A stretch of DNA of 47,171 nt from a virus, in the IMG/VR virus record IMGVR_UViG_3300024520_000120, positions 1-47,171 of that record, one strand, 5' to 3'. A program made the translations under genes and the position numbers. This document shows, in pieces, positions 1 through 47,171 of the stretch. The notes beneath the pieces were generated by a model, which worked only from the letters and a program-made list of their open reading frames with translations, made no database searches and had not been told where the DNA came from. Numbering within the stretch: position 1 is the stretch's first letter; the number at the start of each line of letters is the position of its first letter.

Positions 1-132
1 CCCGCCGCCCTGCCCGCCACAGAATGACGAGCAGGGCGCGATCCCGCGCCGCCGTGCCCCCTCGGCACGACGACACGAGGACCGCCGCGTCCTCTTGCGA
101 GAGCGCGTGGGGGGGGAAGCGTCTAATCGGAG
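1..132. repeat. Terminal overlap, left copy
   Basis: These bases are the same as 47040-47171 except base 6 (C here, A at 47045); 7-132 match exactly. A repeat exactly at both contig ends, running through one continuous integrase reading frame, is what an assembler leaves on a circular or terminally redundant molecule. The right-hand A gives a normal integrase residue (Leu in AGLRVSE), so the left-hand C is probably an end error. Confidence 0.9.
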
Positions 133-145
133 TCGGGGGCGACAT
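1..145 (-). CDS. int: Tyrosine recombinase (integrase), 5' part
   Basis: This is the amino-terminal part of the integrase whose remainder lies at 46525-47171; the two parts share the terminal repeat. The ATG is at 145-143 and the protein begins MSPPTPIRRFPPHALSQED, a typical linker before a XerC-like catalytic domain. Joined across the contig ends the protein is 219 residues, so it has the catalytic domain but none of the usual arm-binding or core-binding amino-terminal domain. The start overlaps the end of the upstream RHH gene (stop at 123-125), which suggests translational coupling. The reading past base 7 is affected by the doubtful base 6. Confidence 0.85.
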   Translation of the reverse strand, partial: MSPPTPIRRFPPHALSQEDAAVLVSSCRGGTAARDRALLVILWRAGRR

Positions 146-458
146 GCTTGATCCCGGCCCGCTCGTAGAGTTCGCCCGAGCACGGTGCGGCGTCACAGTC
201 AACACCGGGGCGATGACAGTACGGGCACAGGTCGAGCGCCGGGTCGACCTCCAGCGCCGGGTCGTCCTGATTGGCGATCATCGAGGCGTGCTGACGGTTG
301 ATCTCCAGCCGCAGGATGATCCGGGCTTGCGCCGTGGCGCTCCGCTCATCGGCGTCGGCCAGTTGGCGCAGCCGCTCGAAAACGTCCGGTTCGAGGTGCA
401 CCATCACAGCGCGCTTCCCTTCCTTTGTGGGACCTCGGTGTTGCTTCGCTCGTGCCAT
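123..458 (-). CDS. Ribbon-helix-helix-like protein with Cys cluster
   Basis: The product is 111 residues. Residues about 16-55 (KRAVMVHLEPDVFERLRQLA, then a second helix) have the strand-helix-helix pattern of Arc/CopG DNA-binding proteins. The carboxyl end has CPYC and two further Cys (CDAAPC), probably a zinc site. The ATG at 458 has an AAGGGG ribosome site seven bases upstream. It lies between a hypothetical gene and the integrase and overlaps the integrase start, so it may regulate or accompany integration. The DNA-binding role is inferred from the fold pattern only. Confidence 0.75.
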   Translation of the reverse strand: MARAKQHRGPTKEGKRAVMVHLEPDVFERLRQLADADERSATAQARIILRLEINRQHASMIANQDDPALEVDPALDLCPYCHRPGVDCDAAPCSGELYERAGIKHVAPDSD

Positions 459-471
459 GTCGGTCCCCTTC

Positions 472-714
472 TTAGGCGGTCGCCAGCTTCACGCGCTGGC
501 CCTCGACCGCCATGTAGTGCGGGTTCGGAAGCTCGACGTGCACGCCGATGTTGAGCGTGATCTCCTGCACCTTCTCCGCTGTGAAGTCTCGCAGCGCGTA
601 TGAGGTGGGAAGCATCGTGATCTCCCGGCCCAGCAGTGAAGAGAGCAGCGCGCGTTCCGCGTCGGTGTAATACACCCACCAGCCGCCATCGCTGCCCTCG
701 ATCAGTTGTCGCAT
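472..714 (-). CDS. Hypothetical early protein, 80 residues
   Basis: I do not recognise this protein. It begins MRQLIEGSDGGWWVYYTDAE and is rich in aromatic residues near the amino end, with no membrane segment. Three in-frame ATGs lie close together (729, 720, 714). I chose 714 because the GGGAGGA site then stands six bases upstream; the other two overlap or abut it. It is the first gene after the leftward promoter at 798-826 and is followed 13 bases later by the RHH gene, so it heads a short operon leading into the integrase. Confidence 0.75.
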   Translation of the reverse strand: MRQLIEGSDGGWWVYYTDAERALLSSLLGREITMLPTSYALRDFTAEKVQEITLNIGVHVELPNPHYMAVEGQRVKLATA

Positions 715-750
715 CTCCATTCCTCCCATCCGGGGTGTAAACGGAGGCAG

Positions 751-785
751 CGGGACTAACCGGCAAGGCTGCCGATAGAGTCCCG
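751..785 (-). promoter_or_regulatory. Structured leader hairpin
   Basis: The leader of the 472-714 gene can fold as nested stems: outer CGGGACT (751-757) with AGTCCCG (779-785), inner CGGCA (761-765) with TGCCG (770-774). It lies between the promoter at 798-826 and the ribosome site. Function unknown; it may be a transcript-protecting or regulatory element. Confidence 0.5.
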
Positions 786-797
786 CAACACAGGGTA

Positions 798-826
798 AAT
801 ATAAGACATGCGTGGCGTACTGTCAA
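798..826 (-). promoter_or_regulatory. Leftward sigma70-type promoter with spacer operator
   Basis: On the minus strand this reads TTGACA (826-821), 17 bases, TATATT (803-798). The spacer carries the shared dyad in degenerate form, ACA-TGCG-TGG (806-815). Transcription would start near 790 and run through 472-714, the RHH gene and the integrase. The -35 abuts the stop of the upstream gene. Confidence 0.8.
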
Positions 827-827
827 G

Positions 828-1145
828 CTAATTTCGCCGCGCTCTCGGGCTCGATACCCGCTTCCGGCGGAGTCGGCTTGAAGCCAGTGCGAGATCGGAC
901 TCTTCACGATCTCGCTGGCCACGCTGCTCGTCTGAGACGCGTAGCGTCGTGCAGTGGCGAGCCGGGACTGTGTGGGTCCCGTAGCCCTGCCGCTGTACGA
1001 GCACGCCCTCGGTGCTCTCGTCGAGCGACTGGATGAATCCCCACCAGCGCTTCGCAGGCAGGGTCATCCCCTGGTACGTGCGCTCGGGTTGATCCACCCG
1101 CACTCTGCATCCCGCCTGGAGCGGGTATCCCTGACAGTCTTGCAT
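828..1145 (-). CDS. Hypothetical early protein, 105 residues
   Basis: Unrecognised. The sequence has a compact amino-terminal region (QGYPLQAGCRVRVDQPERTY, then AKRWWGFIQSL) reminiscent of small beta-rich domains, and a basic arginine-rich tail (LRRKRVSSPRARRN) that could bind nucleic acid. The ATG at 1145 has GGAGG four bases upstream. It is the only gene between the promoters at 1184-1212 and 798-826, so it appears to be a single-gene unit. Function cannot be assigned. Confidence 0.7.
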   Translation of the reverse strand: MQDCQGYPLQAGCRVRVDQPERTYQGMTLPAKRWWGFIQSLDESTEGVLVQRQGYGTHTVPARHCTTLRVSDEQRGQRDREESDLALASSRLRRKRVSSPRARRN

Positions 1146-1149
1146 CCTG

Positions 1150-1173
1150 CCTCCAGCGCGGACCTCCCGCGCT
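1150..1173 (-). promoter_or_regulatory. Hairpin plus ribosome site in front of 828-1145
   Basis: AGCGCG (1155-1160) pairs with CGCGCT (1168-1173) immediately upstream of the GGAGG site. This is one member of the recurring hairpin/Shine-Dalgarno module of the early region. Confidence 0.5.
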
Positions 1174-1183
1174 TCTGGTACAG

Positions 1184-1212
1184 AAGATACACCACTTGTG
1201 TTGCTTTGTCAA
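1184..1212 (-). promoter_or_regulatory. Leftward sigma70-type promoter with spacer operator
   Basis: TTGACA (1212-1207), 17 bases, TATCTT (1189-1184). The spacer dyad is CCA-CTTG-TGT (1192-1201), one base off the common CCA-N4-TGG. A GTCTAAAC octamer (1226-1219) lies just upstream of the -35. It should drive 828-1145. Confidence 0.8.
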
Positions 1213-1218
1213 GTTCAC

Positions 1219-1344
1219 GTTTAGACGGCTGTGCCACGCTCCGTGTCTAAACCCGCGCCCCGCAGCTCGGAGTGTAAACGTGAGTGGACCGTTTACGCGC
1301 GGCGTATAAACACGCGGCACGAAGAAAGGGCGACAGGTGTAAAC
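1219..1344. repeat. Cluster of GTNTAAAC octamers
   Basis: Five exact octamers (1219, 1245, 1272, 1304, 1337; both orientations) and one near match (GTTTACGC at 1291) fall within 126 bases between the promoter at 1184-1212 and the tRNA-Leu. No gene is seen here. This density resembles iterons or an array of protein-binding sites; which one cannot be told from sequence. Confidence 0.7.
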
Positions 1345-1358
1345 CCGCCGCCCTGATC

Positions 1359-1446
1359 TGGTACCGGAGGCGGGAGTCGAACCCGCACGCCCTCACGGGC
1401 ACCCGATTTTGAGTCGGGCGTGTCTGCCAATTCCGACCACTCCGGC
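1359..1446 (-). tRNA. tRNA-Leu(CAA)
   Basis: Reading from 1446 down, the acceptor GCCGGAG pairs with CTCCGGT (one G-U pair) and a discriminator A and encoded CCA follow. The anticodon stem CCCGA/TCGGG holds the loop CTCAAAA, giving anticodon CAA (codon TTG). A type II variable arm (GCCC-GTGA-GGGC) and a T arm (GCGGG-TTCGACT-CCCGC) are present, and the D arm reads GGAATTGGCAGAC as in leucine tRNAs. It lies downstream of 1595-1840 on the same strand and is likely cut from that transcript. TTG is rare in GC-rich genes, so it may help late or AT-richer messages; it could also mark a past or present attachment site. Confidence 0.95.
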
Positions 1447-1594
1447 TCTCGCGCGATCCGACCGGATTCCCACCCGGCTCCACGGCCTGTTACCGCTCCC
1501 CCGAAGGGGCGACTCTGATATAGCCCTGACACCGCCCCGGCAGGGCGCAGTGCCTCTTACCCCCCTCTGCCGAGGGGCGGCGTCGCGCGATCTA

Positions 1595-1840
1595 TTACTT
1601 CTTGATCCCTCCATGTGATCGGCGCAGCAGCCAGCGGCCGGTGCGCGTGCTCGACACGCTGCACTGCCAGAAGCCCCGCGCGAGTAGCGCGGCCTCGCTG
1701 CCCTTCAGGTGCCCGTGCTTGACGGATTCCTTCAGGCTGAGCTGCTGCCCAGGTGCGGGCGCCCCACTGCGGGCGTCGGCCCGTGCGATTGCCTCGCGCT
1801 GCCTCGCCTCGCGGCGGTGAGGGAAATTCATCGGGCGCAT
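1595..1840 (-). CDS. Hypothetical early protein, 81 residues
   Basis: Unrecognised. The protein starts MRPMNFPHRREARQREAIAR and is basic; the second half (SLKESVKHGHLKGSEAALLA) could form helices. The ATG at 1840 has GGAGAGAG four bases upstream, which is better than any earlier in-frame start. It overlaps the 1828-2010 gene by 13 bases and ends the operon that starts at the 2821-2849 promoter, just before the tRNA-Leu. Confidence 0.65.
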   Translation of the reverse strand: MRPMNFPHRREARQREAIARADARSGAPAPGQQLSLKESVKHGHLKGSEAALLARGFWQCSVSSTRTGRWLLRRSHGGIKK

Positions 1841-2010
1841 CGTGCTCTCTCCGCTGCCAGCTCCAGCGCCTTGCGGTACTGCACCGAGCAGTAGTCGCAG
1901 ACGACGACGCCCTCGATGATGTTCTCGTTCCCCGGCGTGCCCTGCGTGCCATCGCACAGTTCGCAGGCATCGCGGTCAGGGTCGTGCTTCCTCGGTATCT
2001 CGTCGCTCAT
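1828..2010 (-). CDS. Small Cys4 zinc-finger-like protein, 60 residues
   Basis: The protein carries CELC near residue 17 and CDYC near residue 39, a four-cysteine pair spaced as in small zinc ribbons, followed by a charged helix (RKALELAAERARCAR). The ATG at 2010 overlaps the stop of 2007-2273 as ATGA, and GGAGAGG lies eight bases upstream. A nucleic-acid or protein contact role is likely for such ribbons, but nothing more specific can be said. Confidence 0.75.
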   Translation of the reverse strand: MSDEIPRKHDPDRDACELCDGTQGTPGNENIIEGVVVCDYCSVQYRKALELAAERARCAR

Positions 2011-2273
2011 ACCGGGAACCTCTCCGTGTGGATCGAGCCCGCCACGATCTTCCAGCCGAACCCCGCCCAACGCGGCACGCAGGGCTCGTGCGTGTCGTCG
2101 GCCACGTACCGGATGAGCCGGAACCGCCGCACCGTGTTGTCGGCGCGGGCCTTCTCGATCCGGTGCGCCGTCGGCTCGTCGGCGGGCCAGCATCGGTCGT
2201 AGCGCAGCATGTCATAGGGGACACGCCCGCAGCCCTCGACCTCGAAAACTTGTCTGTGGAACTTCACTGCCAT
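2007..2273 (-). CDS. Hypothetical early protein, 88 residues
   Basis: Unrecognised. It begins MAVKFHRQVFEVEGCGRVPY and contains RRFRLIRYVADDTHEPCVPRW, an alternating pattern suggesting a small beta-rich fold. The ATG at 2273 has GAGG a few bases upstream; longer upstream starts lack one. Its stop forms ATGA with the next gene (start 2010), so the two are translationally coupled. Third gene from the 2821-2849 promoter. Confidence 0.7.
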   Translation of the reverse strand: MAVKFHRQVFEVEGCGRVPYDMLRYDRCWPADEPTAHRIEKARADNTVRRFRLIRYVADDTHEPCVPRWAGFGWKIVAGSIHTERFPV

Positions 2274-2362
2274 TCGCCTCGCTCCTATCAATTCGCCCTC
2301 GCCCCGCAGCCCGCAGTCATGTGCCCCGCTTCGGTGAAGCGCGCGAGCCTCGCAGCTCGCAG

Positions 2363-2569
2363 TCACCGCGGCGAGCCGCAGTCTCCGCACTCATAGCCGC
2401 AGTACGGGCAGCTCTCGTCGCAGGTCCGATCCGCGCCCGTGCCGCCCTTGATCCAGCGGCTCTCATGGTGCGCGCGGATAATCGCATCGGCCCGCTTGCG
2501 GACGTGATACGCAATTCTCACGCGCCAGCGGGGCCGGTGCTCCAGATTACGCCCGATCCGATGTGTCAT
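2363..2569 (-). CDS. Small basic protein with Cys cluster, 68 residues
   Basis: The protein starts MTHRIGRNLEHRPRWRVRIA, is strongly basic, and ends with CPYCGYECGDC, two overlapping CxxC pairs likely to bind zinc. The ATG at 2569 has GGAGGGG nine bases upstream, with the GTGTAAAC octamer filling the spacing. Longer in-frame starts up to 2809 lack a ribosome site and fall in the structured leader. It is the first gene behind the 2821-2849 promoter. Nucleic-acid binding is an inference from charge and cysteines. Confidence 0.7.
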   Translation of the reverse strand: MTHRIGRNLEHRPRWRVRIAYHVRKRADAIIRAHHESRWIKGGTGADRTCDESCPYCGYECGDCGSPR

Positions 2570-2585
2570 GTGTAAACGCCCCTCC

Positions 2586-2629
2586 GGCGGGGAAGCCGCG
2601 CGCCCGTGCGCTAACGCAGCTTCCCCGCC
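2586..2629 (-). promoter_or_regulatory. Leader hairpin abutting the ribosome site of 2363-2569
   Basis: GGCGGGGAAGC (2586-2596) and GCTTCCCCGCC (2619-2629) are a perfect 11-base inverted repeat. On the transcript the stem ends right at the GGAGGGG site of the 2363-2569 gene, so folding could affect initiation. Confidence 0.6.
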
Positions 2630-2727
2630 TGTCAGAATCGGCTCCGGGGACCGGGCGCGGTCCCGGTCATGTATTGCCCGCAGGCAGACCATTAGACCCC
2701 GCGCTTCCCCGGAGGCGCATGTGTGTA

Positions 2728-2764
2728 CCGGGAGGAGCGCGCTGGTGGCGCGCTCGACTCCCGG
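2728..2764 (-). promoter_or_regulatory. Second strong leader hairpin
   Basis: CCGGGAG...CTCCCGG and GAGCGCGC...GCGCGCTC form a stem of about 15 pairs with a two-base bulge and a five-base loop. With 2586-2629 it gives the 245-base untranslated leader downstream of the 2821-2849 promoter two stable structures. No T-run follows, so it is not an ordinary terminator. Confidence 0.55.
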
Positions 2765-2820
2765 CGGGCGGGGAGGGTTCCGCCCTGCAATATGTCCGCT
2801 TCCCTCCATCCGAGAGGTAG

Positions 2821-2849
2821 AAGATACACCACCGATGGCGGTATGTCAA
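2821..2849 (-). promoter_or_regulatory. Leftward sigma70-type promoter with spacer operator
   Basis: TTGACA (2849-2844), 17 bases, TATCTT (2826-2821). The spacer has CCA-CCGA-TGG (2829-2838). A GTCTAAAC octamer (2863-2856) lies seven bases upstream of the -35, as at the 1184-1212 promoter. It should drive 2363-2569 through 1595-1840 and the tRNA-Leu. Confidence 0.85.
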
Positions 2850-2864
2850 GGCCGCGTTTAGACG

Positions 2865-4121
2865 CTACGCCGCTTCCTCCTCATCCTCCCGGCACTCCTC
2901 GCAATCGCCATCCTCAACGTCTCCGCTGGGATAGAAGTCTCCGCAGGTATTGCACTCGGTCGCGCAATCCGCGCAGAGATCCTCTCCGGCCTTCGTCGTC
3001 ACCAGCTCTACACGCTCGTCGCAGTGCTCGCAGGGCGGCGGCGCGCAATCCTCGCAGTATGACCGGCCCTTGCTTTCCACGTACACCTCATCATCGCTCG
3101 GATAGCTGGCGCTGCACTCCTCACAATAGAACGCGTCATCGTCCGCGCAGGCCCGGCACCATGTCTCGTCGTTTACACACTCGTAATCATCTTCCGGCTG
3201 CGCCGTCTCGCAGTGCGAGCACCAGATAGACGAATTGTCTACGCAGGATTCGCACCATATCTCATCGCCTACGCTGCGGCCTTCGTCTTCGTCGCACTGG
3301 TCTTCGCAGCGCCCGCATCTAAACGTCGGACATGCCCGAATAACCCCTTGCGTACCGGGGCTGTAGCTGCCCCTGGCGTCCACGTAGATGTAATCCTCGT
3401 GCTCCGCGCCATCGGGGCCGAGTAGACTGACCTCATACGCGTCGATATACGGCGCTACGAGCCGCTCGTCGCCCGCATCCGGCACCGGAAGCCGCAGCAA
3501 CCGGGCGCCGTTGAATGCTCCAGCCTCCGCCCGCGTGTAACCGTCATCCTGAAGCACGCGCTCCAGCCGAGCGGGGTCCCCGTAGAACCCCCTGTAGAGC
3601 TTCTTCTCCGGCCAGCAGAGACACCGCGCTTGAATATCGCCCGCGTCATTTCGGACGTAGGCGATGCCAAGGTCCCCGGCGCCGTATGCGCGCGTCGGAT
3701 GAACCCCGTTCGTATCGTACTGACTCACTTCATGCGACATGCAGGACCGCGGGCCGCTCGTATAAACGGCCTCGATTTCATCCGGCGTCAAGGCGATTTC
3801 CAGCGTCGGTGGAGCCGCCGCAGCGCCCCATGCCGCCGCCCATTCGGCGATTGCCTCGGGCGCTAGAAGCCGCGCGTAGAATTTGGTGAGGTACTTCCCC
3901 GGTCGCGTCTTCGTCTGGCGGTCAGCTTCGCCATGCTCCGCGCTGCGCGTGTAGGCCAGCTTCGCTGGCTCATCGCGCGAGACATGCGGAAAGTGCAGTC
4001 TGCGCGCCGCTGAAAACATCGGAGAATTCCAACTCGCGCTAATCCACGGCATCTCGCCCCACGGAGGCGGCTTGTAATACCCCGAGCGCAACCGCTCGCG
4101 CTGGTCGTCTTCCCATCCCAT
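2865..4121 (-). CDS. Acidic multi-zinc-ribbon phage protein, 418 residues
   Basis: The carboxyl half (from about residue 265) carries ten CxxC pairs (CGRC, CESC, CSHC, CRAC, CEEC, CEDC, CEHC, CADC, CNTC, CEEC) in a very acidic background, the pattern of tandem zinc ribbons. The amino half has PGKYLTKFYARLLAPEAIAE, a stretch I associate with uncharacterised phage proteins, then a region (AYGAGDLGIAYV...RCLCWPEKKLYRGFYG) of unknown role. Start 4121 (ATG) stands nine bases from GGGAGG; the GTG at 4130 abuts that site and is unlikely. It ends the operon from the 4772-4800 promoter. A role in binding host protein or RNA is a guess. Confidence 0.85.
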   Translation of the reverse strand: MGWEDDQRERLRSGYYKPPPWGEMPWISASWNSPMFSAARRLHFPHVSRDEPAKLAYTRSAEHGEADRQTKTRPGKYLTKFYARLLAPEAIAEWAAAWGAAAAPPTLEIALTPDEIEAVYTSGPRSCMSHEVSQYDTNGVHPTRAYGAGDLGIAYVRNDAGDIQARCLCWPEKKLYRGFYGDPARLERVLQDDGYTRAEAGAFNGARLLRLPVPDAGDERLVAPYIDAYEVSLLGPDGAEHEDYIYVDARGSYSPGTQGVIRACPTFRCGRCEDQCDEDEGRSVGDEIWCESCVDNSSIWCSHCETAQPEDDYECVNDETWCRACADDDAFYCEECSASYPSDDEVYVESKGRSYCEDCAPPPCEHCDERVELVTTKAGEDLCADCATECNTCGDFYPSGDVEDGDCEECREDEEEAA

Positions 4122-4130
4122 GACGGGCAC

Positions 4131-4152
4131 CCTCCCGCGCGTTTATCCGCGC
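4131..4152 (-). promoter_or_regulatory. Hairpin plus ribosome site module (gene 2865-4121)
   Basis: GCGCG-TTTATC-CGCGC (4137-4152) directly precedes the GGGAGG site (4136-4131). Same layout as the modules before the genes starting at 4729, 5299, 5594, 6054 and 6860. Confidence 0.6.
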
Positions 4153-4234
4153 ATGACTGAACCCTGCCCGCGCGGCGACATGCCTCGCGACCCCCGAAGG
4201 GGCTCGTCAGGCCCGAGGCGGAACCCCCGGACTT

Positions 4235-4254
4235 CCCCGCGTCTAAACGCGGGG
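4235..4254. other. Perfect 8-bp hairpin built on the octamer
   Basis: CCCCGCGT-CTAA-ACGCGGGG: the GTCTAAAC octamer forms the loop and the two innermost pairs. It lies in the gap after 4264-4464. A weak T-free terminator or a processing site are both possible. Confidence 0.55.
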
Positions 4255-4263
4255 ATTCGGCTC

Positions 4264-4464
4264 TCAGTCCGAATCGGTGTCTGCCTCGCGGTCGAGATCC
4301 GCGAGACAGTGGCGCACCATGCGCCGCGCGAGCGTGCTTACCGCACACTCCTCCTCGGTCGCAGCGCCTCGCAGCGCCTCGGCCTCGGCTCCGTCGAAGC
4401 GCAGTGCGACGAGCACCGCGCCCGTGCGCCGGAAGTGTTTACCCCGGCGCAGCTTGAATCGCAT
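4264..4464 (-). CDS. Small RHH-like protein, 66 residues
   Basis: The protein begins MRFKLRRGKHFRRTGAVLVA and contains TEEECAVSTLARRMVRHCLA, resembling the helix-turn-helix half of CopG-type ribbon-helix-helix proteins. The ATG at 4464 has AAGGGGA six bases upstream. It lies between 4544-4729 and the zinc-ribbon gene in the same leftward operon. DNA binding is plausible but rests only on residue pattern and basic amino end. Confidence 0.65.
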   Translation of the reverse strand: MRFKLRRGKHFRRTGAVLVALRFDGAEAEALRGAATEEECAVSTLARRMVRHCLADLDREADTDSD

Positions 4465-4486
4465 AGGCGATCCCCTTACGTGAAAG

Positions 4487-4514
4487 GGGGCGGAGCGTTT
4501 ACACGCCCCGCCCC
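4487..4514. other. Hairpin upstream of gene 4264-4464
   Basis: GGGGCGG and CCGCCCC flank an inner GCGT-TTAC-ACGC with a single A-C mismatch; the loop is again the octamer. It precedes the AAGGGG ribosome site by a dozen bases. Confidence 0.55.
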
Positions 4515-4543
4515 ACGGTTGGCGTTCCGCTGCTCGCGTCGCG

Positions 4544-4729
4544 CTAGACCAGCACGTTGAGCAGCGCCTCGCGCTGGTCGGCGTCGATTGCAAACGCGAT
4601 GACCTCGGCCAGCTCGTCGGGCGTCAGGCTCATCGCCGCCGCCTCGATGGCGGACTCAGAGTCCACCATGACCTCATGCAGCACCGAGTCGCCGTTCGCA
4701 TCCTCTATCTCGATCTCCATCTCGAACAT
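4544..4729 (-). CDS. Acidic hypothetical protein, 61 residues
   Basis: The product starts MFEMEIEIEDANGDSVLHEV and is acidic and mostly helical by composition (SLTPDELAEVIAFAIDAD). The ATG at 4729 has GGGAGG five bases upstream. It is the first gene behind the best promoter in the genome (4772-4800). Small acidic first-expressed phage proteins often bind or mimic host components, but there is no direct evidence here. Confidence 0.75.
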   Translation of the reverse strand: MFEMEIEIEDANGDSVLHEVMVDSESAIEAAAMSLTPDELAEVIAFAIDADQREALLNVLV

Positions 4730-4733
4730 TCGG

Positions 4734-4753
4734 CCTCCCGCGCGAATCCGCGC
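4734..4753 (-). promoter_or_regulatory. Hairpin plus ribosome site module (gene 4544-4729)
   Basis: GCGCG-AATC-CGCGC (4740-4753, slightly asymmetric) abuts the GGGAGG site. The loop sequence differs from the octamer type, so stem and ribosome site are conserved better than the loop. Confidence 0.5.
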
Positions 4754-4771
4754 ATGTGCGATTGAGACCCT

Positions 4772-4800
4772 ATTATAGTCCACCGATGGCGGACTGTCAA
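4772..4800 (-). promoter_or_regulatory. Perfect-consensus leftward promoter with spacer operator
   Basis: TTGACA (4800-4795), 17 bases, TATAAT (4777-4772): both hexamers and the spacing are exact sigma70 consensus. The spacer has CCA-CCGA-TGG (4780-4789), the same dyad as at 2829-2838. It should drive 4544-4729, 4264-4464 and 2865-4121. Confidence 0.92.
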
Positions 4801-4827
4801 GGGCCGGTAAACCCCGAGAGTACATGA

Positions 4828-4855
4828 GGCGCGGCGTGCGTTTACACGCCGCGCC
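4828..4855. terminator. Terminator-like hairpin after 4872-5108
   Basis: GGCGCGGCG (4828-4836) pairs perfectly with CGCCGCGCC (4847-4855) around a ten-base loop that contains the octamer GTTTACAC. It sits 17 bases past the stop of the 4872-5108 gene and before the 4772-4800 promoter, so it can end the upstream transcript. No T-run is visible. Confidence 0.5.
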
Positions 4856-4871
4856 CGATCTACCCTCCGGT

Positions 4872-5108
4872 CTATGTGACGTTCTTGACGTGACTGTTTA
4901 GACAGTCCGTCCATTCGCGCGATGGCGAGAAGAGCAGCGCGAGCCGGAGGATGTCATTCGCCTCCAGCCTATGCTGGCGCGCAGTGGCCGCGCGATCCCC
5001 GCCGCGCGATGCCTCGACCCGATCCCCGAGCCGCTGATAGTGCTCCGCGAGAAGTAGCAGCGCGTTGCACACCACCCACTCGTGCCCGTCCGGTACGTTT
5101 ACACGCAT
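4872..5108 (-). CDS. Hypothetical early protein, 78 residues
   Basis: Unrecognised; it begins MRVNVPDGHEWVVCNALLLL and has a helical middle (LAEHYQRLGDRVEASRGGDR). The ATG at 5108 overlaps the stop of 5099-5299 (TAA within the GTGTAAAC octamer at 5097-5104) and has no clear ribosome site, so translation is probably coupled to that gene. It is the last gene of the 6906-6934 operon. An octamer-based hairpin (GACTGT-TTAG-ACAGTC, 4892-4907) lies inside the coding end. Confidence 0.65.
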   Translation of the reverse strand: MRVNVPDGHEWVVCNALLLLAEHYQRLGDRVEASRGGDRAATARQHRLEANDILRLALLFSPSREWTDCLNSHVKNVT

Positions 5109-5299
5109 TCGTAATACCGGGCGATCAGGTCGAGCACCGCGGCGGCGCCGATCAGCGTGCCGACGCTGAAACCGATCAGTAGCAAGCCGATGCGATCCTT
5201 CGTGTCGGTCTCGAATGTGCGCGACGCATGCCGCATCCTCGCGCGCCAGACACGCCGCGCGATCCAACCTCTCGGCCAAACGTCCACCAGTCGATCCAT
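5099..5299 (-). CDS. Small membrane protein, 66 residues
   Basis: A single hydrophobic segment (residues about 37-60, IGLLLIGFSVGTLIGAAAVL) follows a basic amino end (RGWIARRVWRARMRHASR), predicting a membrane protein with the basic end inside. The ATG at 5299 has GGGAGGG four bases upstream. Its stop codon lies inside a GTGTAAAC octamer and overlaps the next start. Role unknown; superinfection exclusion or membrane modification are typical of such early phage genes but unproven. Confidence 0.7.
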   Translation of the reverse strand: MDRLVDVWPRGWIARRVWRARMRHASRTFETDTKDRIGLLLIGFSVGTLIGAAAVLDLIARYYECV

Positions 5300-5303
5300 G
5301 CTG

Positions 5304-5326
5304 CCCTCCCGCGCGTGTAAACGCGC
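5304..5326 (-). promoter_or_regulatory. Hairpin plus ribosome site module (gene 5099-5299)
   Basis: GCGCGT-GTAA-ACGCGC (5311-5326; 6-bp stem) directly precedes GGGAGGG. The loop on the + strand is GTAA. Confidence 0.6.
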
Positions 5327-5349
5327 ATCCGACCCGAGTGTCGGTCTCA

Positions 5350-5378
5350 GGGTCGCGCGCCCGTTTAGACGCGCGCCC
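5350..5378. other. Hairpin between 5397-5594 and 5099-5299
   Basis: GGG-T-CGCGCG (5350-5359) pairs with CGCGCG-CCC (5370-5378) with one bulged T; the loop contains the octamer GTTTAGAC (5363-5370). Confidence 0.5.
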
Positions 5379-5396
5379 TGAAATCGAACCTCCAGC

Positions 5397-5594
5397 CTAG
5401 CTCTCGTCGTCTCGCGCCTCCGCATCCTCGACCAGCCGGTCGATCGACCGGAGCCGCTCATCAATCGCTGAGACGGTGGCAACCGTCATGCTGGTGGCCC
5501 CGGCCAGCAGCATGATCCGCTCCGCGAGCCCGAAGAGCCGCAGCTCCAGATCCCTGACCTCCAGCCCAAATGCGGGCTCGTCGCCGTCGCGCAT
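5397..5594 (-). CDS. Hypothetical helical protein, 65 residues
   Basis: The protein (MRDGDEPAFGLEVRDLELRL...) has long runs of helix-forming residues with leucine/isoleucine at heptad-like spacing (LELRLFGLAERIMLLAG, then ATVSAIDERLRSIDRLVEDA), suggesting a helical hairpin or coiled coil. The ATG at 5594 is five bases from GGGAGGG; an out-of-frame ATG abuts the site. Function unknown. Confidence 0.65.
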   Translation of the reverse strand: MRDGDEPAFGLEVRDLELRLFGLAERIMLLAGATSMTVATVSAIDERLRSIDRLVEDAEARDDES

Positions 5595-5599
5595 CGCAT

Positions 5600-5620
5600 C
5601 CCTCCCGCGCGTCTACACGC
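5600..5620 (-). promoter_or_regulatory. Hairpin plus ribosome site module (gene 5397-5594)
   Basis: GCGT-CTAC-ACGC (5609-5620) lies next to GGGAGGG. It is a degenerate relative of the octamer (GTCTACAC) in the same position as in neighbouring modules. Confidence 0.5.
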
Positions 5621-5662
5621 CGCGCGCAGCTTCCCGGTGCATCCGAGTTGCCATTCGACGGT

Positions 5663-5680
5663 CCCGCGTTTACACGCGGG
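5663..5680. other. Perfect 7-bp hairpin built on the octamer
   Basis: CCCGCGT-TTAC-ACGCGGG between the 5702-5827 stop and the 5397-5594 module. Confidence 0.5.
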
Positions 5681-5701
5681 CCGTCGGATCGCACCTCCGA
5701 T

Positions 5702-5827
5702 CTAGCCGCCCCTCATCGACCGCAGCTCGCGCCGCATCCGGGCGATCCCGGCCAGCATGACCCCGCTGGCGACGCCCGCGCCCCATGCCGCGGCGACGCC
5801 CGCCAGCGCCAGTTCCAGGCCGATCAT
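5702..5827 (-). CDS. Small membrane protein, 41 residues
   Basis: MIGLELALAGVAAAWGAGVA then SGVMLAGIARMRRELRS: an Ala/Gly-rich hydrophobic segment of about 28 residues followed by a short basic tail, predicting one membrane span with the carboxyl end inside. The ATG overlaps the stop of 5824-6054 as ATGA, which fixes the start. Function unknown. Confidence 0.65.
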   Translation of the reverse strand: MIGLELALAGVAAAWGAGVASGVMLAGIARMRRELRSMRGG

Positions 5828-6054
5828 CCGTCCGCCCGCCCGAGCTGGCGGAGCATGCGATCGGCGACCTGCGCCATCGCGCGCAGATCCTCGGCCCTGC
5901 GCCCGAACGTCCGCGCCAGCATCTCGGACCTGTCCGTCCGGGGATGCGTCGCCAGCGCCCGGAGCCTGCGATCCTGCGCGTGCGCCGCCGTCACCCGGAG
6001 CCGCTCGCGCGCCTGTAGCGCCCGCTCGACAGTGTGGAACATCGGAAGCCTCAT
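5824..6054 (-). CDS. Basic hypothetical protein, 76 residues
   Basis: The protein starts MRLPMFHTVERALQARERLR and is arginine-rich and helical throughout, with no cysteines or membrane segment. The ATG at 6054 has GGGAGGG four bases upstream. It is coupled to the 41-residue membrane protein by an ATGA overlap. A DNA- or RNA-binding role would fit the charge, but the family is not recognised. Confidence 0.65.
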   Translation of the reverse strand: MRLPMFHTVERALQARERLRVTAAHAQDRRLRALATHPRTDRSEMLARTFGRRAEDLRAMAQVADRMLRQLGRADG

Positions 6055-6058
6055 TGTG

Positions 6059-6081
6059 CCCTCCCGCGCGTTTACACGCGC
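6059..6081 (-). promoter_or_regulatory. Hairpin plus ribosome site module (gene 5824-6054)
   Basis: GCGCGT-TTAC-ACGCGC (6066-6081), the archetype of the module, abuts GGGAGGG. Confidence 0.65.
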
Positions 6082-6136
6082 TTTCGTTCGGCCCATCCAT
6101 TCCGACCGCGACGTTTGCCGCGACCGGGAGGGATGA

Positions 6137-6156
6137 GGCGGCCCCGAAGGGCCGCC
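6137..6156. other. 8-bp hairpin with UUCG-type loop on the minus transcript
   Basis: GGCGGCCC-CGAA-GGGCCGCC; transcribed leftward the loop reads TTCG. It lies just past the stop of the metallopeptidase gene and may protect or terminate its transcript. Confidence 0.5.
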
Positions 6157-6164
6157 CGGTCATC

Positions 6165-6860
6165 TCAGTCCCCAGGCACGAGGGTCAGGTGCTCGCCAGT
6201 GCATTTGCACCCGACCATGCCGCGAGCGGCCTGCGTCTTGCTCATGCGCGCGATCGTCCCGCAGTCCGCCGGGCATACGTACTTGAGGCTGCGCCCGGAC
6301 TTCGGCGGACCCTTGCCCGGATCGGTCGGACCCAGCGGCCCGCCGGGGAAGATCGGGAACCCCGGACCCGAAGGCAGGCGCCCCAGCGTGGGATCGTTTA
6401 GACGCGCGTGAGGGTACTCACCCACTTCGCGTTCCAGCGCTTCCAGCGCCAGACCGATCCACGAGCCGACCGGCACATGCGTGGCCGTCGGCGGCCCCTC
6501 AAGCCCCACTTTGCGGCACACCTGCGCGAACGGCGCCTTATGCCCATGCTGGACCCCGACGAACGCATGCACCAGCTCGTGGAGCAACGTCCCGAGCACG
6601 TCATACGCGGAGTCATTCACCAGTAGGCCGGGATGGATGAAGATCTGCGCCCGGCGATCGTCGGCGCAGGACACGTCCCAGCACTGTCCGATGGCGACGC
6701 CCCGACCCTGACGGCCCTTCGGGAACCCGACCGAGACCCGGACCTCGGGGAAGCCCCCGTCCGGCTCTTCCAGCTCGCCCCATGCGTCCGCCTGTAGCAG
6801 AGCGGACAGTCCGGGGATGGCGGCCTGTAGCCACTCCTCCCGGTTTCCGTAGCGACTCAT
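6165..6860 (-). CDS. SprT-like zinc metallopeptidase
   Basis: The product (231 residues from the ATG at 6860) carries HELVH at about residues 94-98 in LLHELVHAFVGVQHGHKAPF, the HExxH zincin motif with a further histidine downstream, arranged as in SprT/SPRTN-like proteins, and a Cys-containing tail (VCPADC...GCKC) that could be the zinc ribbon usual in that family. Glu is the catalytic base and the histidines bind zinc. SprT-type proteases in eukaryotes cut proteins from DNA; the phage role is unknown, perhaps removing host proteins from DNA. The start is five to seven bases from GGGAGG; an upstream alternative in frame abuts it. First gene behind the 6906-6934 promoter. Confidence 0.85.
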   Translation of the reverse strand: MSRYGNREEWLQAAIPGLSALLQADAWGELEEPDGGFPEVRVSVGFPKGRQGRGVAIGQCWDVSCADDRRAQIFIHPGLLVNDSAYDVLGTLLHELVHAFVGVQHGHKAPFAQVCRKVGLEGPPTATHVPVGSWIGLALEALEREVGEYPHARLNDPTLGRLPSGPGFPIFPGGPLGPTDPGKGPPKSGRSLKYVCPADCGTIARMSKTQAARGMVGCKCTGEHLTLVPGD

Positions 6861-6867
6861 CCTGCGA

Positions 6868-6888
6868 CCCTCCCGCGCCATCCGGCGC
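6868..6888 (-). promoter_or_regulatory. Hairpin plus ribosome site module (gene 6165-6860)
   Basis: GCGCC-ATCC-GGCGC (6875-6888) abuts GGGAGG. The stem is kept while the octamer loop is absent. Confidence 0.55.
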
Positions 6889-6905
6889 CTTTCGATTCAA
6901 AGGGG

Positions 6906-6934
6906 AAGATAGACCACGGATGGCGGAGGGTAAA
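6906..6934 (-). promoter_or_regulatory. Leftward promoter with spacer operator
   Basis: TTTACC (6934-6929), 17 bases, TATCTT (6911-6906), with CCA-CGGA-TGG (6914-6923) in the spacer. The -35 is weaker than at the sister promoters. It should drive 6165-6860 through 4872-5108. Confidence 0.7.
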
Positions 6935-6988
6935 GATCTCTAACCGGCAGAGAATGAATCTTACACCTTTGTACGCCCGTCCTGCTAA

Positions 6989-7330
6989 TTAGGCAGGCTC
7001 ATTCTGGCCGTTAGAGCGGGAGGGTGAGACGTTTACACCCTCGGCCTCACCCACGCCCCGCTTAGCCCTGGGGGCATTAGCCCACGGACGCATGGGCTTC
7101 GCCGGAACCACGTTTAGACCCGGCACCAAATCGACTGGAGACACCTGTAGACCCGCGGCTAAACGCACGAGAGTCCTGAGCTTCAAGCCGTACACATCGC
7201 CGTGCTCCAGCGCCCGTACCGTCTCCGGCGACGTCCGGCACAGCGAGCACACGTCATGCACCGATAGACCCCGAGCCTCACGAATCCGTGCCATCGGCCA
7301 CAGCGGTCGAGAACGCGGCGCCCGGCTCAA
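6989..7330 (-). CDS. HTH XRE-type transcriptional regulator
   Basis: Residues about 13-60 (MARIREARGLSVHDVCSLCR then TSPETVRALEHGDVYGLKLR, then TLVRLAAGLQVSPVDLV) match the helix-turn-helix of the Cro/C1 (XRE) family, with a 50-residue unstructured basic tail. The likely start is TTG at 7330: it forms TTGA with the stop of the upstream gene and has GGAGG six bases upstream; the internal ATG has none. Together with the neighbour it forms the left arm of the switch region. It may be one of two phage repressors. Its tail codes through two octamers (7031, 7112). Confidence 0.75.
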   Translation of the reverse strand: MSRAPRSRPLWPMARIREARGLSVHDVCSLCRTSPETVRALEHGDVYGLKLRTLVRLAAGLQVSPVDLVPGLNVVPAKPMRPWANAPRAKRGVGEAEGVNVSPSRSNGQNEPA

Positions 7331-7698
7331 CTCTCGCCTCCGTCCCGACCTTCACCGTCAGGGAGGCAAGCGTCGTCTAAACGGATCGCACCGCGCGTAG
7401 CATAGTGCTTCGCCACCAGATCCATCCCAGGCGCACCCAACTCCACGGAACGTCTACCAAAGTACGCGAGACGCTCGTGCAAGATGATCCAGCCCACCGT
7501 CCCCGTCGGCACACCCCAACGCATCCCCAGCTCCTCCATCACCCGCATTTCCCAAGGCCGCAACATCAACCGGATCGGGTGCTTACGCTTCCAGTCATCC
7601 TTCGGCCAGTGATGCAGACTGCGACCACGCTTCAGCAGTGGCGGCCACGCATCGGCAGGCCAACGGTCCTTCGGGAAAGTCAACCGCGGTTTACGCAT
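7327..7698 (-). CDS. Hypothetical protein, 123 residues
   Basis: Unrecognised; it begins MRKPRLTFPKDRWPADAWPP and is basic and Trp-rich, with GMRWGVPTGTVGWIILHERL as a possible helix-turn-helix. The ATG at 7698 has no ribosome site; a TACACT sequence stands seven bases before it, so the message could be leaderless, but no good -35 is visible. Its stop overlaps the next gene's start as TTGA, so the two are one operon at the left side of the divergent region. Confidence 0.6.
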   Translation of the reverse strand: MRKPRLTFPKDRWPADAWPPLLKRGRSLHHWPKDDWKRKHPIRLMLRPWEMRVMEELGMRWGVPTGTVGWIILHERLAYFGRRSVELGAPGMDLVAKHYATRGAIRLDDACLPDGEGRDGGES

Positions 7699-8133
7699 GG
7701 GTGGGAGTGTAACGGGCGCGAGGGAACATGCAGGTATAGACGGGCGCCGCCTGACGGACCGGATCGGAGGCGAACGGTATCGCTTCCCCACCAATCCGAC
7801 ACCAGAACGGGCTCGGAGTCCGTATAAACACGTCAGAATCGGCCCGGAGGCAGGGCCGCCTCAGCGGAGAAAGCACGCAGACGCACAACAGCGGGGGGGG
7901 CACCCCCCGAATGGGTCCCACAACGACGGCGGGGGGGCATGATAGGACCCACACCTACATGCGCCGTGTGCCACACTCATGGTGGTCCGAGGCCACGCAG
8001 TCCGTGCGGAGACCGTTCGGCGATCGGCGTGGGCATGGGAAGGGTGGTTGCTGTCGGGGAAGGGGCCCTGGTACCCGGCAGCAGGTAGGACCGTTCGGGT
8101 GTCGCGCCCCACCCGTGGTGCTACCCTGGTTCT
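7699..8133. other. Divergent intergenic region without a gene
   Basis: No convincing coding frame is seen on either strand between the leftward 7327-7698 gene and the tRNA-Phe. The stretch holds one octamer (7822), a G8/C6 hairpin (CGGGGGG...CCCCCCG, 7892-7909) and a GGGTCC...GGACCC inverted repeat around 7914-7950. It is the natural place for the rightward early promoter and switch operators, but I could not find a clear promoter. Confidence 0.5.
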
Positions 8134-8209
8134 GGCGCGGTAGCTCAGCCGGTAGAGCACCCGGTTGAAGTCCGGGGTGTCGACGGTTCGATTCCGTCCC
8201 GTGCCACCA
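8134..8209 (+). tRNA. tRNA-Phe(GAA)
   Basis: The 76-base sequence folds as a complete cloverleaf: acceptor GGCGCGG/CCGTGCC (one G-U), D arm GCTC...GAGC, anticodon stem CCCGG/CCGGG with loop TTGAAGT (anticodon GAA), variable GTGTC, T arm GACGG-TTCGATT-CCGTC, discriminator A and encoded CCA. It precedes the rightward accessory genes. A TGCTACCCT element 15 bases upstream may be its promoter's extended -10. Confidence 0.95.
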
Positions 8210-8236
8210 GTCGGGTCCCCACTCGCTGCGGGCCCC

Positions 8237-8266
8237 TTGTGCGGCCACCACCTATGGTGCTATGTT
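8237..8266 (+). promoter_or_regulatory. Possible rightward promoter
   Basis: TTGTGC (8237-8242), 18 bases, TATGTT (8261-8266) with an extended -10 TG. The preceding ATGGTGC resembles GTGGTGC before TACCCT upstream of the tRNA-Phe, so the two may be related promoters. The -35 is weak. Confidence 0.35.
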
Positions 8267-8362
8267 GCCTATGCCCTCGGTCGGGGCTCACCCCACAGGC
8301 AACAGGCATCACGACTCACCTTCGTAGTGCCGGGCCCCGGCCGGGGGTACCTGGGAGGTACT

Positions 8363-8587
8363 GTGGCGATTTGGGTGCTGTGGAGCGCGGTGGGGCTGTG
8401 TCTGGTCGCGGCGCGGGTGCTGTGGCGGGCGAGGTTGGCTCACCAGCGGGCTCGGTTGGAGCTGGAGGCGATCACGGCTCGGATGGAGCGGGAGCTTGGG
8501 GAGCTGACTGTGGAGCAGTCGGATCTGGAGCGGCTCTTGCGGACCTTCCACGGGGGGCATCATCCGAAGCCTCCGACGGTGCACTGA
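8363..8587 (+). CDS. Small membrane protein with coiled coil, 74 residues
   Basis: An amino-terminal hydrophobic segment (residues 2-22, AIWVLWSAVGLCLVAARVLW) is followed by a charged helix (RLELEAITARMERELGELTV), the plan of a single-span anchored coiled-coil protein. I chose GTG at 8363 because GGGAGG stands a few bases upstream. Its stop overlaps the next ATG (TGATG). Spanin-like or exclusion roles are possible; it is far from the lysis genes. Confidence 0.65.
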   Translation: MAIWVLWSAVGLCLVAARVLWRARLAHQRARLELEAITARMERELGELTVEQSDLERLLRTFHGGHHPKPPTVH

Positions 8588-8817
8588 TGGGGCCGGTGGA
8601 GTGGCCGGAGCTGGCGCCGTGGGTGCCGGTACTGGCTGGGATCACGGCTTCGTGGCTGGTGGGCTGCGCGATCGGGAACCTGCTGGGAGAGCTTGCGGGC
8701 CGGAGGGTTGAGGAGCGGCGAAGACGCTCTATTGCAGCGATTTCAGGTAGATACGAAGAGGGAGCACGCCCTGGAAATCGTGTCAAGCACTATTTTACAA
8801 GTCGGCGTAGGCGCTGA
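8587..8817 (+). CDS. Small membrane protein, 76 residues
   Basis: MGPVEWPELAPWVPVLAGIT then ASWLVGCAIGNLLGELAGRR: one membrane-length hydrophobic segment near residues 13-35 followed by a strongly basic tail (RRVEERRRRS). The start is fixed by the TGATG overlap with 8363-8587. The two form a coupled pair of membrane proteins opening the rightward operon. Unrecognised family. Confidence 0.6.
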   Translation: MGPVEWPELAPWVPVLAGITASWLVGCAIGNLLGELAGRRVEERRRRSIAAISGRYEEGARPGNRVKHYFTSRRRR

Positions 8818-8888
8818 CGTTTATACGTGTTCTGGAAATCGGGTTCTACACCCCATTCGTTTGGGGCGTTAGCCACACAGGAGGTTCG

Positions 8889-9155
8889 ATGTACCGTTCT
8901 CAGGCAGTCGCTACAGAGGCCGAGTCGGAGGAGATTCTCCGGCTTCACGAGTCGGCGCGCACGACGCGCGTGATCGCGATTGGGTCGGCCCACGCGATGA
9001 CGGGCGGGGCGAGCGCCGATGCGCGGCGTGCGTTCATCCGGCGCCTCGACGAGAGCGCGCGCTCTCACGGGCTCGCGGATCAGGCAGGCGAGTGGGGCTT
9101 CGACGCCGAGACTCGACAGTTTCTCTCCGAGCACCCGATTGTCGAGGATTCTTGA
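8889..9155 (+). CDS. Hypothetical protein, 88 residues
   Basis: Unrecognised; starts MYRSQAVATEAESEEILRLH and is helical and charged, with AFIRRLDESARSHGLADQAG in the middle. The ATG at 8889 has AGGAGG six bases upstream. Its stop overlaps the next start (TGATG). It follows a 70-base gap containing an octamer (8819) and a 10-base direct repeat (CTGGAAATCG at 8771 and 8832). Confidence 0.7.
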   Translation: MYRSQAVATEAESEEILRLHESARTTRVIAIGSAHAMTGGASADARRAFIRRLDESARSHGLADQAGEWGFDAETRQFLSEHPIVEDS

Positions 9156-9790
9156 TGGCGTGCCCGGATTGCGGAGCCGAGGAAGCGGCGCTGCACGGTT
9201 TCGGCTGTCAGGAAGCGCGTGCGCGTGCGGGAGCGATCGGGACGCCCGAACCGGCCCGCGAGGCCGTGCTGCCAGGGACGTTCGAGGCCGTGCTGCGGCC
9301 GACGTTCGAGACCGCGGCTCAGCCCACTGAGGAGGACGAACGGTGGGCGGGCGGGTACGAGGGCGGCGGCCCGCAGCGGACGGACGGCGGCGAGCTGACG
9401 GAGGATGAGGTCGCCGCCGACTATGTGCAGCGGCCGGAGGCGGAGTCGGCGGAAGTCCAAGCGATCCTGACGGATCAGCAGCGGCGGCGTCAGCGCTTGG
9501 AGCAGCGGACTCAGGAGTCGATCGAGCGCGGACGCGAGCATGTGCCCGCCTTCATCGAGGCGGTCAAGAGCTTCGCGGAGTTCGCCGAGCGCGACTGGCA
9601 CGAGCGGATCTACGAGGCGAAGTGGTGGTCCCCGGCGACGCTGACGACCGAGCAGCTCTTCGCACTCCGGGCTCTCATTCAGGACCGCTACTGCCTGAAT
9701 GCGCTCGCCATCCCGCTGATTGACGTTCTATTCCGGCTGATCGGCCAGCCCGAAGACGTGATCGACACGCGCGATGCCGGAAACCTATGA
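9155..9790 (+). CDS. Hypothetical protein with amino-terminal Cys motif, 211 residues
   Basis: The protein opens MACPDCGAEEAALHGFGCQE, a CxxC plus one further Cys that may hold zinc, then an acidic linker and a helical carboxyl half (SIERGREHVPAFIEAVKSFA, then FALRALIQDRYCLNALAIPL). The start is fixed by overlap with the previous stop. It overlaps 9774-10142 by 17 bases. Family not recognised. Confidence 0.7.
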   Translation: MACPDCGAEEAALHGFGCQEARARAGAIGTPEPAREAVLPGTFEAVLRPTFETAAQPTEEDERWAGGYEGGGPQRTDGGELTEDEVAADYVQRPEAESAEVQAILTDQQRRRQRLEQRTQESIERGREHVPAFIEAVKSFAEFAERDWHERIYEAKWWSPATLTTEQLFALRALIQDRYCLNALAIPLIDVLFRLIGQPEDVIDTRDAGNL

Positions 9791-10142
9791 GGTCGGCCTC
9801 GCGGAGCGCGAGATCCTGTACCGGGCGTCCGAGTTGATCGCGGCGGGCTGGTGCCAGGGCAGTTTCCGCATGGGCCACCGCTACAGCCTGACCGGGGCGA
9901 TCCTCTACGGGGCCCGGCAACTGCGGGCCGAGTACAAAGGCAGCGAGTACGAGGCGTGGCGCGGGACGCACTTCGGGGCCCAGCGCGCCAAGCGGCGTGT
10001 GCGCGACGCAATTCAGTGTCGGGTCGGGCAGGCGATGCCGATCGAGCGCTGGCAGGACAAAGACAACCGCACGAAGGTCGAGGTGCTCGGCCTTCTCAAA
10101 GATGTGTTGGCCGAGGCCGACGCGGAGTACATGGAGGCATGA
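9774..10142 (+). CDS. DUF6197-like protein, 122 residues
   Basis: The block LYRASELIAAGWCQGSFRMG followed by YSLTGAILYGARQL resembles the conserved core of DUF6197 (a helix, then GWCQG, then a CALGA-type helix), a family common in actinobacterial and phage genomes with no known function. Start 9774 (ATG) overlaps the previous gene. It is directly followed by the vWA gene. Family placement is from memory of the motif and is moderately sure. Confidence 0.65.
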   Translation: MPETYEVGLAEREILYRASELIAAGWCQGSFRMGHRYSLTGAILYGARQLRAEYKGSEYEAWRGTHFGAQRAKRRVRDAIQCRVGQAMPIERWQDKDNRTKVEVLGLLKDVLAEADAEYMEA

Positions 10143-10143
10143 A

Positions 10144-10776
10144 ATGACCGAGAACGCGAACGGGACGAACGAGATCATCATGATTGTGGACCGCAGCGGC
10201 TCGATGGGGTCGTGGCTGTCGGACGCACACGGCGGGATCAACACATTTCTGCGTACCGAGCAGGACCGGGACCCGAAGACGCGGCTGACGTACTGCCACT
10301 TCGACACGGAGTACGAGATCCTGCACGACGGCGTGGAGATCGGGACGGTGAAGGAGCTGCCGCTCGTGCCGCGCGGGGCGACGGCGCTGCTCGATGCGGT
10401 CGGCCGCACGCTCGCGCAGGTCGAGGAGCGGCACCGCACGGGCGAGAAGCCTGCCAAGGTGTTCCTGATGGTCGTGACGGACGGCCACGAGAACAGCTCG
10501 CGCGAATTCACGAAGAAGACCGTGCAGGAGTCGATGGCGCGTGTACGCGCGGCGGGCTGGGAAGTGAACTTCCTGGGCGCCGACGTCGACGCCTTCGCGG
10601 AGGCCGGTGCGATGGGCGTGAGCCTGTCGAACACGGCGCAGATGGTGAAGAAGGGCGCGTCGATCCGTGCTGCGATGGGCTATACGGGCCAGAACGTGGG
10701 CGACTACTTCTCGGGCACGTCGAGCAGCACGGCGTACACGACCGAGCAGAAGACAGAGATCGAAGAGGCGGAGTAG
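10144..10776 (+). CDS. von Willebrand factor A (vWA) domain protein
   Basis: The 210-residue protein is essentially a single vWA domain. The MIDAS metal site is seen: DRSGS at residues 16-20, the Thr in GAT at about 80, and TDG near 112-114. vWA domains bind partner proteins through Mg2+; in bacteria they often work with MoxR ATPases or TerY-like systems, none of which is present here. No signal peptide, so it is probably cytoplasmic. The tail (TSSSTAYTTEQKTEIEEAE) is low complexity. The ATG at 10144 lies one base past the previous stop. Confidence 0.85.
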   Translation: MTENANGTNEIIMIVDRSGSMGSWLSDAHGGINTFLRTEQDRDPKTRLTYCHFDTEYEILHDGVEIGTVKELPLVPRGATALLDAVGRTLAQVEERHRTGEKPAKVFLMVVTDGHENSSREFTKKTVQESMARVRAAGWEVNFLGADVDAFAEAGAMGVSLSNTAQMVKKGASIRAAMGYTGQNVGDYFSGTSSSTAYTTEQKTEIEEAE

Positions 10777-11169
10777 GTGATCCTCGCCGCCCTCGCCGCA
10801 GTGCTGTTCGCGTCAAGCGCGGCAGCCGAGCACGAGTTCGGCTGGATCGCGCCTTCGGGTCCGATCAATCACTACATGATCTACCTGGGCGAGGAGAGCC
10901 AGAGCCCGACGCGCACCGTGCCCTTCCTCTTCAAAGAGGCGGACGCGGACGGCATCACGCGCACCAGCATTGAGATCGACGCCAACGTCGGCCACTACGC
11001 CACGATCACCGCGCACAACGAGGCGGGCGAGTCCCTGCACTCGAACGAAATCTACGTCGCGGCAGTCGTACCGGACGGCACGGCCCTGCTGGAAGTCGTC
11101 GGGCTGCTGCGTGACGCACACCAGAAGCGTCTGCGGCTTGCAGACCCGAAGGGAGAGGTGACCGAATGA
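10777..11169 (+). CDS. Secreted fibronectin-III-like protein, 130 residues
   Basis: The amino end MILAALAAVLFASSAAAEHE is a typical signal peptide with cleavage expected after AAA. The mature part has a beta-sandwich pattern ending YATITAHNEAGESLHSNEIY, which resembles the last strands of a fibronectin type III domain. GTG at 10777 follows the vWA stop directly. A non-virion secreted protein in this position could alter the host surface or signal; that is inference. Confidence 0.65.
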   Translation: MILAALAAVLFASSAAAEHEFGWIAPSGPINHYMIYLGEESQSPTRTVPFLFKEADADGITRTSIEIDANVGHYATITAHNEAGESLHSNEIYVAAVVPDGTALLEVVGLLRDAHQKRLRLADPKGEVTE

Positions 11170-11711
11170 CCGAGAAGATCGAGGGCTACCTCCAGCGCTT
11201 CGTGGAGGAGTCGAACCGCATCGAGGGCATTCCCGAGGTGCGCGAGGGCGAAGTGCGCGAGCTGCACGACTTCTTGGCGCGCGACCTGTCGATCGCCACG
11301 GTCGAGGATCTCGTCACCGCGTTTACGCGCGGTGCGCGGCTCCGCAGCCTCAAGGGCATGGACGTCTGGATCGGCGACCATACGCCGCCGCGCGGTGGCG
11401 CCGAGGTGGTCGCGAAGCTCGACCGGCTGCTCGAACGCATCCGGCACCACGAGCTGCGGCCCTGGGAGGCGCACATCATCTACGAGATGCTGCACCCGTT
11501 CGAGGATGGCAACGGACGCAGTGGCCGGGCCATCTGGCTCTGGATGATGGTGCGCGACGCGAACCCGGCGGTCACCCAGGAGCGGCGGCTCTTCCTGCAC
11601 GAGTTCTACTACCAGACGCTCTCCGAGGATCGCCAGATCCGCGACAAGCTGACCGCGCTGATCGAGCAGACCGTGGCTGACAGTGGCAAGGTGCTGCGAG
11701 AGCTGTCGTAG
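11166..11711 (+). CDS. Fic-domain AMP-transferase with inhibitory motif
   Basis: The Fic active-site loop HPFEDGNGRSGR is complete at residues 110-121: the His acts as base and GNGR binds nucleotide phosphates. Fic enzymes usually transfer AMP from ATP to a Thr, Ser or Tyr of a target protein. The amino end has SNRIEG (16-21), which fits the inhibitory [S/T]xxxE[G/N] helix whose Glu blocks ATP, so this looks like a self-inhibited Fic protein rather than a toxin of a Fic/antitoxin pair or a Doc-type kinase. The ATG overlaps the previous stop (ATGA). Target unknown. Confidence 0.88.
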   Translation: MTEKIEGYLQRFVEESNRIEGIPEVREGEVRELHDFLARDLSIATVEDLVTAFTRGARLRSLKGMDVWIGDHTPPRGGAEVVAKLDRLLERIRHHELRPWEAHIIYEMLHPFEDGNGRSGRAIWLWMMVRDANPAVTQERRLFLHEFYYQTLSEDRQIRDKLTALIEQTVADSGKVLRELS

Positions 11712-11774
11712 ATGGACCCGGAGTGGCGTGAGGTGCCGGTGATCGTGGGGCTTGGGGTGGGGGGGATTCTGTGA
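11712..11774 (+). CDS. Possible 20-residue peptide
   Basis: ATG at 11712 directly after the Fic stop opens MDPEWREVPVIVGLGVGGIL and stops in overlap with the next gene's GTG. It could be a leader peptide coupling the two, or noise. Confidence 0.35.
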   Translation: MDPEWREVPVIVGLGVGGIL

Positions 11775-11980
11775 TCTCCACCCTCGCCGCATCCTGCCTC
11801 TTCCTTTCCATGTCCGGCCCAGGCCCGAACGTCACTTGTGCGGTGGCCGAGGACACGGGCAACACGGTCTGCGGTGAGATCCATCATTGCAACGAGGAGT
11901 CGAAGCTCCGCGAAGTCGTGATCTGGAGGCTGTGGGTAGACATCGTCCGACAGCAACTTGCGGACCCGAATGGAGAGTGA
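11771..11980 (+). CDS. Small exported Cys-containing protein, 69 residues
   Basis: The amino end MISTLAASCLFLSMSGPGPN is short and hydrophobic and may be a signal peptide or membrane anchor; the rest has three more Cys (TCAV, VCGE, HCNE) and ends ADPNGE. The GTG at 11771 forms GTGA with the peptide upstream and follows a G7 run. Unrecognised; disulfide bonding outside the cell is possible. Confidence 0.55.
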   Translation: MISTLAASCLFLSMSGPGPNVTCAVAEDTGNTVCGEIHHCNEESKLREVVIWRLWVDIVRQQLADPNGE

Positions 11981-11984
11981 GGAA

Positions 11985-12206
11985 ATGAGCAGAACCGTGA
12001 CCGATTGCCATGAGCAAAACTCGCAGTACGCCTGCCTGACAGGCACGGCGGAGCGGTGGCTCCGAAAGATTCACACCTCTAGCACGCGGTCGAACCCCGA
12101 CGCCAGGGCAATGCTTCGCGAGATCGCAGAGCACATTCGCGATTGCAGGTACCCAGGTGAAGCTGCCAGTGTGCTCGTCGAGCATCTGGAGACAAGGGAG
12201 TCCTGA
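11985..12206 (+). CDS. Hypothetical protein, 73 residues
   Basis: It begins MSRTVTDCHEQNSQYACLTG and has a helical carboxyl half (DARAMLREIAEHIRDCRYPG). The ATG at 11985 has GGAGAGTGAGGA immediately upstream. Its stop overlaps the next ATG (TGATG). No family is recognised. Confidence 0.7.
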   Translation: MSRTVTDCHEQNSQYACLTGTAERWLRKIHTSSTRSNPDARAMLREIAEHIRDCRYPGEAASVLVEHLETRES

Positions 12207-12754
12207 TGGAACCGGGACCTGAACTAGACGCGCGAGTGGCGATAGAGATCATGGAGTTCACGAGCGCCGATGCGTACAAGCCGTCTCAAGATGGCCCCCT
12301 GCGGTTCATCGAAGGCGTGTGGCGATCGTGGTCCCCCTCCACCTCCATCTCAGATGCGATGGAAGTGGTGGAGAAGATGGAGCGGGACGGTTGGGGCCAC
12401 CAGCATCTGCGCTACTCAACCGGCGCGACCGACGGTGGTCGCGTGATTCGCTGGGTGTTCATGCAACCGGGACACGGGCATCTCTCTATGAGTAAAGCCG
12501 AAGCCGACACCCTTCCTTACGCAATCAGCCTGTGTGCCTTGAAGGCTGTAGGGAAGGAAGCAGCCCGCCGAGAGGCCGCCGCCTACCGACGAGGCGTAGA
12601 GGCCGGGGCGAAGTGGGGAGCGGAGCAGATGCGGAAGGGCTCACGAATCAGCGAGAACTTCCGGCACGGTTACTCAGAGAGTTGCACCATCGTCGTTGAC
12701 GAGACCCCCACCGAGATAACAGCACGAGCAGTAAAGGAACTCTGCGATGCCTAA
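12206..12754 (+). CDS. Phage ABA-sandwich domain protein, 182 residues
   Basis: ELDARVAIEIMEF at the start, then YSTS/SWSPSTSISDAMEVVE and a late PYAISLCALKAVG, follow the pattern of the phage ABA sandwich domain, a small alpha/beta domain found in many phage genomes, whose function is not known. The carboxyl part (RREAAAYRRGVEAGAKWGAE) is helical and probably a separate extension. Start fixed by TGATG overlap. Confidence 0.7.
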   Translation: MEPGPELDARVAIEIMEFTSADAYKPSQDGPLRFIEGVWRSWSPSTSISDAMEVVEKMERDGWGHQHLRYSTGATDGGRVIRWVFMQPGHGHLSMSKAEADTLPYAISLCALKAVGKEAARREAAAYRRGVEAGAKWGAEQMRKGSRISENFRHGYSESCTIVVDETPTEITARAVKELCDA

Positions 12755-12788
12755 CCCCGACCCCACACCCGAACTGGACGACGCATGA
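12747..12788 (+). CDS. Possible 13-residue peptide
   Basis: ATG at 12747 inside the end of the previous gene opens MPNPDPTPELDDA and stops as ATGA with the next start. It may only serve to couple translation. Confidence 0.25.
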   Translation: MPNPDPTPELDDA

Positions 12789-13051
12789 AGACGGTACCCG
12801 AGGGCGTGCCCGCGGAGGCACGAGCACGAATCGAGAAGATCGCCCGGGAGCTGAATGACGCGATCGAACCGATCGCCCAGCGGTATCAGGTCGCCTACGC
12901 GCTCTCCGCGTTCATCTTCCTGAATGACGAGCAAACGCAGGGCGTTGCGGTCATGCAGACGAACATGGACGAGGGTCCGGCCGTGACGATGATGAAGAAG
13001 TCGATCGCGGCGACCGAGGCGGTTACGCCCCCGAAGGGGCTGCACAACTAA
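12785..13051 (+). CDS. Hypothetical protein, 88 residues
   Basis: Unrecognised; starts MKTVPEGVPAEARARIEKIA, helical, with QVAYALSAFIFLNDEQTQGV in the middle. It is the last gene of the accessory block, followed by a strong hairpin and a fresh promoter. Confidence 0.7.
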   Translation: MKTVPEGVPAEARARIEKIARELNDAIEPIAQRYQVAYALSAFIFLNDEQTQGVAVMQTNMDEGPAVTMMKKSIAATEAVTPPKGLHN

Positions 13052-13058
13052 ACGAGGA

Positions 13059-13099
13059 GCCCCGGGGGTGCTACCGGCCTTCGGGCGACCCCCCGGGGC
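13059..13099 (+). terminator. Hairpin terminator-like structure after the accessory block
   Basis: GCCCCGGGGG (13059-13068) pairs with CCCCCGGGGC (13090-13099); the loop contains a smaller CCGG-type hairpin. It separates the accessory operon from the late promoter. No T-run follows, so it may work with Rho or only reduce read-through. Confidence 0.5.
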
Positions 13100-13148
13100 C
13101 CGTCCAGACAGCGCTACTACGGGAACGTCTAAACGGTGCAGCCAGTGT

Positions 13149-13177
13149 TTGTCAAGCCCAGCGCCGTGCAGTATGGT
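13149..13177 (+). promoter_or_regulatory. Rightward promoter for packaging genes
   Basis: TTGTCA (13149-13154), 17 bases, TATGGT (13172-13177), start expected near 13184, twelve bases before the 13196 ATG. A GTCTAAAC octamer (13127-13134) lies 15 bases upstream. The spacer lacks the CCA-N4-TGG dyad of the leftward promoters, in keeping with separate control. Confidence 0.6.
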
Positions 13178-13195
13178 CGCGCGAGGGGGGTGAAC

Positions 13196-13405
13196 ATGCC
13201 CAAGATGAATCCGGAGCATTACTCGCACAACGGCCCGGGCGGGAAGAAGATCGCCCGCGAGACCGACCGCTGTCTGCCCGTCGAGAAGGTCGGCGGCAAG
13301 GACTCCGCCGGGATGACCGGCACGAAGTACACGGGCGCCCACACGAAGTCGCACAGCGGCGGGTTCGCCAAGGTGGTCGGCCAGAAGAAGGGCGGCAAGG
13401 GCTAG
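13196..13405 (+). CDS. Basic hypothetical protein, 69 residues
   Basis: Gly/Lys-rich: MPKMNPEHYSHNGPGGKKIA ... ending GGFAKVVGQKKGGKG, with no hydrophobic core, so probably disordered and nucleic-acid or capsid associated. The ATG at 13196 has a GGGGGG site just upstream. First gene after the 13149-13177 promoter. Confidence 0.65.
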   Translation: MPKMNPEHYSHNGPGGKKIARETDRCLPVEKVGGKDSAGMTGTKYTGAHTKSHSGGFAKVVGQKKGGKG

Positions 13406-13585
13406 ATGCCCACGAAGAGCGCGAAGCAGCACCGCGCGATGGCGGCTGCCGCCGCAGGACGCTCGACCCTCGGAATCCCGGTCGAGATCGGCCGGGAGAT
13501 GCTGAAGGCCGACGCCAAGCCGAAGACGAAGACGAAGCACGGGGGGAAGCGCAGTGCCGGGGGAAAACGCCCACGTAGAGGGTGA
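13406..13585 (+). CDS. DUF3008-like small basic protein, 59 residues
   Basis: The core KSAKQHRAMAAAAAGRSTLG then IPVEIGREML matches the pattern of DUF3008 (KxxQQxxMGxAxAxxxG then IPxKVGxEF), small basic proteins found beside phage packaging genes. The tail (KPKTKTKHGGKRSAGGKRPR) is highly basic. The ATG follows the previous stop directly, and it overlaps 13554-13904 in another frame. Function unknown. Confidence 0.65.
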   Translation: MPTKSAKQHRAMAAAAAGRSTLGIPVEIGREMLKADAKPKTKTKHGGKRSAGGKRPRRG

Positions 13586-13904
13586 CGAGGCGACAGCGGC
13601 CGTACCTACGAGTACGGAGAAGCGTGACGCCACAGATCCAGAGATCGAGCGAATCGCCGAGCTACTCGGCGAGGATGTGTTGATCGTCACCCGCTCTGAC
13701 GCCGAGACCTACGCGCGCATCCACTACGAGTGGGTCGCCATGCAACGCGCCATGAACGGGGACCCAGCGCCGGAGCAGTGGGCACAATTGTGCGGTTCCG
13801 AGCGCGAACTGTTGATCTCGGCGATGGCGGAGCTGCTCAACCGGTTCGAGGCGGACATGGCTGACGCCCCCCTGGGAGACGAGGATGGGGCGGAGTACCG
13901 ATAG
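13554..13904 (+). CDS. Hypothetical protein before terminase, 116 residues
   Basis: GTG at 13554 has GGGGGAAG nearby. The sequence opens with an acidic disordered stretch, then helices (DPEIERIAELLGEDVLIVTR, ELLISAMAELLNRFEADMAD). Overlaps both neighbours. Not recognised; helical content would also fit a terminase small-subunit accessory. Confidence 0.65.
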   Translation: MPGENAHVEGDEATAAVPTSTEKRDATDPEIERIAELLGEDVLIVTRSDAETYARIHYEWVAMQRAMNGDPAPEQWAQLCGSERELLISAMAELLNRFEADMADAPLGDEDGAEYR

Positions 13905-14250
13905 GCAGGTCGAGATCGCCGAGCGCGAGTCGTTCGGCAGCTTGATGGAGTCCGCGGCCGAGAACTCGGCCCGGACTCAGGCGCAGCAGTACGTCGACCT
14001 CGCCGTGAAAACGCTCGCGCGCGTCATGCGCTCCACGAAGACGAGCCCGAGCGCCAAGGTCTCCGCCGCGCGCGAGATGCTCGCCCAGGCTTACGGCAAG
14101 CCCACGCAGCAGGTCATCCACTCGGGGGACGGCGGGGGCTTCAACGTCCAGATCATCCAATTCTCCACCGGACAGCGCGAGGAACACGTCATTGACGTGC
14201 CGGTGGACGCATGCCCGCAGGAAGAGCGGCTAGTCTCGGACGAGCTGTAA
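13885..14250 (+). CDS. Terminase small subunit-like protein
   Basis: The 121-residue protein has YVDLAVKTLARVMRSTKTSP followed by SAKVSAAREMLAQAYGKPTQ, the helical repeat and YGKP motif common in phage proteins annotated as terminase small subunits or their DNA-binding partners. Small terminases recognise phage DNA for packaging and stimulate the large subunit. It lies one gene before the large subunit. The assignment rests on motif and position. Confidence 0.6.
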   Translation: MGRSTDRQVEIAERESFGSLMESAAENSARTQAQQYVDLAVKTLARVMRSTKTSPSAKVSAAREMLAQAYGKPTQQVIHSGDGGGFNVQIIQFSTGQREEHVIDVPVDACPQEERLVSDEL

Positions 14251-15536
14251 AGCGCGCTGGTAAGCGCTACATCGACTGGGCAGACGAGCCGATTCACGGC
14301 CCGAATGCGGAGTCGTTCGGCGCCGTTGAGTCGATCGCGCGCAACCCCATGCTGCACGCGATCACCGCGGGTGCAGCAGTGCCGAAGCTCGCAGAGGGCA
14401 TCGGCAACGTCGGGAAGCTGCTCGGGCAGGTGAACCAGCAGGAGCCGGTCACCCCGCAGAGTCTCGGCAGCATGGTCGGCGACATTGGCGTGACCGGAGC
14501 TGCCCAGGCCGCGAACTACCTGGGCGTCCCCACGGCGCTGCGCGGAATCGGCGCGGGCGCGCAGTACCTACAGGACAACTTCGTCCCGAATACGCCGCAG
14601 GGCGGCGGCGCGTTCGGTCTCAGTCCTCTCACGAGCGCCGGGAGACTCGGCGACGCGATCGAGGCGAAGGCCACACGGGGGCTCGAAGGACCCTCGCGCG
14701 CAGATGCGGAACCGACGCAGGGGACCGGCGTCGAGATGCCCCCGGTCATGTTCCCCGGCGCGCAGATGACCGCGGTACTGAATGCCGTCGGCAAGCCCTT
14801 GAAGGGCGCGCGGCGTGTCTTCTTCCGCTCGGTCACGAGCGAAGATATGTCGACCCCCTTCCACGACCCGGACTCGATCAGCCACCCGGCCTTCAAGCCT
14901 CTGGTCAAGATGTTCCGCAAGGCCGCGAAAGAGAAGCGCCCCCTGGGCGAGACTCGCGCCTTCGTCGACGACCCCTCGTGGCGCCGAGTGATCGACGGCA
15001 CGACAGGCGTCGAGCGCAAGAGCGGGTACGGTGGCGGACGGCTGTATGACCGGGCGGGGAACGAGATCCCGAACGTGGTCGTCGAAGATGCGATGACCAC
15101 CGTCTTCCCGTCGCGCGAGGTGAAGATGAATCTCGGCGTGACGCAGAAGGGCAAGAAAGAGCTGCTCGACGTCGACGTCACCTTCTACGTCGAGCCCCAT
15201 ACCCGCAACGTCACGCTCTCCAGCATGTCCGAGAGTGGACGCGGTATCGGCAATCAGGTCTCAGGCGCCACGAACAAACTCGGCACGCGCCCGCTCATCG
15301 AGCTGGTGCAGCGCGTGGCCAAGGAGTTCCCCGAGGCCGACATTATGCAGTACATGCGCGTGGGCGGGCGCATCGGCAAGGCCCGCACCGGCAAGGTGCC
15401 GCTACACGGCAGTCCGCCGACTTGGAAGAAGGTCAACCTGAAGGGCATTCGCGAGGGGAAGACCCAGCGCGACGAGCTGTTCAAGTTCCAAGGTGGAACG
15501 CATCGCGGCTTCGGCGACGAGGTACGCAGTCCGTGA
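14211..15536 (+). CDS. Unrecognised 441-residue protein between the terminase genes
   Basis: The protein has a Gly/Ala-rich amino third (MLHAITAGAAVPKLAEGIGN, TAAQAANYLGVPTALRGIGA) resembling stretches of phage ejection proteins, a middle domain (SGYGGGRLYDRAGNEIPNVV) and a basic carboxyl end (PTWKKVNLKGIREGKTQRDE). It overlaps the small-terminase-like gene by 40 bases and the large terminase start as GTGA. It may be a virion or injected protein placed early, or a novel packaging factor; neither is shown. Confidence 0.75.
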   Translation: MPAGRAASLGRAVKRAGKRYIDWADEPIHGPNAESFGAVESIARNPMLHAITAGAAVPKLAEGIGNVGKLLGQVNQQEPVTPQSLGSMVGDIGVTGAAQAANYLGVPTALRGIGAGAQYLQDNFVPNTPQGGGAFGLSPLTSAGRLGDAIEAKATRGLEGPSRADAEPTQGTGVEMPPVMFPGAQMTAVLNAVGKPLKGARRVFFRSVTSEDMSTPFHDPDSISHPAFKPLVKMFRKAAKEKRPLGETRAFVDDPSWRRVIDGTTGVERKSGYGGGRLYDRAGNEIPNVVVEDAMTTVFPSREVKMNLGVTQKGKKELLDVDVTFYVEPHTRNVTLSSMSESGRGIGNQVSGATNKLGTRPLIELVQRVAKEFPEADIMQYMRVGGRIGKARTGKVPLHGSPPTWKKVNLKGIREGKTQRDELFKFQGGTHRGFGDEVRSP

Positions 15537-16885
15537 ACCTGACGCTGCCGAACAACTGGTCTCCCCGGCCCTACCAAATGGCCATGTGGGAACACATGGA
15601 GCGCCAGACCAGCGAGATGAAGGCGCGCGACTACGAAGGTCTCGGTGCGCGTGCCGCCTGCGTGTGGCACCGCCGCGCCGGAAAAGACCTGTGCATGATC
15701 CACTTCTGCGCGACGCAAGCCTTCCAGCGCGTCGGCATGTACTGGCACATCCTGCCCACCTACCGGCAGGGACGCAATATTGTGTGGAACGGGAAGACAC
15801 GGGACGGTGTACCGTTCCTCGACGCCTTCCCCGGTTCCGCAGATCCGTCGCTCAAGAGCGGCGTCGATCGCAAGCGCGATGACGAGATGATGCTGTGGCT
15901 GCCGAACGGCAGCACCTATCAGGTGGTCGGCGCGGACGAGCCCGATCGGCTGGTCGGCGCGAACCCGATCGGCGTCATCTTCTCCGAGTGGTCGATCATG
16001 AACCCCTCGGTGTGGGAGCTGATCTCGCCGATTCTCGCCGAGAACGGCGGCTGGGCCGTGTTCATCTACACGCCCCGTGGGCGGAACCACGGCTTCAAGA
16101 CGCTGAAGAGCGCGATGGAACTGCCGGAGTGGTTCGGCCAGAAGCTCACCGTGGACGACACGCACGCCGTCTCGGCGGACGTGATCCAGTCCGAGCGTGA
16201 CCGCGGCATGCCCGAGGAGATGATCGAGCAGGAATACTGGTGCTCCTTCGATGCGCCGCTGGTCGGCTCGTACTACTCCGCCGAGATGGGGCGCATGACC
16301 AGTGACGACCGCATCTGCAAGGTGCCCTGGGAGTCCGACCTGCCGGTGCTCACGGGCTGGGACCTGGGAATCGGCGACGCGACCTCGATCTGGTTCTACC
16401 AGATGGTCGCCCGCGAGGTGCGGTTCATCGACTACTACGAGTCGAGCGGCGTCGGCCTCGACCACTACGCGAAGGTGCTGGCCGAGAAGCCGTACACCTA
16501 CGGCGACCACATCGGGCCGCATGACGTGCAGGTGCGTGAGCTGGGCACCGGGCATTCTCGGCTGGAGAGCCTGCGCAACCTCGGCATTCGCATGCGCGTG
16601 GCTGCGAAGCTGTCGGTCGACGACGGCATCAGCGCGACGCGCAACCTCTTGAACCGCTCGTACATCGACGAGAACAAGTGTGCACGCGGGATCGACGCCC
16701 TCCGGCAATACTCGAAGGAAGAGATCCAGGGCCTCACCGGCCCGAACGGCGAGAAGCTCTACCGGGATAAGCCGAAGCACGACTGGACGTCGCACGCGGC
16801 CGACGCTCTTCGTGTGATCGGCGTGGGTATCCGCCCCCCGAAGAAGAAGTACGACCGACTGGCGCCGCATTTGGCGATTGTCTGA
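15533..16885 (+). CDS. terL: Terminase large subunit
   Basis: The ATPase half shows RPYQMAMWEHM and the Walker A variant HRRAGKD (46-52), followed by a Walker B-like region (GVIFSEWSIM) and FIYTPRGRNHGF coupling motif. The nuclease half begins GWDLGIGDATSIWFY, an RNase H-like acidic motif, and ends with SHAADALRVIGVGIRPPKK as in podophage and lambdoid large terminases. The enzyme cuts and pumps DNA into the procapsid through the portal. GTG at 15533 overlaps the previous stop; 450 residues is a normal length. Confidence 0.93.
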   Translation: MNLTLPNNWSPRPYQMAMWEHMERQTSEMKARDYEGLGARAACVWHRRAGKDLCMIHFCATQAFQRVGMYWHILPTYRQGRNIVWNGKTRDGVPFLDAFPGSADPSLKSGVDRKRDDEMMLWLPNGSTYQVVGADEPDRLVGANPIGVIFSEWSIMNPSVWELISPILAENGGWAVFIYTPRGRNHGFKTLKSAMELPEWFGQKLTVDDTHAVSADVIQSERDRGMPEEMIEQEYWCSFDAPLVGSYYSAEMGRMTSDDRICKVPWESDLPVLTGWDLGIGDATSIWFYQMVAREVRFIDYYESSGVGLDHYAKVLAEKPYTYGDHIGPHDVQVRELGTGHSRLESLRNLGIRMRVAAKLSVDDGISATRNLLNRSYIDENKCARGIDALRQYSKEEIQGLTGPNGEKLYRDKPKHDWTSHAADALRVIGVGIRPPKKKYDRLAPHLAIV

Positions 16886-17157
16886 TGCCCGCTATTGCGC
16901 TCCAGAATCGAATCGACGTGCTCGAAGCCAAGGTGGCCGATCTGGAGCAGCTCACGGACGAGCTGCTGCAACTCATGAACGGCCCCGACGGCAACATCGA
17001 CGTCCGCGACGTGCTCTACCCGATGACACTCCGCAAGCTCGGAATGGACCCGCCCGCTCGGAAGCTGGAGCCCGGAGAGAGCCGTAAGGATGTGCCGATC
17101 GCCGAGCCCGGGTCGCAGTCGCATGGTGTGCCGGTGGGCGGAGGGCAACAGCAGTGA
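16885..17157 (+). CDS. Small coiled-coil protein, 90 residues
   Basis: An amino-terminal heptad pattern (IALQNRIDVLEAKVADLEQL, TDELLQLMNG) predicts a coiled coil; the tail is Pro/Gly rich. It overlaps the terminase stop (TGATG) and the portal start. Unrecognised; perhaps a packaging or portal assembly factor. Confidence 0.7.
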   Translation: MPAIALQNRIDVLEAKVADLEQLTDELLQLMNGPDGNIDVRDVLYPMTLRKLGMDPPARKLEPGESRKDVPIAEPGSQSHGVPVGGGQQQ

Positions 17158-19256
17158 CCATCCCTCTGAAGAAGGTGCCGGAGATCGAGCAGGACCGCGG
17201 CGAAGAGACGCGCATCAAGCCGCTGACCGAGGATCAGGTCAAGGCGGTCGTCGAGTTCGAGATTCAGGACGCGATCGGCGGCATCGGGTCCGAGATCGCC
17301 GAGCAGCGCCGGAAGGCCATCCAGTATTACTACGGCAGGGAGTTCGGCAACGAGCAGGACGGCCGTTCTAAGGTGATCCTGACGGACGTCGCGGACACGA
17401 TCGAGTGGATGATGCCGACGCTCATGCGCATGCTGACGGGCACGTCGCGCGTTGTGAGCTACAGGCCGCGCCGGGTGGATGACGAACCCGCGGCCGAGCA
17501 GGCGACCGAGTACATCAACTACGTGTTCTTGCAGGAGATGAACGGCTTTCAGATTCTCCACGACTGGTTCAAGTCCGCCCTGCTGGAGAAGAACGGCATC
17601 GTCAAGTGCTACCTCGACTCGCGGGTGCGTCCGGAGCTGGAGCGGTACGAGGAGATCACGCAGGAGCAGGCGGCGTTGCTGCTCGATGACGATGCGATCG
17701 AGATCCTCGACTGGGAGGAAGACCAGTCCGCGATCGGGCCGGACGGCTCTCCCGTCTCCACATTCGACGTCGACATTCGGCGCATGGACATTCGGCACGA
17801 GATCCGCGTCGAAGGCGTACCGCCCGAAGAGTTCTTGATCGCGCGGCGTTGCCTGGAGTTGAATGACGATACGTCATTCAGCGCGCATCGTGCGAAGCGC
17901 ACGGTCTCCGATCTCGTGTCGATGGGGTTCGACCCCGACTTCCTCCAGAGCATTCCGTCCGACGACATGCCCGAGTACAACTTGGAGCGGACGGAGCGGC
18001 TCTCCGAGGACGAGACCTTCCCGGTGAGCACGTCAGATCGTCACGATGAAGCCGCACGCGAGATTTGGGTGACCGAGTGCTATGTGCGGATCGACGAGGA
18101 CGGCGACGGGTACACCGAGCTGCGTAAGGTGGTTGTAGCCGGAGAGACGGGCGTGGTGTTGATGGATGACGAGGAAATTACCCGGAACCCGCTCCACAGC
18201 ATCACGCCTGTCCCCATTCCGCATAAGTTCTTCGGGCTCTCGATCGCAGATCTGGTCATGGACTTGCAGCTCATCCGGTCGACTCTGCTCAGGCAGATGC
18301 TCGACAACCTCTACCTCATCAACAATCCGCGCACGGCGGTCATCGAGGGGATGGTCGAGATCGAGGATCTGCTCACCAGCATGCCGGGCGGCCTCGTGCG
18401 CACCACCGGGCCGGGCGCCATCGAGCCGCTGCTCATGCAGCCGCTCGGGCCGATGGCGTTCAACATGCTGGAGTATCTGGAGGACGTGAAAGAGAACCGC
18501 ACGGGCGTGGCCAAGCCCTTCACCCAGGGCGAGAACGCTGCGGCGCTCAACCCCACCGCGACTGGCATCTCGTCGCTCATGTCCTCGGCGGCCCAGCGCA
18601 TCGAGCTGATCGCCAAGATCTTCGCCAATAGCGGCCTGAAGTCGCTGTTCAAGGATCTGCTGCACCTCCACGCCTCATCGCCCGTGAAGGAGCGCGTCTT
18701 CCGGCTGCGCGGCGAGTGGGTGAACATCGACCCGTCGATTTGGGATACGGAGATGGACGTGGAGGTCGAGGTCGGGCTCGGGGTGAGTCAGGCGGCCGAG
18801 CGGATCTCGCAGCTCCAAGCCATCCTCGCGACGCAGCAGCAGATGGTGCAGGCGGGCGCGGGCGGCAAGCTCGTGACGCCCCAGCACATCTACCGGGCCG
18901 CGAACAAGCTGGCCGAGGCGATGGGCTTCACCACACCCGAGATGTTCTTCGCCGACCCGAAGGAGCAGGAGATCGAGGCGCCGCCGGACCCGAAGATGAT
19001 CGAGGCGCAGCAGAAGGGGCAGGAGTCCCAGGCCAAGCTCCAGCTCGAACAGGACAAGTTGAAGATCGAGAAGCAGGAGCACGATGATCGGCTCGGGCAG
19101 GCGAAGTACGAGGCCGACCTGAAGGCGCAGATCGAGCGAGAGCGGATCGCGAGCGCCGAGCGGCTGGAGAACCGGCGGATCGAAATGGAGCGCGAAAAGG
19201 CGCGGCAGAAAGATATGACCGACCGGATGCACAAGGGACAGGCCAATGCCGCGTGA
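17154..19256 (+). CDS. Portal protein
   Basis: At 700 residues it matches the length of podovirus portals such as that of P22. ILTDVADTIEWMMPTLMRML near residue 80, LRQMLDNLYLINNPR in the middle and ALNPTATGISSLMSSAAQRI later are the sequence features typical of these portals, and the long charged carboxyl end (from about residue 600) is a coiled coil/barrel region. The dodecameric portal forms the DNA channel and binds terminase. Start GTG at 17154 overlaps the previous gene. Confidence 0.9.
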   Translation: MTIPLKKVPEIEQDRGEETRIKPLTEDQVKAVVEFEIQDAIGGIGSEIAEQRRKAIQYYYGREFGNEQDGRSKVILTDVADTIEWMMPTLMRMLTGTSRVVSYRPRRVDDEPAAEQATEYINYVFLQEMNGFQILHDWFKSALLEKNGIVKCYLDSRVRPELERYEEITQEQAALLLDDDAIEILDWEEDQSAIGPDGSPVSTFDVDIRRMDIRHEIRVEGVPPEEFLIARRCLELNDDTSFSAHRAKRTVSDLVSMGFDPDFLQSIPSDDMPEYNLERTERLSEDETFPVSTSDRHDEAAREIWVTECYVRIDEDGDGYTELRKVVVAGETGVVLMDDEEITRNPLHSITPVPIPHKFFGLSIADLVMDLQLIRSTLLRQMLDNLYLINNPRTAVIEGMVEIEDLLTSMPGGLVRTTGPGAIEPLLMQPLGPMAFNMLEYLEDVKENRTGVAKPFTQGENAAALNPTATGISSLMSSAAQRIELIAKIFANSGLKSLFKDLLHLHASSPVKERVFRLRGEWVNIDPSIWDTEMDVEVEVGLGVSQAAERISQLQAILATQQQMVQAGAGGKLVTPQHIYRAANKLAEAMGFTTPEMFFADPKEQEIEAPPDPKMIEAQQKGQESQAKLQLEQDKLKIEKQEHDDRLGQAKYEADLKAQIERERIASAERLENRRIEMEREKARQKDMTDRMHKGQANAA

Positions 19257-19521
19257 GCTGGACGAGATACAGAGGATCGCCCGGGCAGACCGGGTTCACG
19301 AGCTGCTCGGGAACGATCACGTTATCGCGGCATTAGCGGCAATCGAGACGCGCTGGCTGAATGCAATTCGTAGGTCACAGCCTGCTCAAACCAAAGAGCG
19401 GGAACAGGCTTACGCAGTTCTGCGTGGGCTTGATGAGTTCGTCACAGAGTTGACAAAACTGATACAGGACGGCACGGTCGCGAAAGTCCAGGCGGCAGAA
19501 GCGGAATCCAACGCGCAGTGA
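19246..19521 (+). CDS. Small virion-region protein, 91 residues
   Basis: Charged helical protein containing ETRWLNAIRRSQPAQTKERE and AYAVLRGLDEFVTELTKLIQ. Short helical genes in this place between portal and scaffold are common in podophages, with unclear roles. It overlaps both neighbours by a few bases. Not recognised further. Confidence 0.7.
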   Translation: MPRELDEIQRIARADRVHELLGNDHVIAALAAIETRWLNAIRRSQPAQTKEREQAYAVLRGLDEFVTELTKLIQDGTVAKVQAAEAESNAQ

Positions 19522-20624
19522 CACAGCCTGCTCAGCCGCAGAGCCAACGTGAAATCGAAGCGTCGATCGGTGCACTCCTCGATACCGAGTTGAGTGCCGA
19601 AGACAGCACCCGTAAGCGCACGGGACCCGGGGGCGAGGTCGTCGAGGAAGAGATCGACGACGACCCTGGCACGGAGCCCGTCGAAGATGACGAGGTTGCT
19701 GCGGACGAGGGTGACGACGACGATTCGGAGGGCACCGAAGACGCCGAACCCGGCGAAGGGGAAGGCGAATCTTCGGATGACACAGAGGACGAGGGGATCT
19801 CAACCCTCGACGATCTCTCCGCGTCCTTCGAGATGGATCAGGACGAGTTCCTCTCCGCCATCAAGGTCGACGACGCGGGCACGACGCTGGCGCAGCTCGT
19901 CGAGGCGCACACGAAGTCGCCGCAGAACGCGCTGCTGACGCAGCAGATCGAGGCCGACTCGGCGCGCGTACTCGAAGAGAAGACCGCGCTCACGAAGCAG
20001 CGCGAGGAGTACGCGGAGACGTCGCAGAAGTCGGTCGAGCGGCTCGCAGTGGCCGCGGATCACCTACTGACCGAGGTCGAAGGCGAGCGCGGGACGGACT
20101 GGGAGAAGCTGAAGCTCGAAGACCCACAGGACTACATGCTGCGCTTCAGCGACCACCAGTTGAAGAAGCAGAAGATCGAGGAGGCCCTGACGCTCATTCG
20201 GGCCGAGGCGGACAAGCAGTCCGAGACCGATCAGCAGATCCGCGCCGATTTCGCGCGGGATCAGCAGGCCAAGCTCTACGAGAAAATGCCGGAGTGGCGC
20301 AAGGACCCTGTCCGCGCCGAAGCGTTCAAGGGCATCGAGACGTCACTCCGCGCGGCCGGATTCGAGGATGACGACTTCGCCATGCTCGACGACCACCGCA
20401 TTCTGCTGCAAGCCTATAAGGCGGCGCAGTGGGACGAGCTTCAGCACAAGGGGAAGCTCGTCAAGAAGCGGATCAAAAAGGTGCAGAAGAAGGTCGTGCG
20501 CGCAGGTGCACGCCGGAACTCAGAACAGGATAAATCCAGACAGCAGAGAGTCGCGCTCCGCAAACGATTGCGCGCATCGGGCTCAGTCGAGGACGCTGCG
20601 GCACTCATGGGGGATCTGGTTTAG
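19518..20624 (+). CDS. Scaffolding protein (putative)
   Basis: The 368-residue protein has a very acidic first third (EEEIDDDPGTEPVEDDEVAA and following) and then helical, charged stretches, ending with a basic RK-rich tail. Composition and place directly before the major capsid protein are those of phage scaffolds, which guide procapsid assembly and leave. No protease motif was seen. Start GTG at 19518. Confidence 0.75.
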   Translation: MTQPAQPQSQREIEASIGALLDTELSAEDSTRKRTGPGGEVVEEEIDDDPGTEPVEDDEVAADEGDDDDSEGTEDAEPGEGEGESSDDTEDEGISTLDDLSASFEMDQDEFLSAIKVDDAGTTLAQLVEAHTKSPQNALLTQQIEADSARVLEEKTALTKQREEYAETSQKSVERLAVAADHLLTEVEGERGTDWEKLKLEDPQDYMLRFSDHQLKKQKIEEALTLIRAEADKQSETDQQIRADFARDQQAKLYEKMPEWRKDPVRAEAFKGIETSLRAAGFEDDDFAMLDDHRILLQAYKAAQWDELQHKGKLVKKRIKKVQKKVVRAGARRNSEQDKSRQQRVALRKRLRASGSVEDAAALMGDLV

Positions 20625-21569
20625 ATGGCACACCCGACGAACACCTACGACACCTACGACACGATCGGGATGCGGGAGGATCTGAGTGACCTGATCTACA
20701 TGATCTCCCCGACCGACACGCCCTTCATGTCCAACGCAGGCCGCGGCAAGGCGAGTGCCACCGCGCCGGAGTGGCAGAAGGACGAGCTGGGCACCGCGGG
20801 CGAGAACGCGCAGGCCGAGGGCGACGATGCCGCGGGCGACCTGATGGTGAAGACCGTCAAGCTCACGAACAACTGCATGATCTCGCGGAAGGTCGTGGTC
20901 ATCTCCGGTACGCTGGAGACGGTGGACAAGGCCGGGCGCAAGTCGGAGCTGGCATACCAGCTCGCGAAGAGCGCCAAGGAGCTGAAGCGGGACATGGAGT
21001 ACGGGCTGACGCAGGACACGGCCCGGTCGGCCACCGACACGCGGAAGCTCGCGGGTCTGGAGAACTGGATGGTGACGAACACGTCGTTCTTCGGCGCGGG
21101 AGCCATCTGTCCGCAGACGCTCGAAGTGCCGAATGACGCGGGCGCCATCACGGAGGGCACGCCGCGGGCGATCACGGAGGCGCTCGTGAAGACCAACCTC
21201 CAGCTCGTCTGGAACCAGGGTGGCGAGCCGACCATCATCATGTGCGGCGGCGTGAACAAGCAGCGCGTATCGAGCTTCACGGGCAACAGCACCCGCATGG
21301 ACGTGGGCGAGGACAAGACGCTGACGGCCGCGATCGACATTTACAAGTCGGACTTCGGCACGCACAGGGTCGTTCCCAACCGCTTCCAGAAGTCGCGGTC
21401 GCTCTTCAACCTCGACATGAGCTTGTGGGAGGTGCTGTACCTGAGGCCCTTCAAGCAGACGCCGCTGGCGAAGACCGGCGACGCCGAGACGCGCATGCTC
21501 ATCACGGAGTACACGCTCTGCTCGAAGAACCAGAAGGGCAGCGGCGCAGTCTTCGATCTCACCGTATAG
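20625..21569 (+). CDS. Major capsid protein (DUF5309/SU10-like)
   Basis: The start (DLSDLIYMISPTDTPFMSNA, then AEGDDAAGDLMVKTVKLTNN) is the typical amino part of the DUF5309 major capsid family, HK97-fold proteins of Escherichia phage SU10 and many environmental phages. ELAYQLAKSAKELKRDMEYG is the long spine helix, and GTHRVVPNRFQ fits the P/A region. The length of 314 residues is normal. The ATG abuts the scaffold stop. Confidence 0.88.
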   Translation: MAHPTNTYDTYDTIGMREDLSDLIYMISPTDTPFMSNAGRGKASATAPEWQKDELGTAGENAQAEGDDAAGDLMVKTVKLTNNCMISRKVVVISGTLETVDKAGRKSELAYQLAKSAKELKRDMEYGLTQDTARSATDTRKLAGLENWMVTNTSFFGAGAICPQTLEVPNDAGAITEGTPRAITEALVKTNLQLVWNQGGEPTIIMCGGVNKQRVSSFTGNSTRMDVGEDKTLTAAIDIYKSDFGTHRVVPNRFQKSRSLFNLDMSLWEVLYLRPFKQTPLAKTGDAETRMLITEYTLCSKNQKGSGAVFDLTV

Positions 21570-21597
21570 GTCGCGCGGCGCGACGGAGGGGTGCTGG

Positions 21598-21987
21598 ATG
21601 GCATACGAACCACGGCCGCTGAACGACCTGTTCTGGTACTTCCACGTACCGGCCATCACCACGGCCGAGAACTTCACGTTCGGCGTGCCCGAGAACGAGC
21701 AGGTGTACATCGTCAAGGCGCTGGGCACGACTGGCGGCGCCATCGACGCCAATGCGGACTTCCTGGGCCAGCGGGACAGCACGACGGATGCGGATCTGGA
21801 TTTCCAAATCCCGACAGCAGGATCGGGCGCGGGTGTGGTGGCAGAGGAGTCGTATGCGCTGAAGCACGAAGAGGATCAGGACTTCCGCATCACCCAGCAG
21901 ATCCGGTTCCAGAATGACGGTACGCCGACGGGCGGCGTGGGGCATTGCTGCATCGTGCTACGTCGGGACGGGGGGGCCGGAGTATGA
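21598..21987 (+). CDS. Head-region structural protein, 129 residues
   Basis: Beta-rich sequence (MAYEPRPLNDLFWYFHVPAI, TFGVPENEQVYIVKALGTTG) with no charged helices; likely a head decoration or head-linked protein because of its position after the capsid gene. The ATG at 21598 follows GAGGGG. Unrecognised. Confidence 0.65.
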   Translation: MAYEPRPLNDLFWYFHVPAITTAENFTFGVPENEQVYIVKALGTTGGAIDANADFLGQRDSTTDADLDFQIPTAGSGAGVVAEESYALKHEEDQDFRITQQIRFQNDGTPTGGVGHCCIVLRRDGGAGV

Positions 21988-22355
21988 GCTGGGTCGCAGG
22001 CGATTATCTGATCCCGTTCAAGATCGCTGATCTCGGGACGGCCGAGACCCTCCATGCGGCGATCCCGACGAAGAGCAAAGTGGTGGCGGTGCGGGTCGTG
22101 CAGTACGCGACGACGACCACACCGAACACAGGGATGACCGTCAAGAAGAACGACACGGCGATTGGCGCCACCATCATCGTCGGCACGGTCGCGTTTGGCG
22201 GCGCGGTGGGGGATGTGACCGAGTTCAACCTGTTGAAGCCGGAGCACGCGGACTTGGCCTTCGAGGAAGGCGACTCCATTGCGATCACGACGGACGGCAA
22301 TGGGACGGGTCCTGCGAAGGCGATGGTGCATGTGCACATGCGGAGGGCTGCGTAG
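21984..22355 (+). CDS. Head decoration-like protein, 123 residues
   Basis: Beta-sandwich-like: DYLIPFKIADLGTAETLHAA, then KVVAVRVVQYATTTTPNTGM and FEEGDSIAITTDGNGTG. The plan resembles the next two genes (alternating strands, hydrophobic core, value-added loops), so the three may be related capsid decoration or fibre proteins. ATGA overlap with the previous stop. Confidence 0.65.
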   Translation: MSWVAGDYLIPFKIADLGTAETLHAAIPTKSKVVAVRVVQYATTTTPNTGMTVKKNDTAIGATIIVGTVAFGGAVGDVTEFNLLKPEHADLAFEEGDSIAITTDGNGTGPAKAMVHVHMRRAA

Positions 22356-22705
22356 TGGACTCTGCGTACCTGATCCATATTCCGCTCCAGATCGACACGA
22401 ATGACGGCATCTCCGAATGGGTGATTGCCCCGGCAGACCTGACCATCGTCTCGATGAGTCTCGCGTGGGGACAGACCCTGTCGGGGACTTCTGCGGTGAC
22501 CGTCGAGATCGGGGGGACGGCAGTCGCCGGGCTCTCCATCAGCGTCACGGGCGCGCAGGGTCAAGCCACGAGTCACGCGAATTCACTGGACTTGACGCCA
22601 ACGGATCAAGTCGCAGAGGGCGGTGCAATCGAGATCGTGGCCACTGCGGCCACGACGGGCACCTGGGCCTGCGGCTTCCTCGTCTGCCGTGTGGGGCGAA
22701 ACTGA
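22355..22705 (+). CDS. Head decoration-like protein, 116 residues
   Basis: Starts GTG (MDSAYLIHIPLQIDTNDGIS) and has Thr/Gly-rich strands (TVEIGGTAVAGLSISVTGAQ). It shares the overall strand pattern with 21984-22355, including a similar end (EIVATAATTGTWACGFLVCR). Overlaps both neighbours by one base. Role inferred from position. Confidence 0.65.
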   Translation: MDSAYLIHIPLQIDTNDGISEWVIAPADLTIVSMSLAWGQTLSGTSAVTVEIGGTAVAGLSISVTGAQGQATSHANSLDLTPTDQVAEGGAIEIVATAATTGTWACGFLVCRVGRN

Positions 22706-23037
22706 TGGTCATCAACGGAGTGCCGCTCAAGATCGCAGCGGATTCGGTCACGATCGCCGTGACTACCATCGCCAACACGCCCATCCCCTTCAACTCCGCG
22801 GGACAGCGGCCGAAGTACATCATGCTCGTGAACGCGACGGGCGAGGTGCTACGCATTCGCCCGAACCTGAATGGGACGGAGACCAGCGCGACGCTCTCGG
22901 CGATTCGCCCGAACGTACCACTGCTGCTCGATGTGATGGGGTTTACACATCTGCGCACGGAGCAGACCGCGTCAGGCGGCTCGCTGTTCATGACGCCGCT
23001 CGAAAACGGCGGTGGTGACGAAGGCACCTTCTCCTGA
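22705..23037 (+). CDS. Beta-rich virion protein, 110 residues
   Basis: MVINGVPLKIAADSVTIAVT, then YIMLVNATGEVLRIRPNLNG and VMGFTHLRTEQTASGG: a beta-rich protein of the kind found as decoration or tail-spike base units. Its coding sequence includes one octamer (22941-22948). TGATG overlaps on both sides. Confidence 0.65.
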   Translation: MVINGVPLKIAADSVTIAVTTIANTPIPFNSAGQRPKYIMLVNATGEVLRIRPNLNGTETSATLSAIRPNVPLLLDVMGFTHLRTEQTASGGSLFMTPLENGGGDEGTFS

Positions 23038-23390
23038 TGAAGTTCACGGAAGGCAGCACGTACAAGCGGCTTGCGCAACGCGCGTCGTCGGCGGGGTGTC
23101 TTCACGAGGAGATGATCCCCGACCCGGGCACCGACAACCTGATCTTCCGCTACTCGCAGGACTGCGACCCGATCCTCGATAACAACCGAGAGCTGCAAGT
23201 CCACGGAGGAGACGGGTACTCGCCGTCGCGCGAGTGGCAGCGTGTCGCGAGCATCCCGAACGTGCTGGTGCACAAGTGGCTGGTCGAGGAGCAGCTCGAC
23301 GTCATGAAGCCGGAGCACTGGGCGCGTGTACAGCGGAAGCTGAACGATCCCGAATACCTCTATCTGAGGACCGCACCAGGGAGAGTCTAG
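23037..23390 (+). CDS. Head-neck region protein, 117 residues
   Basis: Sequence MKFTEGSTYKRLAQRASSAG ... VLVHKWLVEEQLDVMKPEHW ... RKLNDPEYLYLRTAPGRV. A conserved-looking small protein next to the adaptor gene in podophage neck clusters; the exact role is unknown. The ATG overlaps the previous stop. Confidence 0.65.
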   Translation: MKFTEGSTYKRLAQRASSAGCLHEEMIPDPGTDNLIFRYSQDCDPILDNNRELQVHGGDGYSPSREWQRVASIPNVLVHKWLVEEQLDVMKPEHWARVQRKLNDPEYLYLRTAPGRV

Positions 23391-24035
23391 ATGGCAGTGA
23401 CGTCCTTCGAGGACTACAACGCCCTGAAGGATGCCGTCGCCGACTGGCTCGCGCGGGACGATGTAGCTCCCCGCATCCCCGACTTCATCCGACTGGCCGA
23501 GCTGCGCACGCAACGGCGCACGAAGCTCCGGCTCCGCTTCACCGAGGTGAAGACGACGGGCAACATGGTGGCGTCGCAGAGCTACATCACGCTGCCCGCG
23601 GCACTCGGCGAGATCCGCGACTTGTGGGTCTCTGGCACGAGCCCCGAGCGCAACATCGACATTGTGTCGCTCCAGAAGCTCGGCGACATTCGCACCAACG
23701 ATACGGGCGGTGAGCCGAAGGCGGGTGCCATCGTCACGAACACGCTGGAGCTGGCGCCCATCCCGAACGGCGCCTACGCCTACACGCTGATCTACTACAC
23801 GGCCGGGATCACCGCGCTCTCCGAGGCGAACACGAGCAACTGGCTGCTGTTGAACGCGCCGGACTGTCTGCTCCACGGCGCCCTCTACTACGCCCACGGC
23901 TACTTGCAGGACAAGGAGTCGAAGGCCGAATCGAATGCCGACTGGCAGCTCGCCGCGGACGAGCTGCGCATCCAAGAGTGGCATGCGCGCTTCGGTGGTG
24001 GGCCGCTCCGGATGCGCCCGGATACCTTCGCATGA
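23391..24035 (+). CDS. Head-to-tail adaptor (SU10 adaptor-like)
   Basis: The amino end FEDYNALKDAVADWLARDDV, then IPDFIRLAELRTQRRTKLRL, fits the adaptor family seen beside DUF5309 capsid genes (SU10-type, related in role to T7 gp11 and P22 gp4). Such proteins dock as a ring under the portal and carry the nozzle. 214 residues is the expected length. The ATG follows the previous stop. Confidence 0.8.
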   Translation: MAVTSFEDYNALKDAVADWLARDDVAPRIPDFIRLAELRTQRRTKLRLRFTEVKTTGNMVASQSYITLPAALGEIRDLWVSGTSPERNIDIVSLQKLGDIRTNDTGGEPKAGAIVTNTLELAPIPNGAYAYTLIYYTAGITALSEANTSNWLLLNAPDCLLHGALYYAHGYLQDKESKAESNADWQLAADELRIQEWHARFGGGPLRMRPDTFA

Positions 24036-25522
24036 GGGTCACCTTCGGTGAATGGCTGCCGGACGCGCCCGAGCTGGCCAACCCTGGCGTGACGGTCGCA
24101 CGCGGCGTGGTCCCGATCTCGGTCGGATACGCGCCGATGAACGCCTGGGCCGATGGCGGGCACAGCGCGATCGACGCACGGGCGCGCGGCTCGATCGCGA
24201 TGGTGGACGACGCGGGTAACCCGGTGAACGTCGTGGGGAACGCGACGAAGCTCTACAAGCTCGACGGCACGGGGCTGACGGACGTCTCGATCGCCGGGGG
24301 GTACCACGTCACAGACGAGGCGCGCTGGGAGTTTGTGCGCTGGCGGAACAACATCATCGCAGTCAACCCGAATGACGACTCGCAGTATTTCGATCTCCAG
24401 ACGAGCACCGCATTCGCTGTGCTCGCGACGGATGTGCCGCGAGCACGGCATGCAGGCGTGGTCCGCAACTTCGTGGTGCTCGGGAACGTCTACACCGTGA
24501 CCGACGGCCTGCTGACCGACACGGTGGCGTGGTGCGCCAACAACAACCCGTTCTCCTGGCCGATCCCGGGCTCCGATCTGGCGATCTCGGTTCTCTCGGG
24601 CCAGCAGGCCCTCGCAGGTGGCGGGGGCTGGGTGCAGTCCGTCGTGAACGATGGCGCCGAGGTGGGCGGCATCTTTCAGGAGCATTCGATCTGGCGCATG
24701 GACTTCGAGGGCGGCGACACGGTCTGGCGATTCACCCGGGTCGAGCCCGCGAAGGGCCTGCTGATCCCGGGGCTCGCGATCCCGCGCGGACGGCAGGTGC
24801 TCTACTGCGACGAAGACGGCTTCTACCTGTGGGACTACACCGCGTCGAAGCCCGTTGGCGAGGAACGGATCAACCGGACCTTCCTGGCGGATCTGGACAG
24901 TGCGTACCTCGACCGCGTGAGCTGGGCGCAGGACCCGGACTCGCCCAACGCCTTCATCCTGTACCCGGGATCGGGCAACACGGGCGGCACGCCGAACAAG
25001 GCGCTGGTCTACAACTGGGTGTTGAACCGCTTTAGCGAGCTGGAGTTCACCGCCGGGCTGGAGCTGATGACGCGCTATGTCGCACCCGGCGTGCACCTCG
25101 ACACGACACCGGACGATGACGTGGACGGTGCGGGCTTCGCGAGCTTCGACCAGCGCCAGAGCGCCTACGGCGCGGCGACGCTCGCAGCCTGGGACGGGTC
25201 CGAGAAGCTCGGCACGTTCTCGGGCTCGGGGGTTGCGGCCACACTGGAGACAGGGGACGTGCAGCTCGATCCCCAGCGGCGTGCCCGCGTGTCCCATGTG
25301 CGCCCGCTGGTCAAAGGCGCGGAGGCCACGGTCCAGATCGCCGCTCTGTCGAAGTCGACCTCGACCGTCAACTACTCGGCGGTGTCGCGTCAGAATCCCG
25401 ACGGCAAGTGTCCGGTGCGCTCGGACGGGCGCTATCACCGGATTCGTGTAAACATCCCCTCTGGTGGTTTCACTGATGCCACCGGGGTCGATCTCCAGGC
25501 GACGCTCACTGGGACGAGATAG
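24032..25522 (+). CDS. Tail nozzle-like protein, 496 residues
   Basis: Beta-rich throughout with blocks typical of podophage nozzle or tail tubular B proteins: GIFQEHSIWRMDFEGGDTVW, then KGLLIPGLAIPRGRQVLYCD and EDGFYLWDYTASKPVGEERI. Position after the adaptor, length near 500 and beta-propeller-like repeats support this. The ATG overlaps the adaptor stop (ATGA). One octamer lies near its end (25446). Confidence 0.75.
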   Translation: MRVTFGEWLPDAPELANPGVTVARGVVPISVGYAPMNAWADGGHSAIDARARGSIAMVDDAGNPVNVVGNATKLYKLDGTGLTDVSIAGGYHVTDEARWEFVRWRNNIIAVNPNDDSQYFDLQTSTAFAVLATDVPRARHAGVVRNFVVLGNVYTVTDGLLTDTVAWCANNNPFSWPIPGSDLAISVLSGQQALAGGGGWVQSVVNDGAEVGGIFQEHSIWRMDFEGGDTVWRFTRVEPAKGLLIPGLAIPRGRQVLYCDEDGFYLWDYTASKPVGEERINRTFLADLDSAYLDRVSWAQDPDSPNAFILYPGSGNTGGTPNKALVYNWVLNRFSELEFTAGLELMTRYVAPGVHLDTTPDDDVDGAGFASFDQRQSAYGAATLAAWDGSEKLGTFSGSGVAATLETGDVQLDPQRRARVSHVRPLVKGAEATVQIAALSKSTSTVNYSAVSRQNPDGKCPVRSDGRYHRIRVNIPSGGFTDATGVDLQATLTGTR

Positions 25523-25526
25523 ACCC

Positions 25527-25853
25527 GTGAATCGCTTTGACCTGCCGCCGGAGTCCTGGGCTGACACGGAGGAGCACCTCCGCAAGCTCGCGATCTCCGT
25601 GCGCGGCGCCATGAACGGTCGCACCAACAACACCCAGTTGGTGACGCTCACCGCCGATGCCACGAGCACCGCGGTCGAGGTTGACGGTGTGACCGACCAG
25701 ACCATCGCGCAGCTCGTACCGCGCACGGCCAGTGCTGCGGTCGCTCTGGCTGCCGGGGTCGTTTACCAGACGAGCGACACGGGCACGATCACCATCCACC
25801 ATGACTCAAACGCAGCCACAGACCGGACATTCGGACTCACCTACCACTCCTGA
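25527..25853 (+). CDS. Small tail-region protein, 108 residues
   Basis: GTG at 25527; opens VNRFDLPPESWADTEEHLRK then a Thr/Ala/Val-rich strand region (VTLTADATSTAVEVDGVTDQ). Overlaps the next gene by 53 bases in another frame. Unrecognised structural protein, plausible as tail-associated by context. Confidence 0.65.
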   Translation: MNRFDLPPESWADTEEHLRKLAISVRGAMNGRTNNTQLVTLTADATSTAVEVDGVTDQTIAQLVPRTASAAVALAAGVVYQTSDTGTITIHHDSNAATDRTFGLTYHS

Positions 25854-26271
25854 TCTCGGGCTCGTGCAGATCACGAACCCGCATCTGGAGATCCTGGGCC
25901 CGCTGTGTCGCCCCTTGCTCGACCGGGTGACGCCGCTTACGCGCGGGATGATCTCGACCGAGGACGTCTTCAGGCTGGTCGCGGAGGATCGTTACCAGCT
26001 CTGGACCGTGGTCGAGAAGCACAGCGGGAATGTGCGGTGCGTGGGGGTGACGCAGATCAATGAGTACCCGAGCGGGATGAAGGTGTGCGAGATCCTCTTG
26101 TGCGCCGGAGATGGCATGCGGGACTGGATCTCGACGCTGGCGGACGTGGAGAAGTGGGCGCGTATGAATGGGTGCGACCGGGTGCTCGTGAACGGGCGCC
26201 GGGGATGGGTCCGCATGCTGACGGGGTACGAGGAGCAGTACACGGTGCTCTCGAAGCCCCTGGGGGATTGA
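25801..26271 (+). CDS. GNAT-like fold virion-cluster protein, 156 residues
   Basis: The block LWTVVEKHSGNVRCVGVTQI, followed by KVCEILLCAGDGMRDWISTL and KWARMNGCDRVLVNGRRGWV, resembles GNAT acetyltransferase-like proteins that podophages keep beside their ejection-protein genes (compare T7 gp13). The acetyl-CoA loop is not clear, so an enzymatic role is doubtful; assembly of internal proteins is a more usual guess. Confidence 0.65.
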   Translation: MTQTQPQTGHSDSPTTPDLGLVQITNPHLEILGPLCRPLLDRVTPLTRGMISTEDVFRLVAEDRYQLWTVVEKHSGNVRCVGVTQINEYPSGMKVCEILLCAGDGMRDWISTLADVEKWARMNGCDRVLVNGRRGWVRMLTGYEEQYTVLSKPLGD

Positions 26272-26272
26272 C

Positions 26273-27028
26273 ATGGCGGGTGGTGGATCACAGCAAAGCC
26301 GGTCGAGTAACGAACCCTGGCGCGGTGCACAGCCGTACCTGAGCAGCCTCTACGGGCGTGCGGAGGACTTCAGCAATCAGCCGCTCGACTACTACGGGGG
26401 AGACCTGACGGCGCCGCGATCGGCCGAGACCACCGCCTCACTCGAACGGATGCAGGGCCTCGGGCTGTCCGGGTCGCCGATGCTGGACAGTGCGTACAAC
26501 ACCACGAACCAGACACTCCGCGGCGACTTCCTCGATCCGTCGTCGAACCCGTACTTGAACAGCACGTTCAACACGGCGGCAGAGGGCGTGAGCCGACACT
26601 TCAATCGGACGGTCATGCCGAATCTCGAAAGCCGGTTTGCGGGCTCCGGGCGCACGGGATCTCCCGCGTACCAGAGCGCGCTCGGTGAGTCGGGCCGCAT
26701 GCTGGCCGGGGAGCTGGGCGGACTCGCGAATCAGGTCTACGGCGGGAACTACCAGCAGGAGCGCGGGCGCCAGATGCAGGCATCGCAGTTCGCGCCGCAG
26801 CTCGATTACGGCACGCGGTTCGCGCCGCTACAGGCCGGAGCCCAGGCGGGTGTGCAGAGCGAGAACTACGCACAGTCGGTCATCGACGCCTTGCAGCAGC
26901 AGCACGACTTCCTGCGTGACGAGCCCAGTCTCCGGCAGTCGCGGCTCGCGCAGATCCTCGGTACCTCGGTGCCGACACAGGGCTCCTCTAGTGCGAGCGG
27001 CTGGAATATGTCGCTCCTGGGCGGATAG
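26273..27028 (+). CDS. Putative internal virion (ejection) protein, 251 residues
   Basis: Gln/Ser/Gly/Ala-rich protein with aromatic-Pro motifs at the start (NEPWRGAQPYLSSLYGRAED) and a helical end (SENYAQSVIDALQQQHDFLR). Such sequences occur in small ejection proteins of environmental podophages and sit upstream of the large ones. The ATG abuts the previous stop. Function inferred from composition and place. Confidence 0.65.
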   Translation: MAGGGSQQSRSSNEPWRGAQPYLSSLYGRAEDFSNQPLDYYGGDLTAPRSAETTASLERMQGLGLSGSPMLDSAYNTTNQTLRGDFLDPSSNPYLNSTFNTAAEGVSRHFNRTVMPNLESRFAGSGRTGSPAYQSALGESGRMLAGELGGLANQVYGGNYQQERGRQMQASQFAPQLDYGTRFAPLQAGAQAGVQSENYAQSVIDALQQQHDFLRDEPSLRQSRLAQILGTSVPTQGSSSASGWNMSLLGG

Positions 27029-27030
27029 TC

Positions 27031-28323
27031 ATGGCGGCCCCGGCAGTTCTCGCATTCCTGAAGAAGGTGGCGGCGGCCAAGCTCGCCGCCAAGATGAGTT
27101 CGCGCGGCGGTAAGAAGGGGGGCGCCTTTGACTTCTTCAGGGACGACGAGCAGCAGGCAGTGGTCGCAGAGGGCGGCGCGCGCCCTCCGTCGCAAGTCGT
27201 GCAGCCGCAGGCGAATGCGATCGGTCCTGGGCGTCCGCGCGGCGACTTCCTGGCCGACAGAGTCGGCGATCTCGGATCGTCCGGAGTGGGGAAGCCGGAT
27301 CTGCCGCCGCCGATCGCCTACACGGGCTCGCCTCGACAGTCGCGCGACGACCTGTTCCGCACACTCCAGCAGGATCAGCCGAACCCGTGGATCGGTGCGG
27401 TGCTCGGGCCGAGGCTCGGGAAGGCGTACATGACGACGGGCACACAGCGCAACCAGAAGGCGATCACGGACTTCATGGTCGAGCGCCTGCGGGACGAGAA
27501 CCTGCCGGAGAACAAGCGCCAGTCGTACATGGACGCGCTCACGGGCGCCCGCACGTCGCGCCAGAACTACCCGTCCACGCTCAGCAAGATCGTGGACGGT
27601 CGCAAGCAGCTCATGGTGCTGGACCCGAACGCGCGCCCCGGGACCCCACTCGATGATCGGTATCAGCCTTACGGCGAGCCGAGCCCGAACCGGGTTGGGC
27701 AGTCCATTGCCGCCGCGCCGCAGTCGCGCTCGGTCTTCCAGGGTCACGAGAACGGCGTCCCGACGGTGCGCGAGGAGTTCCTCGACCCCGCGGAGACGCG
27801 CGCAACGGGCGGAGATCCGATCTACAGATTCCGTGACGACGTGCCTGCCCAGCCGTACAGCCCGACCGAGAAGCGCCCGGTGTACGACTCGTCTGGGATG
27901 GTGCTCGACCTGTACCCGACCGAGGCCGGGTTCAAGCCGATGCCGGGTTCCGAACCGCGCGACCCGAACGCGGGCGACCCGGCCTCAAGGCTGAACCGCA
28001 TGCAGATGTTGAGGAAGCGCGAGACGGAGCGGCTGCTGGCGGCGAAGGGGTGGGGGAAGTCGCACGGCTTCTACCTGCATCAGAAGAAGGGTGGTGGAAT
28101 CGTGACCGCGGAAGAGATCCAAGAGGTGCAGCGAGAGGCTTACGGGAATGTGGCTGCGCGCATGCAGAGGGAAATCGAGGGTCAGGTCGCCGCGCGCTTC
28201 GCGAGTCAGAGCAAGCCCATCTTGGATGCCGATGGCAACCAGACCCCGGAGTTCCGGGCAGCCTTGGCGATCCAGATGGTGAAGGACGGCATCATGTCCA
28301 TCCCGGGTGCACAGGGTCCGTAG
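27031..28323 (+). CDS. Putative internal virion protein, 430 residues
   Basis: Starts MAAPAVLAFLKKVAAAKLAA (amphipathic helix), then long Pro/Arg-rich disordered segments and a charged helical end. No known domain. Lying between the 251- and 1425-residue proteins it is likely part of the ejected set. The ATG at 27031 has GGGCGGA a few bases upstream. Confidence 0.65.
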   Translation: MAAPAVLAFLKKVAAAKLAAKMSSRGGKKGGAFDFFRDDEQQAVVAEGGARPPSQVVQPQANAIGPGRPRGDFLADRVGDLGSSGVGKPDLPPPIAYTGSPRQSRDDLFRTLQQDQPNPWIGAVLGPRLGKAYMTTGTQRNQKAITDFMVERLRDENLPENKRQSYMDALTGARTSRQNYPSTLSKIVDGRKQLMVLDPNARPGTPLDDRYQPYGEPSPNRVGQSIAAAPQSRSVFQGHENGVPTVREEFLDPAETRATGGDPIYRFRDDVPAQPYSPTEKRPVYDSSGMVLDLYPTEAGFKPMPGSEPRDPNAGDPASRLNRMQMLRKRETERLLAAKGWGKSHGFYLHQKKGGGIVTAEEIQEVQREAYGNVAARMQREIEGQVAARFASQSKPILDADGNQTPEFRAALAIQMVKDGIMSIPGAQGP

Positions 28324-28326
28324 TGA

Positions 28327-31300
28327 ATGCCGGGTGGCCCTCCGATTACGCGCGAGGAGCTGGAACAGGCGATGCGCTCACTGGGCATGGTCGAGGGTGG
28401 CGAACGTGCGCCGGAGATGCGCGAGGCGCCGTCGTTTCTAGAAGAGGGCGACGTTGACCTGAGCCCGGAGTCGGTGCGCGCGTCGCTCGCGTCGGCGGGC
28501 GCTCCTGCTTTCAAGCGCACGCCGAACAGGATCGGTCAGGTCACGCAGCAGATGCACGAAGAGGCGGAGCTGCGCCGGGCGACTGGACAGGAGCACCCGG
28601 AGTTCCCGCCCGAGCCGGACCTCGACACGCTGCCGCCCGGCACCCAGCCCAACCTGTTCGGGCAGGCGATCGGCCAGATGGGTCGAGACGCGTCGCAGGC
28701 GGTGGGCTTGGAAGCGGGCCCACGGCGCGAGTACGAGACGCCGGACTTCCCGATCTCTCCGATTCAGAAATTCGCTTTCATGAATTTCGGGGTGCAGCCG
28801 CAGAAGCTCCAGCAACCGCCCGAAGGGCTGCTGCCGGATATTGAGCTGGACCCGGAGATGAAGGAGCTGTTCCGCGACGCCGACGATCTGGTGAAGCGCA
28901 AGGAGTTCCTGACCGGGATCTCGCCCGTGCTCAAGGGCAACTTCGGGACACACGCGGAGTTCCTCCGGCAGTACAACAAGTCGCTGTCGCCGGATCTCGT
29001 GCAGTCGTACCCGGAGATCCGGCGTCTGGAGCAGTCCGATAACCCGGATGAGCGCCGACTGGCCGCACTCATGCGGTCGAAGCTCAACTGGGCCACGGCC
29101 ATCAACGCGAAGGACAACCTGTTCGAGTTCTCGCAGATCCCGGGCTTCATGGCGCGGCTTCCCTACGACCTCTCGTGGATGCTGAAGGAAGACGGCGTGA
29201 TGATGCTCAAGCGCATGATCGGCTGGGAGACGCTGGAGGACCGGCGGGAGTCGATGATCTTGAACGTCCCGAAGGGCGTGGCCGGGGAGGAGTTCGACAC
29301 CGAGGATCAGGTCCGGATCAAGCGGCCGGAGTGGATGAAGCTGCCGCTGGAAGATCGCCAGCGGTTGCTCGCTCTCGGCGCGCACCCGGCAGGGCCGGAA
29401 GACGTGTACTCGAAGTATTGGCAGCTCTGGCGTGCGATGCGCTCGGACTACGGGTTCGTCGAGGAAGGCGAGATCCCCGAAGGGGCGACCTTCTCGAACT
29501 TGCAGCTCTTCGGGAGCGAGGTGGGCTGGTCGAGCGATCAGTTTGCCGCGCGCGCCCGCGAGTACCCGCTCTACCGGGCCCTCGATGCCACGCTCATTGC
29601 CGCCGTCCCGTCGCTGCTGCTGCGCGGCACTGCCACCACTGCGCGCTTCATGGGGAACCTGTCGGCGCGCGCCGGACGTGCCACTCGTGTGCGCCCGGAG
29701 CCGCGCTTCAACCGGGAACTCCGCCGCATCGAGGGAGTCGGGACGGGACCCATAGAGCGTGCATTCGAGACACTGGAGCGCGGGCTGGTCAAGACGTCCC
29801 TGAAGACGGACGCGGCCTCGGACTACATGAAGGTCACGAAGCTGGCGGGCAGGGGATTCGGGGTCGTGCGCAAGGGCCTGGAGCACACGGAGATCGGCCG
29901 CGATATGTACCGCGCGATGGACTCGTGGTACTTAGCGAAGAAGCTCGTCAACACGTCGAAAGATCTGCATTTCGCCCAGCGCCGGAAGGCCGAGGTGCAG
30001 ATCTACGATGCGCTGCGCCATCTGACCGATGACGAGATGCAGTTGATGGTGCCGATCCTAGAAGGCCGGGCCCAGCCCATCAAGGACTTGCTGTCTCCGC
30101 AGATGCGGGATGCCCTCGACACCACACGCGGCCTCATCATGCGCAGGCAGGACGAGCTGCTCGATGCCGGGTTCCTGACGGCGCAGAACATCGAGGCCCG
30201 CCGATGGGCACCGCTGGTGGTGTCGCGCACGGGCAAGTTGATCCCGTACCGCAACTGGACTCCGCTCGATCTCGCCCGCGAGAACACTCGGCTCATCAAG
30301 TACAACCAGCGCATGCGGGCGATGGGATACGAGAAGGAGATGCACCCGCTCTACATGGGCGTGAAGGAATGGGAGGGTGAGCTGAAAGCCGTGCAGTCGA
30401 TGGTCGACGACGTGACGCGCGACTACCACCACCTGCCTCAGTTCACCGAGCTGGACCCGGTGTACTTTCCGCGCTTCACGGGGCACGACGCGAACGAGGT
30501 GCGTCGCTGGTTCATGCTCGGTACCGGCGTGCGTCGCCCTGGCAAGCCGCCGATCGTGCGCCACTTCTCCGGCCTGGAGCTGCTGCGGAACGTCGAGGTG
30601 AAGGACTTGCAGGCGCAGCTCTACCAGATGAGTGCACAGTCGCTCCGCATCGTGAACGCGGACAAGCTGATCCGCGAGCTGGTCAACTCGCCTTTCACCG
30701 AAGAGCTGCCGCTCTCGGCGATCAGCGGGCGCCCGATCCAGTCCGCGTTGAAGGATGGGTACAGCACCTACGCGCCGGACGGTTTTCTCAAGTTCTACCG
30801 GAATGACTCGGATCTCTCGCGCGAGGTGGCCGATCGGCTGGGGATGATGGGCGGGGATATTGAACAAGCAATCGCTGGTGGGCTCCAGCACGTCTTCGGG
30901 GCACCGGAGATGCGCGCCGGGATGATCGGTGTGAAGCGGGCCGAGAAGGTGTACCAGATCCCGAACTCGATGAAGGCGGTGATCGACCAGCAGTTCAGCG
31001 CGCCCCATCCGATGATGAAGCTCATCATGGATAAGCCGCTCGACGCGTGGCGCACCTCGGTGCTCGCCTTCTCGCCGCGGTGGTACGTGAACAACATCGT
31101 CGGTGGCCTCGTGCTCGGTACCACGGCGGGCCTGAATCCCGCGACACTGGTTGCGGACATTGGGCGTGCCGGTAAGGCTGCGGCCGTGCGGTCTCGCAAC
31201 GCCGCCACGGGCAGGCAGGCGCGACGCGCCGATCTGCCGCCGCCGTCCGGCTTGACGGCCCAAGAGGTGCGCGTCCTGCCGGAGCGGCTGGAGTCGGAGA

Positions 31301-32604
31301 CGATGGTGGCGGCCGAGGGATACCGGGCGCACATGGGCGGGGCGGCCGAGACGAAACTCGGACAGATCCACGAAGCCATCTCGAACTCGGACGTCATGCT
31401 GCTGGGACGTGGCTCGCGCAGTCGGCAGGCAATCGAGAAGGCGCGCGATCTCGGTTTCGAGCTGAATCAGCTCGTGGACAACCACTTCCGCAGCCGCATC
31501 TACCTGAAGGTCGGCCGCAAAGAGGCCCGGAACCAGCTCATGAAGGATACGGGCCGGGCTGTTCTCGACGACCGGCAAGTGCTCGCCAAGATGGAGCGGT
31601 TCCTCGACGAACCGGCCACGGTCGATGCGCTGCTGAAGAAGGTCGACGACGTCCACATCAACTTCAACAACATGCACCCGTTCGAGCGGCGGTGGATTCG
31701 ACGTGCGATTCCGTTCTGGAATTGGTACCGCGAGATCGCACGCGTCACGCTCAAGATGCCGTTCGAGAGTCCGATGCGGGCGCAGATCATCCAGAAGCTC
31801 GGTGCGCTCGGGCAGATGAGCGACGACATGGAAGTGCGTCGGCATCTCGGATTCCCGAAGGAGCACCTCGACAAGTTCTTGCAGGGCGAGATCTTCGCCG
31901 GATTGAACAACGACGGCACCGCCACCTTCATGAGCCCTCGCGGTCTAAACGTGTTCTACGGAGTGGCGATGCCGGAGACCTTCCTGGCGCTGCACCCGCT
32001 GATCCAGTTCGGCCTGAGCGAGCAGTACGCGGGCAGGAACTTCGGCCGGTGGGGCACCTACGTCCCGTTCCGCAACGCGATGGAGACCCAGGCATACGAG
32101 CAGGACTCGATCACCGGAGAGGTGGTGACGCGTTCCGGCCCGGCGGCCGGGATCTTCCATCGCCTGGGTCGGATCTTCCCGCAGTTGAAGGTGATGGAAG
32201 ACGTGGCGCAGCTCGGGACAGAGGGCCAGATCACGCAGCGCTTCAGCGACCGTTCGCCGCTGCCCAACATCATGCGCCAGCTCACAGGCGGCAAGACGAA
32301 GCAGACCGCGCGCTTCAACTTCGTGGATGACGAGTACCAGCCCCGGTTCTATCGCGACCCGAAGCAGATGGTGGGCGCCCAGCTCGGGCTGCACATCATG
32401 CGCGTGCGGCTCGCCGAGATCTTGGAGCAGAACGCCAAGGCGCGGAACTCGGGCACCGCCGTGATCTCGAAGCAGGCGTTCATCATGGATGACGAGGCCC
32501 GCGAGCTGATGCAGAAGATCGTCGAGGCCGGGGGCAAGGAGTACGAGGGCCTCGCAACCGGACGCCCGCCCCGGCCGGTCAGCCCCACACGGAGATTCCG
32601 CTAA
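28327..32604 (+). CDS. Giant virion-associated ejection-type protein, 1425 residues
   Basis: The largest gene. A disordered amino end (to about residue 130) is followed by long helical parts and hydrophobic stretches (LYRALDATLIAAVPSLLLRG near 415; PRWYVNNIVGGLVLGTTAGL near 920) that could insert in membrane, and an aromatic cluster FERRWIRRAIPFWNWYREIA near 1120. Size, position between neck and fibre genes, and the membrane-like segments fit the large ejection proteins that build the trans-envelope channel in podophages. No lytic transglycosylase motif was found. Confidence 0.7.
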   Translation: MPGGPPITREELEQAMRSLGMVEGGERAPEMREAPSFLEEGDVDLSPESVRASLASAGAPAFKRTPNRIGQVTQQMHEEAELRRATGQEHPEFPPEPDLDTLPPGTQPNLFGQAIGQMGRDASQAVGLEAGPRREYETPDFPISPIQKFAFMNFGVQPQKLQQPPEGLLPDIELDPEMKELFRDADDLVKRKEFLTGISPVLKGNFGTHAEFLRQYNKSLSPDLVQSYPEIRRLEQSDNPDERRLAALMRSKLNWATAINAKDNLFEFSQIPGFMARLPYDLSWMLKEDGVMMLKRMIGWETLEDRRESMILNVPKGVAGEEFDTEDQVRIKRPEWMKLPLEDRQRLLALGAHPAGPEDVYSKYWQLWRAMRSDYGFVEEGEIPEGATFSNLQLFGSEVGWSSDQFAARAREYPLYRALDATLIAAVPSLLLRGTATTARFMGNLSARAGRATRVRPEPRFNRELRRIEGVGTGPIERAFETLERGLVKTSLKTDAASDYMKVTKLAGRGFGVVRKGLEHTEIGRDMYRAMDSWYLAKKLVNTSKDLHFAQRRKAEVQIYDALRHLTDDEMQLMVPILEGRAQPIKDLLSPQMRDALDTTRGLIMRRQDELLDAGFLTAQNIEARRWAPLVVSRTGKLIPYRNWTPLDLARENTRLIKYNQRMRAMGYEKEMHPLYMGVKEWEGELKAVQSMVDDVTRDYHHLPQFTELDPVYFPRFTGHDANEVRRWFMLGTGVRRPGKPPIVRHFSGLELLRNVEVKDLQAQLYQMSAQSLRIVNADKLIRELVNSPFTEELPLSAISGRPIQSALKDGYSTYAPDGFLKFYRNDSDLSREVADRLGMMGGDIEQAIAGGLQHVFGAPEMRAGMIGVKRAEKVYQIPNSMKAVIDQQFSAPHPMMKLIMDKPLDAWRTSVLAFSPRWYVNNIVGGLVLGTTAGLNPATLVADIGRAGKAAAVRSRNAATGRQARRADLPPPSGLTAQEVRVLPERLESETMVAAEGYRAHMGGAAETKLGQIHEAISNSDVMLLGRGSRSRQAIEKARDLGFELNQLVDNHFRSRIYLKVGRKEARNQLMKDTGRAVLDDRQVLAKMERFLDEPATVDALLKKVDDVHINFNNMHPFERRWIRRAIPFWNWYREIARVTLKMPFESPMRAQIIQKLGALGQMSDDMEVRRHLGFPKEHLDKFLQGEIFAGLNNDGTATFMSPRGLNVFYGVAMPETFLALHPLIQFGLSEQYAGRNFGRWGTYVPFRNAMETQAYEQDSITGEVVTRSGPAAGIFHRLGRIFPQLKVMEDVAQLGTEGQITQRFSDRSPLPNIMRQLTGGKTKQTARFNFVDDEYQPRFYRDPKQMVGAQLGLHIMRVRLAEILEQNAKARNSGTAVISKQAFIMDDEARELMQKIVEAGGKEYEGLATGRPPRPVSPTRRFR

Positions 32605-34406
32605 TGGCCGAGACCACCTACAACGTCTTCGACTGGAGCCCCACGGCCGCCTCGAACAACATGGCGGTGCCGGAAGGCGCTCCGGAGAACATGAACCGCA
32701 CGGACGTGAACGACGTCGTGCGCGAGCACATGGCCGTCATCCGGAAGACGCTCATCAACGCGTTGCCCTGGCTGGAGATGACGCGCGGCGAGACGATCAC
32801 GAAGGTCGACGACACGAACTTCCGCGTGGAGACGGGGGGCGACCACAGCGGCATCTACACCGTGAACCGGCAGGTCAAGATCGTCGGCACGTCCACGGTC
32901 TACGGCTACATCAGTGTCGTCGCCTACGCGCCGCCGAACACGACGGTCACTGTGGTCGTGGACGGTGACGCGGACGTGCCCGGGTCGATCACCGAGGTAC
33001 ACGTTTCGTGCGTGACCGATCTTGCGGGCCTCTCCCTCTCCGAGCAGTTGGAGACGCAGCGGTTCGAGGGCGTGAACGGCGTCAAGGACTCCTCGTTCGA
33101 GGACAACGACCTGTCGAAGTGGACGACGGTCGATGGCGGCGCGACTGGCTGGTCGATCGTGTCGGACCCGCACGCGGGCGCGAAGGCGTGCCAGTTTGAC
33201 ATTACGAGCCAGTCCGGCTCGGCGTACTTGAAGGCCAACTACGAGAACGTCACCGACCGGACGCGGCACATCCCGTGCTCGCCCGGGGACCGCTTCGCCA
33301 TGCGTGTGTTCGCGAAGCGCACGGGATCGGGCGGAGCGTTTGTCTCGCTTGGCATCGAGTTCTTCGATGAAGCTGGCGCCTCGAAGGGGTCGAGCTTCGA
33401 CACTGACTTTGCGGTGACGGCCAGCTACGCGGAGTATTCGTTCACGAGCACGGTGGCGCCCGCGGACTCTGTGTACTGCGTCCCGCAGATCCGGGTCCTG
33501 TCCGGCTCGCCCGCGAGCACCATCTACGTGTTCGACTGCTTCACCGCGAATCTCGTGGTCCGGAGCTACGCCACGGAAGACGCGGGCGTGATGACCGACA
33601 TTACCGCTGCCGGGACGATCACCCCTTCTGGCAACTACGGTTTCTTCACGGTCACGGGCACCACGTCGATCTCCACGATCACGGCAGCTCACGCTGGGAG
33701 GCGGCTGACGCTCCTCTTCCGCAACGGCGGCTCGAACGTCGAGGGCAATACGATCGCCTTCAATGATGTGAACCCCGACACCATCGTCCGCACGGCGGGG
33801 AGCTTTCTGAGCGATGGCTTCCAAGATGCGGAGACGGTCACGGTCGTCTCGCGCACCGGCACGAATGACGGGTCGTACCTGATCGACACGGTGGCGGCGG
33901 GTGCGATCACGATGGACGCAGGCGTCGCGCTGACGACCGAGGCGGCGGATCACAACGTCGTGCTGACGACTCCGGGGTGCGCCGTGCTGGAAACCGGCAA
34001 CATCAAGCTGGTCGCGGCGTTCACGTCGCTCCGCGACTCGGTGCTCATTCTCGAGAGCGACGGCACCGACTGGTTCGAGATCGCGCGCGTCCACCGTGTC
34101 GAGGTCCGCAAGCCCGGGACGATCCCGACGATGGCATTCGCCACGGGCGAGCTGACCCTGCCTACATGGACTGCGCCCTATCGACATGAGTACATGAATC
34201 TCACCGGGGCTCTCATCACCACGTCGATCGCGGCCACCGGGAACAATGGGCGCATCATCACGTTCATCAACGATAGCGCGACGGGCGACTTCAATGACGC
34301 CAACAACCTGAAGATCGCGGGCCTGTGGGATTCGAACGACAACGACACCATTACACTTGTCTGTGACGGCACCAACTGGTACGAGATTTCTAGATCGGCG
34401 AACTAA
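32604..34406 (+). CDS. Tail fibre/spike-like protein with carbohydrate-binding-like module
   Basis: Residues 1-150 are paralogous to the whole next gene (shared ENMNRTDVN then a V-R-E-x-M helix and a beta-strand region TTVTV), so this is probably a virion-anchoring domain. Residues about 165-320 (DSSFEDNDLSKWTTVDGGAT ... AYLKANYENV ... FAMRVFAKRTG) resemble a CBM4/9-type jelly roll that binds sugars. The rest is Thr/Gly beta repeats. Host recognition is likely. Start overlaps the previous stop. Confidence 0.75.
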   Translation: MAETTYNVFDWSPTAASNNMAVPEGAPENMNRTDVNDVVREHMAVIRKTLINALPWLEMTRGETITKVDDTNFRVETGGDHSGIYTVNRQVKIVGTSTVYGYISVVAYAPPNTTVTVVVDGDADVPGSITEVHVSCVTDLAGLSLSEQLETQRFEGVNGVKDSSFEDNDLSKWTTVDGGATGWSIVSDPHAGAKACQFDITSQSGSAYLKANYENVTDRTRHIPCSPGDRFAMRVFAKRTGSGGAFVSLGIEFFDEAGASKGSSFDTDFAVTASYAEYSFTSTVAPADSVYCVPQIRVLSGSPASTIYVFDCFTANLVVRSYATEDAGVMTDITAAGTITPSGNYGFFTVTGTTSISTITAAHAGRRLTLLFRNGGSNVEGNTIAFNDVNPDTIVRTAGSFLSDGFQDAETVTVVSRTGTNDGSYLIDTVAAGAITMDAGVALTTEAADHNVVLTTPGCAVLETGNIKLVAAFTSLRDSVLILESDGTDWFEIARVHRVEVRKPGTIPTMAFATGELTLPTWTAPYRHEYMNLTGALITTSIAATGNNGRIITFINDSATGDFNDANNLKIAGLWDSNDNDTITLVCDGTNWYEISRSAN

Positions 34407-34882
34407 TGAGCCAGGACTCCTTCCAGCTCTCGAAGACGCCCGCGCAGAACAACCGTCCTGTGCCGAACGGGCTGCCCGAGAACATGAATCGAACCGATGT
34501 GAACAACGCCGTGCGCGAGTTCATGTCGATGTACCGCACGTTCATTGACGATCCGGAATGGCTCGACCTGATGCGCGAGTCGGACGGGGACGCGCTGGTC
34601 GTGTCGAAGGACGGCGACTACGTGCTGCGTGTGGCCGCTGCGAATATGACCGCATACTTCAACGCGGGGCGTCGCATCAAACTCTCAGGGGGGGGTGACG
34701 TGGAAGGGACGGTGGTGTCGGCGACTTTTCCGGGTCCCGACACCACCGTTACCGTCGCCCTGGTCGGCGGCGTCGTCATCCCTGCCGGGACTACGAAGGT
34801 CGAGCTGTACATCGCGAAGTCACTGAAGAGCGGTGCCTTCGGGTCGGGTCACGACATGCTGGTCAATGAGGTGTTCTCCTAA
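34406..34882 (+). CDS. Paralogue of the fibre anchor domain, 158 residues
   Basis: VPNGLPENMNRTDVNNAVRE matches VPEGAPENMNRTDVNDVVRE of the preceding gene, and the similarity continues to TTVTVALVGGVVIPAGTTKV. It is thus a free-standing anchor domain made by duplication. It may connect another fibre to the tail or form hetero-oligomers with the large fibre. TAATG overlap with the previous stop. Confidence 0.75.
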   Translation: MSQDSFQLSKTPAQNNRPVPNGLPENMNRTDVNNAVREFMSMYRTFIDDPEWLDLMRESDGDALVVSKDGDYVLRVAAANMTAYFNAGRRIKLSGGGDVEGTVVSATFPGPDTTVTVALVGGVVIPAGTTKVELYIAKSLKSGAFGSGHDMLVNEVFS

Positions 34883-35241
34883 TGGCAGTCACGGTCACAC
34901 GTCACACGCTCTCGTCCAGTGCGGGCGGTCAGCCGATTCAGGTGGCGGGCACCTCGGCAGGTACGGCCACACCGATCCACACGGCCGCGGGGGAAGACGA
35001 GATCTACATCGAGGCGGTGAACTCGCACCTGACGAGCGCGTTCGTGTTGAAGCTCGAATGGGGCGCGGCGGGTACGTCGAACGAGATCCCGGTGGAGATC
35101 CAGCCGAATGTCGGACTGACGATCGTCATCAACGGGCTGACGCTCGACTCGGGCAAGGTCGTGCAGGCGTACAGCGACACTGGCAGCTACGCGAGCGAGA
35201 TCAACATCGTCGGTCAGGTGAACCGGATCGTGGAGTCGTAA
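34882..35241 (+). CDS. Tail-associated beta-rich protein, 119 residues
   Basis: MAVTVTRHTLSSSAGGQPIQ, EDEIYIEAVNSHLTSAFVLK, VQAYSDTGSYASEINIVGQV: alternating strands like the decoration-type proteins near 22 kb. Start overlaps the previous stop (TAATG). Probably part of the fibre complex; no family recognised. Confidence 0.65.
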   Translation: MAVTVTRHTLSSSAGGQPIQVAGTSAGTATPIHTAAGEDEIYIEAVNSHLTSAFVLKLEWGAAGTSNEIPVEIQPNVGLTIVINGLTLDSGKVVQAYSDTGSYASEINIVGQVNRIVES

Positions 35242-35876
35242 TGGCACGGCACCGTCAGGTCGGCGCAGTCAGCGGCTTCCCGCTGCCTCATCGCGTAGCG
35301 AGAAAAGCCATCGTCGCCGCGGATCACATGCACGACGACACGGCGGGTGGTGTGCTGCTGTGGGACGCGAGCGGGGCGCCACTGGTGCAGGCACCGGGGA
35401 CCGATGGGCAGGTGCTCTACACGCGCGGCGCGGGTGCTGTGGCGAGCATGGGATGGATGCTACGCACGTTGGAGACGGGCGAGGACGCGACCGAGAGAAC
35501 GACGACCAGCGTGACGTACACACTGAAATACGATCTCGGCATCACCGCAGCGGCTCCCGCTGCGGGCGCGGCTTACGCATTTATCTCCTTTGAGTGCGAG
35601 TTAAAGTACACACGCGATAACCCGAACAGCGGCGCCGGGCTGCGCCTCGGGGATGCTAACTACTCCAACTTTTGGGGATCCCTTGGGATGAATGTCACCG
35701 AACCCAGGCACACGCAGGGCGTCTACTACCCGAAAACCACGCTGATGTGGCTCCCCGCCGACGGCGCCGTGCCGGATGTGCAGACGTGGATTTTCGCGGT
35801 CGATCAGTCCGGCAGCGAGAAGGCGTGGTATCGGAACGCCTATTGGCACTACTTCGCGCTCTATCCCAACCCGTAA
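35241..35876 (+). CDS. Tail fibre protein, 211 residues
   Basis: The amino end has DDTAGGVLLWDASGAPLVQA and GTDGQVLYTRGAGAVASMGW, a pattern seen in fibre proteins, then a distinct beta-rich tip (RDNPNSGAGLRLGDANYSNF ... KAWYRNAYWHYFALYPNP) that probably contacts a receptor. The ATG overlaps the previous stop as TAATG. The less biased base use toward the end (TTA, AAA codons) suggests a recently exchanged tip. Confidence 0.7.
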   Translation: MARHRQVGAVSGFPLPHRVARKAIVAADHMHDDTAGGVLLWDASGAPLVQAPGTDGQVLYTRGAGAVASMGWMLRTLETGEDATERTTTSVTYTLKYDLGITAAAPAAGAAYAFISFECELKYTRDNPNSGAGLRLGDANYSNFWGSLGMNVTEPRHTQGVYYPKTTLMWLPADGAVPDVQTWIFAVDQSGSEKAWYRNAYWHYFALYPNP

Positions 35877-35888
35877 CAGGGGGCATCA

Positions 35889-36239
35889 ATGGCTAATGAA
35901 ATCATCATCATCCGCTCGGCACCGCTGGGCGCCGACCGCGAGGTGCTCTGTGTGTTTCTCTTCCCTGCCTCGTTCAAGCACGCCGATGGGGGCGACGTCG
36001 GCAAGGTCACGGAGGCACGCCGCCTCAACGCTGCGCGCTACCTCACCGCGCGCGAGGTCGCGGACATGGAATCGGGCGCGATTGGCGGCGGTCGCTACCA
36101 ATTCTCCGTGACGGCCCCGGCGGACGACGCTGCGCTCGTGGCTGCGATCCGGGCGGAGTACGTAGACCGGCTCGCCGGATTCCAAGAGGAGCACGACCCG
36201 ACCGACACGGACGAGGGCCGTAGGATCGACGCGACATGA
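35889..36239 (+). CDS. Hypothetical tail-region protein, 116 residues
   Basis: MANEIIIIRSAPLGADREVL then a helical middle (EARRLNAARYLTAREVADME) and acidic end. It precedes the Gly-rich adhesin and overlaps it (ATGA), so it may be its chaperone or partner. Family unknown. A GGGGG site lies upstream of the ATG. Confidence 0.65.
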   Translation: MANEIIIIRSAPLGADREVLCVFLFPASFKHADGGDVGKVTEARRLNAARYLTAREVADMESGAIGGGRYQFSVTAPADDAALVAAIRAEYVDRLAGFQEEHDPTDTDEGRRIDAT

Positions 36240-37285
36240 CCACGCCCGCCACGATCACACTCGAAGCGAAGCCGTACAGCGGGACACGCGAGGTGTCCGC
36301 GTACCTGCCGACCTACGAGACGAAGCCTCGTGGCACGACACTGGAGACGAAGCCCTACCTGCCGACGTTCGAGACGAAGCCGTATAGCGGGCTCGGCGAG
36401 ATCCCCGACACGCCGAACCTGTGGGCCGTGCATCACATCATCGGCGCCGAGTTGTGGGGCGCCGACACGTTCCCGTCCGTGGCGGCGGCGCCATCGCTCT
36501 GGAACAGAGCCGGGAGCCCGACCGCGGCGCAACAATTCCTCTTCATCTTGAACGGCGCAATCGAGGGCGCGCGTAGCTACGCGACCGAGGTCTGCGGGAC
36601 GAACATCGGGGCCGGGTTCAATGCGCTCTACACGGCTTTGCCCGCCGAAGATGGCTTCCACGCCAGCGCGACCGTCCGCATCCACATCGAGTCAGGGCAC
36701 GCAGTACGCGGCCCTGGTGGCGCGGGCGGCAAGGGTGCGTGTGAGCTTGGTGGCGGCAAGGTTTCACAAGAGCGCGTGGGCGGCGGCGGCGGCGGCGCGG
36801 GCGCTCAGACTTTCTACTTTTCTGATCCCGGTGTGCGGGTAGGTGGCACGGGGGGGCTCAACGCCTGCAACATCCCCGGCGGGCCGCACGGTGCGACCGG
36901 GGAGCGCGAGACTGGCGGACTCGGGAATGACTCGCTCATCTTGAGCGGCGTCAGCGCCACTACGCCCGGGACGAACGGAGTCGCGGGCATGGACGCGATC
37001 GTGCTCGACCGCGACGTCGAGATCGTAAACGAGGGGTCGATCTACGGCGGCGGTGGCGGCGGTGGCGGTGCGTGGACGGACGGGACAGGGAATATCTCGT
37101 ACCCCGGCGACGGCGGCACTCCGGGGACGGCGGGAGCCGACGCGACGATCAAAACTGGCGCTCCCACGATCTACACGGGCGGCGCGGCGGGCAAGGCGAT
37201 CCAGAAGAACGGACATGACGTGACGTGGCTCAACGCGGACGGCACACCCGGCAACCCCGGCGACGTGCTGGGAGACGTCTCATGA
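36236..37285 (+). CDS. Glycine-rich tail adhesin, 349 residues
   Basis: The start repeats TKPY units (TLEAKPYSG, YETKPRGTT, LETKPYLPT, FETKPYSG), the middle has a globular domain and residues about 155-330 are runs of glycine (GPGGAGGKGACELGGGKVSQ, RVGGGGGGAGA, YGGGGGGGGAWTDG) separated by short loops, as in polyglycine-sandwich adhesins such as T-even gp38. The end GKAIQKNGHDVTWLNADGTP is a common fibre-tip motif. Likely the receptor-binding tip; loops should be variable between relatives. Confidence 0.75.
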   Translation: MTTPATITLEAKPYSGTREVSAYLPTYETKPRGTTLETKPYLPTFETKPYSGLGEIPDTPNLWAVHHIIGAELWGADTFPSVAAAPSLWNRAGSPTAAQQFLFILNGAIEGARSYATEVCGTNIGAGFNALYTALPAEDGFHASATVRIHIESGHAVRGPGGAGGKGACELGGGKVSQERVGGGGGGAGAQTFYFSDPGVRVGGTGGLNACNIPGGPHGATGERETGGLGNDSLILSGVSATTPGTNGVAGMDAIVLDRDVEIVNEGSIYGGGGGGGGAWTDGTGNISYPGDGGTPGTAGADATIKTGAPTIYTGGAAGKAIQKNGHDVTWLNADGTPGNPGDVLGDVS

Positions 37286-37557
37286 GCGCGATCCGCGTCG
37301 AGATCAAGCGGCACGACCTGAAGCGCGCCGAGATCATCGCCGACCTGTACGTGGACGGTGTGCTGGCGCTTGCCGACACGAATCTGGTGGGCGAGGGCGT
37401 CGACAACTTCGACGTGTTCCGGGCTGGTGGCCCTGCGGACCTACGCGCGCGAGCTTCACGCCGGGCGAAGGCGACTCCGGAGTGGCGCGCTCGCGAGGTC
37501 ACGCGCGTCACGGCGGCGTACCCTATAACCTTCGGGCTGGGGGGAGTGCTGCCGTGA
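37282..37557 (+). CDS. Hypothetical tail-region protein, 91 residues
   Basis: MSAIRVEIKRHDLKRAEIIA then DLYVDGVLALADTNLVGEGV and a basic tail. The ATG overlaps the adhesin stop (ATGA). Unknown family; tail-related by context. Confidence 0.65.
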   Translation: MSAIRVEIKRHDLKRAEIIADLYVDGVLALADTNLVGEGVDNFDVFRAGGPADLRARASRRAKATPEWRAREVTRVTAAYPITFGLGGVLP

Positions 37558-38111
37558 GCTGCATCATCCGGATTCTCAAGACGCCCGACTTCGTGACCTT
37601 CTGGCACATCTGGGAAGGCGCGGGAGACGCGGGCGAGATCATCATCAAGCCGGGCGCCGAGCGAACTTTTACCTTGACGCACGGGACGCTCCGCGTCTCG
37701 GCAGGCGCAGCACAGGACCCGAACGGGGCGTTTCAGAACTACCTCAACGCGTCGCCCGGGTACGCGCGGAACAAGTACGTGGACACGCCCGGTCCTGCGA
37801 TCTTCCCGATGATGGAGGGCCACTGGATCGCAGAGGCGGTCGGCGGCCCGGCGCAGGGCTGGTGCCACATCCCGCTCGACGTCGACCGCATCGAGGCCGT
37901 GATCGGCTCGCGCGTGGTGGCGAACCAGCTTCTCGGCGGGGACTGGGACGGGCCCTATCACGTCCACTACGACGTCGTGCAGTCCGGGCAGATTGACCCG
38001 ACGAACATCGGGCGTGTCATCCAGGGCCGCAGGATCATCGACGCCGAGATGCTGCTGGACGGCGCATACAATGACTTGCAGACCGCGCTGACTGAGAGGC
38101 GTCGAAGATGA
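37554..38111 (+). CDS. Hypothetical tail-region protein, 185 residues
   Basis: GTG at 37554 (overlap GTGA). Globular, with VTFWHIWEGAGDAGEIIIKP, AIFPMMEGHWIAEAVGGPAQ and VDRIEAVIGSRVVANQLLGG. No domain recognised. It lies between fibre genes and the fibre-tail adaptor-like gene. Confidence 0.65.
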   Translation: MSCIIRILKTPDFVTFWHIWEGAGDAGEIIIKPGAERTFTLTHGTLRVSAGAAQDPNGAFQNYLNASPGYARNKYVDTPGPAIFPMMEGHWIAEAVGGPAQGWCHIPLDVDRIEAVIGSRVVANQLLGGDWDGPYHVHYDVVQSGQIDPTNIGRVIQGRRIIDAEMLLDGAYNDLQTALTERRRR

Positions 38112-38431
38112 GCGCGGCAGTCATGTTCGAGAAGAGCCCGAACGACGTGGCCGATCTCGTGTTCGACTTCACGGATCTACTGGCCACGGCCGAGGAGTTG
38201 ACCGGCACACCGACCGTCACCATCGTCGCAATCCTCCCGGGTACCGGCACGATCACGCCTAACGGCGTCTGCACCTTGCAGGCCACGGCGAACAAGAAGT
38301 GTGTGCAGCAGGTGGACGGCGGCACGGTCGGCGAGCAGTACCGGATCACGGTTGCGGTCGTCACGGACACTGGATCTCCTTCGGCCCACGAATACCACCG
38401 GGACTTCATCTTGAGCGTGAGGAATCTGTAG
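38108..38431 (+). CDS. Fibre-tail adaptor-like protein, 107 residues
   Basis: KSPNDVADLVFDFTDLLATA followed by a two-sheet domain (TPTVTIVAILPGTGTITPNG, EQYRITVAVVTDTGSPSAHE) resembles the small phage fibre-tail adaptor proteins that begin with a KxPxDxxDYxFDF motif. They join fibres to the tail. ATGA overlap with the previous stop. Family recalled by motif only. Confidence 0.6.
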   Translation: MSAAVMFEKSPNDVADLVFDFTDLLATAEELTGTPTVTIVAILPGTGTITPNGVCTLQATANKKCVQQVDGGTVGEQYRITVAVVTDTGSPSAHEYHRDFILSVRNL

Positions 38432-38435
38432 AGCT

Positions 38436-38654
38436 ATGGCTTCTGACTCGAACGGCAAACTGCAAACGGTGAACATCCTTCTGACGATTCTCATCAGCAT
38501 CGCTCTCTTACTGTCTGGCTGGGTGCTGAAGCGGTCGGTCGGCGCGGGAGAACGGCTGACGCGGTTGGAGTCCTTCGCCGAGGCGGGGCCGCGCTGCACT
38601 GGTGAGCGCTGTGACGCACTCGACCACCGGATCGAGATGCTGGAAAACGATTGA
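38436..38654 (+). CDS. Membrane-anchored coiled-coil protein, 72 residues (lysis cassette)
   Basis: One hydrophobic segment (NILLTILISIALLLSGWVLK) near the start, then a charged helix (ERLTRLESFAEAGPRCTGER) with two Cys. The plan matches small inner-membrane spanins or holin partners and it opens the lysis-like cluster. Start ATG at 38436; overlaps the next start as TTGA. Confidence 0.6.
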   Translation: MASDSNGKLQTVNILLTILISIALLLSGWVLKRSVGAGERLTRLESFAEAGPRCTGERCDALDHRIEMLEND

Positions 38655-38884
38655 TCCCCTGGGGGCGCATCAGTGTGATCGGTGGCGCGATCAGCGTGAT
38701 CCTCGGGATCGTGCTCGCGCTCCGTGCCGAGGGGCTCGTGCCCGTGACGGTGGCGCGCTTCGAGCCCGTCGAGGCACAGGTGAGCTGCGAGGTCTGCCTG
38801 CGTCAGTGCGCGACAGTGTGGTGTCCCGAATGCACGACCGCAGATTGCAAGCTGAAGTGTCAGGAGACGGGGGAGTGCCGGTGA
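38651..38884 (+). CDS. Membrane protein with Cys-rich tail, 77 residues
   Basis: TTG at 38651 overlaps the previous stop. A membrane segment (ISVIGGAISVILGIVLALRA) is followed by eight Cys in the last 32 residues (CEVC, RQC, WCPEC, DCKLKC, EC), which would be disulfide-bonded or metal-bound outside the membrane. An outer spanin-like or signalling role is possible but not supported by a lipobox. The next gene overlaps as GTGA. Confidence 0.6.
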   Translation: MIPWGRISVIGGAISVILGIVLALRAEGLVPVTVARFEPVEAQVSCEVCLRQCATVWCPECTTADCKLKCQETGECR

Positions 38885-39294
38885 ACCTGCACCTGCAACG
38901 CTTTGCGTGGACGCCGATGGGCGTGTTCGGAATGCTCTCGCTGGAGGACGGCTTCCAGTGTTACACCGTAGAGCGTCCCTGGCTCGACAACGAGCCGTGG
39001 GTGAGCTGTGTCCCCGAGGGAGTGTACGAGCTGAACTCGGCGCGCTTCCGCGACAAGTACGACACGTTCGAGTTGCTCGACGTGCCGGGGCGCACGCGCA
39101 TCAAGATCCACATCGCGAACGAGATGGAGGAGCTGCACGGCTGCATCGGGCTCGGCCTCGGGCTCGGCTACGTGCACGGCCGGTGGGCCGTCACCAGCTC
39201 CGGTGCCGCGTTCGACGAGTTCATGGAGCACATGGGGGACCCGGGCAGCGCGACGCTCACGATCACCGGCTATGAGCCGGAGGAGGACGTATGA
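38881..39294 (+). CDS. DUF5675 protein, possible endolysin
   Basis: The pattern QCYTVERPWLDNEPWVSCVP, EGVYELNSARF, then LLDVPGRTRIKIHIANEMEE and LHGCIGLGLGLGY follows DUF5675 (an early xxYTLExP, PxGxY, xxVPGRxxIxIHxGN, GCIxxG), phage and bacterial proteins thought to act on the cell wall. The His and Cys of the last two motifs are candidate catalytic residues, reminiscent of L,D-transpeptidase-like folds. With holin-like neighbours this is the best endolysin candidate here; no classical endolysin is seen. Confidence 0.7.
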   Translation: MNLHLQRFAWTPMGVFGMLSLEDGFQCYTVERPWLDNEPWVSCVPEGVYELNSARFRDKYDTFELLDVPGRTRIKIHIANEMEELHGCIGLGLGLGYVHGRWAVTSSGAAFDEFMEHMGDPGSATLTITGYEPEEDV

Positions 39295-39524
39295 CCCAGC
39301 CCAACCGAGACGCCATCACGCCGATGCGCGACGGCGTGACCGTAGGGGTCGGCGGCGGCATCGCCGCGATGTTGGCCGAGCTGTTCGCGGGCCCGCTGGT
39401 CGCGTGGGTCGAGGCCGCGGGCATTCCCGGTCTCGACGTGGTGCTCTTCAACGTGGCGTTCATCACCCTGGCCACGGGCGCCTTCGCCTACGTCGCCAAC
39501 CGCATGCGGACGAAGCTCTCGTGA
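39291..39524 (+). CDS. Holin-like membrane protein, 77 residues
   Basis: Two hydrophobic segments (VGVGGGIAAMLAELFAGPLV; LDVVLFNVAFITLATGAFAY) with a basic carboxyl end (RMRTKLS), the plan of a small phage holin. ATGA overlap with the DUF5675 gene supports a lysis role. Confidence 0.65.
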   Translation: MTQPNRDAITPMRDGVTVGVGGGIAAMLAELFAGPLVAWVEAAGIPGLDVVLFNVAFITLATGAFAYVANRMRTKLS

Positions 39525-39757
39525 ACTTCCTGACGAGTCTTCTATCCAGGGTGCTCCTCGGAGCGGTGCGGGGCGCGGTGGAGAGCGTCGCCGACGACCC
39601 GCTCGTCCATTTCGAGGAGCAGATGACGGCGGTGATTATCGCCCGCGTGAAGAGCCAAGGCGCACAGGATGCCGCCCTGGCCGCGCTCGCCGCGGGGATC
39701 GAGGAGCTGCGCGTGTCCGTCCCCGCGCTCCGTAGGCTGAAGCCGACGACGCTCTGA
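39521..39757 (+). CDS. Hypothetical protein at the end of the late operon, 78 residues
   Basis: GTG overlaps the holin-like stop. The start (VNFLTSLLSRVLLGAVRGAV) is amphipathic, followed by helices. It may be a lysis accessory. Last rightward late gene before the hairpin at 39774. Confidence 0.6.
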   Translation: MNFLTSLLSRVLLGAVRGAVESVADDPLVHFEEQMTAVIIARVKSQGAQDAALAALAAGIEELRVSVPALRRLKPTTL

Positions 39758-39773
39758 GAGCGTCTAAACGTGA

Positions 39774-39817
39774 CGATCCCGGCCAGGGAGGGATGAGAGT
39801 CCCCCTGACCGGGATCG
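39774..39817. terminator. Bidirectional hairpin between convergent operons
   Basis: CGATCCCGG-C-CAGGG (from 39774) pairs with CCCTG-A-CCGGGATCG (to 39817), one C-A mismatch, loop of about 14 bases. It lies between the last rightward gene and the leftward DUF1353-like gene, where a terminator for both strands is expected. An octamer (39762) lies just upstream. Confidence 0.7.
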
Positions 39818-39832
39818 TGGCGTACAGCCCCC

Positions 39833-40315
39833 CTAGCGACTGCGACGCCAGTTGAAATGGCGGGCCCCGAGGGTGCTATCCACGACGCCCGCGTACAGCT
39901 CGATCTTCCACTCGATGTGCCACCACGGCCAGAGCTTCGGATCGGTCAGCCGTGGGACATAGAGTCGCATGTAGTCGCGGAAGATCCGGTTCGCCACTCG
40001 GAAGCGTCCGAGCCCACCACCGATGGAGAAGAGATAGTCGTGCAAGGTCGCGGGTTTAGGCGGCCAGAACTTCGCCTCGTCGCCCGGCTCGCCGAGGGAG
40101 ACCCCGGCCAGCTTGTTGCCCGGGGGGCCCGAGACGCCGTTTGTGGTGCAGCCGGACAGGAGCCACCCCTTCCACTCCGACTCGACCGGGAGGTCGTACA
40201 GCGACTTGAGCTGCTGCCAGCACTGGGTCCGGACAGTCAGCTCGACCACGGGGTCGACGAGCAGCTTCCGTTTACGCGCGGCCCGGCGGAGCCGCCATGC
40301 CAGGACGCCCTTCAT
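39833..40315 (-). CDS. DUF1353-like protein, 160 residues
   Basis: FWPPKPATLHDYLFSIGGGL followed by FRVANRIFRDYMRLY matches the HDYLY...ADxIF core of DUF1353, a small phage-borne family with conserved His/Asp of unknown function. It is the last gene of the recombination operon; the ATG overlaps the RecT-like stop (ATGA). Confidence 0.65.
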   Translation of the reverse strand: MKGVLAWRLRRAARKRKLLVDPVVELTVRTQCWQQLKSLYDLPVESEWKGWLLSGCTTNGVSGPPGNKLAGVSLGEPGDEAKFWPPKPATLHDYLFSIGGGLGRFRVANRIFRDYMRLYVPRLTDPKLWPWWHIEWKIELYAGVVDSTLGARHFNWRRSR

Positions 40316-41271
40316 GACTCCTGGGCCTCGCCGCCCTCGGCACTGGACGGCGAGGCGAGCAGAGGATCTGTCACGCGGGGTGGTTCACGACGGGGGGGTG
40401 TGACGTCGCGCACCTGTGAGACCCTCGCGTAGTCCCCTACCTCTTCGGAGATCGCGAGGCCCCGTAGTACGTCCGAGAAGCCGTCGCGAGCGCAGAAGCC
40501 GAGCGCGCGATAGTAGAGCATCCGTTGCGGGTATTGCACCCACGGGCCCGCCTTCCCCCACAGCTTCGCCCGTTTTGCATCAGCTACCGAGAAGCGTCCC
40601 TCGAATGGATCGTCCACTCCCTCCCGGTACATGCGGACGATGCAGGCCCGATTGTCCGCTCCCGGCTCGCCTTCCCAGGTGACCTGGGCGTCCGTGCCGT
40701 GCCGGAGCTTGCCCGAGTTCTGGATCAGGGCATGCGCCGCGTCGCCGCGCCAGCTCGGCACGTTGTTGATGACCACGACCGCCGAGAGCGACTGCATCTC
40801 GGAGAGCCCGGCCTCGCGTCCGATCTGGAAGGCGATCAGCACCGACTCCGGCGTGCTGAAACACGCGGGCGCCAGCTTGTTCTTCACGACCGCCTGCGCG
40901 AACTCCATGATCTTGAGCCCCTGGAGTTCGAGTCCGACCGCGGCGGCGACCAGCTCGCGCTCGGTCACGCGCGTCGGGACGGAGGGCTCGTACTCGTCGG
41001 TCGGGTACGGACCCCGTTCCGGTTCGGGTGCCGTGGTGGTGGGGAGCACCACGTCGGGGTGCGGGTCGCTCGTCTGCGTCGGCTTGACGATGGCGCCTTG
41101 CTTCCCCTTCGAGAAGTCGTAGTGCTCGCGCATCTCCGGCTCGGCGGGCTCCGTCTGTGCGGCGACCCTCTTCTTCTGCGACTTCGACTGGGGCGGCGGG
41201 CCGGATTGCAGCGAGCAATTCGACGCGTGCGGCTTGTCCGCGGGGGCGTTGCACTCTTCACAGTTGGGCAT
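40312..41271 (-). CDS. recT: RecT-like single-strand annealing protein
   Basis: Residues about 130-290 show the RecT core: FQIGREAGLSEMQSLSAVVV, SWRGDAAHALIQNSGKLRHG, FSVADAKRAKLWGKAGPWVQ, YPQRMLYYRALGFCARDGFS, all typical of phage RecT annealases. These coat single strands made by the partner exonuclease and pair them with complementary DNA. The amino end is unusual: MPNCEECNAPADKPHASNCS, a small Cys cluster and disordered linker of about 100 residues. ATG at 41271 overlaps the exonuclease stop. Confidence 0.85.
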   Translation of the reverse strand: MPNCEECNAPADKPHASNCSLQSGPPPQSKSQKKRVAAQTEPAEPEMREHYDFSKGKQGAIVKPTQTSDPHPDVVLPTTTAPEPERGPYPTDEYEPSVPTRVTERELVAAAVGLELQGLKIMEFAQAVVKNKLAPACFSTPESVLIAFQIGREAGLSEMQSLSAVVVINNVPSWRGDAAHALIQNSGKLRHGTDAQVTWEGEPGADNRACIVRMYREGVDDPFEGRFSVADAKRAKLWGKAGPWVQYPQRMLYYRALGFCARDGFSDVLRGLAISEEVGDYARVSQVRDVTPPRREPPRVTDPLLASPSSAEGGEAQES

Positions 41272-42131
41272 CAGAACGACTCCTCCGCGTCTTCGTACTC
41301 GACCTCGCGCGACATGCGCCAGGGCGGCAGTCCTGCAATCTCCAGCTCGGTCGGGTAGTTCGACCACTCGCCCGAGTCCACGCAGACTTTGTAGAGCTGC
41401 ATGAACTCGTCCGCCCGCCGCCGCCCGAGTCGGAGCGCGCCCTCGGCGATCTCGTAGACCCGGCAGCCATACGGTGCGTCCTTCTCGAACACGATCCAGA
41501 ACCAGCGCCGCTCCATCGGGGCGAGCACGTCGAGCCCGTTCATGTAGAAGCCCGCCTGGATGTGGTAGTCGAAGGTGCTGACGGCCCGCTCCCAAGCATC
41601 CCGGCGTGCGTCACTGGCGGTGGACTTCACGTCCACGGCCACTGTCCAGCCCGCGTACTCGGTGAAAGCGTCGAGCCGGGCCTTACACCGGAGCCCGGTG
41701 TGCGGGCAGTCCCAGGTGATCGACAGCTCTTTGCGCGCCGCCTGCGTCAAGAGTTTAGACGCGAGCGGGTGCCGATAGACCTGCTCCTGAATCTCGTGGC
41801 ACCCCTCCCACTCTGAGGGGCGGAGCACCGCGCGGCCCTTCCGGCCCTCGTCAAACTCTGCCCACGTCTCGGCGTCGCGCTTCAACCGACGCTGGTTCTC
41901 GAAGGGCGAGAGGATGTAGCGCTTCTCGAACTCCTCGGGCTCCAGTACCGCCGTGTGGATCGCGGAGCCATAGGCTTTCGCGGCGGTCTCCTCCGACGGG
42001 TTGAGCATCTGCTCCCGCGCGTGGGCCGGGGAGCGGTCGAAGAGCTTGAGGACAGTGGACGACATGGCGTTCCAGGCGTGGTAATCCGCCTCCAGTACGC
42101 CCTCGTGGATGCCGGGATTTGGCGCTATCAT
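41271..42131 (-). CDS. RecE-like (PD-D/ExK) exonuclease
   Basis: PGIHEGVLEADYHAWNAMSS, SPAHAREQML, YGSAIHTAVLEPEEFEKRYI, then CKARLDAFTEYAGWTVAVDV followed by KSTASDARRDAWERAVSTFD (D-x-K core) and DYHIQAGFYMNGL (QA/H motif) match DUF3799-type RecE/exonuclease VIII nucleases. The enzyme degrades one strand from DNA ends for RecT. 286 residues is a compact form. The ATG at 42131 lies eight bases past the -10, so the message is probably leaderless; no ribosome site is present. Confidence 0.85.
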   Translation of the reverse strand: MIAPNPGIHEGVLEADYHAWNAMSSTVLKLFDRSPAHAREQMLNPSEETAAKAYGSAIHTAVLEPEEFEKRYILSPFENQRRLKRDAETWAEFDEGRKGRAVLRPSEWEGCHEIQEQVYRHPLASKLLTQAARKELSITWDCPHTGLRCKARLDAFTEYAGWTVAVDVKSTASDARRDAWERAVSTFDYHIQAGFYMNGLDVLAPMERRWFWIVFEKDAPYGCRVYEIAEGALRLGRRRADEFMQLYKVCVDSGEWSNYPTELEIAGLPPWRMSREVEYEDAEESF

Positions 42132-42139
42132 AGGTCCCG

Positions 42140-42168
42140 ATGATACGCCAAGGGTGGCGTGCCGTCAA
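42140..42168 (-). promoter_or_regulatory. Leftward promoter with perfect spacer dyad
   Basis: TTGACG (42168-42163), 17 bases, TATCAT (42145-42140). The spacer holds CGCCA-AGGG-TGGCG (42146-42159), the best dyad of the family. It should drive the exonuclease, RecT and DUF1353-like genes and lies between the exonuclease and the divergent HTH gene, so the operator may serve both. Confidence 0.88.
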
Positions 42169-42188
42169 CATTCCGCTAGGGTATAAAC

Positions 42189-42458
42189 ATGAGTAAAACG
42201 CCGTTTGAAACAGCACGGGAAAAGCGCGGGTGGACGTACTACGCCGCTTCGCAGCGCATGGAAGGGGTATCGGAGCAGTCGCTCAAGAATTTGGAGCGCG
42301 GGGTGACGCCACCGGATCGGGTGCAGGTCCGCACAGCAGTCGAGATCGTGAAGACGCTGTGGCCGGACGTCAGCCTCGACGACTTCTATCCGGATACGCC
42401 GCTACGCTTTGCCGCCCGCGACACGAACGCGCTCCGTCGGCTCCGCTACAGCACTTAG
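42189..42458 (+). CDS. Small HTH protein, candidate repressor
   Basis: 89 residues: TPFETAREKRGWTYYAASQR followed by MEGVSEQSLKNLERGVTPPD reads as a helix-turn-helix of the XRE class (EQSLKNLE as recognition helix), followed by a small helical tail. The ATG at 42189 follows AGGG and the octamer GTATAAAC. It is the only gene on its strand in the leftward block and diverges from the operator-bearing exonuclease promoter, the arrangement of a phage repressor. Its 3' end overlaps the converging RuvC-like gene by 57 bases. Confidence 0.75.
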   Translation: MSKTPFETAREKRGWTYYAASQRMEGVSEQSLKNLERGVTPPDRVQVRTAVEIVKTLWPDVSLDDFYPDTPLRFAARDTNALRRLRYST

Positions 42459-42926
42459 CTGATCGGCGATCGTCAGCGCGACCGCGAGCGCCTGCCACGC
42501 GTCACGCTTGATCCCGTAGAGGGGTCCCTGGTCTTTCTTCACGCCGACCGCCTTGGCCTTCCCGGGCCCGAAGCGGTCGATGATCGCCTGCCGGATGTTC
42601 GTGTCCTTCGCGCGCGGCGACTTACACAGCGCCATCTTCACGTCCATCCGGTAGAGGCCCTTCGCCGGGAACGGGCGCCAGCAGTGGATAAACTGCCCGG
42701 CCCACTGGCAGGTCTCGAAGACGGTCACCCCCACGGGCATGCCGTAGCTGGCGACCAGCTCAATCGCCAGCATCGAGGGCGGGCCCGGCATCATCCACCG
42801 CTTGAAGCGGGTGATCCGGCCGAGGAGCGCCTCGTTAGTCTCGACCCCAGCCTCCAGCGCCCGGGTCACCGGGTCGTACTCGGCCCAGCCGCTCTTCTCG
42901 GGACCGGGGTCGATCCCGAGGATCAT
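42402..42926 (-). CDS. RuvC-like (RNase H-fold) nuclease
   Basis: ILGIDPGPEKSGWAEYDPVT gives the first Asp of the RuvC/RNase H fold; MLAIELVASYGMPVGVTVFE supplies the Glu strand and GIKRDAWQALAVALTIADQL a late Asp helix. Small phage RuvC-like proteins resolve branched DNA before packaging. 174 residues is normal. The ATG overlaps the 43-residue gene stop (ATGA). Confidence 0.75.
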   Translation of the reverse strand: MILGIDPGPEKSGWAEYDPVTRALEAGVETNEALLGRITRFKRWMMPGPPSMLAIELVASYGMPVGVTVFETCQWAGQFIHCWRPFPAKGLYRMDVKMALCKSPRAKDTNIRQAIIDRFGPGKAKAVGVKKDQGPLYGIKRDAWQALAVALTIADQLSAVAEPTERVRVAGGKA

Positions 42927-43054
42927 CGGAGCACAAGCTCCCGACGCTGCTCTTTCCCGCAGGTATGACAGCGAGTCACCATCACCATTGGCTCCAGCTC
43001 GATCACGCTCTTCGTGACGTGCCCGATCAGGCGGCACACTTCCTCGGGCGTCAT
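42923..43054 (-). CDS. Small Cys-containing protein, 43 residues
   Basis: The frame MTPEEVCRLIGHVTKSVIEL ... VTRCHTCGKEQRRELVLR has ATGA overlaps at both ends (with 43051-43359 and the RuvC-like gene), which supports it despite its size. CHTCG may bind zinc with the earlier Cys. Unknown role. Confidence 0.65.
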   Translation of the reverse strand: MTPEEVCRLIGHVTKSVIELEPMVMVTRCHTCGKEQRRELVLR

Positions 43055-43359
43055 TCCGGGTCGGGCTCGTAGGGGCCCTCGTCGGGTTCGGCGGGCTCAC
43101 CCTGGAAGAGCGAGAGCTGCCCGTTGGCGAGCGACAGCTTGTACTCCTTCGGCTCCAGCGGCACCCGCTCGCGCGGCTTGAACTCGGCCTTGTAGCCGAC
43201 GATCTCGCCCTTCCGCTTGATGATCTTGAACTGCACCGTGACGCTGAAAGACGCCTCGGCCTGCCCCGCGTCCAGCGCCTCGGCGATGCGCGGCAGCGAG
43301 CCCGACAGATTGACACCGAAGTCACCCGACAGCCGGGTGACCAGCTCTCTCTGATCCAC
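43051..43359 (-). CDS. Hypothetical replication-cluster protein, 102 residues
   Basis: VDQRELVTRLSGDFGVNLSG then a beta-rich core (SFSVTVQFKIIKRKGEIVGY) and an acidic tail ending EPDEGPYEPDPE. An acidic tail after a small beta-rich domain is the plan of phage single-strand binding proteins, but this family is not recognised. GTG at 43359 has a G6 site with the octamer GTATAAAC in the spacing, like the HTH gene. Confidence 0.65.
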   Translation of the reverse strand: MDQRELVTRLSGDFGVNLSGSLPRIAEALDAGQAEASFSVTVQFKIIKRKGEIVGYKAEFKPRERVPLEPKEYKLSLANGQLSLFQGEPAEPDEGPYEPDPE

Positions 43360-43361
43360 GT

Positions 43362-44213
43362 TTATACCCCCCTCTGTGTTGGAAACAACGGTAGCACTAT
43401 ATCGGGGTCCTCGACCGGGTCCACCTTCTCCACCAGCCCAGGGGTGTCGAAGCGGCACTGCGCCCAGTCTCGCTCCAGCTCTCCCAGCTCACCTCCGGGC
43501 GACTCCCGGGACTCCAGCGTCATCTTCACCTTGACCGGGTCCCGCGTGCGCCGCAGGTACATCAGGCAGCCCGCGGCGTGCTCCACGTCGAGGCCGATCA
43601 TGCCGCCGCGCTGGTTCGTCTCGGAGAGCACCATGACGCCGATGCGCCCCGCGCTCTCCTCGCAGATCGTCTGCGCGATCCGGCAGATGTACGACAGCTC
43701 CCGCAGGTAGTCGCCGCCCGCCGACCGCGCCAGCCGGTTGATCGAGTCGACCACGATCAGCACGCGATCGGCGTCGCGGGGTGTAAACGCCATCACGTTC
43801 TGGAGTATCGCCGCGATGTTGTGCCCGTGGCGGAATCGCATGCCCCGCCACCGCTCTACGAACCAGTCCGGCGGGTCGCCTGCGGGCACCGGCCCGAGCA
43901 CGCGTGCCGCCATGCCCGCGATCAGCTCCGGCGTGTTCTCGCCGTAGGCGTAGTGTGTAAACCACCCGTGCCTCGCAGCCTCGATACTGCTGCGCACGGC
44001 GATGATCGACTTGCCGAGCTTCTTCTTCCCCGAGATGGCGGTGAAGCCATACGCCCCGCCGCTCATGTCATCCCAGGCGCGCACGCCGGACGGCCAGCGC
44101 GGCGACTCCTGCGGAATGTCCTGCGTCACGAGCCGCAGGTCGAGTTCGTCGAAGTGTGCGGAACCTTTCGAGGATGCTGTCGCCATCTGCATGATCTGGT
44201 GCAGCGTATTCAC
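43362..44213 (-). CDS. RecA-fold (DnaB/RadA-like) ATPase
   Basis: Walker A GKKKLGKS at 62-69 after MSGGAYGFTAIS, and Walker B RVLIVVDSINRL (Asp near 156), then GVMVLSETNQRGGMIGLDVE (the sensor/L2-like region) show a RecA-type core as in DnaB-family helicases or RadA. At 283 residues it lacks the DnaB amino domain. It may act as a helicase or recombination motor. The stop TAA lies in the GTATAAAC octamer (43360-43367). Confidence 0.8.
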   Translation of the reverse strand: MNTLHQIMQMATASSKGSAHFDELDLRLVTQDIPQESPRWPSGVRAWDDMSGGAYGFTAISGKKKLGKSIIAVRSSIEAARHGWFTHYAYGENTPELIAGMAARVLGPVPAGDPPDWFVERWRGMRFRHGHNIAAILQNVMAFTPRDADRVLIVVDSINRLARSAGGDYLRELSYICRIAQTICEESAGRIGVMVLSETNQRGGMIGLDVEHAAGCLMYLRRTRDPVKVKMTLESRESPGGELGELERDWAQCRFDTPGLVEKVDPVEDPDIVLPLFPTQRGV

Positions 44214-44506
44214 GCGTCTCTCCGGGGCATGTAGCTGTCAAACTCGCCCTTGTTTGCGCGCGCCCGGATCTCGTACAGCTCGACCGGGCGCAGGCGCACG
44301 ATCCACTGGAGGATCGTCCTGCGCAGGTCGCGCCGTCCGTACTGCTTCATCGACTCCCAGCGGGCGCAGGCGAACCACCACGCATCCGACTCGTCGAACG
44401 GCTCGAATAGGTCGAACAGCGGACAGCGGGTGACGACCTTCCGTAGAAACGTGTTGTCGCTCCACAGTTGGCGTACTCCATCCGACGATACGGGGGTCAC
44501 CGACAC
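44210..44506 (-). CDS. Hypothetical protein, 98 residues
   Basis: SDNTFLRKVVTRCPLFDLFE, then DAWWFACARWESMKQYGRRD: aromatic and basic, helical. ATGA overlap with the ATPase start, so it is in the same operon; unknown, maybe a helicase partner. Confidence 0.65.
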   Translation of the reverse strand: MSVTPVSSDGVRQLWSDNTFLRKVVTRCPLFDLFEPFDESDAWWFACARWESMKQYGRRDLRRTILQWIVRLRPVELYEIRARANKGEFDSYMPRRDA

Positions 44507-44820
44507 AGGGCCTCCCGTCCGAGAAACCCGTGTCGAACCAGCAGGATCGCCTGTCGCTGCTCAACCTGGGTAAGAGCCTCGCAGAGTCGAGCCCACTCCT
44601 CGCACTGCTCGCCGTGTGGCGGACCCTGTGGCTCACAGTCGCACCGCACCGTGACATGCCGCCGCATAAACCCGAGGATCTCTTCCTCGTCGGCCAGCAG
44701 CCGTAGCATGCTGCGCCGCAGGTACGTGCTGCGTGAGACAGGGAGCGGACACGCGGGTGGGTTGCTCACCCCGGGTCCTGCCTGAATTGCGAGCCCACTC
44801 CCTGCCTGCTGCACGATCAC
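44497..44820 (-). CDS. Hypothetical Cys-containing protein, 107 residues
   Basis: The core SRSTYLRRSMLRLLADEEEI and VTRCDCEP/GEQCEEWARLCEAL has four Cys. GTG at 44820 abuts a G7 run; GTG at 44769 (90 residues) has a better-spaced AGGA and may be the true start. It is the first gene after the terminator at 44842, so its transcription depends on read-through or an unseen promoter. Confidence 0.55.
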   Translation of the reverse strand: MIVQQAGSGLAIQAGPGVSNPPACPLPVSRSTYLRRSMLRLLADEEEILGFMRRHVTVRCDCEPQGPPHGEQCEEWARLCEALTQVEQRQAILLVRHGFLGREALCR

Positions 44821-44841
44821 CCCCCCGGGTCAAACGACAAA

Positions 44842-44871
44842 ACGGCCCTGGGCAACTGAGCCCAGGGCCGT
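44842..44871 (-). terminator. Rho-independent terminator, leftward
   Basis: ACGGCCCTGGGC and GCCCAGGGCCGT form a perfect 12-bp stem with a 6-base loop; read leftward the stem is followed by TTTTG. It lies after 44968-45240 and before 44497-44820. Confidence 0.85.
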
Positions 44872-44877
44872 CTATTC

Positions 44878-44919
44878 GCATCAGCGCGTAGAGGGGATCT
44901 CCATGCTGATGCGAGATCC
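44878..44919 (-). ncRNA. Competing hairpins before the terminator (attenuator-like)
   Basis: Two stems share this stretch: GCATCAGC/GCTGATGC (44878-44885 with 44905-44912) and GGATCTC/GAGATCC (44895-44901 with 44913-44919). One strand of the first lies in the loop of the second, so they exclude each other or form a pseudoknot. Their place just before a terminator suggests an attenuator or a processed small RNA. Confidence 0.45.
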
Positions 44920-44967
44920 GAAATCCGTGTTGCATCCCCTCACCTGGGCCAGCTTACGCCGTCCGGC

Positions 44968-45240
44968 TCAGCTCTGCAAGTCTAAACGCGCCTCCAGTGC
45001 TCCGAGTGTAATCGTGTCGCCTTCGCCCCGGTAGCGCACCACCATCGTGACCGAGACGCGGTTCCCGGCACGGGACTGGCCCGGCCGGGCGTTGCGCGCC
45101 ATCGTGAGCTTCTGGAAGCGGTACGCAGCGGGCAGGAGTTCTTCGACCTTCTGCCCCTGGTCGAACCCTTCCCTGACACTCGGAGAATGCCAGCGCAGCA
45201 CGAAGCCGTCGTCACTCTCCCGGTCTGCGAAGACCCTCAT
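44968..45240 (-). CDS. Hypothetical protein, 90 residues
   Basis: MRVFADRESDDGFVLRWHSP ... EELLPAAYRFQKLTMARNAR ... VSVTMVVRYRGEGDTITLGA. A small alpha/beta protein, not recognised. The ATG overlaps the stop of the Cys-rich gene (ATGA). An octamer overlaps its last codons (44980). It ends at the attenuator-like element. Confidence 0.65.
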   Translation of the reverse strand: MRVFADRESDDGFVLRWHSPSVREGFDQGQKVEELLPAAYRFQKLTMARNARPGQSRAGNRVSVTMVVRYRGEGDTITLGALEARLDLQS

Positions 45241-45446
45241 GAGGCACAGCGCCCCCACACGTCTGCATCCCCTTTCGCGCAGGTGCAGCCGATCGGGCAC
45301 TCCGAGCTGAATGCGCACGCCTGCGAGCCGCACGTCGCGCACTCGGCAGGGATGGCCCCGAGCGACAGCCCGATCGCTGCGCCGAAGACCAGGGCGGCGA
45401 ACGCCGCCAGGATCACGTTCCGGAGTCGGTGGGTCCGGTGGGTCAT
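45237..45446 (-). CDS. Secreted/membrane-anchored Cys-rich miniprotein, 69 residues
   Basis: A basic start (MTHRTHRLRN) and hydrophobic segment VILAAFAALVFGAAIGLSLG form a signal peptide or anchor. The outer part has seven Cys in 32 residues (36, 39, 44, 50, 54, 56, 67), including CPIGCTCAKG, the density of a cystine-knot or small disulfide protein. GAGGAG lies eight bases before the ATG. Target unknown. Confidence 0.7.
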   Translation of the reverse strand: MTHRTHRLRNVILAAFAALVFGAAIGLSLGAIPAECATCGSQACAFSSECPIGCTCAKGDADVWGRCAS

Positions 45447-45613
45447 GGCGTCTTCTCCTCTTCCAGCACCTCGACACAGTAGTCGATCATGCCCATCAGG
45501 AGATCCTGCATCGTCTGCTCCTGCTGGTCCGCCAGGGCCCATAGCCGCGCGTACAGCTCCTCGGAGACCCTGACCTTCACCCCCACGCGCTTCGGCATCT
45601 TGTGCCGCCCCAT
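45443..45613 (-). CDS. Ribbon-helix-helix-like protein, 56 residues
   Basis: MPKRVGVKVRVSEELYARLW then ALADQQEQTMQDLLMGMIDY: a beta-strand followed by two helices as in CopG/Arc proteins. The ATG at 45613 forms TAATG with the stop of the upstream start-less frame, indicating coupling; an internal ATG at 45598 is an alternative. Its stop overlaps the Cys-rich gene. Confidence 0.7.
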   Translation of the reverse strand: MGRHKMPKRVGVKVRVSEELYARLWALADQQEQTMQDLLMGMIDYCVEVLEEEKTP

Positions 45614-46011
45614 TATCTGGACCGCTTTCGGTCGAGCGCCCGGAGCATGTCCCGGGTGCGCGTCCACACCGGGGAGCGGCGGCGCTCCTCGGCCGTGGAG
45701 TCACTGCGAATGCCGTGGTCCGTGATCGTGGGCGGATCGGGCGTGACCTGCTGCTCTGAGCGGGCTTTCCGCATCATCGCAGCGTGGGCCGACCGCTCTT
45801 CCGCGGTCGTGTTCTGCCAGCGCGCCTTCCCGCCCCGGACGGACGCTTCGTGCTTCTGCTCCGCGGTGAACGCGGCGACGAGCGGGAGGGCCGCTACACC
45901 CTCCCGCTTCGCACGCGCCTTCTCGCGGTCTTCCGCCGTGAAGACGTAGCGGCGGCGCTGCGCCTTCGCCTTCGACTGTTTCGGGGCCCGCTGCTTAGGC
46001 CGAGCCGGGAA
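45613..46011 (-). CDS. Frame without start codon, possible +1 frameshift extension
   Basis: A frame of over 125 codons ends at TAA 45615-45613. It reads KQRAPKQSKAKAQRRRYVFT, then AFTAEQKHEASVRGGKARWQ and NTTAEERSAHAAMMRKARSE, basic repeats like those in NUMOD/HNH-associated tails. No ATG, GTG or TTG opens it before MMRK. It overlaps 45995-46528 and would be entered by a +1 shift at TTT CCC G (46012-46006), three codons before that gene's stop, giving one protein of about 300 residues. The alternatives are a sequencing indel or a broken gene. Confidence 0.6.
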   Translation of the reverse strand, partial: FPARPKQRAPKQSKAKAQRRRYVFTAEDREKARAKREGVAALPLVAAFTAEQKHEASVRGGKARWQNTTAEERSAHAAMMRKARSEQQVTPDPPTITDHGIRSDSTAEERRRSPVWTRTRDMLRALDRKRSR

Positions 46012-46528
46012 ACATCGCCTCGAAAGCGGCCTCCTTGGCCGCCTCTTCGTCGAAGCCCACGTAGACCTCGGCCATGTTGCCGTTGCGGTTGCGCCGCGTC
46101 ACCACGTACACGAGCCGCTGCTCGGTCGTGATGTGCAGCTCGCCCGTCGACGGCTTCACCGCGGCGTCGGTCGGAATCGACGTGGCCCGCCGCACCGTCT
46201 TGCGGGGGCGCTTGTTGTTGTCGCCCTGTCCCGGCCCGCCCTTGAGGTTCGCCTTGCGCATGTCCGTGTGGTCGCCGTTCACGACCCGGACGCGCGCACC
46301 GCGCACCGACAGCGACCAGCCGAGCACGAACTGCGGCATGGACTGCTGCGTCTTGCCCGACGACGTGCGCTTCTCGGAGCGCGTCAGGAGCCGGTACGGC
46401 GCCTTCTTCGTGATCGGGTTCCAGTGCCAGTCGTGGGCCTGGAGCCGCTCCAGATCGTCTGTGTCGACCTTGACGGGGTGGATGCGGCCCGACCCCTTCT
46501 CGGTGGCTGCGGTTGTTGCTATGGTCAT
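45995..46528 (-). CDS. AP2/HNH-like DNA-binding protein, 177 residues
   Basis: The opening IHPVKVDTDDLERLQAHDWH followed by WNPITKKAPYRLLTR, then RVRVVNGDHTDMRKANLKGG and late VYVGFDEEAAKEAAFEAMF, resembles phage AP2/HNH homing-endonuclease-like proteins; NGDHTDMRKANL is the second half of an HNH motif but the first His is not clear, so nuclease activity is doubtful. The ATG at 46528 overlaps the integrase stop. It has its own promoter (46566-46593). Confidence 0.65.
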   Translation of the reverse strand: MTIATTAATEKGSGRIHPVKVDTDDLERLQAHDWHWNPITKKAPYRLLTRSEKRTSSGKTQQSMPQFVLGWSLSVRGARVRVVNGDHTDMRKANLKGGPGQGDNNKRPRKTVRRATSIPTDAAVKPSTGELHITTEQRLVYVVTRRNRNGNMAEVYVGFDEEAAKEAAFEAMFPGSA

Positions 46529-47171
46529 AGCGCTGTATCTCCCGAGCAGTAGTGCTCTTCTTGGGATGTTACGCCACCTGTGGTCGGTGTCAAGCTAAAC
46601 CGTCTCGCGGCCGTTGCCTGGATAACCTCGGTGGCTCCAATGGTACGCAGGTACTTCGTGGTGGTGCTCAGGCTCGTATGCCCGAGCGCCAGCATCAGCA
46701 GGTAGGGGTCTTTCGTCTCCGAGTAGAACTCCACCGCGAAGGTGTGTCTAAACGCATGCGGGTGTACCCGCCGCGCCAGACCAGCCCGCTTGGCGAGCTT
46801 TCCGCACAAGCGCCTGACGTGATTCGCCTGCACGCGTGCCCCCGTCCGCGTCGTGAACAGGTACTCCCCTGCACACTTCTGCGACAGAAGCGGTCGTAGG
46901 TGCCGCGCAGCCCCGTAGTCCAGGGCCACCTCCCTCGGAAGGGCCCCGCGCCGAAACCCCTTCGGAGTCTCGACGCGGAGCACCAGAGCCCCGCCGTGCG
47001 GTCGCACGTCTTGAAACCGCAGCGACAGGGCCTCCGAAACCCGCAGCCCTGCCCGCCACAGAATGACGAGCAGGGCGCGATCCCGCGCCGCCGTGCCCCC
47101 TCGGCACGACGACACGAGGACCGCCGCGTCCTCTTGCGAGAGCGCGTGGGGGGGGAAGCGTCTAATCGGAG
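46525..47171 (-). CDS. int: Tyrosine recombinase (integrase), catalytic part
   Basis: Catalytic motifs of tyrosine recombinases are complete: AGLRVSEAL (Arg I), ETPKGFRR (Lys), HPHAFRHTFA (His-x-x-Arg) and LGHTSLSTTTKYL (His and nucleophile Tyr). It makes strand exchange at attachment sites for integration and excision. The frame is open through 47171 and continues at the window start to ATG 145. Total 219 residues, with no arm-binding domain, close to small XerC/phage minimal integrases. Stop overlaps the next gene (ATGA). Confidence 0.92.
   Translation of the reverse strand, partial: PIRRFPPHALSQEDAAVLVSSCRGGTAARDRALLVILWRAGLRVSEALSLRFQDVRPHGGALVLRVETPKGFRRGALPREVALDYGAARHLRPLLSQKCAGEYLFTTRTGARVQANHVRRLCGKLAKRAGLARRVHPHAFRHTFAVEFYSETKDPYLLMLALGHTSLSTTTKYLRTIGATEVIQATAARRFSLTPTTGGVTSQEEHYCSGDTAL
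46566..46593 (-). promoter_or_regulatory. Leftward promoter inside the integrase gene
   Basis: TTGACA (46593-46588), 16 bases, TAACAT (46571-46566), with CCA-CCTG-TGG (46574-46583) in the spacer. It lies within the last codons of the integrase and should drive 45995-46528 and genes beyond. Confidence 0.75.
47040..47171. repeat. Terminal overlap, right copy
   Basis: Matches 1-132 with a single difference (A at 47045). Removing one copy gives a unit of about 47,039 bases. Confidence 0.9.

Follow-up and report, generated by a model that had tools for sequence, protein, structure and literature searches.

An octamer scattered through a metagenomic phage genome as the likely target of a phage SprT-like zinc protein

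The question raised by this locus is why one eight-base word, GTNTAAAC, recurs so often in a single phage genome and which protein reads it. The window analyzed (the whole stretch of 47,171 nucleotides, IMG/VR record IMGVR_UViG_3300024520_000120) contains 37 exact GTVTAAAC sites between positions 735 and 46753, 20 on the plus strand and 17 on the minus strand (Table 1). The variable base is G at 16 sites, C at 15, A at six and T at none; this exact count agrees with both the copy number and the base tally of an earlier note on this DNA.

The octamer and its placement in the window

The earlier note had estimated an excess of about 25-fold, and this figure holds against base composition alone (approximately 1.5 sites expected). 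A third-order Markov model predicts 0.32 + 0.76 + 1.16 = 2.2 sites, nothing like the number observed, and reduces the excess to about 16-fold. When all 8-mers of the genome were counted, GTCTAAAC (z 16) and GTGTAAAC (z 14) were the two most over-represented. A control with the reversed pattern gave no sites in the window, and one-mismatch variants occur at about background level, indicating that the word is sharp. The sole flank preference is gcGTVTAAACGc, with no conservation beyond 1-2 bp. Chance, base composition or recent amplification of a repeat is a negligible explanation for these sites; no point in its favor was found, and it is ruled out by the excess over the Markov model, the absence of wider conserved flanks and the recurrence of the octamer in unrelated phages.

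Table 1. Octamer sites and related genes in the window
Feature	Position	Strand	Context
GTGTAAAC	735..742	+	5' leader of gene 472-714; ~52 bp downstream of predicted start
GTCTAAAC	1219..1226	-	at -45 of promoter TTGACA-17-TATCTT
GTCTAAAC	1245..1252	+	in 1245-1344 cluster upstream of same promoter as 1219..1226 site
GTGTAAAC	1272..1279	+	in 1245-1344 cluster upstream of promoter TTGACA-17-TATCTT
GTATAAAC	1304..1311	+	in 1245-1344 cluster upstream of promoter TTGACA-17-TATCTT
GTGTAAAC	1337..1344	+	in 1245-1344 cluster; adjoins tRNA-Leu
GTGTAAAC	2570..2577	+	
GTCTAAAC	2856..2863	-	at -45 of promoter TTGACA-17-TATCTT
GTGTAAAC	3171..3178	-	within ORF 2865-4121
GTATAAAC	3760..3767	+	within ORF 2865-4121
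GTCTAAAC	4241..4248	+	palindromic arms
GTGTAAAC	4497..4504	-	palindromic arms
GTGTAAAC	4840..4847	-	at -78 of promoter TTGACA-17-TATAAT
GTCTAAAC	4896..4903	-	
GTGTAAAC	5097..5104	-	3' end, gene 5099-5299
GTGTAAAC	5315..5322	+	directly upstream of ribosome site, gene 5099-5299
GTCTAAAC	5363..5370	-	downstream of gene 5397-5594
GTGTAAAC	5668..5675	-	palindromic arms
GTGTAAAC	6070..6077	-	directly upstream of ribosome site, gene 5824-6042
sprT-like gene, proposed reader of GTNTAAAC	6165..6860	-	phrog_6361 match, E 2e-35
GTCTAAAC	6396..6403	-	within sprT-like gene
XRE/Cro-CI-type regulator gene, rival reader	6989..7330	-	
GTGTAAAC	7031..7038	-	within XRE gene 6989-7330
GTCTAAAC	7112..7119	-	within XRE gene 6989-7330
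GTCTAAAC	7375..7382	+	
GTATAAAC	7822..7829	+	
GTATAAAC	8819..8826	-	upstream of rightward genes
GTCTAAAC	13127..13134	+	between rightward genes
GTGTAAAC	22941..22948	-	within rightward gene
GTGTAAAC	25446..25453	+	within rightward gene
GTCTAAAC	31943..31950	+	within rightward gene
GTCTAAAC	39762..39769	+	convergent gap, rightward vs leftward blocks
GTCTAAAC	41753..41760	-	within exonuclease VIII gene
GTATAAAC	42181..42188	+	at -51 of leftward promoter TTGACG-17-TATCAT; abuts ATG of HTH ORF 42189-42458
Second small XRE-type ORF, rival reader	42189..42458	+	
GTATAAAC	43360..43367	-	start of gene 43051-43359
GTGTAAAC	43781..43788	+	within gene 43362-44213
GTGTAAAC	43955..43962	+	within gene 43362-44213
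GTCTAAAC	44980..44987	+	within gene 44968-45258
Tyrosine integrase gene	46525..47115	-	
GTCTAAAC	46746..46753	+	within integrase gene

Positions 1-132 match positions 47040-47171 at 99.2% (a 132-bp overlap of the ends), so the genome is circular and about 47,039 bp long. On this circle, the 25 sites at one end of the window and the eight at the other join into one contiguous, leftward early arm, which makes up 34% of the genome and holds 33 of the 37 sites (P = 6e-12). The earlier proposal that the octamers track the leftward genes is therefore not only borne out but strengthened. Their described placement was also recovered, with sites in gaps, in palindromic flanks and within genes, and they are enriched near promoters. 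Since a tyrosine integrase gene is present, the window phage is probably temperate.

Megablast and blastn searches of window segments against public phages gave no match, exonuclease and RecT queries found no close relatives, and the only close relative in IMG/VR, a fragment recovered in a different sample, is identical and so has no comparative value. Conservation is seen in an independent group of phages that uses this word. At 73-81% nucleotide identity, 17 of the group's 20 aligned sites are retained versus 29% of comparable 8-mers, and the changes among kept sites fall at the free N or are strand flips between GTCTAAAC and GTTTAGAC. These observations support selection on the octamer at the DNA level. 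The idea that selection on DNA or RNA overrides coding thus survives for DNA only; an RNA role is unsupported because both orientations are about equally frequent in the window and many proteobacterial phages use the palindromic, strand-symmetric GTTTAAAC. A GNRA-like loop (GUAA) was also considered and rejected, as N = C is equally common and both strands are in use. Sites in the phages Reedo and Caron are enriched in intergenic gaps, with an excess at gene starts.

A gene that travels with the octamer

Comparison of 14 enriched phage genomes, spanning four or more unrelated kinds, revealed only one protein common to all of them, which is SprT-like and carries a zinc ribbon at its C terminus; DNA polymerase I, the true family that ranks next, occurs in six. 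The linkage between gene and word holds in both directions. When 15 named phages were chosen only by their SprT homologue, the top 8-mer was GTGTAAAC or GTTTAAAC in 11, and a twelfth, ep3, had a weaker octamer excess. Conversely, SprT is encoded in 28 of 120 octamer-cluster viral loci among the matches listed versus none of 93 control loci chosen by terminase, portal or RecT (P = 3e-8). The 120 listed loci are triples of GTTTA[ACG]AC, a pattern that took in GTTTAAAC and left out GTTTATAC; the T-type phages came to light through it. The base at position 3 varies by group, with G27-type phages favoring GTCTAAAC and Arthrobacter AZ, Microbacterium EH and Streptomyces phages favoring GTGTAAAC. The hosts of carriers comprise Actinobacteria and alpha-, beta- and gammaproteobacteria, and same-host phages without sprT have no sites. 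According to the earlier note, relatives with aligned genes but no octamers would count against function. Such relatives do exist, as 20 distant structural relatives show no octamer enrichment; all 20 also lack sprT, so their lack of octamers implicates a partner protein and does not argue against function.

The window's SprT-like protein has 231 amino acids, with the motif HELVH (a present HExxH) and a C-terminal ribbon R190...C196...R205...C218. It scores 21.3 bits against the Pfam SprT-like profile, below the 25.6 cut-off, and can be aligned with homologues annotated as SprT-like protease. The AF2 model is of moderate confidence (pLDDT 75.6), and a Foldseek search with it against the PDB found nothing significant; selecase ranked first and IrrE further down. 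Across homologues, whether sites are present depends on the ribbon rather than the protease motif. HExxH is absent from G27, L104, L109, L164, L176, L178, L188 and L223, and its loss in carriers argues that proteolysis of DNA-protein crosslinks is not what the octamers need. In contrast, all three SprT phages without sites (FP1, Epa5 and Eden) have lost the TR and R.S/T arginines of the ribbon, and the FP1 and Epa5 homologues lack the ribbon cysteines as well. Similarly, sprT loci in bacterial genomes, gathered by a search from the narrow alignment A5, have sites in 5 of 5 ribbon-type cases, whereas 58 of 61 ribbon-less loci show no enrichment (P = 3e-4). No simple correspondence between a ribbon residue and the position-3 base was seen by eye in the alignment. 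The literature searched contains no description of SprT with a specific octamer or with a conserved Arg/Cys ribbon, and searches for octamers and phage, or for SprT and repressor, returned nothing on point.

A proposed regulator and its rivals

Based on these sequence comparisons, we think it likely that GTNTAAAC is the target of the phage SprT-like zinc protein and that this protein acts as a transcription regulator. The C-terminal zinc ribbon would read the near-palindromic octamer by means of an invariant arginine (the TR of Q.TR.LK in most members), a second arginine (R.S/T) and the Cys ligands, with the base allowed at position 3 being specific to each phage lineage. The protein would be autoregulated, repressing sprT through an operator located at its start or close by. 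Of 15 genomes, 11 carry a site in the 150 bp preceding sprT, where 1.0 is expected (P = 2e-11), as do 5 of 9 when one genome per clade is taken (P = 4e-4); the distance is often 16-133 bp, and in at least four genomes the site lies directly downstream of a -10-like box. The window itself has no site within 150 bp upstream of sprT. The protein would also control or roadblock transcription at promoters, gene junctions and sites inside genes, in the window phage mostly in the early/replication arm. Coding regions hold many of the sites, as do late genes in other phages.

In temperate carriers such as the window phage and the Arthrobacter AZ phages, the SprT-like protein would confer lysogeny and homoimmunity; it is the best candidate for, and may be, their repressor. 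Powerpuff, a phage with proven temperate growth and homoimmunity for which no repressor is known (PMC8758107), carries 27 GTGTAAAC sites, including one at -44 of sprT. A general role in lysogeny is ruled out by R5C, which has 17 octamer sites, many in apparent coding regions, although its published description is that of a lytic phage (PMC5454422).

It is unlikely that another phage DNA-binding protein, such as an XRE repressor too diverged or small to be linked by BLAST, binds GTNTAAAC with the SprT-like metalloprotein as its partner (anti-repressor or protease). The window does encode two XRE-type regulators, a "DNA binding protein" gene adjoins or is near sprT in Arthrobacter and Microbacterium phages, and repressor-cleaving HExxH metallopeptidases are known. 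ImmA and IrrE cleave repressors in this manner, acting on ImmR and DdrO. However, no second family is common to the 14 genomes. Furthermore, several lineages that bear sites no longer have the catalytic HExxH, site loss accompanies loss of the ribbon rather than of the protease motif, and sites occur within sprT's own promoter region.

Somewhat less probable still is a role of the octamers in replication, segregation, packaging or genome organization, the SprT-like protein then being a structural DNA binder and not a transcription regulator. The coding-region sites of R5C, the position of sprT beside replication genes in AZ/EH phages and the concentration of window sites in the replication/early arm fit such a role, but the intergenic excess at gene starts and the operator-like placement at sprT and other promoters do not. 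A word imposed by the host (restriction-modification, Chi/KOPS-like or uptake) would suit a sharp 8-bp sequence present on both strands; it is very improbable, given that carriers span Actinobacteria and three classes of proteobacteria, that position 3 varies between phages and that the word is not shared by same-host phages regardless of gene content.

Likeness to known systems

In its layout, the proposed SprT-like regulator with its octamers resembles the stoperators of cluster A mycobacteriophages (L5/TipsytheTRex), in which tens of short, near-invariant sites are scattered over a temperate genome, lying at promoters, between genes and within some genes, are tied to one phage protein and occur in homoimmune carriers. 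Stoperators point one way with respect to transcription, and the repressor bound to them halts both initiation and elongation. In L5, each site is an asymmetric 13-mer recognized by a monomeric, two-domain HTH repressor (PMC9283540). The octamer, by contrast, is an 8-bp (near-)palindrome found in either orientation, its candidate reader belongs to the SprT-like zinc proteins and at least one lytic-described phage also carries the system. The gp71-family HTH repressor of L5 is not shared here; only the SprT-like protein is common to all carriers, and no phage or PDB relatives of the window's XRE protein encoded at 6989-7330 were detected. The octamer system probably works like the stoperators but is unrelated to them. 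Homology to the SprT/SPRTN/Wss1 metalloproteases (PF10263) is detectable, with HExxH in many members and a C-terminal Zn-binding subdomain; the differences are the sub-threshold Pfam score of the window protein and the several site-bearing homologues without HExxH. As in ImmA/ImmR and IrrE/DdrO, an HExxH zinc protein is tied to gene control in mobile elements or stress. Each of those pairs includes a distinct HTH repressor that the metalloprotein cleaves, while here no second protein is shared and catalysis appears to be dispensable.

A broader reading, toward which we are nearly evenly divided but lean slightly against, is that a zinc-ribbon family derived from a metalloprotease provides sequence-specific, genome-wide regulators in temperate phages and at least one lytic-described phage of Actinobacteria and Proteobacteria, that it is protease-free in some lineages, that position 3 of GTNTAAAC separates immunity groups and that it is the AZ/EH repressor. 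An octamer in one metagenomic phage becomes a gene-site pair spread over many phages, usable as a simple sequence marker to group them. The common and enigmatic "SprT-like protease" gene would gain a function, and a new DNA-binding zinc ribbon is predicted with a target defined to the base. Arthrobacter cluster AZ and Microbacterium EH phages, which carry the same gene-octamer pair as the window, show temperate growth and homoimmunity despite having no identifiable repressors (PMC8758107); searching that paper for a motif or repeat found nothing. The SprT-like protein offers a candidate explanation for their lysogeny and immunity. In AZ phages the sites show an orientation bias of 20:7.

Octamer sites and the leftward arm

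Our recount of exact GTVTAAAC sites in the window agrees with the earlier note, which had reported 37 copies on both strands: position 3 is G in 16, C in 15, A in 6 and never T, with 20 sites on the plus strand and 17 on the minus. The excess is 24-fold on base odds, and it remains about 16-fold against a third-order Markov model built from the window itself (2.2 expected), the comparison that the earlier note had proposed. Among all 8-mers in the genome, GTCTAAAC and GTGTAAAC show the strongest over-representation. Since a change at any fixed position brings the count near background, the octamer is a sharp word; the only flanking preference beyond it is for C before and G after.

The ends of the window form a terminal direct overlap (99.2% identity), so the genome is complete, either circular or circularly permuted, with a length of about 47,039 bp, and its two site-rich ends join into one contiguous leftward arm. 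This arm, 34% of the genome, holds 33 of the 37 sites (P 6e-12), which bears out the regional clustering first remarked on by eye. The phage is probably temperate, and no near relative was found in the public phage set. Genes were called with a simple ORF caller, which missed some in the leftward arm. The integrase ORF has only 196 aa and its family profile match starts at profile position 73; thus, the N-terminal arm-binding part is missing or separately encoded. A small XRE-type ORF, whose ATG directly follows a site, opposes the leftward operon and faces the exonuclease promoter, an arrangement that looks like a Cro/CI-type switch. Two tRNA genes flank the site-rich leftward segment.

Features of the window and of two further phage contigs
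Feature	Position	Strand or direction	Content
Terminal direct overlap	1-132, 47040-47171
Rightward block	8.9-39.75 kb	rightward	terminase, portal (phrog_1216), major head protein, other structural genes
Leftward arm		leftward	RecT-like annealing protein, exonuclease VIII, Holliday resolvase, tyrosine integrase, two XRE-type regulators, many small genes, SprT-like gene
SprT-like gene	6165-6860	-
Integrase ORF	46525-47115
XRE-type small ORF	42189-42458	+
Site before its ATG	42181
tRNA Leu-CAA	1359-1446	-
tRNA Phe-GAA	8134-8209	+
Spacer dyad	2820-2850	leftward promoter	CCGCCATCGGTGG
Spacer dyad	4765-4800	leftward promoter	CCGCCATCGGTGG
Spacer dyad	6905-6940	leftward promoter	CCGCCATCCGTGG
Tandem array, locus L124	3916-4013		five GTCTAAAC
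Tandem array, locus L144	11030-11127		five GTCTAAAC

Association of the word with an SprT-like protein

A scan of IMG/VR for triple octamer clusters showed, among the matches listed, several unrelated phages dense in octamers. The G27 phage group carries 53 sites over 41.6 kb, mainly GTCTAAAC, and G36 has 38 in 38.9 kb, almost all GTGTAAAC; the palindromic GTTTAAAC is absent from both. Phages of the G27 type, with 73-81% nucleotide identity, keep 17 of 20 aligned sites, some of them flipped to the opposite strand; the figure for control 8-mers is 29%. The earlier note had asked whether relatives keep the sites. Among 20 IMG/VR records related to the window by terminase, portal or RecT (most with terminases 44-54% identical to the window's), neither GTVTAAAC nor GTTTAAAC is enriched, and the SprT family phrog_6361 was found in none. 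Tandem arrays with 13-44 bp spacing lie near the ends of 100-kb and 31-kb phage contigs that are otherwise unenriched, and SprT was not detected in the stretch around them.

When all ORFs of the window, the G27 group and G36 were compared with one another, the SprT-like protein was the sole family found in all three. It is present in all 14 enriched genomes, the next real family being in 6; two larger clusters in this list were antisense shadows of sprT. Among the matches listed, 28 of 120 loci chosen solely for octamer clusters encode an SprT-like protein within at most about 15 kb, versus none of 93 control loci chosen for terminase, portal or RecT (P 3e-8).

As a prediction test, phages were selected solely for encoding the SprT-like protein and their 8-mers were then examined. 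The highest-ranking 8-mer was GTGTAAAC, with 0.3-1.3 copies expected, in Arthrobacter Reedo (28 sites), the Microbacterium phages Caron (17) and Zeta1847 (22), Streptomyces Marky (35) and Bacteriophage 4A (13). GTTTAAAC ranked first in Dinoroseobacter R5C (17), Methylophilales Venkman (34), Acinetobacter Alexa (8), Burkholderia Mica (7), Enterobacter Arya (7) and Pseudomonas Persinger (4), and ep3 showed a weaker excess of it (4 sites). No sites were found in the SprT phages Bordetella FP1, Pseudomonas Epa5 and Microbacterium Eden, nor in phages of the same or similar hosts without sprT (Quhwah, Andrew, Peas, Trine, Apricot). A second word, AAAGGCCC, is strongly enriched in Caron (L233; 13) and Zeta1847 (L278-L280; 19), with 0.5-0.7 expected. 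Epa5 (L254-L257), whose SprT has no ribbon, carries CCCTGGGC 57 times where 9.7 copies are expected, which may reflect a separate site system.

The C-terminal zinc ribbon

In an alignment model built on 19 site-bearing carriers (window numbering), R7, E8, H151, R190, C196, R205 and C218 are invariant; they belong to a motif at the N-terminus, to a PH and to the ribbon at the C-terminus, which in most members reads Q.TR.LK..C..C....R.S/T. In all three site-less SprT phages (FP1, Epa5, Eden) the TR and R.S/T arginines of the ribbon have been lost, as have its cysteines in two of them. The G27 group, L104, L109, L164, L176, L178, L188 and L223, by contrast, lack the catalytic protease motif HExxH and retain ribbon arginines and sites. 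We also counted octamers in the flanks of 66 bacterial loci of the wider SprT-like family. All five with the Q.TR ribbon, four of them from Arthrobacter relatives, have GTGTAAAC in their flanks (3-8 octamers versus 0.2-0.4 expected); of the 61 without it, 58 are unenriched, three Limnohabitans-type loci have a mild GTTTAAAC excess, and none has a site upstream of the gene. Taken together, these comparisons say that the sites would require the ribbon and not the protease. No residue in the alignment obviously explains the T/G/C preference at position 3. The predicted fold of the window's protein is a moderate model, and its PDB matches were not significant.

Site positions and possible roles

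Of 15 genomes, 11 have a site in the 150 bp preceding sprT (1.0 expected, P 2e-11), as do 5 of 9 when each clade is represented by a single genome (P 4e-4), and this includes phages that carry just 4-8 sites overall; the window's sprT has none within that distance. In ep3, Arya, Mica and Alexa, this site starts, by eye, 6-9 bases past a -10-like box and 23-28 bp ahead of the start codon, and likely marks the transcription start. Wholly intergenic sites number 12 of 28 in Reedo and 8 of 19 in Caron, with an intergenic share of about 9% of each genome; most of them precede a start codon by 1-80 bp, and several others fall on the final codons of genes. Five of the window's six strongest predicted sigma-70 promoters, all of which are leftward, have an octamer no more than about 80 bp away (P 0.01), and two of these octamers sit at exactly -45.5.

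The simplest account of these sequence comparisons is that the zinc ribbon of the SprT-like protein reads the octamer, the protein acting as a transcription factor that regulates its own gene and has operators scattered over the genome. It may block initiation, elongation or both. Activation is a possible reading of the window's -45 sites. In temperate carriers the protein is a candidate repressor: the cluster AZ phage Powerpuff, which forms stable, homoimmune lysogens with no identifiable repressor (PMC8758107), carries GTGTAAAC at 27 sites, including one that precedes sprT by 44 bp. R5C is described as lytic (PMC5454422), so the role of the system there must differ from lysogeny repression and could be, for example, the timing of transcription.

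A second, imperfect dyad occupies the -35/-10 spacer of three leftward promoters in the window and is a candidate operator for one XRE regulator, distinct from the octamer.

Follow-up and report, generated by a model that had tools for sequence, protein, structure and literature searches.

A start-less basic coding frame behind a diverged HNH/AP2-family gene in a phage integrase operon: probably one gene split by a one-base indel

The HNH/AP2 homing endonucleases of phages include gp47 of Bacillus phage 268TH002 and the IPA-HNH genes of ICP1 (PMC10448857). Two features of these proteins are an N-terminal VDxxDxxxLxxxxWH motif and an NGDxxDxRxxNL loop. One such gene in ICP1, gp115/gp116, has been read as a homing-endonuclease gene inactivated by a frameshift (PMC10448857). 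In Listeria phages PSA, A118 and A500, +1 frameshifting takes place at CCC sites in structural genes, and these sites are accompanied by an adjacent stop codon or a pseudoknot (PMC5009743). The locus described here resembles both. A gene with the motif and the loop of the HNH/AP2 family, similar to the homing endonucleases in length and end point, is followed by a coding frame in the +1 direction, and a CCC codon lies near the end of the upstream frame. Unlike the homing-endonuclease genes, it belongs to an integrase operon, and a frame for a basic tail comes after it.

The window, that is, the whole stretch of DNA that was analysed, is a virus record of 47171 bases. The two ends (1-132 and 47040-47171) have 126 identical bases in common and five of six more, with the repeat not starting exactly at base 1, and this shared sequence makes it probable that the genome is circular or circularly permuted. 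Such an exact 126-base overlap would fit a short-read de Bruijn assembly, a type of assembly in which indel errors are rare. The families matched by its portal, scaffold and capsid proteins are of the podovirus type, and the phage is of the temperate type. The features needed below, with the upstream gene called H and the tail frame called B, are as follows.

46525..47171, and on across the circular junction to about 150, minus strand: tyrosine recombinase (integrase) adjoining H on its upstream side, catalytic domain only
45995..46528, minus strand: gene H, 177 aa, recognised by homology to gp47 and by codon bias
45995..46015, minus strand: stretch in which the coding frame shifts from H to B, ATG TTT CCC GGC TCG GCC TAA, placed by switch-position likelihood
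45613..45997, minus strand: frame B, start-less and basic, about 130 codons, +1 relative to H, with coding bias
45775..45777, minus strand: first ATG of frame B, giving a product of only 54 aa and lacking a good Shine-Dalgarno sequence
45443..45615, minus strand: ribbon-helix-helix-like gene downstream of B (RHH_5, E=0.008, below the curated cut-off)

The ATG of the recombinase (MSPPTPIRR...) is located across the circular junction, and its stop codon is overlapped by the ATG of H. At the other end, the stop codon of B and the ATG of the ribbon-helix-helix gene form a TAATG overlap at 45613; alternatively, that gene could start at an inner ATG, at 45598. Further downstream, the same operon encodes (45237-45446, minus strand) a small protein whose N-terminal segment is hydrophobic and whose end is rich in Cys. 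No Rfam families were found within 44000-47171.

The minus-strand frame B is open from 46098 down to 45613. None of the codons ATG, GTG, TTG, CTG, ATT, ATC and ATA occurs in it between the upstream TGA and the ATG at 45777. The codon log-odds of B, calculated with a model trained on the phage's own genes, is 0.250 log-units per codon. This value lies inside the distribution for true genes (mean 0.326, sd 0.127, 266 windows) and above every one of 259 stop-free shadow windows (maximum 0.133). A GC3 frame plot agrees, with the coding frame passing from H to B and then to the ribbon-helix-helix gene. A codon-usage Viterbi path over the whole record flagged four segments without a start at their beginning, B among them; the other three were set aside as two ORFs merged into one, a segment with its start 49 bases further in, and a contig edge. 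In the 47 kb of the record, B is thus the one clear case of a coding segment that lacks a start. Its product is basic, with 33 K/R against 16 D/E in 130 residues. The original prediction had described the frame ending at 45613 as protein-like, without a start codon and coupled to the next gene by TAATG, and it was correct in all three respects.

GC-rich genomes yield long spurious open frames, and a 115-codon ORF is present on the plus strand opposite B. B might therefore be an untranslated shadow of an antisense or overlapping frame. We regard this as very improbable, as the plus-strand frames opposite B score below 0 with the codon model and B itself exceeds the whole set of shadow windows. 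B is a real coding sequence, and its translation, probably as a tail on H, is well supported.

H was compared with 268TH002 gp47 (URO01842.1) by Smith-Waterman alignment. The score was 113 (z=10), against 41.6 plus or minus 7.1 in the shuffle control, and none of 1000 shuffles reached 113. gp47 had been found with a generic HNH/AP2-like query; the evidence is the gp47 alignment and not the query. Three HNH/AP2 proteins tried before gp47 gave no significant match to H; the gp47 subfamily does match. A search with hhalign against a six-sequence alignment gave a weak match. The gp47 alignment places H, as a diverged member, in the HNH/AP2 homing-endonuclease family of phages. The MHR, the DH and the N of DNR in gp47 align with MPQ, RV and M in H. 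The His and Asn residues of the HNH catalytic site are therefore replaced, and as a result H is probably nuclease-dead. The earlier label of an AP2/HNH-like gene is borne out by homology on the HNH side, with the catalytic residues lost. The AP2 side is weak: Pfam recognised neither an AP2 nor an HNH domain in H, and an AlphaFold model of the H-B fusion, which suggests strands followed by a helix in the putative AP2 part, is of low confidence (mean pLDDT 45.9).

Across the final six codons of H, the likelihood that the switch occurs at a given position varies by no more than 3.3 log-units; it drops quickly upstream, and coding is handed over from H to B without a gap. The assembled sequence of the site (45980-46030) contains TTTCCCGGC. 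Within it, TTT CCC G is a candidate slip or indel site, and the in-frame TAA follows three codons after CCC, as had been predicted. It had also been proposed that a +1 slip would leave each of the two codons able to pair again, and both do qualify. In this genome at least one codon able to re-pair at +1 is found in about 26% of random six-codon stretches and a double site in 0.9%.

From these features the original prediction had derived a possible programmed +1 frameshift. A slip of the P-site tRNA-Phe from TTT to TTC, or of tRNA-Pro from CCC to CCG, would let a fraction of the ribosomes make H with the basic tail while the others make H alone. The rarity of the double site (a chance of about 0.9% in six codons), the nearby in-frame stop and the CCC +1 sites of the three Listeria phages (PMC5009743) favor this explanation. 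Additionally, the TTT site agrees with the forward rule of PRFect (PMC10885494), the +1 A-site codon CCG being commoner than CCC, and the phage encodes its own tRNA-Phe(GAA), located at 8134-8209 on the plus strand, which would read the TTT. A phage-encoded tRNA-Leu(CAA) is present at 1359-1446 on the minus strand. The Listeria sites adjoin a stop codon or a pseudoknot, whereas no such stimulator is seen at the present site: CCC (136 of 496 Pro codons in the phage) and GGC (374 of 762 Gly codons), which would occupy the A site, are common codons, so that no stop or rare codon stands there. The downstream sequence has an ordinary fold (z about -0.3 to -0.6), and no well-placed internal Shine-Dalgarno sequence is present, the nearest AAGGAGG lying 17 bases before TTT. 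When TTCCCG gains a base by insertion, TTTCCCG is exactly what results, so the double site arises automatically from such an event and is no independent sign of programming. In the collections searched, no relatives were found that would show a conserved layout. Nothing supports programming specifically, and we consider it rather unlikely; what stands of the proposed shift is the translation of B, probably as a tail on H, on the grounds of its coding bias and missing start. It is likewise unlikely that programmed slipping equips a domesticated HNH/AP2 protein of the integrase operon, itself nuclease-dead, with a basic tail for DNA binding and so provides two forms of a regulator.

A one-base insertion is favored as the simpler explanation. 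Deletion of one T or one C from TTTCCC gives a continuous frame, and deletion of a T replaces the rare TTT (29 of 261 Phe codons in the phage) with the preferred TTC (232 of 261) and brings in CCG, the preferred Pro codon (307 of 496). On balance, it is probable that H and B are one domesticated HNH/AP2-type gene with a basic tail, and that a one-base indel, which arose recently in nature or through an error of assembly, has split it. The ancestral gene would have encoded, within the integrase operon, a single nuclease-dead DNA-binding protein of the HNH/AP2 family with a basic C-terminal tail. One base may then have been inserted within ATG TTT CCC GGC, for example by a change of TTC CCG to TTT CCC G, through a recent natural mutation or an error of assembly, and the tail would have moved out of frame. 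As sequenced, the gene would be translated no further than the end of the DNA-binding part, with the tail either missing or supplied only by rare ribosomal slips. We infer the single ancestor, the indel and the DNA-binding role from the real coding bias of B together with its lack of a usable start, from the shift of frame within the last six codons of H without a gap, from the restoration of the frame (with preferred codons when a T is removed), from the likeness of a B motif to a phage protein tail described below and from the published precedent of ICP1 gp115/gp116. In both cases an HNH/AP2-family gene has a frame break; in ICP1 the break parts HNH from AP2, whereas here it lies beyond the point at which the fold of the family usually ends.

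Several observations count against an indel in a single gene. B shows no signs of decay, and therefore an indel could only be of recent origin or an artefact. In the rest of the record the frames are nowhere else clearly broken, and this speaks against an assembly prone to errors. Finally, gp47 and its family homologues end near the end point of H, so the family does not usually include a tail. The last point would fit two separate genes, in which H ends where the family usually ends and B is a gene for a small basic protein whose start was lost or is unrecognised; a single substitution could make a start from a nearby AAG, TCG or GCG in the B frame. This is quite unlikely, as the coding bias of B starts immediately at the stop of H and no near-cognate start precedes the ATG at 45777.

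The position of a similar tail in another phage is also against two genes. The B motif EASVRGGKARWQNTTAEERSAHAAMMRKAR resembles the tail of protein WWT39892.1 of Microcystis phage Mwe-JY08, with RGGxxxWQNxTxExRxA common to both. The database E-value of this match is 7, and the likeness is taken as a lead and no proof of homology. In the Mwe-JY08 protein the tail is C-terminal to, and in frame with, a part that appears HTH-like by eye, whereas in H-B it follows an HNH/AP2 domain out of frame. Such a likeness would fit B as the tail at the C terminus of a protein that binds DNA. When IMG/VR was scanned with a DNA pattern for the motif, there were no matches.

Usable homologues of H, B or the fusion were found neither by tblastn against phages and plasmids nor in IMG/VR scans, a GTDB scan, 385 genomes of one class, or records of related phages, prophage hosts and integrase relatives. 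Consequently, no relative with the same out-of-frame layout or with a fused, unbroken one was found in these collections, which may omit very near records; the missing unbroken relative also counts against the indel. An identical contig covers 10625-24627 only, and its record has no match to the H-B locus.

If the shift is due to an indel, the locus would illustrate on a small scale how relatives of homing endonucleases become domesticated and later decay, and would warn that an insertion in a short run of bases can produce codons that look like a slip site. If it is programmed, it would be a case of +1 recoding in a regulatory/recombination operon of a phage rather than in a structural gene, with no stop at the slip site. 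Elsewhere in the record, the codon-usage path through 42402-43362 (minus strand) consists of three short frames (43056-43362, 42979-43055 and 42434-42978) and not of one 307-aa ORF.
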